Assembly (NCBI RefSeq): GCF_022436675.1
Contig: NZ_JAKUJZ010000002.1
Coordinates: forward strand, 124,001-188,000
Length of the DNA stretch: 64,000 bases
DNA from: Rheinheimera hassiensis
Lineage (GTDB): Bacteria > Pseudomonadota > Gammaproteobacteria > Enterobacterales > Alteromonadaceae
Direction of reading: 5' to 3'
Shown: piece by piece, positions 1-64,000 of the stretch
Position numbering within the stretch: the first letter of the stretch is position 1
How the letters are laid out: each line of letters starts with the position of its first letter
Program-made: the position numbers and the translations under genes
The notes under the pieces: model-generated
What the model saw: the letters and a program-made list of their open reading frames with translations, nothing else
Told to the model about the DNA's origin: nothing
The model's database searches: none

Positions 1-2
1 TT

Positions 3-467
3 GAGAATGATGTTGATAACCTGATCCAGCTTGATGCGAACTATATGCCGCAGAATATTGAACAGGCAAAAATTTCCGGTATCGAGCTGGCCATTCAGGC
101 AGATGTTGCCGGTATTCAGCAAAACTTTGCTTACAGCTGGACTGATACTAAAAATACCCTGACTGGATTGCGCTTGGCCAGACGGCCGGAACATACCATC
201 AACTGGCGGGCTGAACATAGCTGGAATAAACTTTCTGCTTTTGTAACCGCTGATTATCAGAGTAATACTTATCAGGGCCAGTATGCCGTTAACCAATACC
301 TGGGTGGCTTTACCTTATGGGGCGTAGGCACCAGTTATAGCGTATCACCGGCTTTAACCTTACGTGCCAAAGTCGATAACCTGTTTGATAAAGATTATTA
401 CACCAATGATGGCTATACCACAGCAGGCACTAACTTTGGCCTTAGTGTTAGCTATACACCGCAGTAA
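3..467 (+). CDS. TonB-dependent outer-membrane receptor, BtuB-like, C-terminal part (5' end outside window)
   Basis: The reading frame is open from the first bases of the window, so only the last 154 residues are present. They look like the last beta strands of a TonB-dependent barrel. The end carries the typical VDNLFDKDY motif followed by GYTTAGTNFGLSVSYTPQ, close to the end of the vitamin B12 receptor BtuB (NLFDKDY...GYQTAGR). Such receptors import cobalamin, haem or siderophores across the outer membrane using TonB energy. The last residue is Gln rather than the aromatic residue usual at barrel ends. The plug domain and TonB box lie upstream, so the substrate is uncertain. A shared hairpin terminator separates it from convergent msrA. 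Confidence 0.8.
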   Translation, partial: ENDVDNLIQLDANYMPQNIEQAKISGIELAIQADVAGIQQNFAYSWTDTKNTLTGLRLARRPEHTINWRAEHSWNKLSAFVTADYQSNTYQGQYAVNQYLGGFTLWGVGTSYSVSPALTLRAKVDNLFDKDYYTNDGYTTAGTNFGLSVSYTPQ

Positions 468-480
468 ATGCAGCGGTGAC

Positions 481-506
481 AAAAGCGTGCTTTAGCACGC
501 TTTTTT
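481..506. terminator. Bidirectional rho-independent terminator between btuB-like gene and msrA
   Basis: A perfect 10-bp stem (AAAAGCGTGC at 481-490, GCACGCTTTT at 495-504) with a TTTA loop is followed by further T residues. A and T runs on both sides let it serve both convergent genes. It overlaps the last bases of msrA by two nucleotides. Confidence 0.85.
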
Positions 507-1044
507 AATTTGATTTAAGTAATTTAATGTAGTTTTGTCTGAACTTGGCCATTTTCGGTGCGACGATAAACTGGCAATAGCCTTGCCCGGGGTGTTGCAA
601 AAAATAGCCCTGATGGTACTCCTCAGCCACGTAAAATGGGCCTGCCGGGCTAACCTCTGTCACAATGCGCTGGGTAAATACCTGGGTACGCTCAAGCTCA
701 GCCATTACGCCGCGCACCAATTGCAACTGCTCATCATTATGATAAAACACCACAGAGCGGTACTGGGTGCCAACATCATTACCCTGGCGGTTTAACTGGG
801 TAGGATCATGCAAACTGAAAAAAATCAGACATAACTGCTCAAAGCTGATGATGCTGCTTTCAAACTGTACCTGTACCACTTCAGCATGACCGGTATCGCC
901 CCGGCATATTTGCTCGTAGGTAGGGAAGCTGCTTTCCCCGCCCATATAACCACTTAAGGCCTGAATAACGCCGCCAAGCTGGTTCATTGCGGCCTCTAAG
1001 CACCAAAAACAGCCTGCACCAAAAGTCGCCGTTTGTATCGCCAT
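505..1044 (-). CDS. msrA: Peptide-methionine (S)-S-oxide reductase MsrA
   Basis: MsrA reduces methionine-S-sulfoxide in proteins and free methionine with thioredoxin, repairing oxidative damage in the cytoplasm. The N-terminus carries the catalytic GCFWC motif (Cys12, Cys15), followed by the family signature GDTGHAEVVQV and the aromatic-rich EEYHQGYF segment. A later Cys in GQGYCQFIV may act in thiol regeneration. At 179 residues it is the short form, without the N-terminal extension of E. coli MsrA. The start has a good AGGAGAG ribosome site. It is monocistronic and convergent with the receptor gene. Confidence 0.95.
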   Translation of the reverse strand: MAIQTATFGAGCFWCLEAAMNQLGGVIQALSGYMGGESSFPTYEQICRGDTGHAEVVQVQFESSIISFEQLCLIFFSLHDPTQLNRQGNDVGTQYRSVVFYHNDEQLQLVRGVMAELERTQVFTQRIVTEVSPAGPFYVAEEYHQGYFLQHPGQGYCQFIVAPKMAKFRQNYIKLLKSN

Positions 1045-1178
1045 ATCATCTCTCCTGTGGCCCGGTACTTGTAGCCCAATACTGAATGTATCCTAACATT
1101 GGCGTCTACACCAGTTTATACCGGCAATACGCTATAGCCTTGTGTAGCGATCAGAACGGTTAGCTACAGTGTTTCATT

Positions 1179-3440
1179 TCAGAGAGTTACCGCGCGGTTG
1201 ACCCTGGCTGTCTTGAGCTGTTTTAACCAGTATGCTACGGGTGCCGGTTTGGCAAAAAAGTAGCCTTGCATCTGTTTGCAGCCCAGTTTAATTAAAAACC
1301 GGCGCTGGATATCGGTTTCAACGCCCTCTATAACCAGTTTTAGCTGCAGTGCAGCCGCCAGTTGGATCACCGATTGCACCAGTCTGACCTGTACCGGGTT
1401 ATGCGGTATTTCTTTAAGGAAACTTCGGTCGAGTTTTATTTTATCTACCGGCAGTTTACTGAGCATACTAAGCGACGCCTGGCCAGTGCCAAAATCGTCC
1501 AGGGCGATACTGAAGCCGAGTTTTTTCAGTGCGTGTATTTTGTCAAACAATGGCTGTTTATGGCTGATAATACTGTTTTCTGTCAGCTCCAGCGTGAGCT
1601 GGCTAAGAAGAGTGGGTTGGTGGGTAGCAATGTCAATTAAAGCATTATAAAACTTGTTTACCAGTAAATCAGAGCCTGCCAGATTAATCGCTACCGGGTA
1701 GTTAAGTGCAATTGCTCTGAACTGCCCTAGTATAGTAATAGCCTGGTTCAGCACCTTTGACGATACCTCGCCAATCAGGCCGTACTGCTCGGCCAGCCTT
1801 ATAATGGTTTCTGGCGAGACAAAACTGCCATCAGCACGGGGCCAACGTAATAGGGCTTCAAAGCTTTGAATAGTGCCATCCGGCGTTACTTTTGGCTGCA
1901 GCCAAAGCGTAAGTTCATCTTTGTGCAAGGCTTGTTTTAAATCTGCCAGCAGCTGCAAATCGAGGTTGCGCTGTTGTAAAGAATCGGCCTGATAATAGGC
2001 GACAGGGCAGTTATAGGCGTCGGCCAGTTCCAGCGCCGATTCGCATTGCTCCAGCATTTCTTCAGCGCTAAGGTTGTTTGAGGTGGCGATGCTTACGCCA
2101 ATTTCATACATGGGTTTTATGCTGCCGGCCGACAGTTTTAGTTCAGCAGGTAACAAATTACGCAGCTGGGTTACCTGCTCACTAACCGAGCTGCTGCTGT
2201 GAAGTAAATCTGTCCACAGCACAAATTTTACCCCTCTTAAGCGACCAAACATCACCTGCTCTGGCAGGGCATTTTGTAGTTGTTGGGCAAAAGTAGTTAA
2301 CAGCTCGTCGCCAGCCTGATAGCTATTCTGGTGATTAAAGGCTTTAACATGGCATAACCTGATAATCAGCATCAGGCCCGCTACAGTGCTTTCACGCTGT
2401 CTATGTATCAGGCGTAGCAAAAAACCGGCGTTAGGTAATGACGTCAGAGCGTCGTAGTTGTACCACAGTTCGTGCTGCTGCTCGCTGGCCGCCAGTTTTT
2501 TATGCATCAGCTTTAATGGCGTAATATCATCGAGTTGCAGTAAATGATGCTGCTGTTGCGTGCTGCAAAGATGGTTCAGTAACAAATGCTTGCTGTTGTC
2601 CGCCAGCAACTGGCACTCAGTGTCATGCCCCAGCCAGAATTCTGTTTTGTCCTGCAGTGTGGTGCTTATGACCTCTGTTAAATGTCTGTGTTCGGCGTTT
2701 GTCAGGGCCAGTGTTTGCTGTGCTTTGGCGTTGGCTTTAAGAATATGCCCGCCAGCAGTAACCAGTAGCGTGGCTTTACTGTGGTGATTAAAAATGTCCT
2801 GATACAGCTGATGGCTTTGCAGAATGTTGGCGTTTTGTGCTTTTAGCACTGCGGCATTACGGTTTAAGGTGCTAAGCATGCGCATAATGGTAAGCGGAAT
2901 ACACAGATTAAAAAATAAAAACAGCAAGCTGTGCAGATAAGTGTGGGTAGCCGGTAGGGTAATAGAAAAGTTAAATAAATTTACCGGTGTATCACTGTAC
3001 AGAATGAATAAAAATGGCAGCACATTTATTGCCATTACCAACAGCGTTACTGTGCGGTTAAAAAATAGCAGCGCAATAAGCGGGGCAGTATAAACAAAAA
3101 TAACCCCCAGCTTTGACAACTCAAAGTTATCAATAAAAAACAACATACAGAGCCCGGCACCAAACACGGTAAACAGTAAAATAACCCGGCTAATAGCTAA
3201 ATGATGGGAGGAAAAATACAGCGCCAGCAATAAGATAGCGTAAAAACCGCTTATTATGGCAATGGTGTACCAGGCGCCAGCCTGATAAGCCTGCCAGGAG
3301 CTGTGCAGCACTATAGTTAATACCAGCAATAAGCCTGAAGTCAAAATAATGCGCAGAGCACTTTGTTGTAATACGGTTGCGGACGGCGAATTAAGGTGTG
3401 TTTCAGTTAATAACAGCAGCTGCTTTATACGGCTTAACAT
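1179..3440 (-). CDS. Membrane-bound GGDEF/EAL protein, probable c-di-GMP phosphodiesterase
   Basis: 753 residues. About six hydrophobic segments fill roughly residues 28-190. A PAS-like or linker region follows (about 205-320), then a GGDEF fold (about 335-490) and an EAL domain (about 505-745). The GGDEF signature is replaced by RGVKF (near residue 401), so cyclase activity is very unlikely. The EAL domain keeps EALLRW, ELTEN, DDFGTG, KLDRSFL, IEGVE and QGYFFAKP, so it should hydrolyse c-di-GMP to pGpG. The degenerate GGDEF may bind GTP or serve dimerisation. The signal sensed by the membrane part is unknown. It stands alone, with about 200 bp of intergenic DNA upstream towards ccoG. Confidence 0.9.
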   Translation of the reverse strand: MLSRIKQLLLLTETHLNSPSATVLQQSALRIILTSGLLLVLTIVLHSSWQAYQAGAWYTIAIISGFYAILLLALYFSSHHLAISRVILLFTVFGAGLCMLFFIDNFELSKLGVIFVYTAPLIALLFFNRTVTLLVMAINVLPFLFILYSDTPVNLFNFSITLPATHTYLHSLLFLFFNLCIPLTIMRMLSTLNRNAAVLKAQNANILQSHQLYQDIFNHHSKATLLVTAGGHILKANAKAQQTLALTNAEHRHLTEVISTTLQDKTEFWLGHDTECQLLADNSKHLLLNHLCSTQQQHHLLQLDDITPLKLMHKKLAASEQQHELWYNYDALTSLPNAGFLLRLIHRQRESTVAGLMLIIRLCHVKAFNHQNSYQAGDELLTTFAQQLQNALPEQVMFGRLRGVKFVLWTDLLHSSSSVSEQVTQLRNLLPAELKLSAGSIKPMYEIGVSIATSNNLSAEEMLEQCESALELADAYNCPVAYYQADSLQQRNLDLQLLADLKQALHKDELTLWLQPKVTPDGTIQSFEALLRWPRADGSFVSPETIIRLAEQYGLIGEVSSKVLNQAITILGQFRAIALNYPVAINLAGSDLLVNKFYNALIDIATHQPTLLSQLTLELTENSIISHKQPLFDKIHALKKLGFSIALDDFGTGQASLSMLSKLPVDKIKLDRSFLKEIPHNPVQVRLVQSVIQLAAALQLKLVIEGVETDIQRRFLIKLGCKQMQGYFFAKPAPVAYWLKQLKTARVNRAVTL

Positions 3441-3641
3441 GAATTATCCACTAAATTAGGCTTGGGATCCGTCTGTTTTCACAGCGGAAAATACGCGATG
3501 GCGATTAACTTCCTGTTAAATGACAGCCTAGCGTAAACAAATACCTGTATCGGGACAATAGCAAAGTGAAAACTGTTTTAAACAGTGTATAAAAATGTAT
3601 GTTAATTAGGCAAATGTAAGCAGCAATTATGACTGCCAGCG

Positions 3642-5018
3642 CTACCTGGCAGCGGTATTGCCACTGTAAAATTGCGACACCCCGGCGATGCGCTCTGCGT
3701 TTTGTTTATCCAACAGAATAAACTTAAACGGTGTAAACAATGCTGCGGGTTTTTCCGCCGTATTTACCGACACCACAAACTGGCGCTGCTCGCCCGGTTG
3801 CAGGCTAAGCGTGGCGTTGCTGTTTAGCTGGCTATGGGCCATGCCTTCAATCTGCAGCTGGTATTGGCGTGCAGTTTTGGTTTTATTGATCACGTTTAAC
3901 GTAAAGGTATTTTCAATAACGCCATCAGCGGTTACCCGGTATAGCGCGTTGCGCTCACGGTACACAGTTAGCTCGGTACTGGTTCTGGCCAGGCCCCAGC
4001 CGAAAATGGCAATTACGGTCACTAAAATGGTCGCAGCGTAAATCAGATGCCCGCTCAGGTTTGACCGGCTGTTTTGTTCTGCTGCATAGCTTATCAGGCC
4101 TTTGGCATAACCAAACTGGCTCATGGTCTGATCGCAGGCATCAATACACAAGCCGCAATTAATACACTCGTATTGCATGCCGTCACGAATATCAATACCT
4201 ACCGGGCATACCTGTACACAAAGGTTACAGTCTACACAGTCGCCTAAGTTTGCTGGTTTATCACCGTGGCGTTTCCGTGGCCCCCGCGCTTCACCGCGCG
4301 TGGCATCGTAAGTGACCAGTTTGGTGCTGGTACTAAACATTGCTGATTGAAAGCGCGAGTAAGGGCACATGTGTAAGCACATTTTTTCCCGGATCAGCCC
4401 GGCATTAAAGTAAGTGCACATGGCGAAGAAGCCTACCCAGGTATATACCTGCCAAGAGGCCTGTAACGAAAAGAACGCTAAATATAATTCAGACACGGGT
4501 ACAAAATATGACATAAATACTAAGGCGGTTAGTGTGGCTATCAATAGCCAGCTCAGGTGTTTCGCCAGCTTTTTAGCCAGTTTATTAAGGCTAAATTGAG
4601 CATTATCTAACACCCGGCTTTGGTTATGGTTACCCTCAATACGCCGCTCTACCCAGACAAACATCAGTGTCCAGACCGTTTGTGGGCAGATATAGCCGCA
4701 CCACACCCGGCCATACAGGCGCGTTACGTAAAACAAAGCAAAGGCCGCCAGCGTAAATAACAACGCCGCGATCAGTAAATCTTGCGGAAATAAAATAATA
4801 GAAAATAACTCAATGGTTTGCTGAGTGGCGTTAATTCGAAATGCCTGCTCACCGTTATATTGAATAAAAGGAATACCAATAAACAGTGCCATCAGCAGCC
4901 AGCTTAATGCGCGGCGCATGCGCTGATAAAAGCCAGTTTGCTCACGGATATAAATTTTTCCACTGCTATCTTTGGTGGAAAAAATAATCTGATCTTCGGG
5001 AGGTAAAGAATACGCCAT
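3642..5018 (-). CDS. ccoG: Cytochrome c oxidase accessory protein CcoG (RdxA/FixG family)
   Basis: Membrane iron-sulfur protein involved in copper delivery and assembly of cbb3-type cytochrome oxidase. The 458-residue sequence has an N-terminal transmembrane helix, further helices to about residue 225, two ferredoxin-like clusters (CVDCNLCVQVCP and CINCGLCIDAC, about residues 260-300), another helix near 335-355 and a C-terminal FixG/Ig-like domain. Extra cysteines in CGYICP and CLHMCP are typical of the family. The usual ccoNOPQ and ccoI/ccoS neighbours are not in this window. It is divergent from the GntR/aminotransferase regulator, with a 134-bp shared upstream region. Confidence 0.93.
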   Translation of the reverse strand: MAYSLPPEDQIIFSTKDSSGKIYIREQTGFYQRMRRALSWLLMALFIGIPFIQYNGEQAFRINATQQTIELFSIILFPQDLLIAALLFTLAAFALFYVTRLYGRVWCGYICPQTVWTLMFVWVERRIEGNHNQSRVLDNAQFSLNKLAKKLAKHLSWLLIATLTALVFMSYFVPVSELYLAFFSLQASWQVYTWVGFFAMCTYFNAGLIREKMCLHMCPYSRFQSAMFSTSTKLVTYDATRGEARGPRKRHGDKPANLGDCVDCNLCVQVCPVGIDIRDGMQYECINCGLCIDACDQTMSQFGYAKGLISYAAEQNSRSNLSGHLIYAATILVTVIAIFGWGLARTSTELTVYRERNALYRVTADGVIENTFTLNVINKTKTARQYQLQIEGMAHSQLNSNATLSLQPGEQRQFVVSVNTAEKPAALFTPFKFILLDKQNAERIAGVSQFYSGNTAAR

Positions 5019-5100
5019 AACAAGTACCTGCGGGAATTAACAGCAGCGGCCGGTGCAGCCAGTTGCGGGCGCATTTTAAGCAGCAGAAGAAAAAAGGTGC

Positions 5101-5131
5101 AGATACAAAAAAATAAAATAAAATAGATACA
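5101..5131 (+). promoter_or_regulatory. Candidate operator: direct repeat AGATACA...AGATACA upstream of the MocR-type regulator
   Basis: Two identical AGATACA heptamers lie at 5101-5107 and 5125-5131, separated by an A/T-only spacer, 22-52 bp before the start of the regulator gene and also upstream of divergent ccoG. MocR-family regulators such as GabR and PdxR often bind spaced direct repeats, so this may be an autoregulatory site. That is inference from position and repeat form only. Confidence 0.35.
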
Positions 5132-5152
5132 GCATTGTAAGGGAGCAGAGTA

Positions 5153-6571
5153 ATGAGCCGTTTTAAGTATCAGCAACTGGCTAATGAGCTGTTACAGCAA
5201 ATTAATGCCCGCCAGTGGCAGGCAGGGGAAAAGCTGCCGTCGGTTCGCTGGCTATGCCGGCACTATCAGCGTTCATTGGCTACGGTGCAGCACGCGTTGC
5301 ATTTGCTTGAAGCTCAGGGCGTGATAGAAGCCAAAAGCCGGGCCGGTTATTTTGTTAAGTTTACGCTTGCACCAGTGCAAACTCCGCAATTCAGCCAGCA
5401 TATTCCCGTACCAAATGTTGTTACGGTGCCAGATATGTTTTTTGACGTTATGAACCGCAGTGGCGCCTTTGACATATTGCCCAGCGGCCCTCAGGTTGAG
5501 TTTACTCACCTGAACAGCTTAATGCGCCACATTGGCCGGGCGCTGCGTCAGCAACCTTTTAGTAAAGCAATGTATTACGACGAACCACTCGGTTTATATG
5601 AGCTGCGGCTGCAGATAACAGAGCATTACCGCAGCACAGGCCTGGTGTTAGATGCCCAAAGCCTTTGCATCACTGCCGGTTGCCAGCATGCGTTATTTTT
5701 GGCGCTAAAAGCCAGTTGCAAGCCTGGAGATACCGTGGCGGTAGAATGCCCGGCTTTTTACGGCGTGCTGCAATTGCTGCAAGAGCTTGAGCTTAAAGCC
5801 CTGGAAATCCCTACCTCGCCGGGATCTGGCCTTGACGTTGACAGCCTGGAGCAGGCATTGGAAAACTGGCAGATCAGCGCCTGTGTGGTAACCCCGGCTT
5901 TTGCCACACCCACCGGTGCTTGTATGTCGGCCACGCAGCAGACCAAATTGGTGAGCCTGGCCAATAAACATAATTTTGCCGTAATTGAAGATGATATCTA
6001 TGGCGACCTGGGGTTTCACCAGAGACCTAAACCACTTAAATCGCTTGATACGCAAGACAGAGTAATGCTGTGCAGCTCGTTTTCTAAATCCTTGTCGCGT
6101 GATTTGCGTATCGGCTGGATTGCGGCCGGCCGTTGGTCAAAGGCTGTGGCACGTTTAAAGTTGGTAAGCCAGTTAGCCAGCAGCCAGACTATGCAGCAGG
6201 GTATTGCCAGCTTTATGGCTGAAGGCCACTATAAAAGGCACCTTAACCAATACCGCCAGCAGCTGAAACACCAGCGTGATCAGTTAATTAACTGTTTACA
6301 GCACGACTGGGCCAGTGATATTCAATACACCACACCACAAGGCGGGTTGGCGCTGTGGCTACAACTTGATAAGGGCATCAATTGCCAGCAGCTGTATTTA
6401 CAATGCCTTAAGCGCGGCATAATACTGACGCCCGGCGTGATGTTTTCTAATAGCAATAATTTTAGCCATTACCTGCGGTTAAGCTTTGCCCATCCTATTG
6501 TCGGCAGCAGAAAGAATGCTCTTGCCGAACTTGGCCGTATGCTGCTTCAAATGCCAGCGGAACAAATTTAG
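5153..6571 (+). CDS. MocR-family regulator (GntR HTH fused to aminotransferase-like domain), YdcR-like
   Basis: 472 residues: an N-terminal winged-helix GntR domain (about 1-75; YQQLANELLQQI, GEKLPSVRWL, QGVIEAKSRAGYFV), a linker, and a fold-type I aminotransferase-like domain (about 110-470). The PLP-binding lysine is in SSFSKSLSRD (near residue 312), and the DDIY and AFYG motifs are present. MocR regulators bind PLP and an amino compound and control genes for vitamin B6, GABA or related amines. The overall order and wording resemble E. coli YdcR. The target is unknown; candidates are ccoG across the divergent region, the genes downstream, or itself. The start has a GGGAG ribosome site. Confidence 0.88.
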   Translation: MSRFKYQQLANELLQQINARQWQAGEKLPSVRWLCRHYQRSLATVQHALHLLEAQGVIEAKSRAGYFVKFTLAPVQTPQFSQHIPVPNVVTVPDMFFDVMNRSGAFDILPSGPQVEFTHLNSLMRHIGRALRQQPFSKAMYYDEPLGLYELRLQITEHYRSTGLVLDAQSLCITAGCQHALFLALKASCKPGDTVAVECPAFYGVLQLLQELELKALEIPTSPGSGLDVDSLEQALENWQISACVVTPAFATPTGACMSATQQTKLVSLANKHNFAVIEDDIYGDLGFHQRPKPLKSLDTQDRVMLCSSFSKSLSRDLRIGWIAAGRWSKAVARLKLVSQLASSQTMQQGIASFMAEGHYKRHLNQYRQQLKHQRDQLINCLQHDWASDIQYTTPQGGLALWLQLDKGINCQQLYLQCLKRGIILTPGVMFSNSNNFSHYLRLSFAHPIVGSRKNALAELGRMLLQMPAEQI

Positions 6572-6620
6572 CAGCCGGGCAGCCTGATTATGCGCTATTG
6601 AATTAACAGATACTGCTGTA

Positions 6621-6839
6621 TTGCGGTATCTGGCGACCTCAAGCGAGGTAATACTGGCGTTGTCGTGCGACAGTCGCGAAGCAGTTGATGCTATGAATAA
6701 TGCTGCAAAGCAAGGTGGTACAGCAGATATTAATCCCTTTCAGGATTTAGGCTTTATGTACAGCCGCGCTTTAACCGATCCGGATGGTCATATTTGGGAA
6801 CCGTTCTGGATGGACCCTGCCGCTATTCCGACCGAATAA
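6621..6839 (+). pseudogene. Truncated VOC/glyoxalase-family gene, C-terminal half only
   Basis: The 72 codons encode SSEVILALSCDSREAVDAMNN...DLGFMYSRALTDPDGHIWE, the second half of a VOC (glyoxalase/bleomycin-resistance) protein. These are normally 125-135 residues with a metal-binding residue in the missing half. No N-terminal betaalphabetabetabeta module is present upstream: the preceding gene ends at 6571, and the 49 bases between hold no matching frame. The only start is a TTG without a good ribosome site. It is best read as a deletion remnant; a short expressed fragment cannot be excluded. Confidence 0.7.
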
Positions 6840-6957
6840 GTATTTTTGCTGCTAAACAGTTATATTTTGTTTGCGGCTTGTCTGAGAGTATTCTGAGCTA
6901 TCGCCTGCAAGCCGCCAGAGACTAAATTTGGCTGTTTTAAGCTGTAAGGAATTTTTC

Positions 6958-7689
6958 ATGAGTAAAGTTGTAATTGTAACGGGTGGCGGACGGGGGATTG
7001 GGGCTGCAACAGCTAAATTACTAGCCTCAAGCGGGTACCAGGTTTGTGTCAATTATCGTGCAAATGCTGAAAGTGCGAAGGCAACGGTCAGCGCAATTAC
7101 AGCATCGGGTGGTAAAGCATTTTCATTTCAGGCTGATGTATCCAATGAAAGTGACGTCATCGCTTTGTTTGATGCCACTGTAGCAAGGTTCGGTGCTGTT
7201 ACTCATTTAGTTAACAATGCGGGAATTCTACTACCACAATCTGGTTTTGCTGGCATTGATGTAGAGCGATTCAACAAAGTTCTGATATCTAATGTGACGA
7301 GCTGTTTTCTTTGCTCGCGTGAGTTTATAAAACGCACCAAATCACAGGGTGCTATCGTCAATGTGTCCTCAGCTGCTGCCCGAACCGGTGCACCATTTGA
7401 ATACATCGATTATGCAGCATCTAAAGGTGCGATGGACTCTTTGACAAAAGGCCTGTCGCTGGAAGTTGCAGCACAAGGTATTCGGGTGAATGCCGTAAGA
7501 CCGGGTTTTATTTATACAGAGATGCACGCAGATGGTGGTGAACCAAACAGAGTTGATCGTTTATCGCCGCAGATCCCACTGCAGCGTGGCGGCACAGCTG
7601 ATGAAGTAGCCAATGCGATAGCCTGGTTATTATCAGACGAAGCATCTTATGTTACCGGCTCTTTTATCGATTTAGCCGGTGGGAAGTAA
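6958..7689 (+). CDS. ygfF: Short-chain dehydrogenase/reductase, YgfF-like
   Basis: 243-residue classical SDR. It has the NAD(P)-binding TGGGRGIG, the NNAG motif, the active-site Ser in NVSSAAA and the YAASK catalytic Tyr/Lys pair. The C-terminal stretch RPGFIYTEMHADGGEPNRVDR...GSFIDLAGGK is very close to E. coli YgfF as I remember it. The substrate is unproven; the family is often called glucose 1-dehydrogenase-like. I chose the ATG at 6958, preceded by TAAGGA, over a TTG 30 bp upstream. It sits in a short patch of unrelated accessory-looking genes. Confidence 0.88.
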   Translation: MSKVVIVTGGGRGIGAATAKLLASSGYQVCVNYRANAESAKATVSAITASGGKAFSFQADVSNESDVIALFDATVARFGAVTHLVNNAGILLPQSGFAGIDVERFNKVLISNVTSCFLCSREFIKRTKSQGAIVNVSSAAARTGAPFEYIDYAASKGAMDSLTKGLSLEVAAQGIRVNAVRPGFIYTEMHADGGEPNRVDRLSPQIPLQRGGTADEVANAIAWLLSDEASYVTGSFIDLAGGK

Positions 7690-7771
7690 CTTAATATTTT
7701 TTAGCTTACAGTTTGAGGTTGCCACTGGTTCGAGATCAGGCATGCGAGATTAATACACCTTGAGAAAACAC

Positions 7772-8305
7772 ATGATACCTACTGTATATTCAGAGAAGCT
7801 TATTCTTCGGCCGTTTCAACCTGAAGATGCTTCTAAGGTTCAGGCGCTGGCGGGTGAAAAAGTAATCGCAGAAATGACAGATAATGTGCCCCATCCTTAT
7901 TTGGACGGTATGGCAGAAGAATGGATCGGGAAACATCAATCTTGGTACCGAAACAGGGTTGCGATAGTGTTCGCGATCTTGACTCGAGAAACATGCGAAC
8001 TGATAGGAGCAATTAGCATTACTGAAATTTGTGAGCTATCTGGTAATTTAGGTTACTGGATAGGCTTGCCATATTGGGGGAAAGGTTATTGCTCTGAGGC
8101 TTCCCAGCGGATAATCGAGTTCGGCTTCAGTGAGTTTGGTTTGTCTCTCATCTGTGCAAAACATCTTACAGAGAACCTTGCATCAGGTAAGGTTATAAAG
8201 AAGAGTGGTTTTAAATATTTAAAGAACGTTGTTGTTGGTGGGCGAGAGTTACAATATTACGAGCTTGAGAAAGCACAGTGGCAATCTGATAACAAAGTGC
8301 TATAG
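7772..8305 (+). CDS. GNAT-family N-acetyltransferase (RimJ/RimL-like)
   Basis: 177 residues with the RimJ-type pattern: SEKLILRPFQPEDA at the N-terminus, GYWIGLPYWGKGYCSEA (acetyl-CoA P-loop region, Q/RxxGxG/A-like) in the middle and NLASGKVIKKSGFKYL near the end. Such enzymes acetylate amino groups of ribosomal proteins, small molecules or antibiotics; nothing here tells which. I chose the ATG at 7772, with GAGA upstream, over a TTG at 7760. The gene is visibly more AT-rich than its surroundings, especially near its end, which hints at recent acquisition. Confidence 0.85.
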   Translation: MIPTVYSEKLILRPFQPEDASKVQALAGEKVIAEMTDNVPHPYLDGMAEEWIGKHQSWYRNRVAIVFAILTRETCELIGAISITEICELSGNLGYWIGLPYWGKGYCSEASQRIIEFGFSEFGLSLICAKHLTENLASGKVIKKSGFKYLKNVVVGGRELQYYELEKAQWQSDNKVL

Positions 8306-8417
8306 CTACGGTTCTACCCGTGCGAGCTGAGTATTGGATTTGCAGGTTGCCATCAGCAAAGCTTTGCTCTGCATGGTTTGGCATTTTATCTGTCAGATAA
8401 ATAACACAGAGGCCATG

Positions 8418-8954
8418 ATGTTTAAAGACGTACTAAATTTTTGGTTTAAAGAATTAGAGCCTAAGCAATGGTGGGTGTCTGAATCTGACTTTGATGCGCA
8501 GATTAAACAGCGCTTTTTGGCGCTATTGCAGCAAGCTGCGGCGGGTGAGTTATTTGGCTGGCGCGAGAGTGCTGCAGGGCGGTTGGCAGAAATTATCGTG
8601 CTGGATCAGTTTTCACGCAATATTTACCGCAATACTGCAAAAGCCTTTGCACAGGATGCCATGGCGCTGGTGTTGGCGCAGGAAGCTGTGGCGGTCGGTG
8701 CGCTGGCGCAGCTTAATGCCGATGAGCGTAATTTTTTACTAATGCCCTATATGCACAGCGAATCGCGGGTTATTCACCAGCAAGCAGAAGCGCTGTTTAA
8801 GCAATTTGCCCCGGCGGAGAATTATCAATTTGAGCTTAAACACAAAGTAATAATTGACCGTTTTGGCCGTTATCCGCATCGTAACGCCATTTTAGGCCGT
8901 ACATCGACAGCTGATGAAATTAAGTTTCTTAAACAGCCTGGCTCGGGGTTTTAG
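8418..8954 (+). CDS. DUF924 family protein
   Basis: 178-residue soluble protein starting MFKDVLNFWFKELEPKQWW and containing LDQFSRNIYRNTAKAFAQDAMAL, MPYMHSES and the closing FGRYPHRNAILGRTSTADEI, all typical of DUF924. The fold is an all-helical TPR-like bundle; no biochemical function is established. The ATG at 8418 has AGAGG five bases upstream. An adjacent in-frame ATG at 8415 is also possible. The long upstream extension of the frame has no family similarity and was left out. Confidence 0.85.
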   Translation: MFKDVLNFWFKELEPKQWWVSESDFDAQIKQRFLALLQQAAAGELFGWRESAAGRLAEIIVLDQFSRNIYRNTAKAFAQDAMALVLAQEAVAVGALAQLNADERNFLLMPYMHSESRVIHQQAEALFKQFAPAENYQFELKHKVIIDRFGRYPHRNAILGRTSTADEIKFLKQPGSGF

Positions 8955-9013
8955 CCCGGCCAGCGGCGGCTTAAAATATGCTTTCGGCTATTTAGCTGCT
9001 GCTAAACAGGCTA

Positions 9014-9502
9014 CTACTTTGTGCCGAATTTCTCGTGCTCGCCAAGGTTTGGCTGCTTACCTTTAACCTTCGCCTGCACTGTTTTAAACATTTTTACCAT
9101 TGCGCTGCTGTCGCTATCCCAATGTTCGCCTTTTTGCACTTTAATTTCCAGCATACCGACATTGGGCGAGTCTTTACCGTCAGGAAACCAGGCTGCAACA
9201 AACGGATTCCAGTACTTATTGATCAGCGTTTTATCTCGAGTAGCGCGACCAACGCCGGTCAACGATACATACACCTGGTTGTCAGCATCGGCGAAAGTTA
9301 AACAAACATCGTGATCATGTTCTATTTCCAGCACTTTTTCCGTGGACAAATCAGTATAAAACCACAGTGTGCCGTCGTATTCATCCTGCACTAACACCAT
9401 AGGGCGGGATCTTAGCTCATCATCGTGGCGGGTTGTCAGCATGGCTGTTTTTATCTGTTTGATAAGTTGCCAGATTTTTTGCTTATGCTCCGGGCTGGAC
9501 AT
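9014..9502 (-). CDS. Pyridoxamine 5'-phosphate oxidase-fold protein, general stress protein 26 family
   Basis: 162 residues with the split-barrel flavin-binding fold. The N-terminus IKTAMLTTRHDDELRSRPM and the TLWFYTDLSTEKVLEIEHD segment match the general stress protein 26 group (YdaG-like), which binds FMN or FAD and is linked to stress survival. AWFPDGKDSPNVGMLEIKVQKGEHWD is also characteristic. It is not PdxH: the length and C-terminal residues differ. The ribosome site is AGGAGG. It is followed by no clear terminator and faces the DUF924 gene. Confidence 0.85.
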   Translation of the reverse strand: MSSPEHKQKIWQLIKQIKTAMLTTRHDDELRSRPMVLVQDEYDGTLWFYTDLSTEKVLEIEHDHDVCLTFADADNQVYVSLTGVGRATRDKTLINKYWNPFVAAWFPDGKDSPNVGMLEIKVQKGEHWDSDSSAMVKMFKTVQAKVKGKQPNLGEHEKFGTK

Positions 9503-9549
9503 AATTCCTCCTGTTTGTTTATCGGAATAAAGTTGTTTTTCAACCGGCT

Positions 9550-9723
9550 CTAGTGTTTCAAAATTACATACAGCGCATGGATAATGCCGGGTATAAAGCC
9601 AAACAGCGTCAGCAAAATGCTAAGCCAGAAATGACCTTTAAGGCCTACTTCAAGAAAAACCCCCAGCGGTGGCAGGATTATTGCGAAAAGGATTTTAATA
9701 GGATCGGTTGCGGTAACTGCCAT
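9550..9723 (-). CDS. Pmp3/YqaE family small membrane protein (57 aa)
   Basis: A 57-codon frame reads MAVTATDPIKILFAIILPPL then GVFLEVGLKGHFWLSILL, TLFGFIPGIIHALYVILKH, then TAG. The double-helix layout with LPPLGVFLE and GFIPGIIHALYVI is diagnostic of the Pmp3/YqaE (UPF0057) family of stress-induced plasma-membrane peptides, which affect membrane potential and salt tolerance. A perfect AAGGAG ribosome site lies seven bases before the ATG. Two transmembrane helices fill about residues 9-27 and 31-53. It lies just upstream of the flavin-fold stress protein on the same strand, so co-expression under stress is plausible. Confidence 0.93.
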   Translation of the reverse strand: MAVTATDPIKILFAIILPPLGVFLEVGLKGHFWLSILLTLFGFIPGIIHALYVILKH

Positions 9724-10029
9724 AACAGGCTCCTTAGGTTGTGAGTCAGATGGGCTGCTTGCCCGACTCTCATTGCTCTATTTAAACCAAGCACTATCTA
9801 TGCCGTTTATCGTAGAAAGCCTTGGTGAAGGTATTCAGGTAGCGACAGTATTGCTCTGTAGGGCCTTTCGCGGCTGGGCTTTTGCCATTGTTACTGCCGG
9901 GAAGCGCTCATTACGTCTAACGGGTATTACCCGGCGTGGTTACTCTATGGCGGGGTGGGAAAGAGTATATTTTATAGCTTAGTGTGCAAACTTTACCGGT
10001 ATTTAAAAGGGGTAGTTCAGTGCTATAAA
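9724..10029. other. Intergenic stretch with no recognisable gene
   Basis: About 300 bases between the Pmp3-like gene and the terminator of the DUF885 gene. A 69-codon frame runs through part of it on the plus strand, but it has no family similarity, no ribosome site and atypical composition. I see no tRNA or conserved repeat. It presumably holds the promoter of the minus-strand Pmp3-like gene. Confidence 0.5.
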
Positions 10030-10063
10030 AATAACAAGCCGGTCAACTGACCGGCTTGTTATT
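10030..10063 (-). terminator. Terminator of the DUF885 lipoprotein gene
   Basis: A 15-bp perfect stem (arms 10030-10044 and 10049-10063, core ACAAGCCGGTC) with an AACT loop lies 20 bases past the stop codon of the minus-strand gene. On that strand the stem is followed by a T-rich run. Confidence 0.75.
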
Positions 10064-10082
10064 GTGAGGCAGCCAGATGCTA

Positions 10083-11930
10083 TCAGGCTTTGCTGGCAGC
10101 AATATATTCATCTACCAGTTGCTCTAATACATCCAGCGGTACTGCGCCGTTTTTCAGCACCACATCGTGGAACTGGCGGATATCAAACTTATCGCCCAGC
10201 TCAGTTTTAGCTTTTTCGCGTAGTTCGACAATTTTGATCATACCAATTTTGTAGGCGGTGGCCTGGGCGGGCATGACGATGTAACGCTCTATGGCTTTTT
10301 CTACCGCGGTTTGCGTATTAGGTGTGTTATCCAGCAGGTATTGTATCGCCTGATCGCGGCTCCACTTTTTGGCGTGAATACCGGTATCTACCACCAAACG
10401 GCAGGCGCGCCAAAGCTCCATGGCTAAGCGGCCAAAATCTGAGTATGGGTCCTGATACAGGCCGATTTCTTTTGGTAATAACTCGGTATATAAACCCCAG
10501 CCTTCAATGTAAGCGGTGTAGCTGCCAAAACGGCGGAACTTAGGCATTTCTTCCAGTTCTTGCGCTATAGCCAGTTGCATATGGTGGCCCGGGATACCTT
10601 CATGGTAAGCCAGTGCTTCCAGCTCGTACTTGGGCATATCGCTCATGCGGTACAGGTTGGCGTAGTAAATGCCGGGGCGGCTGCCGTCCATCGACGGGCG
10701 TTGGTAAAACGCTTTACCGGCACTTTGCTCACGAAACGCTTCTACTGCTTTTACAATCATGTCGGCTTTGGGTTTTACTAAAAACAGCTCGTCCAGCCGG
10801 GTGCGCATATTATCAATAACCGCAGTGGCTTCAGCCAGGTAGGCGGCTTTGCCTGCTTCGGTATTCGGGTAGTAAAACTGCGGATTGGTTTGCATAAACT
10901 GGAAAAAAGCTTTTAAGTCACCGTCAAAGCTGGTTTTTTGCATAATAGCCTGCATTTCTGCATGGATACGGGCTACTTCATCCAGGCCAATCTGGTGTAT
11001 TTCATCGGCTGTTAAATTGGTAGTGGTAATGCGCTTTAGCTCATCATTGTAAAATGCTGCGCCATCTTTAAAACGCCATACACCGTCAACGGTATCAGCT
11101 TGTTGCTCCAGCGTATTTAAATAGCGGATTAAGCTGGTATAGGCCGGCTTAACACTGGTTAACAACGCTACTTTGGCTTCATCCAGCAACAATTTTTTAC
11201 TGTGCTCATCAGCATCAAGCTGGCTGACTTTTTTACTGAAATCGGCCAGTAAGGTGCTGTCGGCACCGGTATCAAACGGGGCGCCTTTAATCACATTTTC
11301 ACTGGCCGAGAGCACTAACGGGAACACAAATTTAGGCGGAATAATACCAAGCTCTGCGCGTTTTTGCAGTTGCTCCTGCAGCTGATTAAACAGCGCAGGT
11401 ACGGCATTTAACCGGGCGATATAGGCTTTGGCGTCGCTTTCGCTGCTAATGCTGTGCTGGTTGATTAACACTGACGGCACCTGCGAGTGGATACCAAACA
11501 TCTGGTTAACCGGGTAGCTGTAAAGCCGCCATTTGGCTTCATCCAGGGTTTGTTGCAGGTTTTGTTGCATCAGCAGGTAGCTGATACGGGTATTGTCGTC
11601 CAGTTTGCTGACATCAACGGCCTTTAACATGGTTAAATGCTGCTGGGTAAGGGCTATATCTGCGTCGAAGTGGGCGTCGGATAAATCCTGCCATTTATCG
11701 TAGTCATCTTTAATGCCCAGCCGGGTTTGCCGGATCGGGTCACGGCGCACTTCGTCCATAAATATTTGTTCAAACAAGGCATTAGCCTTATCTGACTCAG
11801 ACTGGGTTACCACTGTTGCCGGTGTGCTGCTTTGCTGCAGGCTCTGGTTTTGCTGTGGGCCACAGCCTGCCAGTAAAGCGGCAGTTATGGCAAGTGGCAG
11901 CAAAGCTTTGCGGGTAAAGGCGGTTTTCAT
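10083..11930 (-). CDS. DUF885 family lipoprotein, putative metal-dependent hydrolase/carboxypeptidase
   Basis: 615 residues. The N-terminus is a lipoprotein signal (LLPLAITAALLAGC, lipid-modified Cys near residue 23). The mature part is a DUF885 domain with the family motif AYHEGIPGHHMQL (near residue 447) followed by YIEGWGLYTELLPKEIG. The HEGxPGHH motif resembles zinc-peptidase helices, and the family is thought to be distantly related to M32-like carboxypeptidases. Envelope location and peptidase role are inferred. It is monocistronic, with its own terminator, and is convergent to nothing in the large gap downstream. Confidence 0.9.
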   Translation of the reverse strand: MKTAFTRKALLPLAITAALLAGCGPQQNQSLQQSSTPATVVTQSESDKANALFEQIFMDEVRRDPIRQTRLGIKDDYDKWQDLSDAHFDADIALTQQHLTMLKAVDVSKLDDNTRISYLLMQQNLQQTLDEAKWRLYSYPVNQMFGIHSQVPSVLINQHSISSESDAKAYIARLNAVPALFNQLQEQLQKRAELGIIPPKFVFPLVLSASENVIKGAPFDTGADSTLLADFSKKVSQLDADEHSKKLLLDEAKVALLTSVKPAYTSLIRYLNTLEQQADTVDGVWRFKDGAAFYNDELKRITTTNLTADEIHQIGLDEVARIHAEMQAIMQKTSFDGDLKAFFQFMQTNPQFYYPNTEAGKAAYLAEATAVIDNMRTRLDELFLVKPKADMIVKAVEAFREQSAGKAFYQRPSMDGSRPGIYYANLYRMSDMPKYELEALAYHEGIPGHHMQLAIAQELEEMPKFRRFGSYTAYIEGWGLYTELLPKEIGLYQDPYSDFGRLAMELWRACRLVVDTGIHAKKWSRDQAIQYLLDNTPNTQTAVEKAIERYIVMPAQATAYKIGMIKIVELREKAKTELGDKFDIRQFHDVVLKNGAVPLDVLEQLVDEYIAASKA

Positions 11931-12025
11931 ATAGGTTCCTGTCTTATTGTTAGAGTAATAGTTTTATTCTACGCAACTGGTTACAGATGAAAAGACAGCG
12001 TATCGCAACGATAGGTTAATCAGCC

Positions 12026-13168
12026 CTAGATAAACAACGTGAGTAAATCGTTCAGGTACCGCGCGCCTTTATCGGTAACCTGCCAGTGCGTGGCGCTAAC
12101 GCTAAGCAGGCCTTTTTGCTCCGCATCGCTAATAGCGCTGGTAACCGTGCTAAGCGGCAAGCCGGTGTAAGCGGTAAAATCGGCTATCGGGCAGGGTTCC
12201 AGCAAGCGAAAGCGATTCATAAAAAACTCAAATGGCCGGTCTTCGGCCTCAACCTGCTCACGGCTATCCATATAGCCACGGCTGATATCCATATAGCCTT
12301 TGGGGTGCTTAATTTTTACGGTACGCAAAATAGCATTACGTGACGGCAGGGTAATTTTGCCGTGCGCGCCGCAGCCTATGCCTAAGTAATCTCCGTAGCG
12401 CCAGTAGTTCAGGTTATGTTTGCACTGATGGCCGGGTTTGCTATAGGCAGAAATTTCGTACTGCTGGTAACCATGCTGCTGTAACAGTGCCAGCCCCTGT
12501 AGCTGAATATCCCACAGTGTATCATCTGGTGGCAGTACTGGCGGGCGTGAGGCAAAGACTGTATTAGGTTCAATCGTCAGCTGATACCAGGACAAATGCG
12601 GCGGGGCTAAATCTATGGCTTGTTGTAAGTCGGCCAGCGCGTCGTTAACATCCTGCTGCGGCAGGCCGTGCATTAAATCGAGGTTAAAACTGCCAAGGGG
12701 CAGGTTTTGCGCCAATTTGGCAGCCCGTATGGCTTCGCCGCTATCATGAATACGGCCCAGCGCTTGTAATTGTGCCGTTTGAAAGCTTTGCACACCAATA
12801 GAAAATCGCGTTACGCCTGCCTGCACATAGCCGGCAAAGCGTTCGGCTTCTACCGTGCCGGGGTTGGCTTCCATGGTTACTTCCATATCGGCGTCGCAGT
12901 TTAACCGCTGCTTTACGCCGGTTAAAATCTGGCCAATGCCGGCGGCAGAAAATACGCTGGGCGTACCACCGCCGATAAAAATACTGCTTAAATTACGCCC
13001 GGTTACTAAGGGTAAATCTTGCTCGAGATCGGCCAGCAGGTGGGCGATATATTCCTGCTCGGGAATACCTTGCTTTACCGCGTGCGAGTTAAAGTCGCAG
13101 TAGGGGCATTTTTGAATACACCAGGGGATATGAATATACAGCGCCAGCGGCGGTAACTGCAGCGCCAC
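12026..13168 (-). CDS. hemW: HemW, radical SAM haem chaperone (coproporphyrinogen III oxidase-like)
   Basis: 380 residues with the radical-SAM cluster motif CIQKCPYC (Cys17, 21, 24) in YIHIPWC..., the GGGTPS glycine motif, EANPGT and FSIGVQSFQ, and the HemN-type C-terminal domain. HemW was long annotated as an oxygen-independent coproporphyrinogen oxidase, but it lacks HemN's fourth early cysteine and acts as a haem-binding chaperone for respiratory proteins. It is the last gene of the yggS-to-hemW operon and starts two bases after the rdgB stop, so translation is probably coupled. Confidence 0.95.
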   Translation of the reverse strand: MALQLPPLALYIHIPWCIQKCPYCDFNSHAVKQGIPEQEYIAHLLADLEQDLPLVTGRNLSSIFIGGGTPSVFSAAGIGQILTGVKQRLNCDADMEVTMEANPGTVEAERFAGYVQAGVTRFSIGVQSFQTAQLQALGRIHDSGEAIRAAKLAQNLPLGSFNLDLMHGLPQQDVNDALADLQQAIDLAPPHLSWYQLTIEPNTVFASRPPVLPPDDTLWDIQLQGLALLQQHGYQQYEISAYSKPGHQCKHNLNYWRYGDYLGIGCGAHGKITLPSRNAILRTVKIKHPKGYMDISRGYMDSREQVEAEDRPFEFFMNRFRLLEPCPIADFTAYTGLPLSTVTSAISDAEQKGLLSVSATHWQVTDKGARYLNDLLTLFI

Positions 13169-13170
13169 GG

Positions 13171-13767
13171 TTAACGTGCCTGCAACTGGCTAAGCAGTTG
13201 TGCTAACGCTTTACCCCGATGGCTAAGCTGTTGTTTGCGGCCCGGTGGCAGCTCTGCACTGGTGCAATTTTCTGCCGCAATGTAAAACACCGGGTCATAG
13301 CCAAAGCCGGCATTACCGGCCGGGGCCAGCGTAATTTCGCCGTGCCATATGCCATGGCATATCAGCGGGCTTGGGTCTTCAGCGTGGCGTAAATACACCA
13401 GCACACAATGAAACTGCGCTGTACGCTGTGCGGCTGGGATATCTTCTAATGCATTAAGCAGCTTAGTGATATTAGCGGTATCGGTTGCGGCTTCACCGGC
13501 GTAGCGCGCCGAATATATACCCGGTGCGCCGCCCAGGGCGTCAACCGCCAGGCCAGAGTCATCAGCTATGGCCGGTAAACCGGTAGCCAGCGCGGCATGG
13601 CGGGCTTTTAAAATGGCGTTTTCAATAAAGGTCAGACCGGTTTCGTCTGCATCTGTTACGCCCAGTTCCGTTTGCGGCACGATCTGGTAGTGGTAAGGGG
13701 CCAGCATCTGTGACAGCTCTGCCACTTTGCCTTTATTGCCGGTAGCCAGCACAATTTTTTCTGTCAT
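13171..13767 (-). CDS. rdgB: RdgB/HAM1 XTP/dITP diphosphatase
   Basis: 198 residues. It removes deaminated purine nucleotides (dITP, XTP, ITP) from the pool by hydrolysis to monophosphates, protecting DNA. The substrate loop [11 protein letters not shown] is at the N-terminus. [24 protein letters not shown] carries the catalytic acidic residues and the central signature, and FGYDPVFY and SHRGKAL complete the family pattern. Length is normal (197 in E. coli). It lies between the DUF4426 gene and hemW in the conserved operon. Confidence 0.97.
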
Positions 13768-13779
13768 CGAAAGCTCTTT

Positions 13780-14202
13780 TTAATCTACGTAAAAGGTCTG
13801 GTCGAACGTTAATAACTGCGACTCATTGCCACTGGCCATGGTTATCGTAAAGCTAAAACGCTGCTCGTGATAAAACGGCAACTGCGCCAGATAATATACT
13901 GCATCACCTTCTACTACTTCGGTAAACTCCAGCTTACGCTGGCGGCCCTGTAAATCTTTGGCATTGCCGCTCAGGGCAACTTTTTGCGCCTGTTGGTTGT
14001 TTTTATCAAGCACCGAAATGTTAACAACCGCATTGTATTTACTGCGTTGCAGCTGGTATTGCAGGGCTATTTCCGGTGTCAGCAGCGGGGCAGGAAAGGC
14101 AATATAATGTACGTCCCAGTTACCCAGTTGTTTTTTTTGCTCGGCCATAGCGCTAAAGCTAACGGCCAAGCCCAACAACAGGGCGATAATAATGCGGTTC
14201 AT
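13780..14202 (-). CDS. DUF4426 family exported protein
   Basis: 140 residues with a signal peptide (IIIALLLGLAVSFSAMA, cleavage expected after residue 20). The mature part is mainly beta strand: QLGNWDVHYIAFPAPLLTPEIA... and a closing FTITMASGNESQLLTFDQTFYVD. DUF4426 proteins are periplasmic, of unknown function, and are regularly found between yggU and rdgB in Alteromonadales and Vibrio, as here. The link to nucleotide or proline metabolism is positional only. Confidence 0.85.
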   Translation of the reverse strand: MNRIIIALLLGLAVSFSAMAEQKKQLGNWDVHYIAFPAPLLTPEIALQYQLQRSKYNAVVNISVLDKNNQQAQKVALSGNAKDLQGRQRKLEFTEVVEGDAVYYLAQLPFYHEQRFSFTITMASGNESQLLTFDQTFYVD

Positions 14203-14243
14203 GGTTCACCTCGGTATTGGTTCAGGCAGTTAAGTATAGTGGT

Positions 14244-14540
14244 TTAAGCGGTTTCCAGCAGGTTTTTCACCAGCGGTGGTAACTGTTTCGGGGCAATAAT
14301 CAGTACCGTTTTATGCCGTCCGGTTTCACCTTTTTCAATGACCACCTGTGATTTGGCAACAGCGAAACTTTTGGCCAGAAACTTTTGCAAATGGGCGTTG
14401 GCTTTGCCATCTACCGGTGGTGCAGTAATGGCAACTTTAATTTCGTCGCCATAAAGCTCCACCCAGGCATCACGGCTGGCTTTGGGCTGAATATACAGTT
14501 TTAACCGTATATCCGCCGCGCACTGAGTTGCTGCAATCAA
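14244..14540 (-). CDS. yggU: YggU/DUF167 family protein
   Basis: 98-residue small cytoplasmic protein of the DUF167 (UPF0235) family. The conserved [35 protein letters not shown] block and the following [13 protein letters not shown] and [10 protein letters not shown] are visible. The family has a known alphabetabeta fold but no assigned activity. Its start overlaps the stop of yggT by four bases, showing translational coupling, and the pair is conserved across gammaproteobacteria. Confidence 0.95.
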
Positions 14541-15076
14541 AAACCCGGAAACCAGTTACTAAACAGGATGTTTAAAAATTGCAGGCCAACCAGCACTACC
14601 AGTACCGATAAATCCAGCCCGCCCAGTGGTGGCAGAATGTTACGGATAGGGCGCAGTAATGGCTCGGTAAGCTGATGCATTACATATTCAACCGGACTGC
14701 GGCCCTGGCTGAACCAGCTAAGCAGAGCGCGGATCACTAAAATCCAGAACAGTAAGGTAAGAATTTCTTTTACCAGAAACACCACTGACAACACTAAACT
14801 GGGCACCAGCAAAACCTGGCCCGATTGAATAAGCTGCAGCACCAGTAATTTTACCAGCATAATGCTGTATGCCAGCACCAGTGAGGCGGTATCCAGCCGG
14901 CCAATGCTGGGAATAATCCGGCGCAGCGGCAATACCAGCGGGTTGGTGGCTTTTACCACAAACTGACTGAACGGGTTATAAAAGTCTGCACGTACCAGTT
15001 GTAACCACAGGCGCAATATCATCACCATCAGGTACAGACTAAAGGCAGTATCAATTAGAAATAGCACAGCTTGCAT
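14537..15076 (-). CDS. yggT: YggT family integral membrane protein
   Basis: 179 residues containing two YGGT modules. Each has a hydrophobic hairpin around the motif [16 protein letters not shown] (first) and [20 protein letters not shown] (second). About four to five transmembrane helices are expected in the inner membrane. YggT proteins are implicated in osmotic or cation tolerance and, in some lineages, in cell-shape or division complexes; a precise role is not settled. It lies downstream of proC and overlaps yggU. Confidence 0.93.
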
Positions 15077-15114
15077 CAGGTTCTCCGCATCTTAAATTAT
15101 AACAACGATGAAAA

Positions 15115-15942
15115 TTACAAACTCTGCGCCATTTCCTGCGCCCGTTTAATGGCGGCATACATGGCATCTGAAACCATTTTTTCAAGGCCCTGGTTGGCAA
15201 AAGTGGTTACCGCTTCATGGGTTGTGCCACCTTTTGATGTAACCTGCGCGCGCAAATCAGCAAAACTGTGATCGCTATCCAGTGCCATGGTGGCTGCGCC
15301 GAGCGCGGTTTGCGCTACCATCTGTTTAGCTTGCGCCGCGTCAAAACCCAGTTGCTCTGCTACTTGCTGCATCGCTTGCATAAAAAAGAAAAAGTACGCC
15401 GGTGAACTGCCGGTAACAGCAATAACATGGTCTATCTGTGCTTCGTTGTCTAACCAGACAGTCATGCCAGTGCCACTGAACATATGATCAACAAAGGCTT
15501 TTTCATAATTAGAGCAGCCCTGTGGCAGTAAACCGCTAACGCCTAACCCTACCAATGATGGCGTATTAGGCATAGCACGCACCAGGCGGACATTACCCAG
15601 CCATTGCTGATAGCGCGCTACGGTAATACCGGCTGCCAGGGTAACAAACAGCTTTTCGGCTATTTCCGGTGCGGCGCTGATTAACGCTTCGCATAGCTCC
15701 TGCATCATTTGCGGTTTTACCGCCAGCACGATAACGTCGGCTTTAGTTACAGCTTCAACGTTATCCAGTGTGGTTTGGATGCCAAAATCGGCGGCCAGCG
15801 CGGTCAGTTTAGGCTGGCTGCGGTTAGCGGCAATAATGTTTTGTGCCGGATAACCCGCGCGCACCATGGCGGCGATAACGCAGCGTGCCATATTGCCAGC
15901 GCCGATAAAGGCAACAGTATTGTCATTCATCTGTGTATTCAT
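15115..15942 (-). CDS. proC: Pyrroline-5-carboxylate reductase ProC
   Basis: 275 residues. It catalyses the last step of proline synthesis, NAD(P)H-dependent reduction of 1-pyrroline-5-carboxylate. The N-terminal Rossmann motif is VAFIGAGNMA. VLAVKPQMM, VRAMPNTPSLVG and TGSSPAYFFFFMQAM follow, and the C-terminal signature LRAQVTSKGGTTHEA is complete. Its start overlaps the end of yggS by four bases. The yggS-proC-yggT order is the standard gammaproteobacterial arrangement and links PLP homeostasis to amino-acid metabolism. Confidence 0.97.
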   Translation of the reverse strand: MNTQMNDNTVAFIGAGNMARCVIAAMVRAGYPAQNIIAANRSQPKLTALAADFGIQTTLDNVEAVTKADVIVLAVKPQMMQELCEALISAAPEIAEKLFVTLAAGITVARYQQWLGNVRLVRAMPNTPSLVGLGVSGLLPQGCSNYEKAFVDHMFSGTGMTVWLDNEAQIDHVIAVTGSSPAYFFFFMQAMQQVAEQLGFDAAQAKQMVAQTALGAATMALDSDHSFADLRAQVTSKGGTTHEAVTTFANQGLEKMVSDAMYAAIKRAQEMAQSL

Positions 15943-16625
15943 TCCTTGTGATAATCTCTTGCGCCAAAAATTGCGGTGCCCAATCGTATCATAGTTGCGC
16001 CATATCGCAGAGCCAAAGGCCAGTCATCCGACATGCCCATAGATAATTCATCTGCCTGCGGGTAGTGTTGCTGTAATGTTTTCGACAGTTGTGCCATAGC
16101 AGCAAAGGCCGGTTCGCTCATGCCCGGTGCCGGTATGGCCATTAATCCTTTTAATTGCAGCTGTGGCAAGTTGCTTACGTCGGCAGCTAATTGCAACATA
16201 TCTGCCGCAGCAATACCGGCTTTGCTGGGTTCATTGCTTATATTCACCTGCAGCAGCACTTTAAGCGGCCCCAGCGGCGCAGGGCGCTGTGCTGCTAAAC
16301 GCTCAGCAATTTTAAGCCGGTCGATACTGTGTACCCAGTGCGCGGTTTCGGCGACCAGCCGGGTTTTGTTCGACTGCAACGGGCCGATAAAATGCCAGAT
16401 AATATCCGCATAACTGCTTAATTGTGCTGCTTTTTCAGCTAGTTCTTGCGGGTAGTTTTCAGCAAACTGGCGCTGCCCGGCCTGATAGGCTGCTACAACA
16501 GCAGATACCGGTTTGGTTTTACTTACGGCCAGTAGTTGTGGCGTTAATTTTGCCGCTGGCAAAGCCTGCAATTTTTCCGTCAGGTTCTGATAGGCGAGGT
16601 TAAGTTGTTCTGCTATGTTATTCAT
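15939..16625 (-). CDS. yggS: YggS/PLPBP, pyridoxal-phosphate homeostasis protein
   Basis: 228 residues from the ATG at 16625. A TTG four codons upstream would add MPIF, which the family lacks. The PLP-binding lysine in LLAVSKTKP falls at residue 36, as in E. coli YggS, which supports this start. NYPQELAEKA, WHFIGPLQSNKTR, VLLQVNISNEPSKAGI, LKGLMAIP and LSMGMSDDWPLALRYGATMIRLGTAIFG-type motifs are present. YggS has no known enzyme activity; it carries PLP and keeps vitamin B6 and amino/keto-acid pools balanced. It is first in the operon and divergent from pilT, with only 30 bp between the starts. Confidence 0.96.
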   Translation of the reverse strand: MNNIAEQLNLAYQNLTEKLQALPAAKLTPQLLAVSKTKPVSAVVAAYQAGQRQFAENYPQELAEKAAQLSSYADIIWHFIGPLQSNKTRLVAETAHWVHSIDRLKIAERLAAQRPAPLGPLKVLLQVNISNEPSKAGIAAADMLQLAADVSNLPQLQLKGLMAIPAPGMSEPAFAAMAQLSKTLQQHYPQADELSMGMSDDWPLALRYGATMIRLGTAIFGARDYHKE

Positions 16626-16655
16626 AAAGATTGGCAACGTGGAGTAGAAATTGTC

Positions 16656-17708
16656 ATGGATATTACCGAATTATTAGCCTTTAGTGTGCAACATAAAGCG
16701 TCTGATTTACACCTTTCCGCCGGTGTGCCGCCATTGATACGGGTTGACGGTGACGTACGCAAGCTGAATATCCCGCCGCTTACTCATAAAGACGTGCATG
16801 CATTAGTGTACGAGATTATGACCGACAAGCAGCGTAAAGAATACGAAGAACACCTAGAATCAGACTTTTCCTTTGAAGTACCCAACCTGGCACGGTTTCG
16901 GGTTAACGCCTTTGTGCAAAACCGTGGCGCGGCGGCAGTGTTTCGTACTATACCCAGTGAGGTATTAACACTGGAAGATTTAGGTGCGCCGGATATCTTC
17001 AAAACCATTGCTGAAAACCCGCGTGGCCTGGTGCTGGTTACCGGGCCGACAGGTTCAGGTAAAAGTACTACGCTGGCGGCGATGATTGACTACATTAACA
17101 CTATGCGCCACGACCATATTCTGACGATAGAAGATCCGATTGAATTTGTGCACAACAATAAATCCAGCCTGATTAACCAGCGTGAAGTACACCGCGATAC
17201 CCACAGCTTCAGTAATGCACTTCGCTCAGCCCTGCGCGAAGACCCGGACGTAATACTGGTGGGGGAATTACGCGATCTGGAGACGATTCGTCTGGCGATG
17301 ACCGCCGCTGAAACCGGCCATTTAGTGTTTGGTACTTTGCATACCACTTCAGCGCCTAAAACGATTGACCGTATTATTGATGTGTTTCCCGGTGAAGAAA
17401 AAGACATGGTGCGCTCGATGTTGTCAGAGTCACTGCGAGCGGTTATTTCACAAACGCTGCTGAAAAAGGTGGGCGGTGGCCGCATGGCGGCGCACGAGAT
17501 CATGATTGGGATACCGGCGATCCGTAATCTTATCCGCGAAGATAAAATTGCCCAGATGTATTCGGTAATACAAACCGGCGCATCGCATGGTATGCAAACC
17601 ATGGATCAATGTCTGGTGAATCTGGTAAACCGGGGTTTGGTATCGCAAAAAGATGCCGCGGCCAAAGCACAGGACAAAAACACCTTTGGTGCCATGGGCA
17701 GGATATAA
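16656..17708 (+). CDS. pilT: Type IV pilus retraction ATPase PilT
   Basis: 350 residues from ATG 16656 (MDITELLAFSVQHKASDLHLSAG, the canonical PilT start). Longer readings run back into the yggS start region and were rejected. The N-terminal PAS-like domain is followed by Walker A GPTGSGKSTT (near residue 130), the Asp box, Walker B VILVGELRD, the His box GHLVFGTLHTTSA and the C-terminal AIRNLIRE motif needed for retraction. PilT depolymerises type IV pili, powering twitching and DNA uptake. It is followed by pilU six bases later; the pair next to yggS is a conserved layout. Confidence 0.97.
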   Translation: MDITELLAFSVQHKASDLHLSAGVPPLIRVDGDVRKLNIPPLTHKDVHALVYEIMTDKQRKEYEEHLESDFSFEVPNLARFRVNAFVQNRGAAAVFRTIPSEVLTLEDLGAPDIFKTIAENPRGLVLVTGPTGSGKSTTLAAMIDYINTMRHDHILTIEDPIEFVHNNKSSLINQREVHRDTHSFSNALRSALREDPDVILVGELRDLETIRLAMTAAETGHLVFGTLHTTSAPKTIDRIIDVFPGEEKDMVRSMLSESLRAVISQTLLKKVGGGRMAAHEIMIGIPAIRNLIREDKIAQMYSVIQTGASHGMQTMDQCLVNLVNRGLVSQKDAAAKAQDKNTFGAMGRI

Positions 17709-17714
17709 ACGCTT

Positions 17715-18839
17715 ATGCAGCTAGTTGATTTTCTGGAAAAAATGGTTGCTGTTAAAGCATCGGATATGTTTGTTACCGCAGGCATGCCGGTAGCGGCGAA
17801 GATAAACGGTGAAATGACACCTATTGATGAAACACCGCTGACGGATGCGGCATCATTAAAGCTGGTGCTATCGGCGATGAATGATAAGCAGCAGCAAGAA
17901 TTTATGAGCAGCAAAGAGTGCAACTTTGCGATAGCCAACGAGGCAGGACGGTTTCGGGTGTCGGCGTTCTGGCAGCGTGACTGTGCTGGCATGGTAGTGC
18001 GCCGTATTGTTACCAAAATTCCTAACGTGGACGATTTAGGCCTGCCGCCAATCATGAAAGAAGTGATTATGTCCAAACGCGGCCTGGTGCTGTTTGTCGG
18101 CGGCACCGGTACCGGTAAATCAACCTCGCTGGCGGCTTTGCTGGGGTACCGTAACCGCAATGCCAAGGGGCATATCCTGACGATAGAAGATCCAATCGAG
18201 TTTGTGCACGAACACCATAAAAGTTTAATTACCCAGCGTGAAGTGGGTATTGATACTGAATCATTTGCAGCAGCACTGAAAAGCTCATTGCGACAGGCTC
18301 CGGATGTAATCTTAATTGGTGAAATCCGCAGCCAGGACACGATGGAATATGCACTGTCGTTTGCTGAAACCGGTCACTTATGTATTGCCACACTGCACGC
18401 CAACAATGCCAACCAGGCAATTGACCGCATTATGCATCTGGTGCCCAAAGAGATGCACCAGAAGTTACTGTTTGATTTGTCATTAAACCTGCGCGGTATT
18501 GTTGCGCAGCAGCTTATTCCCACGGCAGATGGCCATGGCAGGCTGGCCGCCATTGAAGTGCTGCTTAATTCGCCATTAATTGCCGATTTAATTGCCCGCG
18601 GTGAAATCGGCGAGATTAAAGCGGTAATGACAAAATCACGCGAGCTGGGTATGCAAACCTTTGATCAGGCGCTGTACGATTTATATCAGCGTGGCCAAAT
18701 TACCTACGCTGATGCTATTCACCATGCCGATTCGCCGAATGATTTACGCCTGATGATTAAACTGCGTAGTGGCGATACTAAAGGGGCGGGGTTCCTGTCT
18801 GGTGTTACTATTGAAGGTTTTGAAAATAAAGACAATTAA
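17715..18839 (+). CDS. pilU: PilT-dependent accessory retraction ATPase PilU
   Basis: 374 residues, the same architecture as PilT. Walker A is GGTGTGKSTS (near residue 130), Walker B VILIGEIRS, His box GHLCIATLHANNA, and the C-terminus is longer, as in PilU (LRLMIKLRSGDTKGAGFLSGV). PilU works with PilT to increase retraction force but cannot by itself replace it in most species. The ATP-binding and hydrolysis residues look intact. It shares an operon with pilT and possibly with the CBS gene 26 bp downstream. Confidence 0.95.
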   Translation: MQLVDFLEKMVAVKASDMFVTAGMPVAAKINGEMTPIDETPLTDAASLKLVLSAMNDKQQQEFMSSKECNFAIANEAGRFRVSAFWQRDCAGMVVRRIVTKIPNVDDLGLPPIMKEVIMSKRGLVLFVGGTGTGKSTSLAALLGYRNRNAKGHILTIEDPIEFVHEHHKSLITQREVGIDTESFAAALKSSLRQAPDVILIGEIRSQDTMEYALSFAETGHLCIATLHANNANQAIDRIMHLVPKEMHQKLLFDLSLNLRGIVAQQLIPTADGHGRLAAIEVLLNSPLIADLIARGEIGEIKAVMTKSRELGMQTFDQALYDLYQRGQITYADAIHHADSPNDLRLMIKLRSGDTKGAGFLSGVTIEGFENKDN

Positions 18840-18865
18840 CCAGCCGTTGTTACAGTGAGGTCGCT

Positions 18866-19288
18866 ATGAGCATTACACAGATCATGACGCATCGCAGCAA
18901 ACTGATCACCACCATGGCCGATGCCAGCCTGGCCTCACTGCGCGATGTGTTTGCCAAGGCACGCTTTCAGCATGTGCCGGTGGTGGATCACACCAACCGC
19001 CTCGTTGGTATAGTGTCGGTAAAAGATTACTTTCGTGAGCTTAGCCCGGTAATGGACGCCGCCAGTGATCCTGCGATCGGGCTGTTTATCCGTTCGCGCA
19101 AAGTGCATCAGGTGATGGTAAGTCCGGTGATCACCGTCAGTGAAACTACCGGTATAAAGCAGGCTGCCGCGCTACTGCTGCAACACAATATCAGTTGTTT
19201 ACCGGTAACCGACGAATATAAGCATTTGCTTGGCCTGGTATCATGGAAAGACATAATGCGCGCCGCGCTGCACAAGCCAGCCAGTTAG
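18866..19288 (+). CDS. Tandem CBS-domain protein
   Basis: 140 residues consisting of two CBS motifs and nothing else. The first is about residues 7-60 (IMTHRSKLITTM...RFQHVPVVDHTNRLVGIVSVKDY), the second about 83-136 (VMVSPVITVSETT...NISCLPVTDEYKHLLGLVSWKDI). CBS pairs bind adenosine nucleotides and act as energy or ligand sensors. It is 26 bp after pilU and has a GAGG ribosome site, so co-transcription with the retraction ATPases is likely. A similar stand-alone CBS protein occurs at 23.3 kb. It is convergent with the transglycosylase, with three bases between stops. Confidence 0.88.
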   Translation: MSITQIMTHRSKLITTMADASLASLRDVFAKARFQHVPVVDHTNRLVGIVSVKDYFRELSPVMDAASDPAIGLFIRSRKVHQVMVSPVITVSETTGIKQAAALLLQHNISCLPVTDEYKHLLGLVSWKDIMRAALHKPAS

Positions 19289-19291
19289 CTG

Positions 19292-19999
19292 TTAACCGGC
19301 GCGCTGATAGCGCTTATGCAAAATAGCCACCCGTTCAACATAAGCCTGGGTTTCGGCAAAAGGCGGAATACCGTTATAACGGCGCACATTACTGCTACCG
19401 GCATTGTAAGCCGCTAAAGCCAGTGGTAACTCACCATTATGTTGTTTTAACAGCTGGGCCAGATAACGGCTGCCGGCGGCAATATTGTGTTCTGGCACAC
19501 TGGCATCGCTGATGCCAAGCTGCCTGGCCGTGCCGGGCATCAGTTGCATTAAGCCTACTGCGCCTTTTCGTGATACAGCTGACGGGCGAAAAGACGATTC
19601 GGCATGAATAACTGCGCGAATAAGCGCCGGATCCAGTTGGTGTTCATCTGCTGCTTTGGCAATAAACTGATTAAAAGGCCGGGTATATAGTGGCACCGTA
19701 TGCCAGTTAACTGTTGATCCCGGATCGCAGGCAAAGCAGTCAAACCGCATCACCTGAAAAGGCCGGTTTAGTGGCTGGCGATCGGAAAACATCGCAGTGC
19801 CATCGTTTTTAACTGACTTATATGCTGCAATAGTCGGGGGAGTTTTTGTCTGCGCTTGCGACAATGCTGTATTGTTGCTGTCTGGCGAAAGTTTAAGTTG
19901 CTTTTTTTCAGCTGTTTGCGGCTCAGCCGCCAGCATCAGGATACAGCTTAAGGCAAACACAGCAATGGCAACACCGGCAGATGACAAAGCAACATCCAT
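19292..19999 (-). CDS. Lytic transglycosylase, SLT (goose-lysozyme-like) domain
   Basis: 235 residues with an N-terminal hydrophobic signal/anchor (about 9-27), a low-complexity region with a DUF4124-like fragment, and a C-terminal SLT domain. The catalytic Glu is in IRAVIHAESSFRPSAVS. KGAVGLMQLMPGTARQLGI and LALAAYNAGSSNVRRY are the other family motifs, near the C-terminus. It cleaves peptidoglycan to 1,6-anhydromuropeptides in the periplasm. Its position next to the pilus retraction genes may be coincidental, though SLT proteins often open the wall for envelope machines. Confidence 0.9.
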   Translation of the reverse strand: MDVALSSAGVAIAVFALSCILMLAAEPQTAEKKQLKLSPDSNNTALSQAQTKTPPTIAAYKSVKNDGTAMFSDRQPLNRPFQVMRFDCFACDPGSTVNWHTVPLYTRPFNQFIAKAADEHQLDPALIRAVIHAESSFRPSAVSRKGAVGLMQLMPGTARQLGISDASVPEHNIAAGSRYLAQLLKQHNGELPLALAAYNAGSSNVRRYNGIPPFAETQAYVERVAILHKRYQRAG

Positions 20000-20071
20000 G
20001 CATAAATTAAGCGGACTGAAAGTAAAGCACTAAGCCACGCAAAGCTCAAGCCATACCGGTGGATAAAAGCT

Positions 20072-21355
20072 TCAGCGGCTTTTATCCCGGTGTAATTGGC
20101 GGTTAACCCATAACAGTACCGCTGCCACAATGACAACCACTACCGGCACACTGATACTTTGCCACTGCCGGGTATCCAGTTGTGGCAGCCAGTAACCCAG
20201 TGCATCAATGGCTTTGTCGCTAAGCTGCAAGGCGTAATAACTAATAGCCACCAGTGATAATCCCTCGACCATTTGCTGCATATTCAGCTGCAGTTTGGCA
20301 CGCTTATCCATAGATGCCAGCAACTGCTGGTTTTGTTGCTCGAGTTTTAAATTAATCCGGGTGCGCAGCAGCTCGGTAGACCGGCCTAAACGACCAGATA
20401 AAGCATGCTGGCGGTATACCACCGATTCACTGGTACGAAATGCCGGTGTTAAGCGCCGCTCGGTAAAATCCTGCAATGACAACAGGCCTTCAATCGGCGT
20501 TTCGTTCAGGCTTCTGATCCGGTCCAGTGTTAGCTGGTAGTAAGCGGCAGTAGCCTGCAGCCGCGAGCTGGTTTCGGCGATCAGGTGCTCAGTCTGTGCC
20601 GCCATGGTAGTTATTTCGTTAAGTAAATGCTCATCATCATTCAGGCGCAGTTCGATACGCTGGGTAATATCTGACAGACTCTGTTCCAGCATATTCAGCT
20701 TACTCAGCGCCTGGCGCGATTGTGGCCAGCCCAGCAGTGATAATTTGCGGTAATTGCCAAGATCAAACAGCTGTTGCACTAAACGGCCCAGCGCTGCCGG
20801 ACTTAAGCCTTGATCCAGCAATAACATACGGCCGGCACCTTCGGCATGCTTTTGAAAGTCGGTCCAGATGCGGGCTTTTTGCCCGGCCAGCATACTGCTG
20901 ATGCAATTGTCCGGGTTAAACAGCTGGTTGGTATCGGCATAGCTTTTTAGCTGTGCCGGCGTGATAACACTTAGCTGAACTACGCGGAAAATCTGGCCCG
21001 GAATATTATCCAGCCAGTTCTTCGCTGGCAGAAAATCCAGCGGATCATCAAATAGCTGCTTTTCACTGCCACTTTGAATAAAGATATAGCTGGAAAACTC
21101 GCCATGTTTTTCAAACCGTAGGCTGCCGCCAAACAGTGGCAGGTTAATGTCGTGATCGGTTTCACTAAAATGGCTGCCTTGTTGGCTGGCCAGTTGTTGC
21201 ATAAAGCTAAGTTCGCTGCTGCGCGAGGCCGGTGATACCGTTAGCATAAACTGGCACAGCCGGCTTGGCGCCGTTAACGCCGGGAAGGTGCGCTGTTGTA
21301 GTTCTTTATCCAGTACATCGCGCAGTGGATGGCTGCGGTTATGTAGTCCGGTCAT
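20072..21355 (-). CDS. DUF3422 family membrane protein
   Basis: 427 residues from the ATG at 21355, which has AGGAGC six bases upstream and begins MTGLHNRSHPLRDVLDKEL, the usual DUF3422 start (HPLR...E.H.R.FP). A longer frame adds 15 residues without support. The body is a mixed domain with helical segments around residues 225-360 and ends in two transmembrane helices (about 370-390 and 400-420) and a basic tail. DUF3422 proteins are widespread, of unknown function, and resemble membrane-anchored CorA-like layouts only loosely. Confidence 0.85.
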   Translation of the reverse strand: MTGLHNRSHPLRDVLDKELQQRTFPALTAPSRLCQFMLTVSPASRSSELSFMQQLASQQGSHFSETDHDINLPLFGGSLRFEKHGEFSSYIFIQSGSEKQLFDDPLDFLPAKNWLDNIPGQIFRVVQLSVITPAQLKSYADTNQLFNPDNCISSMLAGQKARIWTDFQKHAEGAGRMLLLDQGLSPAALGRLVQQLFDLGNYRKLSLLGWPQSRQALSKLNMLEQSLSDITQRIELRLNDDEHLLNEITTMAAQTEHLIAETSSRLQATAAYYQLTLDRIRSLNETPIEGLLSLQDFTERRLTPAFRTSESVVYRQHALSGRLGRSTELLRTRINLKLEQQNQQLLASMDKRAKLQLNMQQMVEGLSLVAISYYALQLSDKAIDALGYWLPQLDTRQWQSISVPVVVVIVAAVLLWVNRQLHRDKSR

Positions 21356-21668
21356 GATAATGCTCCTGAATCTGAAGGCACAAAGCGGGAATGAGCACAA
21401 ACACCGTTAGGTTAAGCAAAGCAGCTAATGTGCCAGTGCGTTGGCCTGTGCCAGCTACAGAGCAATATGGGCCTAAATCATTGCTGTAAAATGATATTTT
21501 CTTTACGTCTTGGTGTAATGCAGGTTTTGGCAATACCTGGTGGCCTGGTGTTTGCCCTGAAATAACGCAGCCGCGGCATAATTCAGTGCGCACTCTGTTA
21601 CCTTTAACGCTGGCGGCGGGTTACAATATTGCTCTTACCTTTTGTCTGTTCTGTCGGGTTTTAACTTT
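21356..21668. other. Divergent intergenic region between the DUF3422 and RhtA-like genes
   Basis: 313 bases with no recognisable gene. A TACAAT hexamer at 21622-21627, with TTACCT 18 bp upstream at 21598-21603, is a weak candidate promoter for the RhtA-like gene. I see no RNA gene or repeat here. Confidence 0.45.
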
Positions 21669-22550
21669 ATGTCAATTGTGCTCAATCGTAATCTGGTTGT
21701 GGCGGTGGTCAGTGTTTTGCTGGCAATGCTGACTATTCAGTCTGGCGCTTCTATCGCCAAGCAATTGTTTCCGCTGATAGGCCCTGAAGGCACAACTGCG
21801 CTGCGGCTGGGGTTTTCTGCGCTGGTGCTGTGGCTGGTGTTCCGGCCGTGGCGCAGCTTGCCAACAAACCGGCGTGACTGGAATGCAATAGTGACCTATG
21901 GCCTGTGTCTGGGCGGTATGAATATTTTGTTTTATCTGGCAATTGCCCGTATTCCACTGGGTATTGGCGTAGCGCTTGAATTTACCGGTCCTTTAGCCGT
22001 TGCGCTGCTTTTATCACGGCGTAAACGCGATTTAATCTGGGTAGCCTGTGCTGTTGCCGGCATTTTATTGCTGCTGCCGGATATGCGCGGTACTGATGCG
22101 CTGGACCCCATCGGCGTGATATTGGCACTTGGCGCAGGTGCGTGCTGGGCCGGGTATATTTTGTTTGGTAAACGCACCAATGCCCAGGCCTCGGGTGGTA
22201 TTACGGTAGCGCTTGGTATGACAGTGGCGGCTGCCTTTTTGGTGCCGATAGGTGCCGTTAGCCAGGGCATGGCGCTGCTAAGCTGGCAAGTACTGCCGCT
22301 GGGGCTGCTGGTGGGTATTTTATCCAGTGCTTTGCCTTACACGCTGGAAATGGTGGCACTGCGCAATATGACCTCACAAAACTTTAGTGTTTTTATGAGT
22401 ATGGAACCGGCAATAGCCGCGCTGGCTGGCTTTGTTATTCTGGCTGAGTTACTTACGCTATGGCAGTGGCTGGCGATTGGTCTGGTTATCGTGGCATCGC
22501 TTGGCAGTTCGCTGACATCCTCCGGGGCGAAACCCGCCCTGGAGGATTAA
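21669..22550 (+). CDS. rhtA: EamA-family exporter, RhtA-like (threonine/homoserine efflux)
   Basis: 293 residues from ATG 21669 (a TTG 27 bp upstream was rejected) with ten predicted transmembrane helices in two EamA halves. QSGASIAKQLFPLIGPEGTTALRLGFSAL and LGVALEFTGPLAVALLLSRR match the RhtA/YbiF subgroup, as does the length (295 in E. coli). RhtA exports threonine, homoserine and related amino acids. The substrate is inferred from family likeness. A strong hairpin (22517-22547) sits in the last codons. It is convergent with the fasciclin gene, with six bases between stops. Confidence 0.8.
   Translation: MSIVLNRNLVVAVVSVLLAMLTIQSGASIAKQLFPLIGPEGTTALRLGFSALVLWLVFRPWRSLPTNRRDWNAIVTYGLCLGGMNILFYLAIARIPLGIGVALEFTGPLAVALLLSRRKRDLIWVACAVAGILLLLPDMRGTDALDPIGVILALGAGACWAGYILFGKRTNAQASGGITVALGMTVAAAFLVPIGAVSQGMALLSWQVLPLGLLVGILSSALPYTLEMVALRNMTSQNFSVFMSMEPAIAALAGFVILAELLTLWQWLAIGLVIVASLGSSLTSSGAKPALED
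22517..22547. terminator. Hairpin in the 3' end of the RhtA-like gene, possible terminator without U-run
   Basis: Arms 22517-22529 (ATCCTCCGGGGCG) and 22535-22547 (CGCCCTGGAGGAT) pair at 12 of 13 positions around a five-base loop. It lies inside the last ten codons, just before two convergent stops, and has no T-run, so it may end or pause transcription from both sides or simply stabilise the mRNAs. Confidence 0.4.
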
Positions 22551-22556
22551 CGCCGA

Positions 22557-23045
22557 TTACATTTTTGGCATTACAACGGTGTCCAGCACGTGGATCACGC
22601 CATTGCTGGTTTCGATGTCAGTTGCAATTACCTGAGCACCGTTTACGTATACTTTGCCGTCTTTTACTTCAATAGCCAGGTCTTGACCCTGTACCGTTTT
22701 AGCTGAAGTCATCTTAACCACATCTGCAGCCATGACCTTGCCGGCAACAACATGATAAGTAAGCACTTTAGTTAGAGCGGCTTTATCTGCTACCAGTGCG
22801 TTTAAATCGGCGGCAGGGATTTTGGCAAAGGCAGCGTCATTTGGCGCAAATACTGTGAACGGGCCTTTACTTTTTAATGTGTCTACCAGCTCAGCAGCCT
22901 GTACGGCCGTTACCAGCGTTGAAAAATTGCCAGCTGCTACTGCGGTATCAACAATATCTGCTTTCATTTTATGGTTGTGCGCCTGTGCTGTGAGAAGCAT
23001 CGAGCCCAGTAATAATGAACCGGTAATAAGGTGTGACAGTTTCAT
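22557..23045 (-). CDS. Secreted fasciclin (FAS1) domain protein
   Basis: 162 residues from the ATG at 23045 (AAGGAAA ribosome site); a longer frame adds seven residues without support. The signal peptide [13 protein letters not shown] ends near residue 22. One FAS1 domain follows (about 27-160): [50 protein letters not shown] and the closing [20 protein letters not shown]. Single-FAS1 proteins are periplasmic or surface proteins thought to mediate adhesion or protein binding; many are induced in stationary or stress conditions. No enzyme activity is expected. Confidence 0.93.
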
Positions 23046-23259
23046 AGTGTTTCCTTTTTTGCACAAAGTTAGACATAACAGTCGCCATTACAAACGCAGG
23101 CTTGCGGCATAAAGATCAGATTTATCTTTTTCTGTTTTAGCTAAACCGCAAGTAGTTATTTACCGTACGGCGAAAAACTTGATCCAGCCCGGTGCAACTG
23201 GTGCAGTTTTTCGCTATATCTGTTGTCTGACACTAAAATACTGTTAGAGGAGCGTGTTT

Positions 23260-23688
23260 ATGACCATTACCACTGTTGCCCAATTAATGACGGCTGATCC
23301 TTTGTGTGTAACCCGGGAGGCCAGTTTAAAAGATGCGCATGATTTAATGCGTGGTAAAAATATCCGCCATATTCCTGTAATAGATGCCGATGGCATTTTG
23401 GTTGGTATGCTGACGCAAAAAATTATGATCGCCAAAGTAATGGGGTTAATGGCGCAGTTTGGCGCTACTGCACTGGAGCGTAAAGAAAAACAACAACTGG
23501 TAGCCGATATGATGGCCACCGATTTTGCTGCAGTAACGCCGGGTCAATCGTTAAAAGAAGTGGCGGGCTTTTTCGTTAAAAACCGTCATGGCTGTATGCC
23601 GGTGGTGGATGAAAACAATAAACTGAAGGGCATACTGACATCTTCAGACTTTGTTCGGTTAGCGGCGCAATTATTGGAAAAACAATAA
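23260..23688 (+). CDS. Tandem CBS-domain protein
   Basis: 142 residues from the ATG at 23260, chosen because GGAG lies seven bases upstream, while the GTG at 23254 is too close to it. Two CBS motifs: about 5-55 (LMTADPLCVTREASLKDAHDLM...IRHIPVIDADGILVGMLTQKIM) and about 84-138 (MMATDFAAVTPGQSLKEVAGFF...HGCMPVVDENNKLKGILTSSDFVRLA). It is probably an adenine-nucleotide sensor; the partner is unknown. It is monocistronic and followed by a hairpin and a dispersed repeat. Confidence 0.88.
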   Translation: MTITTVAQLMTADPLCVTREASLKDAHDLMRGKNIRHIPVIDADGILVGMLTQKIMIAKVMGLMAQFGATALERKEKQQLVADMMATDFAAVTPGQSLKEVAGFFVKNRHGCMPVVDENNKLKGILTSSDFVRLAAQLLEKQ

Positions 23689-23690
23689 GA

Positions 23691-23713
23691 AAAGCCAGCG
23701 TAAAAGCTGGCTT
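23691..23713 (+). terminator. Terminator after the CBS-domain gene
   Basis: Stem AAGCCAGC/GCTGGCTT with a six-base GTAAAA loop begins three bases after the stop. The T-run is short (TTATTT), so it is a moderate terminator, perhaps backed up by the structured repeat just downstream. Confidence 0.55.
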
Positions 23714-23733
23714 ATTTGAGAATAATCGCGCCG

Positions 23734-23818
23734 GTTTACTCACTCCAACGCGCCGTAAACCCATCCGTGGGGGCTCGATTCAGGCATCCATGCCTTCAAC
23801 GGTTGGCTTAGAGTAAAC
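23734..23818 (+). repeat. Dispersed structured intergenic repeat, copy A (85 bp)
   Basis: The element is bounded by a perfect 8-bp inverted repeat, GTTTACTC (23734-23741) and GAGTAAAC (23811-23818). Its core reads CGCCGTAAAC...GGGCTCGATT, then CAGGCATCCATGCC and TTCAACGGTTGG. A 34-base part matches copy C (41039-41072, other strand) at 31 positions, and 44 core bases match copy B1 at 31 positions. It lies between convergent genes and could end transcription from both. Its mobility and function are unknown. Confidence 0.75.
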
Positions 23819-23841
23819 CTCTGCTCGCTTGCAGGTCTTGC

Positions 23842-26004
23842 TTAGTCGGTTAAGCCAACCCCCATTTCTTTTAACAGGTTATCTGCGCCATCCAGCTGCA
23901 TTTGCCACAGCATAAAACGGTGATCTACCTGAATAGAGCGGGTGTTGTCCGGGTTGTAGTCCCAGTCTGAAATGATTGAATCCAGCGTGCCGTCAAAGGC
24001 TAAACCTACCAGTTCGGCTTTGCTGTTTAATACTGCCGAGCCTGAATTGCCGCCGGTAATATCCAGTGTAGCCAGGTAATTTACCGGTACTGAATTTAAG
24101 CTTTCTACCTTGTACGGACCATATTGCTTGGCTTTTATCGCATCCAGCTGTTTTTGCGGTGCGTTAAATTCACCTTCGCCGGTTGCTTTGGCCGTAATAC
24201 CGCGTAGCGTGGTAAATGGCGCCCAGGCGTTGCCATCTTCATTGCCGTGCGCGCGGCCTTTTACGTTACCGTAAGTTACCCGCAGCGTGCTGTTGGCGTC
24301 CGGGTAAACTGCCTGGCCTTTAGACTGCATAAAGGCAATTTTGGCACGCATATAGCTGGCGTACGCCTGCTGAATTTTACCGGCCAGCTCTTCTTCCTGC
24401 GCTTCACGTTTTAAATCGGTTTTATACAATGCTACGGCGGCTTTAACAAAAGCATCGTTGCTTTGGGCAAATTGCTGTGGCGTGCTGTCCAGCAGAGCAG
24501 TGCGCTTAGCCGGATCAGTTAAATCGCTATTGGCGTACCAGCTGTCAATCAGGCTTTTCAGTTGCTCGTTGCTGATGCCATCTTTAATGCCCATCGCTTT
24601 GTCAAAATCTGCGTTACGCTGTTTTTTTGGCAAAGCGGCGTATTTGCTCAAGTTGTGCAGGTCCAGTGCTTTTTCTACGCCAACATCCAGGTTGCGCTCC
24701 ATGCCGGCTACAAAGGCTTGGTAGCGCGGAATGTCGCGTTGCTGAAAGCCAGCTTTACGCTGAGCATCCGGTTTGGTACTTTCCTGGGCTAATCTGTACA
24801 GGGCGCGTGAAGCTGCCAGTAACCGAGGTGTGGCATTGTTTAGCAGGTAATTGGCCCGCTCTTTGGTTTGGTTTTCTTTTAACAGTTTTTCTATTGCTGT
24901 TAAGTCTTTGGCATACGCTTTTTTATTTTCGCTGCTGCTGTTAACCCAGGCGGTAAGGGCTTGATGCTCTTGCGTTTTACGTTGTAAAAAGTCGCTTTGG
25001 GCAAAGCTGTCCAGCATGCCCTGGCGGTTTTTCATATAATTATTTAACCCGGCAACACGGCCGGCGTACTTCAACTCTGCATCTTTATTGCTAGCGGTTT
25101 CGCGGGCAATAATATCCAGTGTGTCTTTAAACTGGGCAACGGTATTGGGGTAAGCCCATTCAAAGGTATCGCTGACTTCGCTTGGTAAACGGTGACGGTT
25201 AGTGCGGCCGGGGTAACCCAGCGCCATGACAAAATCACCTTCTTTTAAGCCATCTTTGGCCAGTGTTAAATGATAATCCGGCTTATAAGGCACGTTATCT
25301 ACGCTGTAATCTGCCGATTTACCCTCTGGGCTGACATAAGCACGGTAGAAACTGTAATCACCGGTGTGACGCGGCCACATCCAGTTGTCGGTGTCGCCAC
25401 CAAATTTGCCCACACCCTCAGCCGGAGCATGTACTAAACGCACATCTTTAATTTCCAACTGTTTAATCAGGTAAAACTCTAAGCTGCCGTAGTAGGCGGC
25501 TACCGTACAGCGGTGGCCTTCGTCTTTTTCGCATTCGGCGATAATAGCTTTCTGGTTGGCTTCAATAGCGTCGATACGCTTTTTGCCGCTTAGTTTAGCG
25601 GTTTTGCCATCAATCACTTTATCGGTAACGTTATCTACGGCTTTGGTAACAAAAATGCGGCTGCCCGGGGCTGCGGCAACTTCGTCGCCTGGCTTCTGGG
25701 CTAAAAAGCCGTTGGCCAGTAAGTCGTTTTCTGGTGTTGAGTTATGCGCGATGCTGCCATAAGCGCAGTGGTGGTTAGTGGCAACCAAACCATTGGGTGA
25801 CACAAAAGAGGCGGAGCAGCCGCCTAAACTAACAATAGCTGCGGCAGGGAATTCGGTGAGTTTGCTTAAGTTGGCCGGGTCCAGTTCAAGACCAGCAGCT
25901 TTTAATTCGGTGGCAATTTGCGGCAGTTGTTGTGGCATCCACATGCCTTCATCAGCCATGGCAAAACTGCTGGCCAGCGCCAGCATCAGAATGGATTTTT
26001 TCAT
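23842..26004 (-). CDS. S46 family dipeptidyl-peptidase (DPP7/DPP11 type)
   Basis: 720 residues with a signal peptide (ILMLALASSFAMA, cleavage near residue 17). The trypsin-like double barrel is split by a helical insert. The catalytic His is in ATNHHCAYG (residues 78-79), the Asp in the GDTDNWMWPRHTGDYSFYR region (near 225) and the Ser in ITGGNSGSAV (near 655). S46 enzymes are periplasmic exopeptidases that remove dipeptides from the N-terminus of peptides. They feed amino-acid use in proteolytic marine and soil bacteria. Whether it prefers hydrophobic (DPP7) or acidic (DPP11) residues cannot be decided by eye. Confidence 0.93.
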   Translation of the reverse strand: MKKSILMLALASSFAMADEGMWMPQQLPQIATELKAAGLELDPANLSKLTEFPAAAIVSLGGCSASFVSPNGLVATNHHCAYGSIAHNSTPENDLLANGFLAQKPGDEVAAAPGSRIFVTKAVDNVTDKVIDGKTAKLSGKKRIDAIEANQKAIIAECEKDEGHRCTVAAYYGSLEFYLIKQLEIKDVRLVHAPAEGVGKFGGDTDNWMWPRHTGDYSFYRAYVSPEGKSADYSVDNVPYKPDYHLTLAKDGLKEGDFVMALGYPGRTNRHRLPSEVSDTFEWAYPNTVAQFKDTLDIIARETASNKDAELKYAGRVAGLNNYMKNRQGMLDSFAQSDFLQRKTQEHQALTAWVNSSSENKKAYAKDLTAIEKLLKENQTKERANYLLNNATPRLLAASRALYRLAQESTKPDAQRKAGFQQRDIPRYQAFVAGMERNLDVGVEKALDLHNLSKYAALPKKQRNADFDKAMGIKDGISNEQLKSLIDSWYANSDLTDPAKRTALLDSTPQQFAQSNDAFVKAAVALYKTDLKREAQEEELAGKIQQAYASYMRAKIAFMQSKGQAVYPDANSTLRVTYGNVKGRAHGNEDGNAWAPFTTLRGITAKATGEGEFNAPQKQLDAIKAKQYGPYKVESLNSVPVNYLATLDITGGNSGSAVLNSKAELVGLAFDGTLDSIISDWDYNPDNTRSIQVDHRFMLWQMQLDGADNLLKEMGVGLTD

Positions 26005-26158
26005 AAGTACTCTTTTATTTTTAATTTTGACAGGAATGTTAAACGTAAGACCACAGCTATAGTCGATGCCAGCGCTAGCCTTGTCAATACTCGGCTAAAG
26101 CCACAGATGCCGCTATGCGATGGTTATCGCAGTTCAAGCGTTGGGTGATAGAAGCAGT

Positions 26159-27649
26159 TTATTTGTCGGAAAACCAACAAGGTTGATTGCGGCCCAGCCG
26201 TTTGGCCTGATACATAGCCGTGTCGGCCTGTCGCAATAGTTCATCACAATTGGTGTCACCCTGAAACAGCACCAGACCGATACTGCAGGCGCATTGATGC
26301 ATATTATGCTCAGACAGCGGGAAAGGCCGGGCCAGCTCTTTAACAATTTTAGTGGCAATGTGCTGAATATGCAGTTTGCTGCGCCCAATTTCGGTATCAA
26401 TATCGCGTAGCAGCACAATAAATTCGTCGCCGCCAAAGCGCGCCACGGTATCGGCCTGACGCACGGCATTTAATAACCGGTGTGCTACTTCTACCAGCAG
26501 GCTGTCACCTGTTCTGTGGCCGTAGATATCGTTGACCGGTTTAAAGTTATCCAGGTCGATAAACATTAAGCCACTGTATTTCTGGCCGCGCTGACTGGAT
26601 GCTATAGCTTGCAGCAAGTGCTCTTCCAGCAAACGACGATTGGCCAGACCGGTTAAGCTGTCATAAAAAGCTAACCGGCGGATTTGCGCGGCGCTAAGGC
26701 AGCGGCTAATTGCCAGCTCAGCAAGGTTGCTGTAGGTTTTGATTTTTTGCAGCAGTATCGCACAGGGCTCAGCTGGCTGATAATGGTAGATGGCAAAGGT
26801 ACCTAACACTTTGTTGTGAGCGTTTTTTATTGGTTGTGACCAGCAGGCTTTCACCCCGGCAATGGCCGCCAGTGCCTGATAAGGCTGCCAATACGGATGC
26901 GTGCTGATATCCTGCACTATTACGGTTTCACCGGTAAAAGCAGCAGTGCCGCATGAGCCGACGCCCACGCCAATAGCAACACCGTCCAGTGCGTTGTTAT
27001 ATTCATCTGGTAACGACGGTGCCGCGCCGTGGTGCAGGGTTTGGTTATCTTCGTCCAACAGTAAGATAGAACACAGCATGCCCTGATGTAGCAGCTCTAC
27101 CTGAGTAACCAGATTATGCAGAATACTTTTTAGCTCAGCGCCTTCACTGATCTGGCTTAAAATCTGGTTTTGCAGCAGTAACTCTTGTGTGCGCTGGGCT
27201 ACTTTTTGCTCAGTTTGCTGCAGGCTGTATTGGTAGCGGGCGTTTAGCAGACTGAGTTTTGTGATCTGTAACGCCAGTGGTGCCAGCACTTGCGTTATGC
27301 TGTCGGGCTGGGTTTGATCCACACTTGCTTTATTTGACCGGCGTTTGCCAACCAACAAACCGGCAATGTGTTCGCCGTCCAGCATTATCGGTGTCGCGTA
27401 ATTTTGCTGGCTGTTTTCAACAGTTATTTCGGCTGTCTGTTGTAAACCAAAGCGGGCATCTGGCCAGTCGGACGATGCCAGCACTTTGCCATATATATCA
27501 AGCAATGCAACGGGCAAGCCCATTACCTGCTGGATGTTGTTAAATACGGTGTTAAGTTCTGAAAAATCAATAGTAGCGACCAGTTTGCTGGCTGGTTCAT
27601 TATCAGATAGGTGCTGCGATTGAGCGCTGCCAGCGGATACGTCCTGCAT
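26159..27649 (-). CDS. Diguanylate cyclase with PocR-like and GAF sensor domains
   Basis: 496 residues without a membrane segment. The N-terminal region (about 25-110; FSELNTVFNNIQQVMGLPVALLDIYGKVLASSDWPDARF) resembles a PocR ligand-binding domain, which in relatives senses small hydrocarbon-like ligands. A short coiled coil (about 130-165) and a GAF domain (about 165-325; GVGVGSCGTAAFTGE, VQDISTHPYWQPY) follow. The GGDEF domain at the C-terminus has an intact ARFGGDEF and an RQAD inhibitory site five residues before it, so an active, product-inhibited cyclase is expected. It may oppose the EAL protein at 1.2 kb. It lies downstream of the his operon but is separately transcribed, as far as the 193-bp gap shows. 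Confidence 0.88.
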   Translation of the reverse strand: MQDVSAGSAQSQHLSDNEPASKLVATIDFSELNTVFNNIQQVMGLPVALLDIYGKVLASSDWPDARFGLQQTAEITVENSQQNYATPIMLDGEHIAGLLVGKRRSNKASVDQTQPDSITQVLAPLALQITKLSLLNARYQYSLQQTEQKVAQRTQELLLQNQILSQISEGAELKSILHNLVTQVELLHQGMLCSILLLDEDNQTLHHGAAPSLPDEYNNALDGVAIGVGVGSCGTAAFTGETVIVQDISTHPYWQPYQALAAIAGVKACWSQPIKNAHNKVLGTFAIYHYQPAEPCAILLQKIKTYSNLAELAISRCLSAAQIRRLAFYDSLTGLANRRLLEEHLLQAIASSQRGQKYSGLMFIDLDNFKPVNDIYGHRTGDSLLVEVAHRLLNAVRQADTVARFGGDEFIVLLRDIDTEIGRSKLHIQHIATKIVKELARPFPLSEHNMHQCACSIGLVLFQGDTNCDELLRQADTAMYQAKRLGRNQPCWFSDK

Positions 27650-27842
27650 CTGGATTTGCTTAGCCTCGGCTTACATATGCGGTGATTTCACCCTAATAAT
27701 GTTAACAGTGTAGTCAAGGGAAGGTATTGTCGCCATGTAAACCTTAACCTTATCACCAGTTAAACCAGCGCCGGGTATAGGTTCAGTACCTTACGCTGGG
27801 TGTACAGGTTAACGCTAAACCTGCCGTTAAAATGTCGCGTTG

Positions 27843-28472
27843 TTATTTATGCCGTTGTTGTAGTACGGTAATTACGTCGTTCAGTTCCAGTTTTTGGCTG
27901 CGCAGCAGTACCAGAAGGTGGAAAATTAAATCAGCCGCCTCGTTAGCCAGCTCTTCTTTATCACCAGCCATGGCAGCCAGAGCAGATTCGACACCTTCTT
28001 CACCGACTTTTTGCGCGATGCGCTTTACGCCTTTGGCAAATAAGCTGGCAGTATAGCTGCTGCTTGGGTCTGCACCTTCGCGCGCTTTAATCACTTGTTC
28101 AAGGTCATATAAAAAAGCCAGTTGTGGGCTGTTGGCGCTGTTATTGTGCCAGCAGGTTTCGGTGCCAACATGGCAGGTGGGGCCTTGCGGCAGTGCCAGC
28201 ACTAAAATGCTGTCGGCATCGCAGTCGCTGTCGATGCTAACCAGCTTTAAGGTATTGCCAGAGCTTTCACCTTTGGTCCACAGCCGTTGTTTGCTGCGGC
28301 TGTAAAAGGTCACATTGCCGCTTTGCAGTGTGTGCTCAAGCGCCCCCGGGTTCATATAGCCCTGCATCAGCACTTTGCCGGAGATGGCATGCTGCACTAT
28401 TGCGGGTAATAACTTTGCCGGTAATAACTGGTTATCGGGCCAGCTTAACGCTTTGATTTGTTCTTCGTTCAT
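27843..28472 (-). CDS. hisI: HisIE: bifunctional phosphoribosyl-AMP cyclohydrolase / phosphoribosyl-ATP pyrophosphatase
   Basis: 209 residues carrying steps 2 and 3 of histidine synthesis. The cyclohydrolase domain (about 1-115) has [30 protein letters not shown] and the zinc-site [12 protein letters not shown] and [13 protein letters not shown]. The pyrophosphatase domain (about 117-209) has [25 protein letters not shown] and [14 protein letters not shown]. It is the last his gene, but unlike in most relatives it is separated from hisF by 310 bp holding two copies of a dispersed repeat. Expression from the his promoter therefore has to pass that structure or use a local start. Confidence 0.96.
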
Positions 28473-28529
28473 AAGTAACCTTTATTCATTTTATTGTACC
28501 GGCTAGTAGGCTCTGAGGTTTAGCTGCAC

Positions 28530-28593
28530 ACAGAGACGCCGTAAATACCTCCCTGTAGGCTCCTCTGTAGCATCCTTGCCACAGACGCTCTGT
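28530..28593 (+). repeat. Dispersed structured intergenic repeat, copy B1 (about 64 bp)
   Basis: Bounded by ACAGAG (28530-28535) and CTCTGT (28588-28593). The core ACGCCGTAAATAC...TAGGCTC...GCATCCTTGCC aligns to copy A at 31 of 44 positions. It lacks the CAACGGTT end of the full element, so it may be a shorter or degenerate form. Confidence 0.6.
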
Positions 28594-28660
28594 TTAGCAG
28601 CTAATCCTCGTCGCTTGATACACTTGCTCAACGGCTGGCACAAGCAAAGCAAGCGCGGAT

Positions 28661-28747
28661 GTACTTTTTTCAGCGACCGTTGGAGGCCATGGATGGCCGG
28701 AATCGAGCTCCATGGACGGTTTATGGCGTGTCGCAGAAAAAATGTAC
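28661..28747 (-). repeat. Dispersed structured intergenic repeat, copy B2 (87 bp, inverted relative to B1)
   Basis: Outer arms 28661-28677 (GTACTTTTTTCAGCGAC) and 28730-28747 (GTCGCAGAAAAAATGTAC) pair with one bulge. On the minus strand the core reads CGCCATAAACCGTCCATG, GAGCTCGATTCC and GGCCATCCATGGCC, then CCAACGGTCGC, clearly the same core as copies A and C. The arms have a different sequence but are still complementary. Confidence 0.72.
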
Positions 28748-28782
28748 GCAGCGATTGCGCCTTCGAAGCTCCGTTTCCGTTC

Positions 28783-29556
28783 TTACGGCCGGATACTAAT
28801 ACCATCAGCAATCAGTTTGGCTTTTAACGCCGCAATTTCAATTATACCTTTATGAAACACACTGGCCGCCAGGGCGCCGTCAACGTCGGCCTTTTCAAAT
28901 ACGTCTGTAAAATGCTGCATAGTACCGGCGCCACCACTGGCAATTAATGGCACAGTACAAATATCGCGGATGCTTCTTAACTGGGCGATATCATACCCCT
29001 GGCGAACACCGTCCTGATTCATGCAGTTAAGCACTATCTCGCCAGCACCACGGCTTAATACCTCGGCTACCCAATCACGGCTAAGCCATTGGGTTTTCTG
29101 CGTGCGGCTTTCGTCACCGGTAAACTGATACACCTGATACTGGCCCGAGACGACATCAAAAAAGCTGTCGATACCTACCACCACACATTGCTGGCCAAAG
29201 TTGTGATTCAGCTCGTTAATCAGCTCTGGCCTTGCCAGAGCAGGGCTATTAACTGAAATTTTATCGGCGCCCATTTCTAAAATCTTACCTGCATCAGCTA
29301 TCGTTTTAATACCACCGGCGACACAAAACGGAATGTCGATCACTTCTGCTATACGCCGTACCCAGCTTTTATCTACCACGCGGCCATCGCTCGACGCAGT
29401 GATATCGTAAAATACCAACTCGTCAGCGCCGGCCTCGGCATAGCGCTGTGCCAAAGGTACTATATCGCCAATAATTTCGTGGTTGCGAAACTGTACACCT
29501 TTAACCACTTTGCCATCGCGTACATCCAGGCAGGGAATTAACCGTTTTGCCAGCAT
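28783..29556 (-). CDS. hisF: HisF, imidazole glycerol phosphate synthase cyclase subunit
   Basis: 257 residues, a (beta/alpha)8 barrel. The start [26 protein letters not shown] is the standard HisF start, and the catalytic aspartates lie in CLDVRDG and near the GGAGTMQHF segment. With HisH it turns PRFAR and ammonia into IGP and AICAR. It overlaps hisA by 19 bp as in enterobacteria. It ends SIRP, and the operon is interrupted right after its stop by repeat elements. Confidence 0.97.
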
Positions 29557-30275
29557 GCTATGGCCTCCTGCAAAGTAAACTTACCTTCTAGCAACGAGCG
29601 GCCCAAAATAACCCCTGCTACGCCGCTGCCAATTAAGGCGCGGATATCATCGAGCGAGCCAATGCCGCCGGAGGCCTGCCACTGAATTTGCGGGTAGTGA
29701 GCAACCAGCTCTTTATAAAGCTGCACGTTAGAGCCACTTAAGGTACCGTCTTTGCTGATATCAGTGCATAGCACATGCTGAGCGCCAGCGGTGATATAGC
29801 CGTCCAGCACCTGTTCCAGCGTAATATCAGACTGTTCTATCCAACCATGTGACGGCAGGGTTTTCTCACCTTTTTCATTGATGGCAACATCCAGCGCCAG
29901 CACAATTTGCTCGCCGCCGTATTTGCGCACCCAGCTTTGCACCAGCTCGCTTTGGCGAATGGCCAGGCTGCCAATAACCACACGGCCTGCGCCGGCGTCG
30001 AGTAAGTCAATTAAGTCCTGCTCGCTGCGCACTCCGCCGCCTACCTGAATATGCAGCGGAGCAGCGGTCATCAGTTCAGTTAATAATTTCAGCTGTCGTT
30101 TAGTTGCATCTTTAGCGCCGGATAAATCAACAATATGCAGCCAATCGGCACCGGCCTGAGCGTATTGGTTACGCAGATTAATAGCTCTGAAAGCATATTC
30201 AGTTGTATTGTCATAGCGGCCCTGATAAAGCCTAACCACATTACCGTCAATAAGATCGATTGCCGGAATAATCAT
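29538..30275 (-). CDS. hisA: HisA, ProFAR isomerase
   Basis: 245 residues from the ATG at 30275, the same length as E. coli HisA. This start overlaps the hisH stop as ATGA and has GGAG eight bases upstream; a GTG three codons earlier is less likely. [17 protein letters not shown] is the barrel start with the catalytic Asp, and a second Asp lies in [14 protein letters not shown]. It catalyses the Amadori isomerisation of ProFAR to PRFAR, step 4 of the pathway. Confidence 0.97.
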
Positions 30276-30865
30276 AAACGCCACTCCAGAAAGTTCTGTA
30301 ATAAACGCGCGCCGGTTTTGCCCGAGCGTTCTGGGTGAAACTGGGCACCGGCAACATTATCTTTGCCAATCACTGCGGCAAAATCGCTGCCATAATGGCA
30401 TAGCGCAAGTGAATACTGGCTGGACGCAACAGCAAAGCTGTGAACAAAATACATATAGTCTGTTTCGTTAAAACCACGCATCAGAGCATGATTGCTGATA
30501 TTTTTCAGCGTATTCCAGCCCATATGTGGCAAGCGCAAACCCGCGCTTTGCATCGGCAATACTTCACCGGGGATCAGGTTTAAACAAGGCACATCGCCTT
30601 CCATGCTGTGGCCGGTTAGCAGTTGCATACCCAAACAAATACCCAGTAGCGGTTGTTGCAGGCTTTGTAAGGTGTCAATCAGTTCAGCCTGTTGCAGCTT
30701 GGCCATGGCGTTGTGCGCGGTGCCGACACCCGGCAGCAGCACTTTGTCTGCTGCTTTAATCCGCTTTGCCTCACGGCTTATCGTGGCATCTACGCCCAGG
30801 CGTTTAAAAGCAAAATACACCGAGCTGATATTGGCGCAGCCGGTATCAACAATCACCAGTTGCAT
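30272..30865 (-). CDS. hisH: HisH, imidazole glycerol phosphate synthase glutaminase subunit
   Basis: 197-residue class I glutamine amidotransferase. The nucleophile is in [11 protein letters not shown], with the His/Glu of the triad in [10 protein letters not shown]. It supplies ammonia to HisF through the barrel channel. Its ATG shares one base with the hisB stop (TAATG) and its own stop overlaps the hisA start, so the block is tightly coupled. Confidence 0.97.
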
Positions 30866-31935
30866 TACAACACTCCTTTTGAGCTTGGTAACGCTTCGCC
30901 CGATACGGTAATGGCCTGACGAAGTGCACGGCCAAAGGCTTTAAACAGGCCCTCTACCTTGTGGTGTTTATTGCCTTCGGTAATGCTCAGGTGCAGCGAC
31001 ATCAACATGGCATCGCTTATTGATCTGAAAAAGTGCGGCACCATTTCCAGTGTTAAACCGCCAACGGCGCCATCGCCCAGCTCGCCGTTAAATACAAACA
31101 ATGGCCGGCCGGATAAATCCAGTACACATTCGGCACGGCATTCATCCATTGGCAGCACAAAGCCAAAGCGGTTAATACCACGCTTATTGCCCAGCGCCTG
31201 CTTTAATGCCTGGCCCAGCGCCAGTGCGGTGTCTTCCACACTGTGGTGATCATCAATGTGGTAATCGCCGGTAACTTTTACCTGCAGTGAAAAGCCGCCG
31301 TGTGTAGCAATTTGCTCCAGCATATGGTCAAAAAAGCCAACACCGGTGCCGAAAAAGTTGTTGCCGCTGTTATCCAGATCAACGCTGATTTCAATATCGG
31401 TTTCACGTGTGGTACGGCGCACTGTAGCTTTGCGACCGCGGCTTAGCAGTTGTTTGGTAATCTCGCTCCAGCCCAGCGTAGCGCGATCGTAACGAAAGGA
31501 GGGCAAGCCCATATTTTCCGCCAGCTGCACATCAGTTAAGCGATCGCCAATCACGTAAGAGTTGGTAAAGTCGATCTTACCCTGTTGCAGGTAATCTTTT
31601 ACCAGCCCCAGTTTCGGTTTGCGGCAACTGCAGTTGTCACGCTCAAAGTGCGGGCAAATTAATACATCGTCAAAGGTAATGCCCTGCGAGGTCAGCAGCT
31701 GCATCATCTTGTTGTGCGGCGCGTCAAAGGTTTCACGCGGGAAGCTGTCAGTACCCAAGCCATCCTGGTTGGTTACCATTACCAAACGGTAACCGGCGGC
31801 CTGTAATTTTAATAATGCCGGCACTAAACCAGGCTCATAGGCCAGTTTTTCCAGGCTATCCAGTTGTTTGTCTATTGGCGGCTCTTCTACCATGGTGCCG
31901 TCGCGGTCAATAAATAAAATAGGTTGGCCACTCAT
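30865..31935 (-). CDS. hisB: HisB, bifunctional histidinol-phosphatase / imidazoleglycerol-phosphate dehydratase
   Basis: 356 residues with both activities, as in Enterobacteria. The N-terminal HAD phosphatase domain (about 1-165) has [12 protein letters not shown] and a CxH/CSC zinc loop ([15 protein letters not shown]). The C-terminal dehydratase (about 167-356) has [33 protein letters not shown] and [15 protein letters not shown] metal-binding motifs. It performs steps 6 and 8 of histidine synthesis. It overlaps hisC by four bases. Confidence 0.97.
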
Positions 31936-33047
31936 GCGCGTTCTCTCTGTGCTGTTTGCTGTAATGCTGCCTGTTGTAAGGTTGCCGGTGAATTAAAATA
32001 GTCGTCCATTACGCTGTATAGCGCCTGCATTTCAGCCGGGCTGCCGATAGATACCCGCACCACCTGTGACAACCCCAACTGACTGGATTGATTACGAACT
32101 AAAATACCGTGCTGTGCCAGTGCAGCTACGCATGCTGCCGCATCGTCTACTTGCAGCAACACATAGTTGGCATTGCTGGGCCACACTTTACTAATGCCGC
32201 TACGCTGCCTTGCGTAAGCAATAAACTCGGCCCGCAGCGCGTTTATCGTTGTTACCGTGCTTTGCATCACCGCGACAGACTCTGCCGTTAAGGCTTGTGC
32301 AGCAATTTGCGCCACCGGCTCGGCCAGCGGGTAGGGCGCGATCATTTGTTTTAACGCATTAATAATATCCGGCGCCGCCAGCGTAAAACCACAGCGCAGG
32401 CCTGCCAATGCAAAGGCTTTAGACAGCGTACGTAGTATCACCAGGTTAGGATACTGTGGCAGCAAATCAACCACCGACGCTTGCGGCGCAAATTCAATAT
32501 AGGCTTCGTCCAGTACCACTAAAGCGCTGTCTTTGTAGTGCTCCAGTACAGCAATAATTTGCTCGCGTGGGATCAAATCGCCGGTGGGGTTATTCGGGCT
32601 ACAAATAAACACCAGTTTGGGCGTAGTCGAAAACAACGCGGCTAAATCCAGCGTAAAACCGGCGGTGAGCGGCACTATATTCACCGGCACCTGGTTGCTT
32701 TGCGCGCTGATGGCATACATGCCGTACGTAGGCGGGCAAATGCTGATGCTGTCTTGTTTCGGCTCGCAAAAGCTGCGGATCAAAAGCTCAATACCCTCAT
32801 CGGCTCCGCGGCTTACCAATACCTGCTCTGGTGTTACACCGGCGTAAGCTGCATAGCCGTTAATCACCGCTTTGGGCTGGCATGACGGATAGCGGTTAAA
32901 GCTGCCGCTAAGCTGATACTCCGGTGACAGTGCGTTTTCATTGGCATTAAGCCAGATAGCGCCGCCGCTCATACTGCTGCGGGCAGAGGCATAAGGCACT
33001 ATAGCTTTTACCGCATCACGGGCCAGTGTATTAATACTGTTACTCAT
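31932..33047 (-). CDS. hisC: HisC, histidinol-phosphate aminotransferase
   Basis: 371-residue fold-type I PLP enzyme. It has [11 protein letters not shown] near the start, [13 protein letters not shown], the [11 protein letters not shown] motif, VLDEAYIEF and the PLP lysine in [16 protein letters not shown]. It transfers the amino group of glutamate to imidazole-acetol phosphate. It begins three bases after the hisD stop and overlaps hisB. Confidence 0.97.
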
Positions 33048-33050
33048 GGT

Positions 33051-34388
33051 TTATTCCTTTACTTCATCTGTCAGAGCGGCCAGGCGTAAGGTTACCGCGT
33101 TGGCGTGCGCCTGCAGGCCCTCGGCGGTGGCCAGCACTTCGATGGCCGGGCCTATATTGCGCATGCCCTGCGCCGATAATGTTTGCACTGTATAACGCCG
33201 GTAAAAGTCGGTTAATGACAAACTTGACACGGTTTTGCTGTAGCCATAGGTCGGCAGCACATGGTTGGTGCCGCTGGCATAATCACCGGCCGACTCCGGC
33301 GTCCACTTACCAACAAAGATACTGGCGGCGCTGGTAAATTGCTCTGTCAGCGCTTCATCACACGCGGTTTGCACAATTAAATGCTCTGGCGCATAGGCAT
33401 TGGTTACCGCAACAGCCTGGGCTAAGTCGGCGGTTAAAATATAGCGGCTGTGGCTAAGGGCTACGGCGGCAATGTCTTTACGCGGCAGTTGTGCTAACTG
33501 GCTGGCAACTTCAGCTTGTACCGCATCAATTAGTGTTGCGCTGTCACTGACTAAGATCACCTGCGAGTCGGGGCCGTGCTCGGCTTGCGACAGTAAATCA
33601 GCGGCAACAAAGGCCGGGTTAGCGCTGCTGTCGGCCAGCACCAGCACTTCAGACGGTCCGGCTGGCATATCGATCATCGCGCCTTTGGCATCCTGGCTTA
33701 CCTGCTGTTTGGCTTCGGTCACATAACGATTACCAGGGCCAAAAATTTTATCCACTTTGGCAATGGTGTCTGTGCCATAGGCCAGGGCGGCAATCGCCTG
33801 AGCACCGCCAATGGTATAAATTTCGTTGATACCACAAAGCTCAGCGGCATACAGAATTTCCGGCGCAATATCGCCTGCTTCGGGTTTACCAGGCGGAGTA
33901 ACCAGCACAATGCGCTCACAACCGGCTAACTGCGCTGGTACACCCAGCATTAATACCGTTGAGGGTAGCGGCGCACTGCCGCCCGGAATATACAAACCCA
34001 CTGCGGCGATGGCACGGCTTTTTAGCTGGCAGACTACGCCCTGGCTGGTTTCTACCTCGATATCACGTGGCAGTTGGGCTGCGTGGAATTTGCGGATATT
34101 GTCATACGCCAGCTCTATCGCCGCTTTGCGCTCTGGCAGTAAGCAGTTTAACTGTGCCAGTTTTGTTTCCGGGCTTAAGCGCAGCGGGTTGGCATTTAGA
34201 CCATCAAACTGCTGACTGTATGCCACCAGTGCTTCATCGCCTTGCTGGCGTACGGTATCGATAATAGTGCGTACCTGAGCGTTTAAGCTGGCAGAGTCTG
34301 CAAGCTCCGGCCGCGCGAGTGCAGCTTGCTGCTCAGTGGCGGATAATTGGGCCCAGTTAAAAACACTGGCCGCAGGTAAACGGGCCAT
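33051..34388 (-). CDS. hisD: HisD, histidinol dehydrogenase
   Basis: 445 residues. It oxidises L-histidinol to histidine in two NAD-dependent steps using zinc. Visible motifs are VGLYIPGGSAPLPSTVLMLG, the signature VDKIFGPGNRYVTEAKQ, DMPAGPSEVLVLAD, DLLSQAEHGPDSQ and the catalytic Glu/His region AYAPEHLIVQ, with GDYASGTNHVLPT later. The start codon lies two bases after the hisG stop. Confidence 0.97.
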   Translation of the reverse strand: MARLPAASVFNWAQLSATEQQAALARPELADSASLNAQVRTIIDTVRQQGDEALVAYSQQFDGLNANPLRLSPETKLAQLNCLLPERKAAIELAYDNIRKFHAAQLPRDIEVETSQGVVCQLKSRAIAAVGLYIPGGSAPLPSTVLMLGVPAQLAGCERIVLVTPPGKPEAGDIAPEILYAAELCGINEIYTIGGAQAIAALAYGTDTIAKVDKIFGPGNRYVTEAKQQVSQDAKGAMIDMPAGPSEVLVLADSSANPAFVAADLLSQAEHGPDSQVILVSDSATLIDAVQAEVASQLAQLPRKDIAAVALSHSRYILTADLAQAVAVTNAYAPEHLIVQTACDEALTEQFTSAASIFVGKWTPESAGDYASGTNHVLPTYGYSKTVSSLSLTDFYRRYTVQTLSAQGMRNIGPAIEVLATAEGLQAHANAVTLRLAALTDEVKE

Positions 34389-34390
34389 AG

Positions 34391-35299
34391 CTACTCCATC
34401 ATCTTTTCAATTGGCAGTACTAAAATCGAGCTGGCGCCCAGCGCCTTTAGTTGCTCCATGGTTTCCCAAAACAGCGTTTCGCTGCTAACCACATGAATGG
34501 CCACCATATCGTTGTTACCAGCCAGCGGCAGCATTGTCGGGTTTTCGGCGCCTGGCAGCAGCGCAATCACCTCGTCTAAGCGCGCGCGCGGCGCATGCAG
34601 CATAATGTATTTGCTTTCGTTGGCCTGCATTACACCGTTGATGCGCGGCATCAGCTTGTTAATCAGCTTAAGCTGGCGCTCATCGGTAAGGTTTTTGCGC
34701 TGAATAAGCACCGCTTTACTGCGGTAAATTACATCCACTTCTTTTAAGCCGTTGGCCTCCAGCGTGGCACCGGTGGACACCAGATCGCAAATTGCATCGG
34801 CTAAACCGGCGCGTGGCGCCACTTCTACTGAGCCTTTTAAATTAACAATGCGGGCATTTACGCCTTGCTCTTTCAAATAGCGGGCCAGCAAGCGCGGATA
34901 AGTAGTTGCAATGGTTTTGCCCTCCAGTGAGGCTGCACCGCCATAATTTTCTTCCTGCGGCACGGCAATCGATAAGCGGCAGCCGCCAAAATCGAGCCGC
35001 TTTAAGACGGTGTAATCAAAGCTGTCGTTATCCAGCTTGCGCTGCAATGACTCTTCTTCCAGTACGTTTTCGCCAACAATGCCCAGATCACAGACGCCGT
35101 CCATCACCAGGCCCGGGATGTCATCATCACGTACGCGCAGGATATCAATATCCATATTCTCGACATGGGCGATAAGGCGTTGCTCGCGCAGGTTAATTTT
35201 CAGGCCACAGCTGGTAAACAGTGCCTGGGAGTCGACCGATAAGCGGCCGGATTTCTGCATGGCGATACGTAAGCGTTTAGATTCTGTTGCCGGACTCAT
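34391..35299 (-). CDS. hisG: HisG, ATP phosphoribosyltransferase (long form)
   Basis: 302 residues, the long, HisZ-independent form (299 in E. coli), so it carries its own C-terminal regulatory domain (about 225-300) for histidine feedback. [42 protein letters not shown] and the PRPP loop [18 protein letters not shown] are present. It catalyses the first committed step. It is the first structural gene after the attenuator, and GGAG lies in the ACGGAGACC just upstream of the start. Confidence 0.97.
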
Positions 35300-35329
35300 A
35301 ATGGTCTCCGTGACGATAATAAAATAAAC

Positions 35330-35382
35330 AAAGTAATAAACAAAAACCCCGGCCTGGGCGCGGGGTTTTTGTTTATTACTTT
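35330..35382 (-). terminator. his operon attenuator terminator
   Basis: A perfect 22-bp inverted repeat (35330-35351 and 35361-35382) with a nine-base GC-rich loop lies 31 bp before the hisG start. On the minus strand it ends CCCCG...CGGGG followed by TTTTTG, the standard intrinsic-terminator form. Its position between the leader peptide and hisG makes it the attenuator. Confidence 0.85.
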
Positions 35383-35401
35383 ACCACCGGAGCGCCAGAC
35401 C
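35351..35401 (-). promoter_or_regulatory. Candidate antiterminator pairing of the his leader
   Basis: On the minus strand GGTCTGGCGC (35401-35392) can pair with GCGCCCAGGCC (35361-35351) as ten base pairs with one bulged C and one G-U. The second segment is the loop and top pair of the terminator stem. The competition is therefore with the stem's top, and how exclusive it is needs a folding calculation. Confidence 0.5.
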
Positions 35402-35403
35402 AT

Positions 35404-35427
35404 AGCCCTCCGACAAAGCGGACGGCT
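35404..35427 (-). promoter_or_regulatory. Candidate pause hairpin of the his leader
   Basis: AGCCGTCCG and CGGAGGGCT (minus strand, 35427-35419 and 35412-35404) pair at eight of nine positions around a six-base loop. The stem begins within the leader stop codon, the usual place for the 1:2 pause structure of amino-acid attenuators. Confidence 0.6.
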
Positions 35428-35467
35428 AGTACCTATGATGATGGCGCAGTACAGTAATAATATTCAT
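35426..35467 (-). CDS. hisL: his operon leader peptide (13 aa, three consecutive His codons)
   Basis: An ATG-led frame encodes M-N-I-I-T-V-L-R-H-H-H-R-Y and stops with TAG just before a pause hairpin, an antiterminator segment and a 22-bp terminator stem upstream of hisG. Three tandem CAT codons, followed by Arg and Tyr, are the sensor: scarce His-tRNA stalls the ribosome there and should favour the antiterminator, opening the operon. E. coli HisL has seven His codons, so this is a short version. The ribosome site is weak (no clear AGG), and the start could be elsewhere in the same frame. Confidence 0.82.
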   Translation of the reverse strand: MNIITVLRHHHRY

Positions 35468-35488
35468 ATTCAGGGTTTTGCTGGTTAA

Positions 35489-35518
35489 GTTGCTATACAA
35501 GTTACCCTTATGCCGCAG
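35489..35518 (-). promoter_or_regulatory. Candidate his promoter
   Basis: On the minus strand TTGCTG is followed after about 16 bases by TGTATAGC, about 25-50 bases upstream of the leader ATG. Both boxes are poor matches, and other -35/-10 pairs nearby (TTGCAC...TAACTT) are possible. Confidence 0.3.
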
Positions 35519-35749
35519 CAAGTGCAAGCCTGTTTGCTTTTGAATGCATTACAGGTTTATTTTTAAGTGTTTGAAATTATATCGCTTTATTTATTTTCGT
35601 GCCAGGGCGGCAATAAATTATTTTCTTTGAAAATGCAGATATGGGAATTTAAAGTTCAAAAAACGGTCAACTTGTATAGTCAATGCAGTGTTGGGCTTAA
35701 GTTTATCGTCTGGCTGCCGATAACAGTAAATTGCTTTGAGGAGAAGCTG

Positions 35750-36001
35750 ATGGACGCTTTTATGCCTTTTATCCAGCGCGTACCCGGTACGCCGGTCGAG
35801 CCTGATCCCAAACAGGTCGTGCCGGTGTTTAAAGACGCGCGCTTAAGCCCGATAAAACCGCATGAGCAGAAATACCTGATCCTCAGCAGGCCCACACATA
35901 AACGCGATCGTCGCCAGCAAGACTACCCGGCAGCACCTTACACCACACCGGAAGAAGATTTGCATGTTGATAAAGACGGCCATCTGGATATTTTTGTCTG
36001 A
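35750..36001 (+). CDS. Small unknown protein (83 aa), proline-rich
   Basis: The ATG at 35750 follows a strong GAGGAGAAG ribosome site; the open frame extends 61 codons further upstream but without protein-like composition. The product starts MDAFMPFIQRVPGTPVEPDP, is rich in Pro, Lys, Arg and Asp, has no signal or membrane helix, and ends DGHLDIFV. I do not recognise a family. It is divergent from the his operon and 91 bp upstream of yoaA on the same strand. The hydrophobic-Asp-aromatic C-terminus resembles that of the small protein at 38.9 kb (GVDLYA). Confidence 0.7.
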   Translation: MDAFMPFIQRVPGTPVEPDPKQVVPVFKDARLSPIKPHEQKYLILSRPTHKRDRRQQDYPAAPYTTPEEDLHVDKDGHLDIFV

Positions 36002-36092
36002 ATTTGCCCGCTGTTAAGGCATAATAGCCGCCTTATTTTGCTGCCGGTTGTATCAGTGTTGCCTACTTTCTTTTATTACAAACTGAGTTGTT

Positions 36093-38027
36093 ATGCGTAA
36101 GCAGGTTGCCAGCGCCTTTGCGCCGGGCGGTGCTTTAGCTGCGCATATTGCCGGTTTTAACGCCCGCGATGCTCAACTGCAAATGGCGCAGGCGGTAGCC
36201 GATGTGATCGAAACACCGGGCGCGCTGGTGGTAGAAGCCGGGACTGGTACCGGTAAAACCTATGCCTATTTAGTACCGGCGCTGCTAAGCGGGAAAAAAG
36301 TAGTGCTATCTACCGGTACAAAGAATCTGCAGGAACAGCTTTATTTCCGCGATTTGCCCAAGGTGGTTAAAGCCCTGGCCAGCCCGTTGCAGTTGGCGCT
36401 ACTTAAAGGTCGTAGTAATTACCTGTGTTTGTTTCGCTTAGAGCAGCACTACAATCATGTGCCGATGCAGGACGACCAACTGATCCAGGATCTAAGCCTG
36501 ATCAAAAAATGGTCAGCCGAAACCCAAAGCGGCGATATCGGTGAGTTAAGCTACATCAGTGAAGACTCCAAAGCGCTGCCCTATGTCACCAGCACCACCG
36601 ACAACTGCCTGGGTAAAGACTGTCCGGTGTATGAAGACTGTCATTTATTAAAGGCGCGCAAAAAAGCTCAGGCGGCCGATTTGGTGGTAGTAAATCATCA
36701 TTTATTTTTTGCCGACCTGGCATTGAAAGATACCGGCTTTGGCGAGCTACTGCCGCAAATGGATGTGATTATTTTTGACGAAGCACACCAATTGCCGGAT
36801 ATCGCCAGTGACTATTTTGGCGAGAATGTCTCCAGTCGCTTATTGTTGGACTTGTGCCGTGATATTGATGTTGCCTGCAAAACCGAACTGCGCGACCACC
36901 CGCAGCTGGCGAAAACTGCCGATAAAGTGGCGCAGTTGATAAAAGACTGGCGCCTGCAGTTTGGCAATGACGCTACCAAAGGCAATTGGCGTGAAGCCTA
37001 TCAAAAACCTGAGATGCAAACTGCGCTGAACCGCGTTAGCGAAGCCATAGATATGTTGTATCTGGTGATGAAAAGCAGCCTGGGTCGCAGCGACTTGGTC
37101 GACAACGCCTTTGAGCGCTTAGCGCTGTGTAAAGCACGCTTATTAAAACTGACCGATATGCAGCAAAACGGCGTTAGCCTGTGGTTTGAAACCACCCGGT
37201 TGCACGTTAGCTTGCATTTAACGCCGCTGAGTATTGCCGATAAATTTCGTGACATTGTCGCTGCCGATAGCCGCAGTTGGGTGTTTACTTCGGCTACCTT
37301 ATCAGTGAATAACGGCTTTAGTCATTATACTGCGCAGATGGGGCTGAATAACGCCAAAACCCTGCTGCTGGAAAGCCCGTTTAACTACGCTGAGCAGGCA
37401 TTGCTGTGTGTGCCGCGCTATATGAGCGAGCCGCATGAGCAGGGCATGGCACGGCAGTTACTGCAAATTGCCGTTCGGCTGATTGAGGCCAATAACGGCC
37501 GCTGCTTCTTTTTATTTACCAGCCACCGTATGCTGCAACTGGTAGCGAAACAATTGCCGGATCTGGTACGGCAGCCGGTGTTAGTGCAGGGCAGCAGCGG
37601 CAAGCGTTTGCTGCTGGAGCAGTTTGTTAAACTGGACAACGCTGTGCTGCTCGGCACCGGTAGTTTTTGGGAAGGCGTAGACGTGCGTGGCGATACCTTA
37701 AGCTGCGTAATTATTGATAAACTACCCTTTGCCTCACCGGACGAGCCGCTGCTGCAAGCGCGTAGCGAAGACTGTACTATGCGTGGTTTGGATCCCTTTG
37801 CGCAAGTGCAACTGCCACAGGCAGTGATCACCTTAAAGCAGGGCGTAGGCCGCTTAATTCGTGATGTCACCGATCGCGGCGTGATGGTAATTTGCGATAA
37901 TCGTTTAGTGACAAAGCCGTACGGCGAAGTATTTTTAACCAGCTTACCGCCGATGCGCCGCACCCGCTCGCTGGACGAAGCAGTAAGCTTTTTACAACAG
38001 ATTAAACAGGACAACGAACGTGAATAA
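36093..38027 (+). CDS. yoaA: YoaA, XPD/DinG-type ATP-dependent DNA helicase
   Basis: 644 residues. Walker A is VEAGTGTGKTYAYL (near residue 48), and the DEAH box is IIFDEAHQLPD (near 226). The iron-sulfur cysteines lie in SNYLCLFRL, DNCLGKDCPVYEDC. Helicase motifs VFTSATLS, LLGTGSFWEGVDVRG and GVGRLIRDVTDRGVMVICDNR complete the superfamily-2 core. YoaA unwinds 5'-to-3' and in E. coli works with the HolC subunit in repair of stalled replication. It overlaps tsaB by eight bases, as in many gammaproteobacteria. Confidence 0.94.
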   Translation: MRKQVASAFAPGGALAAHIAGFNARDAQLQMAQAVADVIETPGALVVEAGTGTGKTYAYLVPALLSGKKVVLSTGTKNLQEQLYFRDLPKVVKALASPLQLALLKGRSNYLCLFRLEQHYNHVPMQDDQLIQDLSLIKKWSAETQSGDIGELSYISEDSKALPYVTSTTDNCLGKDCPVYEDCHLLKARKKAQAADLVVVNHHLFFADLALKDTGFGELLPQMDVIIFDEAHQLPDIASDYFGENVSSRLLLDLCRDIDVACKTELRDHPQLAKTADKVAQLIKDWRLQFGNDATKGNWREAYQKPEMQTALNRVSEAIDMLYLVMKSSLGRSDLVDNAFERLALCKARLLKLTDMQQNGVSLWFETTRLHVSLHLTPLSIADKFRDIVAADSRSWVFTSATLSVNNGFSHYTAQMGLNNAKTLLLESPFNYAEQALLCVPRYMSEPHEQGMARQLLQIAVRLIEANNGRCFFLFTSHRMLQLVAKQLPDLVRQPVLVQGSSGKRLLLEQFVKLDNAVLLGTGSFWEGVDVRGDTLSCVIIDKLPFASPDEPLLQARSEDCTMRGLDPFAQVQLPQAVITLKQGVGRLIRDVTDRGVMVICDNRLVTKPYGEVFLTSLPPMRRTRSLDEAVSFLQQIKQDNERE

Positions 38028-38742
38028 AAGCGCCGTGGCCGGCATAAAGTTACTTGCCTTAGACACCTCTACCGAAGCCTGCTCAGTAGCCTTGCAGGTT
38101 GGCACGGATATTTTAACCCTGGATGAAGTCTGCCCGCAGCAGCACAGTAAACGCGTGCTACCGATGGTACAGCAGTTGCTAAGTAAGGCTGGTATAAGCC
38201 TTAACCAACTCGACGGCATTGTATTTGGCCGTGGCCCGGGTAGCTTTACCGGAGTGCGTATTGGTGTGGGGGTAACCCAGGGCCTGGCCTTTGGTGCCGA
38301 TATACCGGTATATGGCGTTTCCACTCTGGCGGCAATGGCGCAGGCCGCGCACCGGCTATATGCTGCTAGCCAGGTGGTGGCGGCAATAGATGCCCGTATG
38401 GCCGAAGTCTATATCGGTAGTTTCAGCATACAACAGGGCCTGATGCTGGCACTCAGCGGCGAAGTAGCCATTAAGCCACAGGATATCACCGGCTTTGATA
38501 TCAGCGGTGAAGTCTATGCTGTCGGCACCGGTTGGCAAACCTATGCTGACGCCTTACTGCAAAAACAGCCTGCTGTTATCGCTAATGATATTTTATATCC
38601 GTCGGCGCAGGATATGCTCACTTTGGCGCTACCGGCACTTGATGCCGGGCAGTTTATTGCCGCAGAGCTGGCAGAGCCGGTGTATGTGCGTGATGATGTT
38701 ACCTGGCAAAAACTGCCCGGAAGGGATACCCGTCCTACTTGA
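38020..38742 (+). CDS. tsaB: TsaB, tRNA threonylcarbamoyladenosine biosynthesis protein
   Basis: 240 residues of the ASKHA-like TsaB fold: LLALDTSTEACSVALQVG, the QQHSKRVLPMVQQLL helix, FGRGPGSFTGVRIGVGVTQGLA and VVAAIDARMAEVY. TsaB bridges TsaD and TsaE in making the t6A37 modification of ANN-decoding tRNAs; it lacks the metal-binding His pair of TsaD. It lies downstream of and overlaps yoaA. Its stop codon runs directly into a nested-hairpin element that may act as its 3' end. Confidence 0.96.
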   Translation: MNKSAVAGIKLLALDTSTEACSVALQVGTDILTLDEVCPQQHSKRVLPMVQQLLSKAGISLNQLDGIVFGRGPGSFTGVRIGVGVTQGLAFGADIPVYGVSTLAAMAQAAHRLYAASQVVAAIDARMAEVYIGSFSIQQGLMLALSGEVAIKPQDITGFDISGEVYAVGTGWQTYADALLQKQPAVIANDILYPSAQDMLTLALPALDAGQFIAAELAEPVYVRDDVTWQKLPGRDTRPT

Positions 38743-38852
38743 AACTGCAGCGGTGTTGGCCGCAATCGTGAACCTCAATCACATAGATAACTATGCTCAT
38801 GGGGATTCACTCACTTGCCGCCTGGCTGCAGCTCCAACTAGTTAGGGTATAA
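38743..38852 (+). repeat. Nested-hairpin intergenic element after tsaB
   Basis: About 110 bases. The central hairpin is 38768-38810: GTGAA...CATAG, ATAA loop, CTATG...TTCAC. Outside it are approximate pairs GGCCGCAA (38758-38765) with TTGCCGCC (38815-38822) and ACTGCAG with GCTGCAG. It ends GTTAGGGTATA. I recall very similar sequences scattered between genes in Shewanella, Alteromonas and relatives, but I could not search here. It could be a terminator, an mRNA 3'-stabiliser or a non-autonomous element. Confidence 0.6.
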
Positions 38853-38914
38853 AATAACTTGGTTATTAATGCTTTCTGGTTATAATTAAGCCAGTTTGCT
38901 TAAGTGATGATGCT

Positions 38915-39217
38915 ATGACGTTAAACGTTAATCAGAGCCTGAATGCCTCCACCAACATTAGCAGCGTATTCGCTGGTAATGAGCCTCGCCGTGCGCCGCC
39001 GCGCAGTGAAACGGTTACCGAGGCGCCGCAAGGCCGTGGTGTACGTGCCAGCAATGAGGTGATAAGCCAACTGGACGATGAGCGTCGCCGGCAGGCAAAC
39101 TTCAGCTCTGCCAACGATCGTCGCAGCCAACAAGCCATAGACGCCTACCAAAGCCAGGCCAATGAGCAACGCCGCAGCGAAGTTCAATCGATGCTCGGAG
39201 TCGATCTTTACGCCTGA
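38915..39217 (+). CDS. Small unknown protein (100 aa), Arg/Gln-rich
   Basis: MTLNVNQSLNASTNISSVFAG leads into a proline/arginine stretch and a probably helical, Gln/Arg/Ser-rich part (SQLDDERRRQANFSSANDRR, QAIDAYQSQANEQRRSEVQS), ending MLGVDLYA. No signal peptide, cysteine or catalytic motif is visible. I do not recognise the family, though proteins with the closing GVDLYA occur, as I recall, near tsaB in related genera. It lies between the tsaB element and an SDR gene. The frame has normal codon use and no competing start. Confidence 0.7.
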   Translation: MTLNVNQSLNASTNISSVFAGNEPRRAPPRSETVTEAPQGRGVRASNEVISQLDDERRRQANFSSANDRRSQQAIDAYQSQANEQRRSEVQSMLGVDLYA

Positions 39218-39278
39218 GTAAAACCAATCATCGTTTCTGGCCGTAGTCTAAACAAAGATACTTTGTATAGAGACGGTT

Positions 39279-40016
39279 ATGACTTCTACTTGTTTAATCA
39301 CCGGTGCCAGCTCTGGTATTGGCCGTGAATTAGCACAGCATTATGCAGCCAATGGCTGGACCGTTTACGCTGTGGCCCGTTCGGCAGATAAGCTTGAACA
39401 GCTTAGCAAAAACGCCGGTATTCGCGCATTACCGCTGGACTTGACTGACAATACCGCTTTGCAGCGCTCGGCACAGCAATTAGCTGATGACGGCGTAGTG
39501 CTGGATTTATTGCTACTTAATGCCGGTACCTGTGAATATGTTGATGCTAATGATTTGGACTTAGCGGCGTTTGAACGCACCTTTGCCATTAACTTTCACG
39601 CTGTGGTGGCCGCTACCAAATACTTTATGCCGCTGCTAAAAGCGTCTTTAACACCGCAACTGGCAATTGTCAGTTCGATGGCGCACTTTTTCCCTTTCAC
39701 CCGCAGCGAAGCCTATGGCGCCAGCAAAGCCGCAGTCAGTTATTTTGTCGATAGTTTACGGGTAGATTTAGCCGATAGCGGTATCCATATCAGTTTAATT
39801 GAACCGGGTTTTGTTGATACGCCTCTAACGCAGAAGAACGATTTCTCTATGCCGTTTTTAGTGCCGGTAAGCCAGGCTGCCAACCGCATTTATACCGGTT
39901 TAGCCAAGGGTAACAGCCGGATCCGTTTTCCGCGCCGGCTGAGCGTGTTGTTAAAGCTGTTGTCATTATTGCCGTATAACTTGCGTAACAGTGTGGCCAA
40001 AAGGATGAAGCAATAA
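39279..40016 (+). CDS. Short-chain dehydrogenase/reductase, first gene of a DUF2878/chalcone-isomerase-like cluster
   Basis: 245 residues. It has the TGASSGIG nucleotide motif, LDLTDN, LLLNAGTCEY (NAG), SSMAHFFPFTRSEAYGASKAAV with the catalytic Ser, Tyr and Lys, and EPGFVDTPLT. A basic, hydrophobic tail (LSVLLKLLSLLPYNLRNSVAKRMKQ) may touch the membrane. Its stop overlaps the start of the DUF2878 gene, and a chalcone-isomerase-like gene follows. In Vibrio and Shewanella related SDRs sit with Cfa-type methyltransferases, DUF2878, DUF3833 and ChrR/sigma-factor genes; only these three are here. The substrate, perhaps a lipid, is inferred from the neighbourhood. Confidence 0.88.
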   Translation: MTSTCLITGASSGIGRELAQHYAANGWTVYAVARSADKLEQLSKNAGIRALPLDLTDNTALQRSAQQLADDGVVLDLLLLNAGTCEYVDANDLDLAAFERTFAINFHAVVAATKYFMPLLKASLTPQLAIVSSMAHFFPFTRSEAYGASKAAVSYFVDSLRVDLADSGIHISLIEPGFVDTPLTQKNDFSMPFLVPVSQAANRIYTGLAKGNSRIRFPRRLSVLLKLLSLLPYNLRNSVAKRMKQ

Positions 40017-40516
40017 TGGCGGGTACTAAAGGTTTTAACTGGCGCGCCCTGGTGGGTTTTGAGTTGTGTTGGTTTGCATTAGTGTATTTTCAGCAACAGG
40101 CTGTATTGCCGGTGCTGGCTTACTTATTTTATGGTGTATGGCAGGTGGATAAAGCGGGGCGTATTGCAGTACTGCTGATATTGCTGGCAGGTCTTGGCAT
40201 AGACACGCTGTTGCTGCGCCTGAACGTTATACAGTTTAGTGGTGACGCGTTGTTGCCGTTATGGTTTGTGCTGCTGTGGGCAGTTTTTGCTCTGGCTGCA
40301 GTGGAGTTTATGTCCAAAGTGCTGACTAAACCCTGGCTGGCAGCCATATTGGGTGCCAGTGGCGGGCCTTTATCTTACTGGGGCGGGGCGGCGCTTAGCG
40401 GTGGCGCCTTGCAGTTTCCGTTGCAGCTTTACTCTGCAGTCGTCTTAATTGTGGTCTGGGCGCTTATTGCCATAGCGCTTGGGCAAAGCAGGAGGTGGTA
40501 TGGTAAAGCTGTATAG
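40016..40516 (+). CDS. DUF2878 family integral membrane protein
   Basis: 166 residues with about five hydrophobic helices. The start WRALVGFELCWFALVYFQQQA and the closing GALQFPLQLYSAVVLIVVWALIAIALGQSRRW match DUF2878, a family of unknown function found beside SDR and chalcone-isomerase-like genes. The central PLSYWGGAAL segment is also typical. It is tightly coupled to both neighbours: it starts on the SDR stop codon and its 3' end overlaps the next gene by 17 bp. Confidence 0.82.
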   Translation: MAGTKGFNWRALVGFELCWFALVYFQQQAVLPVLAYLFYGVWQVDKAGRIAVLLILLAGLGIDTLLLRLNVIQFSGDALLPLWFVLLWAVFALAAVEFMSKVLTKPWLAAILGASGGPLSYWGGAALSGGALQFPLQLYSAVVLIVVWALIAIALGQSRRWYGKAV

Positions 40517-41012
40517 TTTGTTATTGCTGGCGGGCCTGGCCGGTAGCGTTAGTTTTAATGCGGCGGCTGTGCCTGAGTTGACAACAGTTGGCGAGGGCTC
40601 ATACCGCTACCTGTTTTGGCAGTTATACGATGCCCGTTTAGCCAGTGAAGATGGTAAGTTTGAGAATTATCAGCAAAGTACACCTTTATTGCTGGAGCTG
40701 ACCTATAAACGCGATATTACCAGGCAGCAGTTTATTGATGCCACTGTAGATGAATGGCAAAAATTGGGGCACAGCAGTAAAGCACAACAGCAGCAATGGG
40801 CGCAGCAGTTGCAAAGCCTGTGGCAGGATGTGCAGGAAGGCGATACGCTGGCGGCGCTGTTGCAAGATAATGGCGGTGTTAGGTTTTATTTAAATGGCAC
40901 TGAAACCGGCGTATTGGACGACAGTGCTTTTGGCACGGCTTTTTTTGATATCTGGCTGCACCCTGATACCAGCGCACCTAAATTGCGCCGCCAGTTAATT
41001 GCAATAAATTGA
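40500..41012 (+). CDS. Exported chalcone-isomerase-like protein
   Basis: 170 residues from the ATG at 40500, which has AGGAGG five bases upstream; a longer frame begins inside the previous gene without a ribosome site. A signal peptide (LYSLLLLAGLAGSVSFNAAA) is followed by a chalcone-isomerase-like fold: GEGSYRYLFWQLYDARLASEDG, LLLELTYKRDITRQQFIDAT, LYLNGTETG-type strand (VRFYLNGTETGVLDDSAFGTAFFDIWLH). The bacterial members bind fatty acids or other lipids and lack flavonoid-pathway context. With the SDR and DUF2878 genes it probably forms an envelope lipid-processing unit. A long repeat follows. Confidence 0.83.
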   Translation: MVKLYSLLLLAGLAGSVSFNAAAVPELTTVGEGSYRYLFWQLYDARLASEDGKFENYQQSTPLLLELTYKRDITRQQFIDATVDEWQKLGHSSKAQQQQWAQQLQSLWQDVQEGDTLAALLQDNGGVRFYLNGTETGVLDDSAFGTAFFDIWLHPDTSAPKLRRQLIAIN

Positions 41013-41029
41013 GCTTTCATCTCAGTTAG

Positions 41030-41194
41030 AACCAATTTGCTCTAAGTTAACCGTTGAAGGCATGGATGCCTGACAAATTCTCTTGGAGCGAATTTGGACA
41101 GCTTGGCTGGCCCGAAGTGTGAACTCCCAGGATGGAGTTCACAATCGAGCCTACATGGACGTATTCACGGCGTGTTAGCGTGAACAAACTGGTT
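41030..41194 (-). repeat. Dispersed structured intergenic repeat, copy C (165 bp, expanded)
   Basis: Outer arms AACCAATTTG (41030-41039) and CAAACTGGTT (41185-41194) pair at nine of ten positions. Read on the minus strand, the core has CGCCGTGAATACGTCC, GTAGGCTCGATT and then an insertion not in copy A, holding two perfect hairpins: 41119-41127 with 41134-41142, and 41074-41080 with 41090-41096. The other core half, CAGGCATCCATGCC to ACTTAGAGC, follows (31 of 34 identical to copy A). It lies between convergent genes. Confidence 0.75.
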
Positions 41195-41217
41195 CGTCGA
41201 TCCTTAATCCGCTTTTG

Positions 41218-42516
41218 CTACTTAGTTTGCTGAATATATTGGATCAGCTTTTTCGCAATCTGAGTATTATCCTGAAAACCGACAAAGTCTTTAGCATCTT
41301 TGCCATAGGCCAATACAGCAACATCAGCCGCGGTGTGGCCGCCGGTGGTCCAGCCGGTGTAGGAGTACTTTGCTACCAATTGATTGGATAGTTTACGCAG
41401 TGTGGTTTCATCCTGTGTTCTGGCTGCCAGCAGTGCCTGTTGCTCTTCCGCCGTTAAGCTGATTGAGGTTAGCTTTGCCCAAAGTGCCAGAGCGGCGTTA
41501 TCTGAATCCGCTTTTCTCAGCTGCTCTGCAATACTGCGGCCGGTAGCAGTTACGTTACGTATCACATCCGGCAGCCACTGATATTCACCGGCCGCTCCCA
41601 GTGACATCCCGCCAGTTTCATGATCGGCAGTAATTACCAAAATAGTATCCGGGTGTTTATCAACATAGGCTTTGGCTACGCTAATAGCTTTGGCAAAATC
41701 GTCCATTTCGGCCATCGCGCAGGCGATGTCATTGTCATGGCCACACCAGTCAATCTGGCTGCCTTCTACCATTAGGACAAAGCCTTTCTCAGCCGGCGTT
41801 AACAGCTGCAGGGCTTTTTCTGTCAGTGTAGCAAGCTGTTTATCCTGCTCGCTGTTTAATACTGCCGGTAAAGCGGTTTCAGCTAACAACGCCATAGCCG
41901 GGGTTTTAGTTAACGTATCTAGCTGTTGCCAGCTGTCGGCGTATTGAAAGCCCAGCTGTTTAAACTCATTAACCAGGTTGCGGTCATCACGAATAAAATA
42001 ATCTGTGCCGCCACCTAAAATAACGTCGGCAACGGTTTTACCTTCGATGCGGTAATCCAGGTACATATCGGCAATTTCGTTGTAATTACGCCGGCTTTTA
42101 TTGTGGGCTAAAAACGACGCTGGCGTAGCGTGGTTAACCTGAGAACTGGCAACAATGCCATTGGCTTTGCCCAGCTTTTTTGCCAGTTGCATCATGGTGC
42201 CGATAGGAATGTGCTGGCGGTTTACTGAAATAGCGCCATTGTAACTTTTAAAGCCGGTAGCCAGCGCTGTTGCGCCTGCGGCTGAGTCGGTAACGTAGGT
42301 GTCATCATCCGGGTAGGTGCTGGCCATACCCAGCCACAGCTCGTCAAAAATAGTGTTTTCCACCTCCGCAGTGGCTTTGTCATCACTGAAATAACGGTAA
42401 CCGGCCAGATAAGCCGGGCCCATGCCATCGCCAATCATATAAATAATGTTTTTCGGTGCAGCCAGTGCTACAGCCGGTGCCAGTAATAAAGACAGAGATA
42501 ACAAATGACGGCGCAT
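41218..42516 (-). CDS. phoA: Alkaline phosphatase, PhoA-type
   Basis: 432 residues with a signal peptide (HLLSLSLLLAPAVALA). It has the metal-binding IYMIGDGMGPAYLAGYR, the phosphate-binding nucleophile in DDTYVTDSAAGATALATG (near residue 77), VMVEGSQIDWCGHDND and LVITADHETGGMS, with TGGHTAADVAVLAYG near the C-terminus. It is a periplasmic phosphomonoesterase that frees phosphate from organic sources. The sequence resembles the H-type marine PhoA group more than E. coli's enzyme. I see no clear Pho box in the 260-bp upstream region. Confidence 0.93.
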   Translation of the reverse strand: MRRHLLSLSLLLAPAVALAAPKNIIYMIGDGMGPAYLAGYRYFSDDKATAEVENTIFDELWLGMASTYPDDDTYVTDSAAGATALATGFKSYNGAISVNRQHIPIGTMMQLAKKLGKANGIVASSQVNHATPASFLAHNKSRRNYNEIADMYLDYRIEGKTVADVILGGGTDYFIRDDRNLVNEFKQLGFQYADSWQQLDTLTKTPAMALLAETALPAVLNSEQDKQLATLTEKALQLLTPAEKGFVLMVEGSQIDWCGHDNDIACAMAEMDDFAKAISVAKAYVDKHPDTILVITADHETGGMSLGAAGEYQWLPDVIRNVTATGRSIAEQLRKADSDNAALALWAKLTSISLTAEEQQALLAARTQDETTLRKLSNQLVAKYSYTGWTTGGHTAADVAVLAYGKDAKDFVGFQDNTQIAKKLIQYIQQTK

Positions 42517-42805
42517 GAAGGTTTACCTTATATAGAGCTTGATGTTCTGGGTTGCTAGTGTACTTTATACAAGTGCGATGACAAACCTATGTCGATAAAA
42601 CGCTATTTTGTCAGGCTTAATGCTTTACTTTGTATCCGAGACTAAACGCAGCTAAATTAGCCACAGGTAAATGGAACTGAATTAAAACTGAACAATCGAA
42701 GCTCTGGTAAATGTGTGTAGATGCGTATAAATGTGTCATAAGTATGCATAGTCAAGCTGTCTGTAACGGCGCTATGTGATGTCAGCAATCAGTAAGGTCT
42801 GGTGT

Positions 42806-43657
42806 ATGTCAATTATAACTACAAGAAAGACAATCCTATTTTCTGTTTTTTTCGCCGGGCTAGCTTGCCTGTGCACGCCTGTTCTGGCTGATGAGCCGAA
42901 GCTGGTATTACAACAACTAGCCGATGCAGATCAGCGCAGCAAAGAACATAAATTACGTAATAAACACCGTAAGCCAGCAGAAACGCTACAATTCTTTGGC
43001 ATTGAACCACAGATGTCGGTGCTGGAAGTTTGGCCCGGGCATGGCTGGTATACTGAGATTCTGGCGCCTTTTCTCAAAGATGACGGCAAGCTGACATTGG
43101 CACAGTTTCGTCATAACGATGGCTCGTTAAAAGAAGATCGCAGTATTTTCTGGGCTCGTGTCAGTGAGCGGCTTATGCAGCGATTGACGGAACAAAGCGA
43201 TTACTTTGGTGAGGTAGCCAATATTGAGCTAGATCCGCCCCTGCTTTCACCTGTGCAGCACGAACAATTTGATATGGTGCTGACCTTTCGCAACGCGCAT
43301 ATCTGGAACGAAAGCGGCCACTTATATGGCACCTTGCAAAGTATTTTTCAGGCGCTAAAACCCGGCGGCGTGCTGGGTATGGTTGAACATCGTTCTGCCC
43401 GTCTATCTGATATATCCAGCTCAGCTGTTGAAGGATATCTGGACGAAGCCTATGTTATTCAGGCAGCAGAGCTGGCCGGGTTTGAACTGGTGGCCAGCAG
43501 TGAGCTGAATGCCAATCCGGCAGATACAAAAAATTACCCCAAAGGCGTTTATGCGTTGCCGCCAACGCTGGCGATGGGGCAGTACAATAAACAGCAGTAT
43601 ATTGCCATTGGTGAAAGTGACCGCATGACGCTGAAATTTATTAAGCCAGTGGAATAA
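42806..43657 (+). CDS. Exported SAM-dependent methyltransferase-like protein
   Basis: 283 residues from ATG 42806 (AAGG eight bases upstream). A signal peptide (ILFSVFFAGLACLCTPVLA) precedes a class I methyltransferase fold: VLEVWPGHGWYTEILAPFL resembles the glycine-rich SAM motif, FDMVLTFRNAHIW motif II, and LKPGGVLGMVEHRSA motif III. Secreted members of this family are annotated as predicted methyltransferases, yet SAM in the periplasm is unexpected, so the true ligand or activity is unclear. It is a single gene between phoA (divergent) and fadD. A longer frame would add ten residues before the signal. Confidence 0.82.
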   Translation: MSIITTRKTILFSVFFAGLACLCTPVLADEPKLVLQQLADADQRSKEHKLRNKHRKPAETLQFFGIEPQMSVLEVWPGHGWYTEILAPFLKDDGKLTLAQFRHNDGSLKEDRSIFWARVSERLMQRLTEQSDYFGEVANIELDPPLLSPVQHEQFDMVLTFRNAHIWNESGHLYGTLQSIFQALKPGGVLGMVEHRSARLSDISSSAVEGYLDEAYVIQAAELAGFELVASSELNANPADTKNYPKGVYALPPTLAMGQYNKQQYIAIGESDRMTLKFIKPVE

Positions 43658-43813
43658 ATTGCGCTAATTGTACAATGTCAGCAATTATGGGATGATTGCT
43701 TGTTAGAGTAAAAACTCAAATAAACATTATTTAAGCACTAAAGCGCAGCAACAGATTGCGTGCTTGTGGTTTTATACCTATAAAATAATAACCTTAGACA
43801 AGAGGAGAGGACG

Positions 43814-45469
43814 GTGAATAAAGTTTGGTTAAAACGTTACCCGTCAGGCGTACCCGCAGAAATTAATGCCGATCATTACCCGTCATTATTAGATATTTTT
43901 GAACAAAGCATTGCTCAGTATCCGAACAAGACCGCTTTTATCAATATGGGCAAAAGCATCAGCTATAGTGAGCTAGACCAGCAGAGCACCGCTTTTGCCG
44001 CTTATCTGCAAACAGAGCTGGGGCTGAAAAAAGGCGATGCCGTTGCCATTATGATGCCTAACTTGCTGCAATACCCTATTGCGTTAATGGGCGTATTGCG
44101 CGCCGGCTGTGTTGTTGTAAATGTAAACCCGCTGTATACACCGCGCGAGTTGGAACATCAGTTAAATGATTCCAAAGCGAGGGCTATTATTATCGTAGAA
44201 AACTTTGCGCATACCTTAAGTGCAATCGAAAGCAAGGTGAAGCTGGATCATGTAATCCTGACCACTATGGGTGACCGCTTAGGCTTGCTCAAAGGCACTA
44301 TCGTCAACTTAGTGGTTAAGCACATTAAGAAGCTGGTGCCGGCGTATAAACTGACAAGGAGTGTACGCTTTAACAGTGCCCTGGAAAAAGGCGCCACACT
44401 AAAATACAGTAAGCCTGTTATGCAGGGTTCAGACATTGCGTTTTTGCAGTACACCGGCGGTACAACCGGCGTATCGAAAGGCGCTATGCTAACGCATCGC
44501 AATATGGTGGGTAACCTGGAGCAAGTAAGTGGTTGTCTTGATAGCTTTTTAAACAAAGGCTCAGAGTACGTTGTTACCGCGCTACCGCTTTATCATATCT
44601 TTGCGTTAACCGCGAACTTCTTTACGTTCTTTAAATACGGCGGCACCAATCTACTGATCACCAACCCGCGCGATATGAAGGGCTTTGTTAAAGAGTTATC
44701 GCAGTTCCCATTTACTGCTATTACTGGCGTAAACACCTTGTTTAACGGGCTACTGAATACACCTGGCTTTGCAAACCTGGATTTTGCCAGGCTTAAGTTG
44801 TCACTAGGTGGCGGCATGGCAGTACAACGTCCGGTGGCTGAGAGATGGCAAAAAACCACCGGTACACGCTTAGTGGAAGGTTACGGCCTGACAGAGTGTT
44901 GTCCACTGGTGACAATTAGCCCTTACGATTTAGATAGTTTCAACGGCAGTATAGGCTTACCTGCACCATCGACAGATATTCGTCTGGTTGATGAGGAAGG
45001 CAATGATGTTGCCGCCGGCGAACCGGGAGAAATGCTGGTTAAAGGCCCGCAGGTGATGTTGGGTTATTTGAACCGGCCGGAAGAAACGGCAAAGGTGCTC
45101 AAAGACGGCTGGTTGTTTACCGGTGATATCGCCCGTATGGATGACGAGGGCTTCTTTTATATTGTTGATCGCAAAAAAGACATGATCATCGTATCGGGTT
45201 TTAATGTGTATCCAAATGAGATAGAAGAAGTTGTAGCGATGAGTGACAAAGTACTCGAAGTTGCAGCTGTCGGCGTGCCGAATGAGGCGACCGGCGAAGC
45301 AGTTAAACTCTTTATTGTGAAGAAAGACGCCAGCCTGACCGAGCAGGAAGTGATCCAGCACTGCAGGCAACATTTAACGGGCTATAAAGTACCTAAACTG
45401 GTAGAATTCCGTAAGGAATTACCAAAAACTAATGTTGGTAAAATTTTGCGGCGTGAACTGCGCGGATAA
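43814..45469 (+). CDS. fadD: Long-chain fatty acid-CoA ligase FadD
   Basis: 551 residues, GTG start with GAGGAGAGG upstream, beginning [17 protein letters not shown] as in E. coli FadD. The ATP/AMP motif is [12 protein letters not shown] (near residue 213); the second is [12 protein letters not shown], and the FadD signature [32 protein letters not shown] and the C-terminal [13 protein letters not shown] with the catalytic Lys are intact. It activates imported fatty acids for beta-oxidation and lipid synthesis at the inner membrane. It is followed by a terminator and rnd, the conserved order in Shewanella and Vibrio. Confidence 0.97.
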
Positions 45470-45486
45470 CGTGCAACACCGCAAAC

Positions 45487-45513
45487 AGCCGGCTTTTAGC
45501 CGGCTTTTGTTTT
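45487..45513 (+). terminator. Terminator between fadD and rnd
   Basis: A perfect 8-bp stem AGCCGGCT (45487-45494) and AGCCGGCT (45498-45505) with a three-base loop is followed by TTTGTTTT. It ends fadD transcription 18 bases after its stop. Confidence 0.85.
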
Positions 45514-45532
45514 AGCGTATAACAGGTAACAG

Positions 45533-46666
45533 ATGATTGGTGTAATCACAGATAACAACGCGTTGGCAGCTTACTGCCAGCAGGTAGCAAACAGCACATT
45601 ACTGGCGGTAGATACTGAGTTTATCCGCCAGAGTACGTTGTTTCCCAAACTGGGTTTAATCCAATTATATGATGGCAGCCAACTGGCGCTGGTGGACCCT
45701 TTATCAATTACCGATTGGCGGCCGCTACAGCAGCTGTTTGCCAAACCAGAGCTGATTAAGTTATTGCATTCGTGCAGTGAAGATATCGAGGCGCTGGCAA
45801 CGGTGGGTATTACGCAGATTACGCCATTGTTTGACACCCAGCTTGCAGCCGAGCTGTTAGGCTGGGGCAGTAGCATGGGCTATGCCCGGCTGGTAGAGCA
45901 GCTTAGTGGCGAAATACTGGATAAAAGTGAGTCCCGTACTGACTGGCTGGCCCGGCCATTGTCGCAAACCCAACTACAATACGCGGCAAATGATGTACAT
46001 TTTTTGTTTCCGCTGTACCAGCAGCTTACTGAGCAAATGACACCGGCGCAGCAACAATTATTGCTGGCAGAAGGGCAGCAGTTAATGCAGCGGCGTGAGC
46101 AGCACTTACCGCTGGAATTTAAGTACCTTGAAATTAAAAACAGCTGGCAGCTTACCCCAAGAGAGCTGGCAGTACTGCGTGAGTTGGCTGCCTGGCGCCA
46201 GCAATATGCGATGCAGCGTGATCTGGCGCTTGGGCTAATTATCAAAGATATTCAGCTTGTTGAGCTGGCAAAACGCCGCCCGGCAACGGCAGAAAGTTTG
46301 CTGAATATTCCGGGGATGCCACCGCGGGAACTGCGCCGTCATGCCAAAGCACTGATTGAGTTGATTAGCACAGCTAAAGAACTACCACAGACTGAGTGTC
46401 CGCAACGTTTTTATCATCCGTCACAGTTTGCCGGTTACAAAGAAACGGTAACACAACTTACTGCTGCGGTTAAACAGGCCTCGGCTGAGCATAATATTCC
46501 GGCTGAATTTATGTCAGTAAAACGCCAGTTAAATGAATATCTTAACTGGTGCTGGCGGGTGACAGATCAAGAGCGGGCTCAACTACCTGTACCAGAGTAT
46601 TTAAAAGGTTGGCGCTCTGAGTATTTAAAACCATTTTTGCCGGTTCCGGCCCATATCACTTTATAA
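45533..46666 (+). CDS. rnd: Ribonuclease D
   Basis: 377 residues. The DEDD 3'-5' exonuclease domain (about 1-200) shows LLAVDTEFIRQSTLFPKLGLIQL (Exo I, D/E), LLHSCSEDIEAL (Exo II) and LQYAANDVHFLFPLY (Exo III). Two HRDC-type domains follow (LAAWRQQYAMQRDLALGLIIKD... and a second near 300-360). RNase D trims tRNA 3' ends. It begins 18 bases after the fadD terminator and has its own short leader. Confidence 0.96.
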   Translation: MIGVITDNNALAAYCQQVANSTLLAVDTEFIRQSTLFPKLGLIQLYDGSQLALVDPLSITDWRPLQQLFAKPELIKLLHSCSEDIEALATVGITQITPLFDTQLAAELLGWGSSMGYARLVEQLSGEILDKSESRTDWLARPLSQTQLQYAANDVHFLFPLYQQLTEQMTPAQQQLLLAEGQQLMQRREQHLPLEFKYLEIKNSWQLTPRELAVLRELAAWRQQYAMQRDLALGLIIKDIQLVELAKRRPATAESLLNIPGMPPRELRRHAKALIELISTAKELPQTECPQRFYHPSQFAGYKETVTQLTAAVKQASAEHNIPAEFMSVKRQLNEYLNWCWRVTDQERAQLPVPEYLKGWRSEYLKPFLPVPAHITL

Positions 46667-46811
46667 AAGGGCGGACAATACGTAATTCTGGCAGTTTTGG
46701 ATTAGTGTTTTTTTTCGATGTTTTTGTTCTATTTTTGTCATAAAACTGTGTGATCCTCAACAAAAACCATGGCGTAACACTTCGGCAATTCATAACTGAA
46801 GGGTTACAACA

Positions 46812-48194
46812 ATGAAAGAAATAAAAAGCTTTGCTTTACCTGCAGTACTGGCAATATCGCTTACAGGTTGCTGGTTAGATGATGACGATCCGGCTCCAAC
46901 GCCAGAGCCTCCTCCTCCGGTAGTGGTTGATGCTACTTTGCAGGTTGTTCATACCGCGATAGACGCGCCCGATGTTAATGTGTTAGCCAATGATGATGCT
47001 GCTATTGAAGGCCTGGCCTTTGGCGAAGCATCTGATGTGTTGTCGCTGCCGCCCGCTACCTACAGTATAGCCGTTGACGCTATATTACCCGGTGACGACA
47101 ACACCGCTACGGTAATAGGTCCACTGGATTTAGCACTTGAAGAAGCAACCCGCTACACCGTATTTGCGGTTGGCAAGGTTGCAGAGGGATCCCTTGAGCC
47201 TTTGGTTGTTACCGGCACAGTGGATGACGTAGCTTCAGGTAAAATCCGCCTGCAGGTAGTGCATGCCGCCTCTACAGCGCCTGAAGTCAGTGTACATGTT
47301 ACCGCGCCAGACGCCGAGCTTGGTACGCCGGTGGAGACCTTCTCATTTAAAGACTTTACTGATCCATTAGAGCTGGACCCGGCAGAGTACCGGGTACGTA
47401 TTACCTTGCCTGATAATGAAACAGTAGTGTTTGATAGCGGTACGCTGGATTTAAGCGCTGCGGGTACGGATTTGGTGGTTGCTGCGGTTGACAGCCAGTA
47501 TTCGGGCGAGTCACCGGTTTCTCTGCTAGCCGTAGGGCAGGATGGCAGCGAGATGGCCATTCTGGATGCCGGTGCTACGGCATCTGTGCGGGTTGTACAC
47601 AATGTGTCTGACGCACCGGCAGTAGACGTTATTGTCGATGACGCCATTACCTTGGTTGATGCATTGGCGTTCCCTGATTTTACAGATTATGTTGCAGTAG
47701 AGCCTAACACTTATAACGTAAAAGTTGCTGCCGATGCTGATAATAGCGTAGTGGTGATAGACGAAGACGTTACAGTAGAAGCCGGCGTTTTTTACAGCGT
47801 GCTTGCTGTTGGATCTTTGGGAGAAAACACGGTAGAGCCCCTCATCTTGACGGATATGCCACGCCGGGTAGCTACTGAAGCCAAAGTCCGTATTGTGCAC
47901 GGTTCTACACTGGCGGGTAATGTAGATATTTATGTCACGGCGGATGGTGATATAGCCACCGCAACACCGGCTTTTAGCAATGTGCCATTTAAAGCTGAAA
48001 CAGGCTATGTTGCACTGGCTGCTGGCGACTATGTGGTTACCGTAACGCCAACCGGTACTAAAACTGAAGCGATTGAAGCATCGGTCAGCCTGGAGGCAAA
48101 CAGCATTTACACTGCCATAGCGCGTGATGGCGTGAATCTGGATGCAACCATGATAGGGTTAATCCTGATGGATGACTTTGTTACTGTGCAGTAA
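46812..48194 (+). CDS. DUF4397 lipoprotein with four repeats
   Basis: 460 residues. The lipoprotein signal LPAVLAISLTGC puts the lipidated Cys near residue 20, and an acidic, proline-rich spacer (DDDDPAPTPEPPPPV) follows. Then come four tandem DUF4397-type beta-sandwich repeats at about 38-140, 141-255, 256-356 and 357-460. Each opens with a variant of (L/I)RVVHA-type strand plus AP-V-V (LQVVHTAIDAPDVNVL, LQVVHAASTAPEVSVH, VRVVHNVSDAPAVDVI, VRIVHGSTLAGNVDIY). It is probably an outer-membrane, surface-exposed structural or binding protein; the family has no known activity. It is monocistronic with its own terminator. Confidence 0.9.
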   Translation: MKEIKSFALPAVLAISLTGCWLDDDDPAPTPEPPPPVVVDATLQVVHTAIDAPDVNVLANDDAAIEGLAFGEASDVLSLPPATYSIAVDAILPGDDNTATVIGPLDLALEEATRYTVFAVGKVAEGSLEPLVVTGTVDDVASGKIRLQVVHAASTAPEVSVHVTAPDAELGTPVETFSFKDFTDPLELDPAEYRVRITLPDNETVVFDSGTLDLSAAGTDLVVAAVDSQYSGESPVSLLAVGQDGSEMAILDAGATASVRVVHNVSDAPAVDVIVDDAITLVDALAFPDFTDYVAVEPNTYNVKVAADADNSVVVIDEDVTVEAGVFYSVLAVGSLGENTVEPLILTDMPRRVATEAKVRIVHGSTLAGNVDIYVTADGDIATATPAFSNVPFKAETGYVALAAGDYVVTVTPTGTKTEAIEASVSLEANSIYTAIARDGVNLDATMIGLILMDDFVTVQ

Positions 48195-48223
48195 AGGTAA
48201 ACTATCATTGAAATGGCGTAATT

Positions 48224-48252
48224 AAAAAGCCAGAGTAGTGCTCTGGCTTTTT
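48224..48252. terminator. Bidirectional terminator between the DUF4397 gene and the large exported protein
   Basis: A perfect 12-bp stem AAAAAGCCAGAG (48224-48235) and CTCTGGCTTTTT (48241-48252) with a five-base TAGTG loop lies between two convergent stops. A and T tracts on either side suit both directions. Confidence 0.85.
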
Positions 48253-48276
48253 AACAGTATCCTCGCAGGCAAATGG

Positions 48277-49992
48277 TTATTCTGCCATTTTCATATCAGT
48301 AGTAATTACTACCCCGTGCTGGTCGATACCAAATGACATCCCAAATTGTAAGTTGGTATTCATCATGGACTCGAATTCTGCTGGCATAGGTTGCCCCGAC
48401 ATGCTGATCATATCGGCCATGGCAGTAAAGAACTGCTTATAATCCATACCAAAGGACATCAGACCATTTTTACTTAGTTTTTCTTTACTAATCGTATCAG
48501 CCTGAGCTTTGGCTTTGTCACCCACGTATAGCAGTAAATGATTGCCGCTCGCTTTTAAACGTGTATCTAACCCCATCATCGCTGCTGACGGAAAAATTTC
48601 AGCAACAGAAATATCTTTGCCGTCAGTTGGCAGGGTAACATTAGCCAGTGGTGGTAGCATGGCTTGCGCGTTTGCCAGCAAGGCTTGTGGATTATCAGCC
48701 GATAACGTAATTAATGCGTCCGCAGTTTTTGGCTGACCGGTGGTCATATCCAGGCTAAAACCATTAATAGTAACAGAGATGCCTTGTAAACCACTTGCGG
48801 CCATGCCAGCCATTGCGAGCATAGACATGGGGTTTTGATCTTTGAGCTGTTGCTGCACTGCCAGCAGTGGTTCACAGCTTAGGCTGAGGTCTGTCATCCC
48901 TGCCCACATCTTACTAATAGCAGGAGTCAGTTGGCTAATTTCAGTACCCAGCGCCAGATAAAACATGGAGGAGTGCAGGTTGCCATTTAAGCTGGCTGGA
49001 ATGAAACCTTGCAGGCTTTGCAGACCTTCCAGTGTAATTTTGCTCTCAGTAGGGAATAGCATTTTACCGCTCATTGCCATACCAGCGGCGTTTTGCTGCT
49101 TAATGTCGAGATCCATAACCAAACCTGGCCAGGTTTTGGTCAGCATGGCTACATCAGCGCGGCAAGCCGGGGTATGCCATATTTGTAACGGTTCAGGCAA
49201 ACCTGCTGTAAAGACCAGTTGTAAATCTTTGGCTAGTTGATTACCGTCTGCCGTGGTAAAGGCTAAGCCCAGCTGTTCAGTGCTAAAAAAACCTAAACCA
49301 TCTTGTTTTAACTGGTATTTTTTACTTATATCAGCAAGTTTGCTGCTATTGCCTAAGTGTTGTGCGGGTTTTTGTTGTGCCAATGCTTGAGCTCGGTGCG
49401 TTTCAGGTAGCTTGCTATTATGCAGTGCTACTGTGCCCCAACCGCGATCAACGCTGACCAATAGTTCTAAACCATCAAGCAGTTCATTTAGCGAATACAC
49501 CTGATAACTGTGATTTGCTAACTGTTTTGTTTGAAAGGCTACACCGCTTTCAGTTGCGGCGCGCTCAAAGAACGCCTGAAATGCCGCAGCATCAGCAACC
49601 TCAAAGCGTGAAACCGGAGCTGCACCTACCAAATATGTCAGTGAGCGTGTTTTCGCGGCTATACCTGTATTTTTAACAAAATCGTCTGGCGTGCTCAGAA
49701 TGTTCATATAGTCCTGGAATAGGGCTATACCAAACTTTACTGCCGGTGATGATTCAGCAGATAAAGTCGCCATGGCGTGTTGCATCTCGTCGTTATTTAA
49801 TTGTGCTGGTGACAGACCAAGACTTTTCAGATAAGACACCAGATCCAGCGCAGTGAACTGGCCAGAAAACAAGACAGTATCAGCTGGTACATAATCCAGC
49901 TCGCTTAGTGTCACGGTAGATGATTTATTGATGGCATAATAGCCAATTGCACCGGCGGCAATTACAGCTGCGGCGATTAAGGTCTTGCGCAT
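48277..49992 (-). CDS. Large exported protein of unknown function (571 aa), DUF3352-like
   Basis: An N-terminal signal or anchor (LIAAAVIAAGAIGYYAI) precedes a long, mostly beta/alpha, low-cysteine body beginning TLSELDYVPADTVLFSGQFT. A loose 'lpaDT..' start and repeated amphipathic strands resemble DUF3352 proteins, but I am not certain. No catalytic motif is visible. It starts 36 bases after the minE stop on the same strand, so it may be co-transcribed with minCDE. In other genomes that position is often occupied by rnd directly. It ends at a bidirectional terminator. Confidence 0.75.
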   Translation of the reverse strand: MRKTLIAAAVIAAGAIGYYAINKSSTVTLSELDYVPADTVLFSGQFTALDLVSYLKSLGLSPAQLNNDEMQHAMATLSAESSPAVKFGIALFQDYMNILSTPDDFVKNTGIAAKTRSLTYLVGAAPVSRFEVADAAAFQAFFERAATESGVAFQTKQLANHSYQVYSLNELLDGLELLVSVDRGWGTVALHNSKLPETHRAQALAQQKPAQHLGNSSKLADISKKYQLKQDGLGFFSTEQLGLAFTTADGNQLAKDLQLVFTAGLPEPLQIWHTPACRADVAMLTKTWPGLVMDLDIKQQNAAGMAMSGKMLFPTESKITLEGLQSLQGFIPASLNGNLHSSMFYLALGTEISQLTPAISKMWAGMTDLSLSCEPLLAVQQQLKDQNPMSMLAMAGMAASGLQGISVTINGFSLDMTTGQPKTADALITLSADNPQALLANAQAMLPPLANVTLPTDGKDISVAEIFPSAAMMGLDTRLKASGNHLLLYVGDKAKAQADTISKEKLSKNGLMSFGMDYKQFFTAMADMISMSGQPMPAEFESMMNTNLQFGMSFGIDQHGVVITTDMKMAE

Positions 49993-50028
49993 TGTCTACT
50001 CCGTTGACAAAGGTTTAAAAAGTGCGGC

Positions 50029-50289
50029 TTAACGCTTATCTTCCGGGAAGGTAACGTTTAGCTCCAGTACCGACAGTTCGTTGCCGCGTTGCTCTAGTGA
50101 CACGGCGATATCTTCCGGCGAAATATCCACGTATTTGCGGATCACTTCCAGAATATCGCGCTCTAGTTGTGGCAAATAATCCGGGCTGTTACGCCGTCTG
50201 CGTTCATGCGCTACGATGATTTGTAAACGCTCTTTGGCGGTATTGGCGGTACTTTTCTTACTCGAGCGAAAATAATCCAGTAATGACAT
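50029..50289 (-). CDS. minE: MinE, cell division topological specificity factor
   Basis: 86 residues. The N-terminal part [25 protein letters not shown] (membrane-targeting and MinD-binding helix region) and the C-terminal dimerisation domain ([20 protein letters not shown]) are standard. MinE drives the pole-to-pole oscillation of MinD-MinC. Three bases separate its start from the minD stop. It is last of the minC-D-E order. Confidence 0.97.
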
Positions 50290-50292
50290 CCT

Positions 50293-51102
50293 TTATCCTC
50301 CAAAAATCCGCTTTAACAGGCCTTTTTTCTCTACTGCTAAAAAGCGAAACGGCACTTTTTCACCCAGCAAGCGATCAACAGTATCTAAATACGCCTGGCC
50401 GGCATCACTGTCTTTATCCAGGATCACCGGCTGGCCTGAGTTTGAGGCATTGAGCACGGCTTGTGATTCCGGAATAACACCCAGCAAATCAATCGACAGA
50501 ATTTCTTTTACATCTTCTACGCTGAGCATTTCGCCTTTTTCTACCCGCTCGGGGTTGTAGCGTGTTAGCAGCAGGTGTTCTTTAATGGCATCCAGCCCTT
50601 GCTCGGCACGGCGTGATTTACTCGACAGCATGCCAAGAATACGGTCTGAGTCGCGCACTGATGAGACTTCAGGGTTGGTCACCACTATAGCTTCATCGGC
50701 GAAATACAGTGCCATCATTGCACCGGCTTCAATACCGGCGGGTGAATCACACAAAATAAAGTCAAAATCTTTTGCCAGCTCGTTTAATACCCGTTCTACG
50801 CCTTCTTTGGTCAGCGCGTCTTTGTCGCGGGTTTGCGAAGCAGGCAGAATAAATAAATTATCGGTGCGCTTATCTTTGATCAGTGTCTGTTTTAAATTGG
50901 CTTCGCCGTTGATCACGTTAACAAAGTCGTACACTACGCGCCGCTCACAGCCCATAATTAAATCTAAATTACGCAGGCCGATGTCAAAATCGATAATAAC
51001 GGTTTTGTTGCCTTTTAACGCCAGGCCTGTACCAATGGCAGCACTGGAAGTGGTTTTACCTACGCCGCCTTTTCCTGACGTTACTACTATGATTTTTGCC
51101 AT
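50293..51102 (-). CDS. minD: MinD, septum-site ATPase
   Basis: 269 residues. The deviant Walker A is VTSGKGGVGKTTSSA, with the intermolecular Lys11. DFDIGLRNLDLIMGCERRVVYDFVNVI and FILCDSPAGIE follow. The C-terminal amphipathic helix LLKRIFGG anchors ATP-bound MinD to the membrane. It recruits MinC and is stimulated by MinE. It starts ten bases after the minC stop. Confidence 0.98.
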   Translation of the reverse strand: MAKIIVVTSGKGGVGKTTSSAAIGTGLALKGNKTVIIDFDIGLRNLDLIMGCERRVVYDFVNVINGEANLKQTLIKDKRTDNLFILPASQTRDKDALTKEGVERVLNELAKDFDFILCDSPAGIEAGAMMALYFADEAIVVTNPEVSSVRDSDRILGMLSSKSRRAEQGLDAIKEHLLLTRYNPERVEKGEMLSVEDVKEILSIDLLGVIPESQAVLNASNSGQPVILDKDSDAGQAYLDTVDRLLGEKVPFRFLAVEKKGLLKRIFGG

Positions 51103-51112
51103 AGTGAAATCC

Positions 51113-51820
51113 TTACGCTAATTCTGCTAATACCAGTTGGTCGTCTTGTAATTTTATACAAGCCGGCTTACCCCAAAAATCGCCCTGCAGGCTGTCGCTA
51201 AGCCAGTAATTACCAGCAATAGACACCAGTTCAGCCTGTAAGTTGTAACAAAAAATACGTTTAGTGTTGTCACCGCCTGCACCGGCAATAGCTTTGCCGC
51301 GCAAGGTGCCATAAATATGAATATTGCCGTCGGCAATCACTTCAGCACCGGCACCAACGGTGCCTTTAACAATTAAGTCTGTGCCTTTGGCATATACCTG
51401 CTGACCAGAGCGCACTGTCTGTTCAACAATTTTGCTGTCCATCGGTACATTAACTGTGCTGGTTACCACTGCTGTCTGGCGTGTAGTGCTGCTGGCAGTT
51501 ACTGCAGTTTTACTGTCTTTGGCCAGTTGTAATGCGGCCAGGCCAGCCTGCTGCGCTTGTTGCTTTAATTCACTGCTGGCACCACACACACCTACCAGCA
51601 CCAGCTTTAACTCGATAAAGAGTTGTTTTATCGCATGAAAATCAGGCGTTTGCTCTACATCCGCTACATTAAGAATAATCGGCGCCTGATAAAAAAAAGC
51701 CGGAGCCTGCGCCAGCTTTTGCTTAAGTTGCTGTGAGAGTGAACTGACACTGAGATCGGTACATGACAGCACCGATAAAGGAAATAAGCTGCCTTTTAGT
51801 TCCAAAGACTGATCTGACAT
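51113..51820 (-). CDS. minC: MinC, septum-site inhibitor of FtsZ
   Basis: 235 residues. The N-terminal FtsZ-inhibiting domain is about 1-110 (MSDQSLELKGSLFPLSVL..., FYQAPIILNVADVEQTPDF). A linker follows, then the C-terminal beta-helix (about 132-235): VRSGQQVYAKGTDLIVKGTVGAGAEVIADGNIHIYGTLRGKAIAG. MinC with MinD blocks Z-ring formation near the poles. It is the first gene of the min operon and is divergent from ycgL with about 165 bp between. Confidence 0.97.
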   Translation of the reverse strand: MSDQSLELKGSLFPLSVLSCTDLSVSSLSQQLKQKLAQAPAFFYQAPIILNVADVEQTPDFHAIKQLFIELKLVLVGVCGASSELKQQAQQAGLAALQLAKDSKTAVTASSTTRQTAVVTSTVNVPMDSKIVEQTVRSGQQVYAKGTDLIVKGTVGAGAEVIADGNIHIYGTLRGKAIAGAGGDNTKRIFCYNLQAELVSIAGNYWLSDSLQGDFWGKPACIKLQDDQLVLAELA

Positions 51821-51985
51821 AAGGGTATAGTGCGCACTTGTTATTATTTGCCATAACCGGGTGTTTTACTTTAGCCAAACCCCGGCATTTATTTGCGTTG
51901 CCGCGAGTCTGCGGGTACGCAATACAAGGCTGTCATGTTATAGTTTAGCCCTTAGTTAAGCAAGGTTGATGCGTGGTTTTATTCG

Positions 51986-52258
51986 ATGCTGTGTGCCGTT
52001 TACAAAAGTGTGCGAAAAGACAGTACCTATCTGTATGTTGAGCGCCGCGATGATTTTAGCAAAGTGCCTGACGCACTGTTGCAAACCTTTGGTACCCCCG
52101 TGCTGGTTACGCTGATCAATTTATCGCGGCGGGAACATTTAGCCCTGGCGGATATCGATAAGGTAAAGCAGCAACTGCAGCAACAGGGATATTATTTACA
52201 GATACCGCCGCCGGTAGACAATTTACTGGCTGAGCACAAGAAGCTGTCACAACAGTAA
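51986..52258 (+). CDS. ycgL: YcgL family protein
   Basis: 90 residues: MLCAVYKSVRKDSTYLYVERRDDFSKVPDALLQTFG, then DIDKVKQQLQQQGYYLQIPPPVDNLL, the DUF709/YcgL pattern. It is a small alpha/beta protein of unknown activity, always near minCDE in gammaproteobacteria. E. coli YcgL has about a dozen extra N-terminal residues that are absent here; no in-frame start upstream supports them. It is first of a run with the transglycosylase, YcgM and YcgN. Confidence 0.93.
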   Translation: MLCAVYKSVRKDSTYLYVERRDDFSKVPDALLQTFGTPVLVTLINLSRREHLALADIDKVKQQLQQQGYYLQIPPPVDNLLAEHKKLSQQ

Positions 52259-52283
52259 CTTCACATTATCAATAGGTTTTTTT

Positions 52284-53312
52284 ATGTTTAGATCTCTTAT
52301 CTGTGTCGCCGTTAGTACCTTTTTAAGTGTGGCTGTAATAGCACAGGAGCAAAACAGCGACAGTAAACCTAGTTTTGCCGACTACACCGCAACGTTAAAA
52401 CAAGAGGCATTAAGCAAAGGTTATGCACCTGAATTGCTTGAACCGGTATTTGCTTCGTTGACGTTTCACGAACGGATTGTCTCTGCGGATAAAAGCCAGC
52501 CGGAATTTGTTGAAACCCTCAGTACCTATTTACCCAAGCGTGTAAGTGAAACCCGTATCAGGATGGCGCGTGAACACTATCAGCAGTATTTGCCGGAGCT
52601 GGAAAAAATTGGCCAGAAATATGGCGTGCAACCGCGCTTTATTGTTGCGTTGTGGGGGCTGGAGAGCAGCTTTGGCCGTATTATGGGTAACTACTCAGTG
52701 CCATCGGCTTTAGCAACCTTGGCTTATGAAGGCCGTCGCGAAACATTCTTTAAACAAGAGTTCTATCAGGCGCTGGACATTCTGGCGCAAGGCCATGTGA
52801 GCCTGGATGAGATGAAAGGCTCCTGGGCCGGAGCTATGGGGCAAAGCCAGTTTATGCCCAGCTCATTTATGGCCTACGCGCAGGACGGTGATGGCGATGG
52901 TAAAAAAGATATCTGGACCAATCAGCTCGATGTATTTGCCTCTATTGCCAACTATTTAAAACAGCAAGGCTGGGATAAAAGCAAAACCTGGGGCCGCGAA
53001 GTTATACTGCCGGAAGGTTTTGATATTACCAATGCCATAGCCCGCGGCAGCTTGCAGCGCAGCGAATGGCTGGGGCGCTGGTCGCAATCTGAGCGCAGCC
53101 TGGCAGACTGGAATAAACTGGGTTTGCAGCGGCTGAATAAAACGGCTTTACCGGCACGTGACCTGACAGCTGCACTGGTACTACCCGATGGCGAAGGCGG
53201 CCGTGCTTTTCTGGCGTACGACAACTACAAAGTGCTGATGCACTGGAACCGCTCTTATTACTTTGTTACCAGCGTGGGCTATCTGGCCGATTTAATTGTG
53301 GCTGAGGATTAA
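52284..53312 (+). CDS. Lytic murein transglycosylase, MltB family
   Basis: 342 residues with a signal peptide (SLICVAVSTFLSVAVIAQ). The SLT_2/MltB domain shows RFIVALWGLESSFGRIMGNYSVPSALATLAYEGRR, where the catalytic Glu sits in GLESS, then GSWAGAMGQSQFMPSSFMAYAQDGDGDGKKDIW and VFASIANYLKQQGW. There is no lipobox Cys, so it is a soluble or peripheral periplasmic form, unlike the MltB lipoprotein. It lies between ycgL and the YcgM-like gene, an arrangement seen in Shewanella and Rheinheimera-like genomes. Confidence 0.93.
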   Translation: MFRSLICVAVSTFLSVAVIAQEQNSDSKPSFADYTATLKQEALSKGYAPELLEPVFASLTFHERIVSADKSQPEFVETLSTYLPKRVSETRIRMAREHYQQYLPELEKIGQKYGVQPRFIVALWGLESSFGRIMGNYSVPSALATLAYEGRRETFFKQEFYQALDILAQGHVSLDEMKGSWAGAMGQSQFMPSSFMAYAQDGDGDGKKDIWTNQLDVFASIANYLKQQGWDKSKTWGREVILPEGFDITNAIARGSLQRSEWLGRWSQSERSLADWNKLGLQRLNKTALPARDLTAALVLPDGEGGRAFLAYDNYKVLMHWNRSYYFVTSVGYLADLIVAED

Positions 53313-53317
53313 CATTC

Positions 53318-53980
53318 ATGGCATACCAACACCTGGATATTAATGGAAACACTATCGGCTTGCCTGTCGGTAAAGTTGTTTGCATCGGTCAGAACTATCA
53401 GGATCATATTGCCGAAATGCAAAGCAAAACGGCCCCTGAAGCGCTGTTTTTTATTAAACCGTCTACCGCACTGTGTGTAATGGCTCCCGGTTTTACTATT
53501 CCCTCAGCACAAGGCGCAGTACATAACGAAACCGAGCTGGCGGTACTAATTGGCCAGCCGTTAAAGCAGGCCGGTTATGCGGCGGTAAATGACGCAATCT
53601 GGGGTTACAGTTTAGCGCTGGATCTGACGCTTCGTGATATACAGGCTCAGCTTAAGCAATTGGGGCGGCCGTGGGAGATAGCCAAAGGTTTTGATGGCGC
53701 CTGTCCGGTAGCCGGTTTTGTCGAAAAAGCCCGGGTGCAGCATCCGCAGCAACTGGATTTTAGCCTGACAGTTAATGGCACGCAGCGTCAGCAAGGTAAT
53801 ACCGCCAATATGATTCGTGGTATTACCCAGCTTATCAGCGAAATGAGCCAGCATTTTACATTGTTGCCAGGCGACATTGTGCTAACCGGTACTCCGGCAG
53901 GCGTTGGCTCGCTCAGTTCTGGTGATACGCTGCAGCTACAACTTTCCGATCTTTTTACAGTAAACAGCAAGGTAAACTAA
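53318..53980 (+). CDS. ycgM: Fumarylacetoacetate hydrolase-family protein, YcgM-like
   Basis: 220-residue FAH-fold protein. The KVVCIGQNYQDHIAEM start, EALFFIKPSTAL, HNETELAVLIG metal-binding residues and FDGACPVAGFV, with the closing LLPGDIVLTGTPAGVGSL, are complete. E. coli YcgM acts on acylpyruvates and oxaloacetate-like compounds; the substrate here is inferred. It starts five bases after the transglycosylase stop and two bases before the ycgN start. Confidence 0.92.
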   Translation: MAYQHLDINGNTIGLPVGKVVCIGQNYQDHIAEMQSKTAPEALFFIKPSTALCVMAPGFTIPSAQGAVHNETELAVLIGQPLKQAGYAAVNDAIWGYSLALDLTLRDIQAQLKQLGRPWEIAKGFDGACPVAGFVEKARVQHPQQLDFSLTVNGTQRQQGNTANMIRGITQLISEMSQHFTLLPGDIVLTGTPAGVGSLSSGDTLQLQLSDLFTVNSKVN

Positions 53981-53982
53981 AA

Positions 53983-54477
53983 ATGGCGTTAGCAGAGCGG
54001 TTCTGGGAAGCAAAAAGCCTGGACGAAATGAACACTGAAGAGTGGGAAGCCTTATGCGATGGCTGCGCTAAATGCTGTTTGAATAAGTTTATTGACGACG
54101 ACGAGGAAGAAGGCCCGACAGCCGTGCTGCATCAGGATGAACAGGTGCATTACACTAATATCGCCTGTCGCTATTTAAACAGCCATAAATGCGAGTGCAC
54201 CGAGTATACCCAGCGCACAGTGCTGGTGCCTGACTGCATCGCATTAACAAAAGAAAATCTGAAAAACATTTTCTTTATGCCTACCAGTTGCGCCTACCGG
54301 CGTTTGCATGAAGGGCGCGGCTTGCCGCAATGGCATCCGTTACTCAACGGCGGTAAAAAAAGCCTGATGCATAAAAAACAGATGTCAGTGCGCAATAAAA
54401 CCATTTCTGAGTTGCAGGTAAACCTGGACGACTTTGAAGATTTTATCGTGCGCTGGCCACTAAACGATCTGGATTAA
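53983..54477 (+). CDS. ycgN: YcgN, YkgJ-family cysteine cluster protein (UPF0260)
   Basis: 164 residues. Eight conserved cysteines in LCDGCAKCCLNKF, CRYLNSHKCECTEYTQR, VPDCIAL and SCAYRRLHEGRG mark the YcgN type, which probably binds zinc or an iron-sulfur cluster. The function is unknown. It is the last gene in the ycgL-ycgN neighbourhood linked to min across the Gammaproteobacteria. Confidence 0.94.
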   Translation: MALAERFWEAKSLDEMNTEEWEALCDGCAKCCLNKFIDDDEEEGPTAVLHQDEQVHYTNIACRYLNSHKCECTEYTQRTVLVPDCIALTKENLKNIFFMPTSCAYRRLHEGRGLPQWHPLLNGGKKSLMHKKQMSVRNKTISELQVNLDDFEDFIVRWPLNDLD

Positions 54478-54501
54478 ACAGCGCTGAGCGGAGTTACTGT
54501 C

Positions 54502-55119
54502 TTGTCTTTTTTTGATTATATTCAGCAGGTATTTACGCATTTCAGCCCGATAACAGTTCAGTTATTGCTTAGTGCGACGGTGGTGGTGCTGTATTTTATT
54601 ATCAGCCGCCGGGTTATGCCACTGCTATATCAGGTTATTGCCCACAGTAAGCTTAAAGCAGAAATGAATAAACGCGCAGCGGCGGTGTTTCATATTATGC
54701 TGGTGTTACTGCTGGTTGTGGTGCTAAGCATCATCTGGGGTATTGATATCCGCGGATTGCTGGTGCTGGCCTCATCCATGATTGCCGTGGTGGGGGTTGC
54801 GTTATTCGCTGCCTGGAGCCTGCTTAGTAATATTACCGCGTTTTTTATCCTGCTGGGGCAAAAGGCTTTTGCTGAAGGCATGGAGGTTAGGGTCATTGAT
54901 GGCGGTAATTATCTTGAAGGCCGCATTGTGGAAATTAACCTGTTTAGCACCGTACTGCGCACCAAAGATAATGAGCAGGTGGTCTACCCGAATAACCTGT
55001 TAATATCGCGTCCTGTTATCGTATTTCCAAAGAAAAGCCGTACTGTGGTGCATCACTCCGCAGCGGAAAAAGCCCAGCGCTGGCGTCGTAAGATGTTGAT
55101 TAGCCAGAAAAGAGATTGA
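54502..55119 (+). CDS. Short MscS-family mechanosensitive channel-like protein
   Basis: 205 residues, TTG start with GGAG nine bases upstream. Three hydrophobic helices occupy about 18-34, 62-83 and 85-115; the last is the pore-like helix (VLASSMIAVVGVALFAAWSLLSN). The beta domain reads GMEVRVIDGGNYLEGRIVEINLFSTVLRTKDNEQVVYPNNLLISRPVI. It is much shorter than MscS (286): the C-terminal vestibule domain is missing, and the basic tail ends the protein. Osmotic release is plausible, but whether it forms a channel alone is not known. Confidence 0.88.
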   Translation: MSFFDYIQQVFTHFSPITVQLLLSATVVVLYFIISRRVMPLLYQVIAHSKLKAEMNKRAAAVFHIMLVLLLVVVLSIIWGIDIRGLLVLASSMIAVVGVALFAAWSLLSNITAFFILLGQKAFAEGMEVRVIDGGNYLEGRIVEINLFSTVLRTKDNEQVVYPNNLLISRPVIVFPKKSRTVVHHSAAEKAQRWRRKMLISQKRD

Positions 55120-55212
55120 TTTTTTCGTGACAGCGCAAATGGCCGCTGGTACATTTTGTCTAACGCAATGATAACCCCAAAGCAATGATAACAATAACAC
55201 TATGCTGCCCAG

Positions 55213-58200
55213 ATGCGCTTAAAACAAATCAAACTGTCCGGCTTTAAGTCGTTTGTTGACAGCACCAGTGTACCTTTCCCACAGCAGATGACCGCTGTGG
55301 TTGGCCCCAATGGTTGCGGTAAGTCTAACGTTATTGATGCGGTGCGCTGGGTGCTGGGTGAAAGCTCAGCTAAAAATCTGCGTGGTGACGCCATGACAGA
55401 TGTTATTTTTAATGGCTCGTCGCAGCGCAAGCCGGTGTCACAGGCATCGGTAGAACTGGTGTTTGAAAATACCGAAGGCCGCCTGGCAGGTGGCCTGGCC
55501 GATCGCAGTGAAATAGCGATTAAACGCATAGTCACCCGTGATGCGCAGTCGAATTACTTCTTAAATGGCAGTAAATGCCGCCGGCGTGATATTACCGATA
55601 TCTTCTTAGGCACAGGCCTTGGGCCGCGCAGCTACGCCATTATTGAACAGGGTATGATTTCACGGCTGATAGAATCCCGCCCGCAAGAGCTACGGGTGTT
55701 TATCGAAGAAGCCGCCGGTATTTCCAAATACAAAGAGCGGCGCCGTGAAACGGAAAACCGTATTAAACATACCCGCGAAAACCTCGACCGGCTGGCCGAT
55801 GTGCGTGAAGAGCTGGGTAAAAACATTGAAAAGTTAAAACGCCAGGCTACTGCAGCGCAGCGCTACAAAGAGCTTAAAGCGCAAGAGCGTAAACTAAAAG
55901 CCGAGCTGACAACAATAAAATGGCTGCAGTACAGCAACCGGCTTAGCGCGCTGGAACAACAATTACAGCAACAGCAAACCGAACTGGAAAAATTTCAGTC
56001 GCAGGAACTGGGCGATCAGCGTGTGTTGCTGGAGCTAAAACAACAGGCTCAGGATGGCAGGCAGCAGTTGGATCTGGTGCAAAGCCGGTTTTATCAGCAA
56101 GGTGCCACGATCAGCCGGCTGGAGCAGCAAATATTGCATCAGCGTCAGCAACAGCAAACGCTCAGCGCACAAATGCAGCAGGCAAAGCACAGCCTGAGCC
56201 AGGCAGAAGACTTTATTGCCACCGAGCAGGCGCAACAAACTGAGCTGCAGCAACAGTTACAACAGGACGAACCGCAACTGGCCTTACTGAGCGAGCAACT
56301 GGACGAACTTACCCAGCAATTGCAGCAACTGGAAGATGAACAACAACAGCAACAACAGGCATTTCAGCACTGGCAGCAGCAACATTTTCGCTTACAGCAA
56401 CAACAGCAGCAACAGCAGTTGCAATTGCAGAACCAGCAACAACAGCTAAATCAGGTACAACAACAACAGCAGCAACTTGAGCAGGAAACCACAGAGCTGT
56501 CGCTTGAGCCGCTGCAGCTGCGCATCAGCCAGCTAAGTGCAGAGCTTGAACACACCACCCAGCTGTTACAACAACATACTCAGGCGCATAGCGAGGCACA
56601 GGACGATTTACAGCAGCATGAGCAGCTTAGCCGCCAACTGGAAGCAGGGCAGCTAAACGCCAAGAGTGAACTGCAGATGCTGCAGCGTGAGCAGCTAAAG
56701 TTGCAGCAACAGCAAAAGCAGCAGGATAACGAGCAGCAACAGTTATTACGCCAGTTACAGGTTAAACCCGGCTGGGCCGCTGCCGTTGCGCTGGTATTGG
56801 GGCAATTGCAGCATGCTGCGGTGGCAGCGCAACTTCCTGGGCAACCCGTCACTGTGGTAACGGCTAATAAACAGCCAGCCATAGCGGGCACGCTTGCTGA
56901 GGTAATACTGGCAGGTGTTTATCCTGACAGCTTTAACCATATTTTGCTGGCAGAGTCCGTAATAGCAGCGCAGCAAAGTGTTGCTGCCCTTAAAGCCGGC
57001 CAGTCAGTTATTTGCCAGCAGGGTTACTGGCTTGGCAGCAACTGGGCGCTGCTGGCCAGTGCCGCCGCGCAAGACAGTTATTTACTGCGCCACGAACGTT
57101 TAGCCCAGCTGGTTACTGAGCTGGCCAGTGCAGAGCAACAACAGCAAAGCATCGCCGAACAGTTGGCCGCCCGGCAGCAGGCTCTGCAGCAGGCGGCCGA
57201 TACACTGCAACAGGCACAACATAGCCTGCAGCAGGTGCAGCGACAAATACAACAGCAGCAAACCGGCGTGTTACTGGCCCAGCAAGAGCTGCAGCAAGCA
57301 CAAAAACTGGCGCAAAAGCTGGCAACAGAACGCGAACAACTGCAATTGCGTCAGGCGCAGCTGGAAGAAAGCATCGAGCAACTGACGCTGGCACAAGAGC
57401 AAAGCGCTGAGCAGCTACTTGAACATGAGTCAGATCAGCAACTGCTGCACAGCCAAAGCGGTACACAACAGCAGCACTTACAGCAACTGCGTGCCCAGTT
57501 TGAACAAAAACGCAGCCAGCAACAACAATTGCTGATGCAGCAAAAAGTGGCCGAGCAGCAATTACTCTCGCTGCAGCAAAGCCTGCAACGTGCCACAGTG
57601 CAGCAACTGCAGTTGCAGGAGCAGTTAAACCAATTAAGCAATAAGCTACAGCCGGACGATGAGCCCGAGCTGATATTGCAGGAGCAACTGCAGCACAGCT
57701 TGCTTGAGCGGGAAGAGGCTGAACAACAGATGATTGCACAGCAGGAATTACTGGGGGCTACCGAGCAGCAAATCCGCCAGTTAGAGCAAGGTCAGCAAGG
57801 TATTGTGCAAATACTGAATAAAAAGCGCAGCGAGCTGGAAGAGCTGCGCCTTGATAGCGAAGGTTATCGTGTACGCGCCAACAATATGCTGGAGTTGCTG
57901 CGCGAGCAGCAGGCCAGTATGAAAGATATTCTGCCGCAATTACCGGCCGATGCTGAAGAGGCGCTATGGCAGCAACAGCTGGATAAAACCATTGATGCTG
58001 TTGGCCGGCTTGGGCCTATAAACCTGGCGGCTATTGAAGAGTACGAGCAGCAAGCTGAGCGTAAGCAGTATCTGGATGCGCAGAATAACGACTTAACCTC
58101 AGCGATGGAAACACTGGAAACGGCTATTCGCAAGATAGATAAAGAAACACGGCAGAAGTTTAAAGACACCTTTGAGCAGGTAAACGAAGGCTTAAAAACA

Positions 58201-58626
58201 CTGTTTCCTAAGGTATTTGGCGGCGGTAGTGCTTATCTTGCGCTTACCGAGGATGACTTACTGGAAACCGGTGTTACTATCATGGCGCGACCGCCAGGTA
58301 AAAAAAACAGTACAATACATTTATTATCGGGTGGTGAAAAAGCCTTAACCGCTTTATCATTGGTGTTTTCGATTTTCCGGCTTAATCCGGCGCCTTTTTG
58401 CATGTTAGATGAAGTAGATGCGCCACTGGACGACGCCAACGTTGGCCGGTTTTGCAATCTGGTGCGGGAAATGTCAGAAACAGTACAATTTATTTATATT
58501 AGCCACAATAAAATTGCCATGGAAATGGCGGCGCAGCTAATGGGCGTGACAATGCAGGAACCCGGCGTGTCACGTGTTGTTGCTGTCGATGTGGATGATG
58601 CTGTTAAAATGGCAGCAGCCTCTTAA
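55213..58626 (+). CDS. smc: Chromosome segregation protein SMC, extremely glutamine-rich coiled coil
   Basis: 1137 residues. The ATPase head halves are at the ends: Walker A VVGPNGCGKSNVIDAVRW (near 35), Q-loop DAMTDVIFNGS, signature LLSGGEKALTALSLVF (near 1037) and Walker B PFCMLDEVDAPLDDANVGRF (near 1062). Between are two coiled-coil arms and a hinge (about 515-640; KPGWAAAVALVLGQLQHAAV). The arms are full of Gln runs (for example QQQQQQQQLQLQNQQQQLNQ), far beyond normal. SMC condenses and segregates chromosomes; the usual scpA/scpB partners are not here. zipA follows 14 bp later. Confidence 0.96.
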   Translation: MRLKQIKLSGFKSFVDSTSVPFPQQMTAVVGPNGCGKSNVIDAVRWVLGESSAKNLRGDAMTDVIFNGSSQRKPVSQASVELVFENTEGRLAGGLADRSEIAIKRIVTRDAQSNYFLNGSKCRRRDITDIFLGTGLGPRSYAIIEQGMISRLIESRPQELRVFIEEAAGISKYKERRRETENRIKHTRENLDRLADVREELGKNIEKLKRQATAAQRYKELKAQERKLKAELTTIKWLQYSNRLSALEQQLQQQQTELEKFQSQELGDQRVLLELKQQAQDGRQQLDLVQSRFYQQGATISRLEQQILHQRQQQQTLSAQMQQAKHSLSQAEDFIATEQAQQTELQQQLQQDEPQLALLSEQLDELTQQLQQLEDEQQQQQQAFQHWQQQHFRLQQQQQQQQLQLQNQQQQLNQVQQQQQQLEQETTELSLEPLQLRISQLSAELEHTTQLLQQHTQAHSEAQDDLQQHEQLSRQLEAGQLNAKSELQMLQREQLKLQQQQKQQDNEQQQLLRQLQVKPGWAAAVALVLGQLQHAAVAAQLPGQPVTVVTANKQPAIAGTLAEVILAGVYPDSFNHILLAESVIAAQQSVAALKAGQSVICQQGYWLGSNWALLASAAAQDSYLLRHERLAQLVTELASAEQQQQSIAEQLAARQQALQQAADTLQQAQHSLQQVQRQIQQQQTGVLLAQQELQQAQKLAQKLATEREQLQLRQAQLEESIEQLTLAQEQSAEQLLEHESDQQLLHSQSGTQQQHLQQLRAQFEQKRSQQQQLLMQQKVAEQQLLSLQQSLQRATVQQLQLQEQLNQLSNKLQPDDEPELILQEQLQHSLLEREEAEQQMIAQQELLGATEQQIRQLEQGQQGIVQILNKKRSELEELRLDSEGYRVRANNMLELLREQQASMKDILPQLPADAEEALWQQQLDKTIDAVGRLGPINLAAIEEYEQQAERKQYLDAQNNDLTSAMETLETAIRKIDKETRQKFKDTFEQVNEGLKTLFPKVFGGGSAYLALTEDDLLETGVTIMARPPGKKNSTIHLLSGGEKALTALSLVFSIFRLNPAPFCMLDEVDAPLDDANVGRFCNLVREMSETVQFIYISHNKIAMEMAAQLMGVTMQEPGVSRVVAVDVDDAVKMAAAS

Positions 58627-58640
58627 TTAAAGGTAACCTT

Positions 58641-59543
58641 ATGGCTGACGAATTACGTTTGGTATTTATTATTCTCGGCGCCTTAGTATTAGGTGCATTG
58701 TTGCTGCATGGATTATGGACAGTGCGTAAAAACGCCGGCCAGCCCAAGCACAGGTATTATGACGAACAAGCTGCGAAGGCAGAAGAAAAAGCAGATGGCT
58801 TTGACGAGCTGGGTGTCGGTGCTGTACGCGTGGTAAAGGCAGGCGATAAAGCAGCAGCAGTTAAACCGACCGTTTCGCCGGCAAAAACATCTGTGTTTAA
58901 ACGCGCTGAAACTGCTGCGGTAAAGCGCCCGCCAGCCGCCCCGGTAAAGGCCGAAGTGCAAAGCGAGCTGCCGTTTGATGAGCCCAAAGAGCCGCAACTG
59001 AATTTTTCTGCGCTGGCAGATGATGACGAACCCAGGCTGCACACTGAGGCTGACTATGCTGTTGAGGCTGAACCCGAGCCTGAGCCACAAACAGCAGCTG
59101 TGGTTGAAGAAGAGCCCGCCGAAGTGCTGATCCTGTATGTGTTATTGCCTGAAGGCAAAGAGATGAAAGGGCCGGATCTGCTGTCGTCGTTACTGACACT
59201 GGGTTTTAAATACGGCGAGATGGATATTTTCCACCGTCATCTGGACAGCGCAGGCTCAGGCGCGGTGTTATTCAGCCTGGCCAATATGTTTAACCCCGGC
59301 ACTTTTGACTTAGAAAATATCGAAAAGCTTGGCACCCGTGGCGTGAGTTTATTTATGACACTACCTGGCCCGGGCGAGCCGCTGCAGAACTTTAACCTGA
59401 TGCACAATGCAGCAAAAAAACTGGCGGAAGAATTCGGCGGGCAGGTGCTGGACGGCCAGCGCAGCGTGCTTACGGTGCAAACCGTGCGGCACTATGTGGA
59501 TAAAATCCGCGAATTTCAGCGCCAGCGTTTAATCCACGGCTAA
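58641..59543 (+). CDS. zipA: Cell division protein ZipA
   Basis: 300 residues. An N-terminal membrane anchor (LVFIILGALVLGALLLHGLWTV) is followed by a basic patch, a long acidic, Ala/Pro-rich linker (about 30-165) and the FtsZ-binding domain (about 167-300; VLILYVLLPEGKEMKGPDLLSSLLTLGFKYGEMDIFHRH, DLENIEKLGTRGVSLFMTLPGP). ZipA tethers FtsZ to the inner membrane early in division. The smc-zipA-ligA order is shared with Shewanella and Vibrio. A terminator follows before ligA. Confidence 0.96.
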   Translation: MADELRLVFIILGALVLGALLLHGLWTVRKNAGQPKHRYYDEQAAKAEEKADGFDELGVGAVRVVKAGDKAAAVKPTVSPAKTSVFKRAETAAVKRPPAAPVKAEVQSELPFDEPKEPQLNFSALADDDEPRLHTEADYAVEAEPEPEPQTAAVVEEEPAEVLILYVLLPEGKEMKGPDLLSSLLTLGFKYGEMDIFHRHLDSAGSGAVLFSLANMFNPGTFDLENIEKLGTRGVSLFMTLPGPGEPLQNFNLMHNAAKKLAEEFGGQVLDGQRSVLTVQTVRHYVDKIREFQRQRLIHG

Positions 59544-61685
<2,142 letters not shown>

Positions 61686-61686
61686 G

Positions 61687-62022
61687 ATGCCGGATTTTCT
61701 TTATCAGTTGTTACTGGATTGGGGCAGTTTTTTCCGGCCTTATGTGCGGGACATTGCCCTGGCTATGGTAGCAACCTGTCTGGTGGTATTTGGTGATGAT
61801 TTAAACCGTTTTGTGCGCCGCCAGATTGCCCACATGCATTTTATCTGGCGTACCAGCATTTTTATTCTGCTGTGTGCCTTTGGTTACGGCGCACTAACCA
61901 TTTTCCTGACACCTTTGGTGGCAGGCCAGTTGAGCCGAATAGGCAACCTGTGGCTACCGTGGATTTGTCTGGGTATTTTTACACTGCTGGGCATACTGGC
62001 ACAACGTAAGCGCCAGCTATGA
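61687..62022 (+). CDS. DUF3392 family membrane protein
   Basis: 111 residues with three hydrophobic helices (about 20-38, 52-72 and 85-105). FFRPYVRDIALAMVATCLVVFGDDLNRFVRRQIAHMHFIWRTSIFILLCAFGYG resembles DUF3392. No function is known. It starts one base after the ligA stop and overlaps the next gene by four bases (ATGA), so all three are probably translated together. Confidence 0.85.
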   Translation: MPDFLYQLLLDWGSFFRPYVRDIALAMVATCLVVFGDDLNRFVRRQIAHMHFIWRTSIFILLCAFGYGALTIFLTPLVAGQLSRIGNLWLPWICLGIFTLLGILAQRKRQL

Positions 62023-62507
62023 CACAGCCGCCGCTCTGGCCGGTGCTGGACGATCACGGCTTGCATAAAGTACCGCTGCGCTTTTACTGGCTGTTGCTGT
62101 TGTTGTTACGGCCTTACATTTGCTGGGTGCTGGTATTAACGTTACCGCAGGCGCAGCGTGATATGCTGGCGTTATTTTATCCACGCCAGGCTGATTTTAT
62201 CCTCGCCTGTATTGTGGCAGCACCGCTGCTGTTGCTCATTGCAGCTCTTAGCCAGCGAAAACCTAAAGGCCATAGCGGCTGGCGGCATATCTGGCGCTTT
62301 GGTCTTGGCTTAATGTTGCTTGTAGCCATACCTGACCTGATATTAACCATAGTGCACTTGCCATCACAGGTAATGCTGGACGCGCCCTGGCGTATTTTAT
62401 CGCCGGTGTTGTTGTTTATTGGCTGCCTGTGGTTGTTGCGCTCACGCGTTTTAAAAACGGTGTTTTCCGAGTGGCCTGAGCAGGATACCAGCAAGAGTAA
62501 ATCTTAA
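62019..62507 (+). CDS. DUF2919 family membrane protein, YfeZ-like
   Basis: 162 residues with about four transmembrane helices. The opening WPVLDDHGLHKVPLRFYWLLLLLLRPYICWVLVL fits DUF2919 (E. coli YfeZ). Its function is unknown. Its stop overlaps by four bases the stop of the convergent response regulator. Confidence 0.83.
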   Translation: MTQPPLWPVLDDHGLHKVPLRFYWLLLLLLRPYICWVLVLTLPQAQRDMLALFYPRQADFILACIVAAPLLLLIAALSQRKPKGHSGWRHIWRFGLGLMLLVAIPDLILTIVHLPSQVMLDAPWRILSPVLLFIGCLWLLRSRVLKTVFSEWPEQDTSKSKS

Positions 62508-64000
62508 ACGGCGGTTTCGTTTAAATACTTTTGCCTTAACTGCAGATAACGCTCCTGTTGCCCGGCTTTTAGTTTACTGCTGTCAATAAGGTACTGGCAT
62601 TGCTGCAGCAGGTTTTGACGTTGCTGCGGCGGGCAAAGCGGGCGTGGGGCGGTTAACAGTGTTTGTAGCAGGTTAAGCGCTATGCCGGCGTTTTTCGGCA
62701 TAACTTGGGCTGCCATAACAAAAGCGGCAAACGCTTCTTGCCAGTTACCATGTTGGTACAGGCGCACTGCATTGTTATTCAGCTCTCTTGGCCCCTGCGG
62801 CATCCGTTCGCGTTCTTGCTGCTCCTGGTGCAGGTAATGCATAAATACCGGCTCAGGCTGTTGTTTACGGCAATGCTCGGTAATTTGCCGGAACAGTTGT
62901 CTGGACGCATCAGCTAAGCCTACTTCATGCAAGGCTTTGGCTTTATCCAGCGCATCTTCCAATGAAGTAATTTCAGGTTGCGGTTCAAGCTCTGCCAGCA
63001 ATTGCCGGGCCTTATCGCGATGATCCTGCAGGTACATCAGCCTGGCTTGTAATACCTGCTGTTGCTCGGTCAGTTTATGGCTGGCAAATTGGTGCTGCAC
63101 CATATTCAGTGACAACGTGGCCTGGCGGTTAAGCCGCGATTGCTGTTCAGTGTCTTCAGTGCTCAGGGCAAAATCTATACTGGCGCGCGCCATATTCAGA
63201 TATAAATCCGGTTGTTCATAAATTGAGTTACGGGCAAATTTAACCATATCCCGGGCAGCACGATATTGAATTTCATAATCGTGGTTTAGCCGTGACAACT
63301 GCAGCAGCTTTTGCTGGCGTAGCAAATTACGCGGCGCTATGTTAGCAGCAGCCAGAATATGTTGTTGAGCCTGTTGGTAATGCTGCTGACGAAACTCCAA
63401 ATCACTTAAACAATCCAGTGCAAACAGCCGGGTTTCCTGCCGTTTGAGCATCTGCTCCAGCTCAGTAAATGCCTGTTGTTCGTTGCCTTGTTGCAATAAA
63501 CAGCGCACCTGGCCAATTCTGGCCCAGCTAAATGGCTGAATTTGCAGCATGGCCGTAAAAAATACCCTGGCATCGTCCCAGTTGGCTTGTTGCAGTAAAA
63601 TATCACCTTTAATTTTAAGTAGCAGTGGAAACAGCTTATGCAGTTCCGTTTTTCCAAGTTGGATATTGATGTGCTGCAATGCTTTGTCCAGCGCGTTCTG
63701 TTCCAGCAAGTCATAAACCGGCCGTAGTAACTGTTTGCGCTTTAGCACCCGCTCAATGCGCTGCTGTAAATCGCGGATAATAAACGGCTTAGCCATAAAT
63801 TCATCCGGCTGTAATTCCAGCACGCTGTGTACCAGGGCGGGGTCGGTCTCGGCGCTGATAAAAATCACGCCGCAGGCTGGCTTATGCAAACCGCGGGTCT
63901 TTAATTCATCAAATAACTGATAGCCATCTTTGCCTTTAGACAGGTTGTAATCACAGATCACTAAGTCGTAACTATTTTGCCGGCAAAGCTGCAGAGCTGT
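62504..64000 (-). CDS. Response regulator with TPR-like helical tail (5' end outside window)
   Basis: The frame is open to the window edge, so the N-terminal residues, including the first acidic pair of the receiver domain, are missing. What remains begins TALQLCRQNSYDLVICDYNL, where the Asp in CDYNL is the expected phosphoacceptor. IFISAETDPALVHSVLE and the Lys in DEFMAKPFIIRDLQQRIE follow. The rest (about 400 residues) is a helical, TPR-like repeat region with AFTELEQMLKRQETRLFALDC and repeated QQAQQHIL helices. There is no DNA-binding output domain, so it probably acts through protein contacts. I recall similar proteins in Shewanella and Vibrio. Confidence 0.87.
   Translation of the reverse strand, partial: TALQLCRQNSYDLVICDYNLSKGKDGYQLFDELKTRGLHKPACGVIFISAETDPALVHSVLELQPDEFMAKPFIIRDLQQRIERVLKRKQLLRPVYDLLEQNALDKALQHINIQLGKTELHKLFPLLLKIKGDILLQQANWDDARVFFTAMLQIQPFSWARIGQVRCLLQQGNEQQAFTELEQMLKRQETRLFALDCLSDLEFRQQHYQQAQQHILAAANIAPRNLLRQQKLLQLSRLNHDYEIQYRAARDMVKFARNSIYEQPDLYLNMARASIDFALSTEDTEQQSRLNRQATLSLNMVQHQFASHKLTEQQQVLQARLMYLQDHRDKARQLLAELEPQPEITSLEDALDKAKALHEVGLADASRQLFRQITEHCRKQQPEPVFMHYLHQEQQERERMPQGPRELNNNAVRLYQHGNWQEAFAAFVMAAQVMPKNAGIALNLLQTLLTAPRPLCPPQQRQNLLQQCQYLIDSSKLKAGQQERYLQLRQKYLNETAV

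Follow-up and report, generated by a model that had tools for sequence, protein, structure and literature searches.

We know of no settled role for repeats of the YPAL type. The YPAL/RU-2 repeats of Yersinia were reportedly described by De Gregorio et al. in 2006, in a study that is said to have found target site duplications at YPAL.

YPAL is described as a mobile repeat in an excerpt of Delihas 2007 (PMC2759123), and a conserved stem-loop was predicted for it earlier (RNAz P 1.00; PMC2267715, excerpt). Judged from its sequence, the element family analysed here is not new, its core being that of YPAL/RU-2 and of the Rfam small RNA Ysr224. What is new is the conserved feature, a pair of GGA loops that sit on stems unrelated in sequence, with about 23 nt between them. 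The earlier note on this DNA, according to which no function had been assigned to such motifs, missed both the GGA loops on the reverse strand and the identity of the core. When compared by eye with the core, the RU-2 sequence in the excerpt of Table 1b of PMC2759123 shows the same two GGA hairpins as here, with loops that read AAGGAT and ATGGAT, as well as the P2 bulge, TTTAC, flanked by the arms GTAAAG and CTTTAC. Both elements are dispersed and intergenic; the Rheinheimera element differs in its arms and in a 70-bp module that brings two additional hairpins with GGA.

Ysr224 (RF02770), among the 20 most prevalent sRNA annotations of bacterial genomes (PMC9029176, excerpt), is modelled in Rfam as an sRNA gene on the strand opposite to that with the GGA loops (GGA strand). 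It scores above cut-off over the core in all seven Yersinia loci from our core scan. Among ten Rheinheimera loci tested, two matched, at 26.1 and 23.3 bits (copies B1 and C below) against a gathering cut-off of 70, and for the other eight no match was listed; the Rheinheimera copies are thus not members of RF02770 by this score.

Several GGA-loop hairpins and paired sites are also found in CsrA-sequestering sRNAs of the CsrB/RsmZ class. Our element resembles these in having several hairpins with ANGGA-type loops at a spacing that a dimer could bridge, and differs in being a dispersed repeat with dozens of copies, 2-4 candidate sites in each and no dedicated promoter found. TwoAYGGAY (RF01731), a proposed CsrA-binding RNA, has two hairpins with AYGGAY loops, and an external stem is mentioned for it (PMC4333381, excerpt). 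Despite the likeness in GGA loops, the best score of this model in the host genome was 29.8 against a cut-off of 43, and the ten copy loci tested gave no match at E<=10, so the element was not assigned to it. We found no paper that joins YPAL with CsrA. CsrA goes unmentioned in the available portions of the YPAL/RU-2 descriptions (PMC2759123, PMC2267715), and two papers on CsrA and repeats (PMC4679880, PMC4383904) do not, in the portions available, concern a YPAL-type repeat.

Copies in the window, the host genome and other genomes

Four copies of the element were located in the window, i.e. the whole 64,000-nucleotide stretch of Rheinheimera hassiensis DNA analysed. Strands refer to the GGA strand, and all four copies are recognised by covariance models R1 and R2.

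23733..23819, minus: copy A, short form; loops (5' to 3' on the minus strand) ATGGAT at 23786-23791 and ACGGAT at 23763-23768
23692..23713, minus: terminator-like hairpin adjoining copy A, a flanking feature from the consensus scan only
28515..28609, minus: copy B1, short form; arms of a family of its own; loops AAGGAT at 28572-28577 and AGGGAG at 28549-28554
28661..28747, plus: copy B2, short form; arms GTACTTTTTTC/GAAAAAATGTAC, a third family; loops ATGGAT at 28689-28694 and ATGGAC at 28712-28717
41029..41195, plus: copy C, long form; core loops ATGGAT at 41062-41067 and ATGGAC at 41155-41160
41074..41143, plus: extra module of copy C, 70 bp, with two further hairpins
41085-41087: GGA of the first module hairpin, within a larger loop
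41119-41142: second module hairpin, loop CAGGAT at 41128-41133

The earlier note had proposed exactly these four copies with a shared core, at about the same positions. R1 matches cover 23728-23824 (-), 28514-28610 (-), 28655-28751 (+) and 41029-41195 (+), with E-values from 8e-24 to 5e-11. R2, which was built from 55 copies, with no source locus titled Rheinheimera (the host genus), recovers the same copies with E-values from 3e-15 to 4e-8. Neither model has another match in the window at E<=1, and Rfam gave no match there at gathering score. Copy B1 is flanked by his genes on both sides and has its GGA strand in sense orientation to them; in B2 the GGA strand is antisense to the his genes. 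The second core stem of B2 is one base short, and the minimum-energy fold of this copy is not the family fold. The extra block with two hairpins, also pointed out before, is missing from orthologous short copies in two related genomes (G034, G028).

The host genome contains about 50 copies. A 26-base core pattern with at most two mismatches matched 50 times there, compared to one match of the reversed-pattern control, so the family cannot be ascribed to chance; R1 gave 56 matches at E<=0.001. The selected, covarying and modular structure envisaged in the earlier note is supported, together with many more copies. The family is spread across Gammaproteobacteria, beyond the host genus. YPAL-like traits (palindromic fold, dispersed intergenic position, location near gene ends) are evident in the host genome and weaker in named loci. 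In the former, 48 of 50 copies lie in non-divergent intervals as judged by a rough ORF caller; in the latter, 14 of 71 intervals are divergent by a simple ORF rule, so that a preference for gene ends does not hold in general. Within tandem gene intervals, host copies display no orientation bias (GGA strand sense in 14, antisense in 15), and named loci (n=37) have 13 sense and 24 antisense copies; genes in this count were called by the simple ORF rule, with 9 of 83 named copies left out at locus edges and 3 more lacking a second gene. A simple model of the element as a sense 3'-UTR structure is therefore unsupported, the GGA strand having no preferred orientation to genes.

Sites A and C vary among Rheinheimera genomes in presence or absence of the element, in its orientation and in its arms. 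Copy C had no match in the phage collection and copy A none in the plasmid collection.

REPs with their RAYTs are similar in being small palindromic repeats, often located 3' of genes, and a REP-associated tyrosine transposase had been put forward as something to look for. In CGTC-tagged REPs the stem measures 8-9 bp and the loop 4-5 nt, according to the abstract and excerpts of PMC3733652; this anatomy differs from that of a three-way junction with lineage-variable arms, and such identity was rejected. Some match to Y1_Tnp occurs in 27 of 31 genomes of the genus, with none in G007, G027, G034 and G035 and only a partial one in G000. The host genome contains only a partial match (positions 5-72 of 121, in a 106-aa frame). 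A cognate Y1_Tnp is absent from copy-rich genomes such as G034, which has 33 pattern matches, and a RAYT parent is not supported. As to a MITE, whose parent was sought as Y1_Tnp only, arms differ between lineages, yet one consensus is common to most host copies.

Arms, loops and strand preference

Arms pair within copies and covary, as had been claimed. Among the 42 host copies that have the internal loop, Watson-Crick pairs occupy 377 of 420 outer-arm positions; shuffling the right arms between copies lowers this to 263.5 +- 7.7. In the eight host copies without this loop the outer arms pair at 44 of 80 positions (33.0 +- 2.9 shuffled; largest shuffle 46) and the inner arms at 46 of 48 (25.2 +- 3.8). 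Two alignments were used further, A1 with 31 of the 50 host copies (short forms) and A2 with 55 of the 83 named copies, from other groups. Both sides have changed at 29 of 35 pairs in the 31 host copies (21.6 shuffled) and at 23 of 28 in the 55 others (21.1 shuffled); covariation scores are 0.58 and 0.73, respectively, against 0.19 and 0.18. Arm sequence is not conserved between lineages (80 of 116 loci compared). The previous description of the arms as non-homologous is right for B1 and B2 with respect to the other copies; it does not apply to copies A (GGTTTACTC) and C (AACCAGTTTGTTC), whose arms are diverged variants of the consensus GAACCGGTTTGCCC common to most host copies.

Both core hairpins of the GGA strand carry GGA in the loop, and the spacing of the two GGAs is 23-24 nt in 83 of the 86 copies of A1 and A2. 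All 86 aligned copies have an ANGGAN loop in P2; its TCC, and for A2 also more of the loop, was part of the search patterns. With P2 stem and loop left blank in the search, 100 of the first 101 of 322 matches in the genus (seven genomes) have GGA at positions 3-5 of the loop. The same holds for 72 of 76 listed matches in 15 genomes of the class outside the host genome (76 of 153 such matches; 14 host rows dropped); two of the four exceptions (G065, G251) lack a stem and look like chance matches, and were kept in the count. In the matches counted in these searches, every GGA loop of P2 has A at position 1, and positions 2 and 6 are free.

P3 was absent from the pattern that collected the loci tested for it. 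After removal of copies with a long or cut middle part, 71 of 83 (short forms) were left; 69 of these have GGA in the apical loop of P3, carried by 45 distinct stems. The two exceptions, one resembling a hairpin-finder fault (L132) and one with a disrupted right half (L154), were kept in the count. A held-out set of 36 of the 116 core-scan loci comprises 40 copies, of which 33 were used for loops and 24 for wobbles; GGA was found in 32 of these 33. Among the 86 aligned copies the P3 loop is ANGGAN in 61, five-base NGGAN in 20 and otherwise in 5.

Wobble pairs are distributed unequally between the strands. In 61 copies outside Rheinheimera, 68 wobbles are allowed on the GGA strand and 16 on the other; per copy, 33 prefer the GGA strand and 4 the other, with 24 ties. 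(Thirteen Rheinheimera-like loci and copies with arm score <20 were dropped, and 61 of 79 copies with enough flank were kept.) This set also held 46 isolated mismatches of other kinds. Held-out loci gave 28 wobbles against 5 (12 copies against 1, 11 ties). Host copies display a smaller excess, 52 against 26, carried by few positions, some of which point the opposite way. The GGA strand also folds better in 45 of 50 host copies and 56 of 61 others; about half of the energy difference remains with perfect arms and so stems from the core rather than from selection on the arms. The earlier note left the choice between a DNA cruciform and an RNA stem; the unequal wobbles speak for a structure formed by one strand, RNA being the simplest case, rather than for a symmetric cruciform.

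Candidate CsrA sites and alternative readings

RsmE/CsrA proteins bind hairpins with ANGGAN loops, contacting A and GGA and tolerating any N, and one dimer bridges two sites 10-63 nt apart, with an optimum above 18 (PMC7652899, excerpt). The GGA spacing of about 23 nt falls within this published range and is thus bridgeable by one dimer. CsrA of the host is intact (66 aa) and matches the solved CsrA/RsmE chains 2bti and 2jpp. On these sequence grounds we lean towards regarding the elements as RNA modules that present pairs of CsrA-type sites, i.e. candidates for CsrA binding, and a long-known, unexplained class of bacterial repeats may represent scattered CsrA binding sites.

On the GGA strand, a junction is closed by the long lineage-specific stem and bears two short hairpins, or four in the long form. 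Every one of them has GGA in its loop; the loop of P2 always, and that of P3 mostly, is of the ANGGAN type recognised by CsrA/RsmA dimers. A copy transcribed in the GGA direction, as would happen at 3' ends of genes or inside operons (B1 before hisIE), would yield RNA binding one CsrA dimer across two hairpins, and the bound CsrA would change stability or translation of that transcript. The outer stem would keep the sites folded and accessible in any host transcript, and the copies in sum would serve as a dispersed CsrA sink. A broader proposal, which we regard as tentative and rather doubtful, is that one family of mobile or recombining elements spreads self-folding CsrA dimer sites throughout Gammaproteobacteria, so that Csr regulation would be rewired by gain, loss, inversion and module change and pooled copies would buffer free CsrA. 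Should the loops prove to be CsrA sites, a large body of repeats so far without explanation would join the Csr network; were CsrA not involved, the constant distance between two GGA loops on stems of free sequence would still point to some partner reading them.

Several observations count against CsrA. In P3, 25 of 86 loops depart from ANGGAN, and 20 of the 25 have the five-base form NGGAN. Of 53 genomes that bear the element, 49 have csrA, as do 186 of the 221 others (p=0.19; 0.09 among genomes at least 90% complete), a difference in the fitting direction that is not significant. No csrA exceeded the cut-off in G234, a draft genome 98% complete that yields 9 element matches. The P2 GGA is predicted to be moderately accessible, its mean probability of being unpaired amounting to 0.66 and 0.77; in 22 of 31 and 43 of 55 copies, respectively, this probability exceeds 0.5 for both GGAs. 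The lack of gene-orientation preference, the opposite strand of Ysr224 and the failure to find a promoter-like site near copies A or C are counted likewise, as are the smaller wobble excess of the host copies and the part of the energy difference that remains with perfect arms.

Other readings have to be weighed against the same data. A selfish miniature element, whose stem-loop is read in DNA or ssDNA by a transposase or recombinase acting in trans, with loops as DNA recognition points and no function of the RNA, would agree with the variable occupancy, orientation and arms at sites A and C and with the mobility ascribed to YPAL, and a one-strand DNA intermediate could produce strand asymmetry too. 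We hold it to be unlikely, for arms vary between lineages, unlike terminal repeats read by a transposase, and GGA is fixed while the stems around the loops are free. Moreover, Y1_Tnp, the sole transposase type searched for, is missing from G007, G034 and G035 with their 44 (R1), 33 and 11 (pattern) copies. Target duplication, reportedly present at YPAL, left no signal in flanks of 42 copies (mean common word 3.48, shuffled 3.57), the element edges being set arbitrarily by us. An improbable alternative is a stabiliser of mRNA 3' ends, or a decay or termination module, in which the long stem protects the transcript and the loops serve a factor other than CsrA; non-divergent placement in the host genome, long covarying stems and the terminator-like hairpin next to copy A speak for it. 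Divergent intervals among named loci do not, and a stabilising stem needs no GGA loops in two hairpins at fixed spacing.

The UCC strand, on which Ysr224 is annotated, could itself be the active RNA and would then act as an sRNA by pairing its UCC loops with the Shine-Dalgarno GGA of mRNAs. Ysr224 does match on this strand over the core in the Yersinia loci, several of its copies are transcribed with differing profiles in Y. ruckeri (PMC12112432, excerpt), and the GGA strand is antisense in most tandem named loci; wobble pairs and folding energy favour the GGA strand, and we judge this reading highly unlikely. Complementarity of arms that are long, nearly perfect and unrelated between lineages might also be maintained in the DNA itself, if template switching corrects imperfect palindromes, and covariation would then be no sign of selection. 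This we take to be extremely improbable: such correction should be strand-symmetric, without a wobble excess on one strand, and it leaves the invariant loops unexplained.

Copies and their paired arms

The four copies lie where the earlier note had placed them. Model R1, built from 31 short-form copies of the host genome (set A1), and model R2, for which 55 copies from other groups were used (set A2), each recover exactly these copies and nothing else in the 64-kb window (E<=1):

Copy A, 23734-23818, ends about 20 bases beyond the stop codon of an S46 peptidase gene
Copies B1 (28530-28593) and B2 (28661-28747) are oppositely oriented in the interval that separates a His_biosynth gene from hisIE
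Copy C, 41030-41194, the long form, starts 16 bases beyond a Chalcone_3 gene; a convergent alkaline phosphatase gene comes next

The window also encodes an SMC_N/AAA_23 protein of 1137 aa (55213-58626) in which CAG/CAA repeats code for long glutamine-rich tracts. Copies are abundant in the host genome: 50 pattern matches were found against one for the control, and R1 gives 56.

On the GGA strand, where both core hairpins (P3 and P2) carry GGA in the loop, the element begins with outer arm, small internal loop UAA/GU (present in 42 of 50 host copies), inner arm, CG and P3. The joint UCGAGCC follows in most copies, then P2 with bulge UUYAC, GGC overlapping a CG, one bulged base and the closing arm. 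Usual P2 stems are CCC/GGG, TAC/GTA, TAT/ATA, TCC/GGA, ACC/GGT and GAC/GTC; P3 stems vary widely among copies.

The proposal that dissimilar arms pair within each copy is borne out. In the 42 host copies with the internal loop, 377 of 420 outer-arm positions are paired, compared with 263.5 +- 7.7 after shuffling; the remaining eight give 44 of 80 (33.0 +- 2.9 shuffled). Covariation agrees with the earlier note as well, with both sides changed at 29 of 35 pairs in A1 (score 0.583; shuffled 0.185; slid <=0.136) and at 23 of 28 in A2 (equalled in 20 of 500 shuffles; score 0.727; shuffled 0.184; slid <=0.157). Such tests are inflated by related rows and by deriving the structure from the sequences tested, but the A2 copies represent many genera and differ in their arms. 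At host locus L032, around 1501 and 5004 (G000:C51:295638, 299141), a subfamily with CGTCGT..GACTC has, in the basal stem of P2, a compensated change from C-G to U-A and lies close to a long-form copy of opposite orientation.

GGA loops, occurrence and relatives

GGA is invariant in both loops of all 31 A1 copies. To avoid circularity, P2 loop and stem were left blank in the search pattern. In the genus, GGA occupies loop positions 3-5 in 100 of the 101 matches counted (of 322), all 101 having A at position 1 and variable positions 2 and 6; in the class sample it is found in 72 of 76 counted of 153 matches (15 genomes, host excluded). P3 was not part of the pattern used for the one-genome-per-species scan, and its apical loop carries GGA in 69 of 71 short-form copies from the first 80 loci, on 45 different stems, and in 32 of 33 from the 36 held-out loci. 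P2 is an ANGGAN hexaloop in all 86 aligned copies. P3 takes this form in 19 of 31 host copies and 42 of 55 others. In 12 host copies and 8 others it has a five-base NGGAN loop, and in 5 of the others, but no host copy, some different form. The two core GGAs are 23 or 24 nt apart in 83 of 86 copies, and the 70-bp module of copy C contains two extra GGA hairpins.

R1 matches occur in 13 of 13 Rheinheimera genomes (11 to 56 each); of eight genomes from the rest of the order, two have matches (21 and 18). With an exact pattern, stricter than R1, 23 of the 31 genomes of the genus match. When the class was sampled evenly, R2 under stricter filters matched 53 of 274 genomes. The one-genome-per-species scan gave at least 116 stretches with the element, the matches listed including Yersinia, Sodalis, Stenotrophomonas, Xanthomonas, Lysobacter, Shewanella, Marinobacter, Saccharospirillum, methanotrophs, Nitrococcus and others. 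One full element (L134) lies on a contig labelled Desulfobulbaceae, which would reflect either contamination or a transfer beyond Gammaproteobacteria.

Members of the family in Yersinia are YPAL/RU-2 (Rfam Ysr224); the element is therefore related to a repeat already described, and PMC2267715 reports a predicted conserved stem-loop structure for that repeat. Literature listings and excerpts contained no link between YPAL/RU-2 and CsrA. Two sub-threshold host matches to TwoAYGGAY (RF01731), at G000:C11:435824-435971 (27.8 bits) and C11:424537-424595 (22.9 bits), are found near element copies L042 and L041, at distances of about 5 and 75 bp.

Strand asymmetry and possible CsrA binding

According to the review PMC7652899, the RsmE-bound hexaloop is ANGGAN with contacts on A and GGA, additional loop bases can reduce affinity, and one CsrA dimer bridges sites 10-63 nt apart. 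The host CsrA is intact, its best match among solved structures being the CsrA homologue 2bti. On balance we lean slightly towards the elements being RNA modules that present paired predicted CsrA-type sites.

In paired stems, A.C on one strand is G.U on the other. Wobbles favour the GGA strand in host copies (52 versus 26, few positions supplying most of both counts), in other groups (68 versus 16; by copy 33 versus 4, 24 ties) and in held-out loci (28 versus 5; by copy 12 versus 1, 11 ties). Folding energy agrees, being better on the GGA strand in 45 of 50 host copies and 56 of 61 others. Artificial perfect arms reduce the mean difference in host copies from -6.05 to -3.21 kcal/mol, thus about half of it is a property of the core. 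Transcription-coupled mutation could imitate the wobble asymmetry, but it would require GGA-sense orientation, and between tandem genes no such preference is seen, either in the host (14 sense, 15 antisense) or at loci from the one-genome-per-species scan (13 and 24). Such an outcome is easier to reconcile with a sink that any read-through or antisense transcription would feed than with control of the upstream gene. Host copies clearly prefer gene ends (2 of 50 intervals divergent), but those at the scan loci do not clearly do so (14 of 71). Ysr224 is modelled on the strand opposite to the GGA strand; this, the orientation and gene-end results and the distribution of csrA are the main doubts about CsrA binding. 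Presence of csrA did not differ significantly between element-bearing (49 of 53) and other genomes (186 of 221; p 0.19); the four element-bearing genomes with no csrA over cut-off are drafts, one of them 98% complete.

Gain and loss of copies

Site C is empty or nearly so in several relatives, including genomes G002, G036, G035, G026 and G029, and holds a short form in G034 and G028. G009 and G024 (long form) and G032 (short form) have an element of opposite orientation with other flanks. Copy A is common to seven genomes. In seven more, site A holds an oppositely oriented copy whose arms differ; this copy is long in G002 and G021 and cut in G024. No element is present there in at least five. 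In nine of the loci compared, one flank was not found. These comparisons indicate that copies come and go, and that the module is gained or lost with the rest of the element undisturbed. Target duplication was looked for beside 42 host copies, with arbitrarily chosen element edges, and not found, and the search for a REP-associated transposase, advised by the earlier note, revealed no necessary Y1_Tnp transposase. At site C of G010 and G004 (L243, L250), the core is deleted and the outer arms are kept as a hairpin, with the left inner arm alone remaining in its loop.
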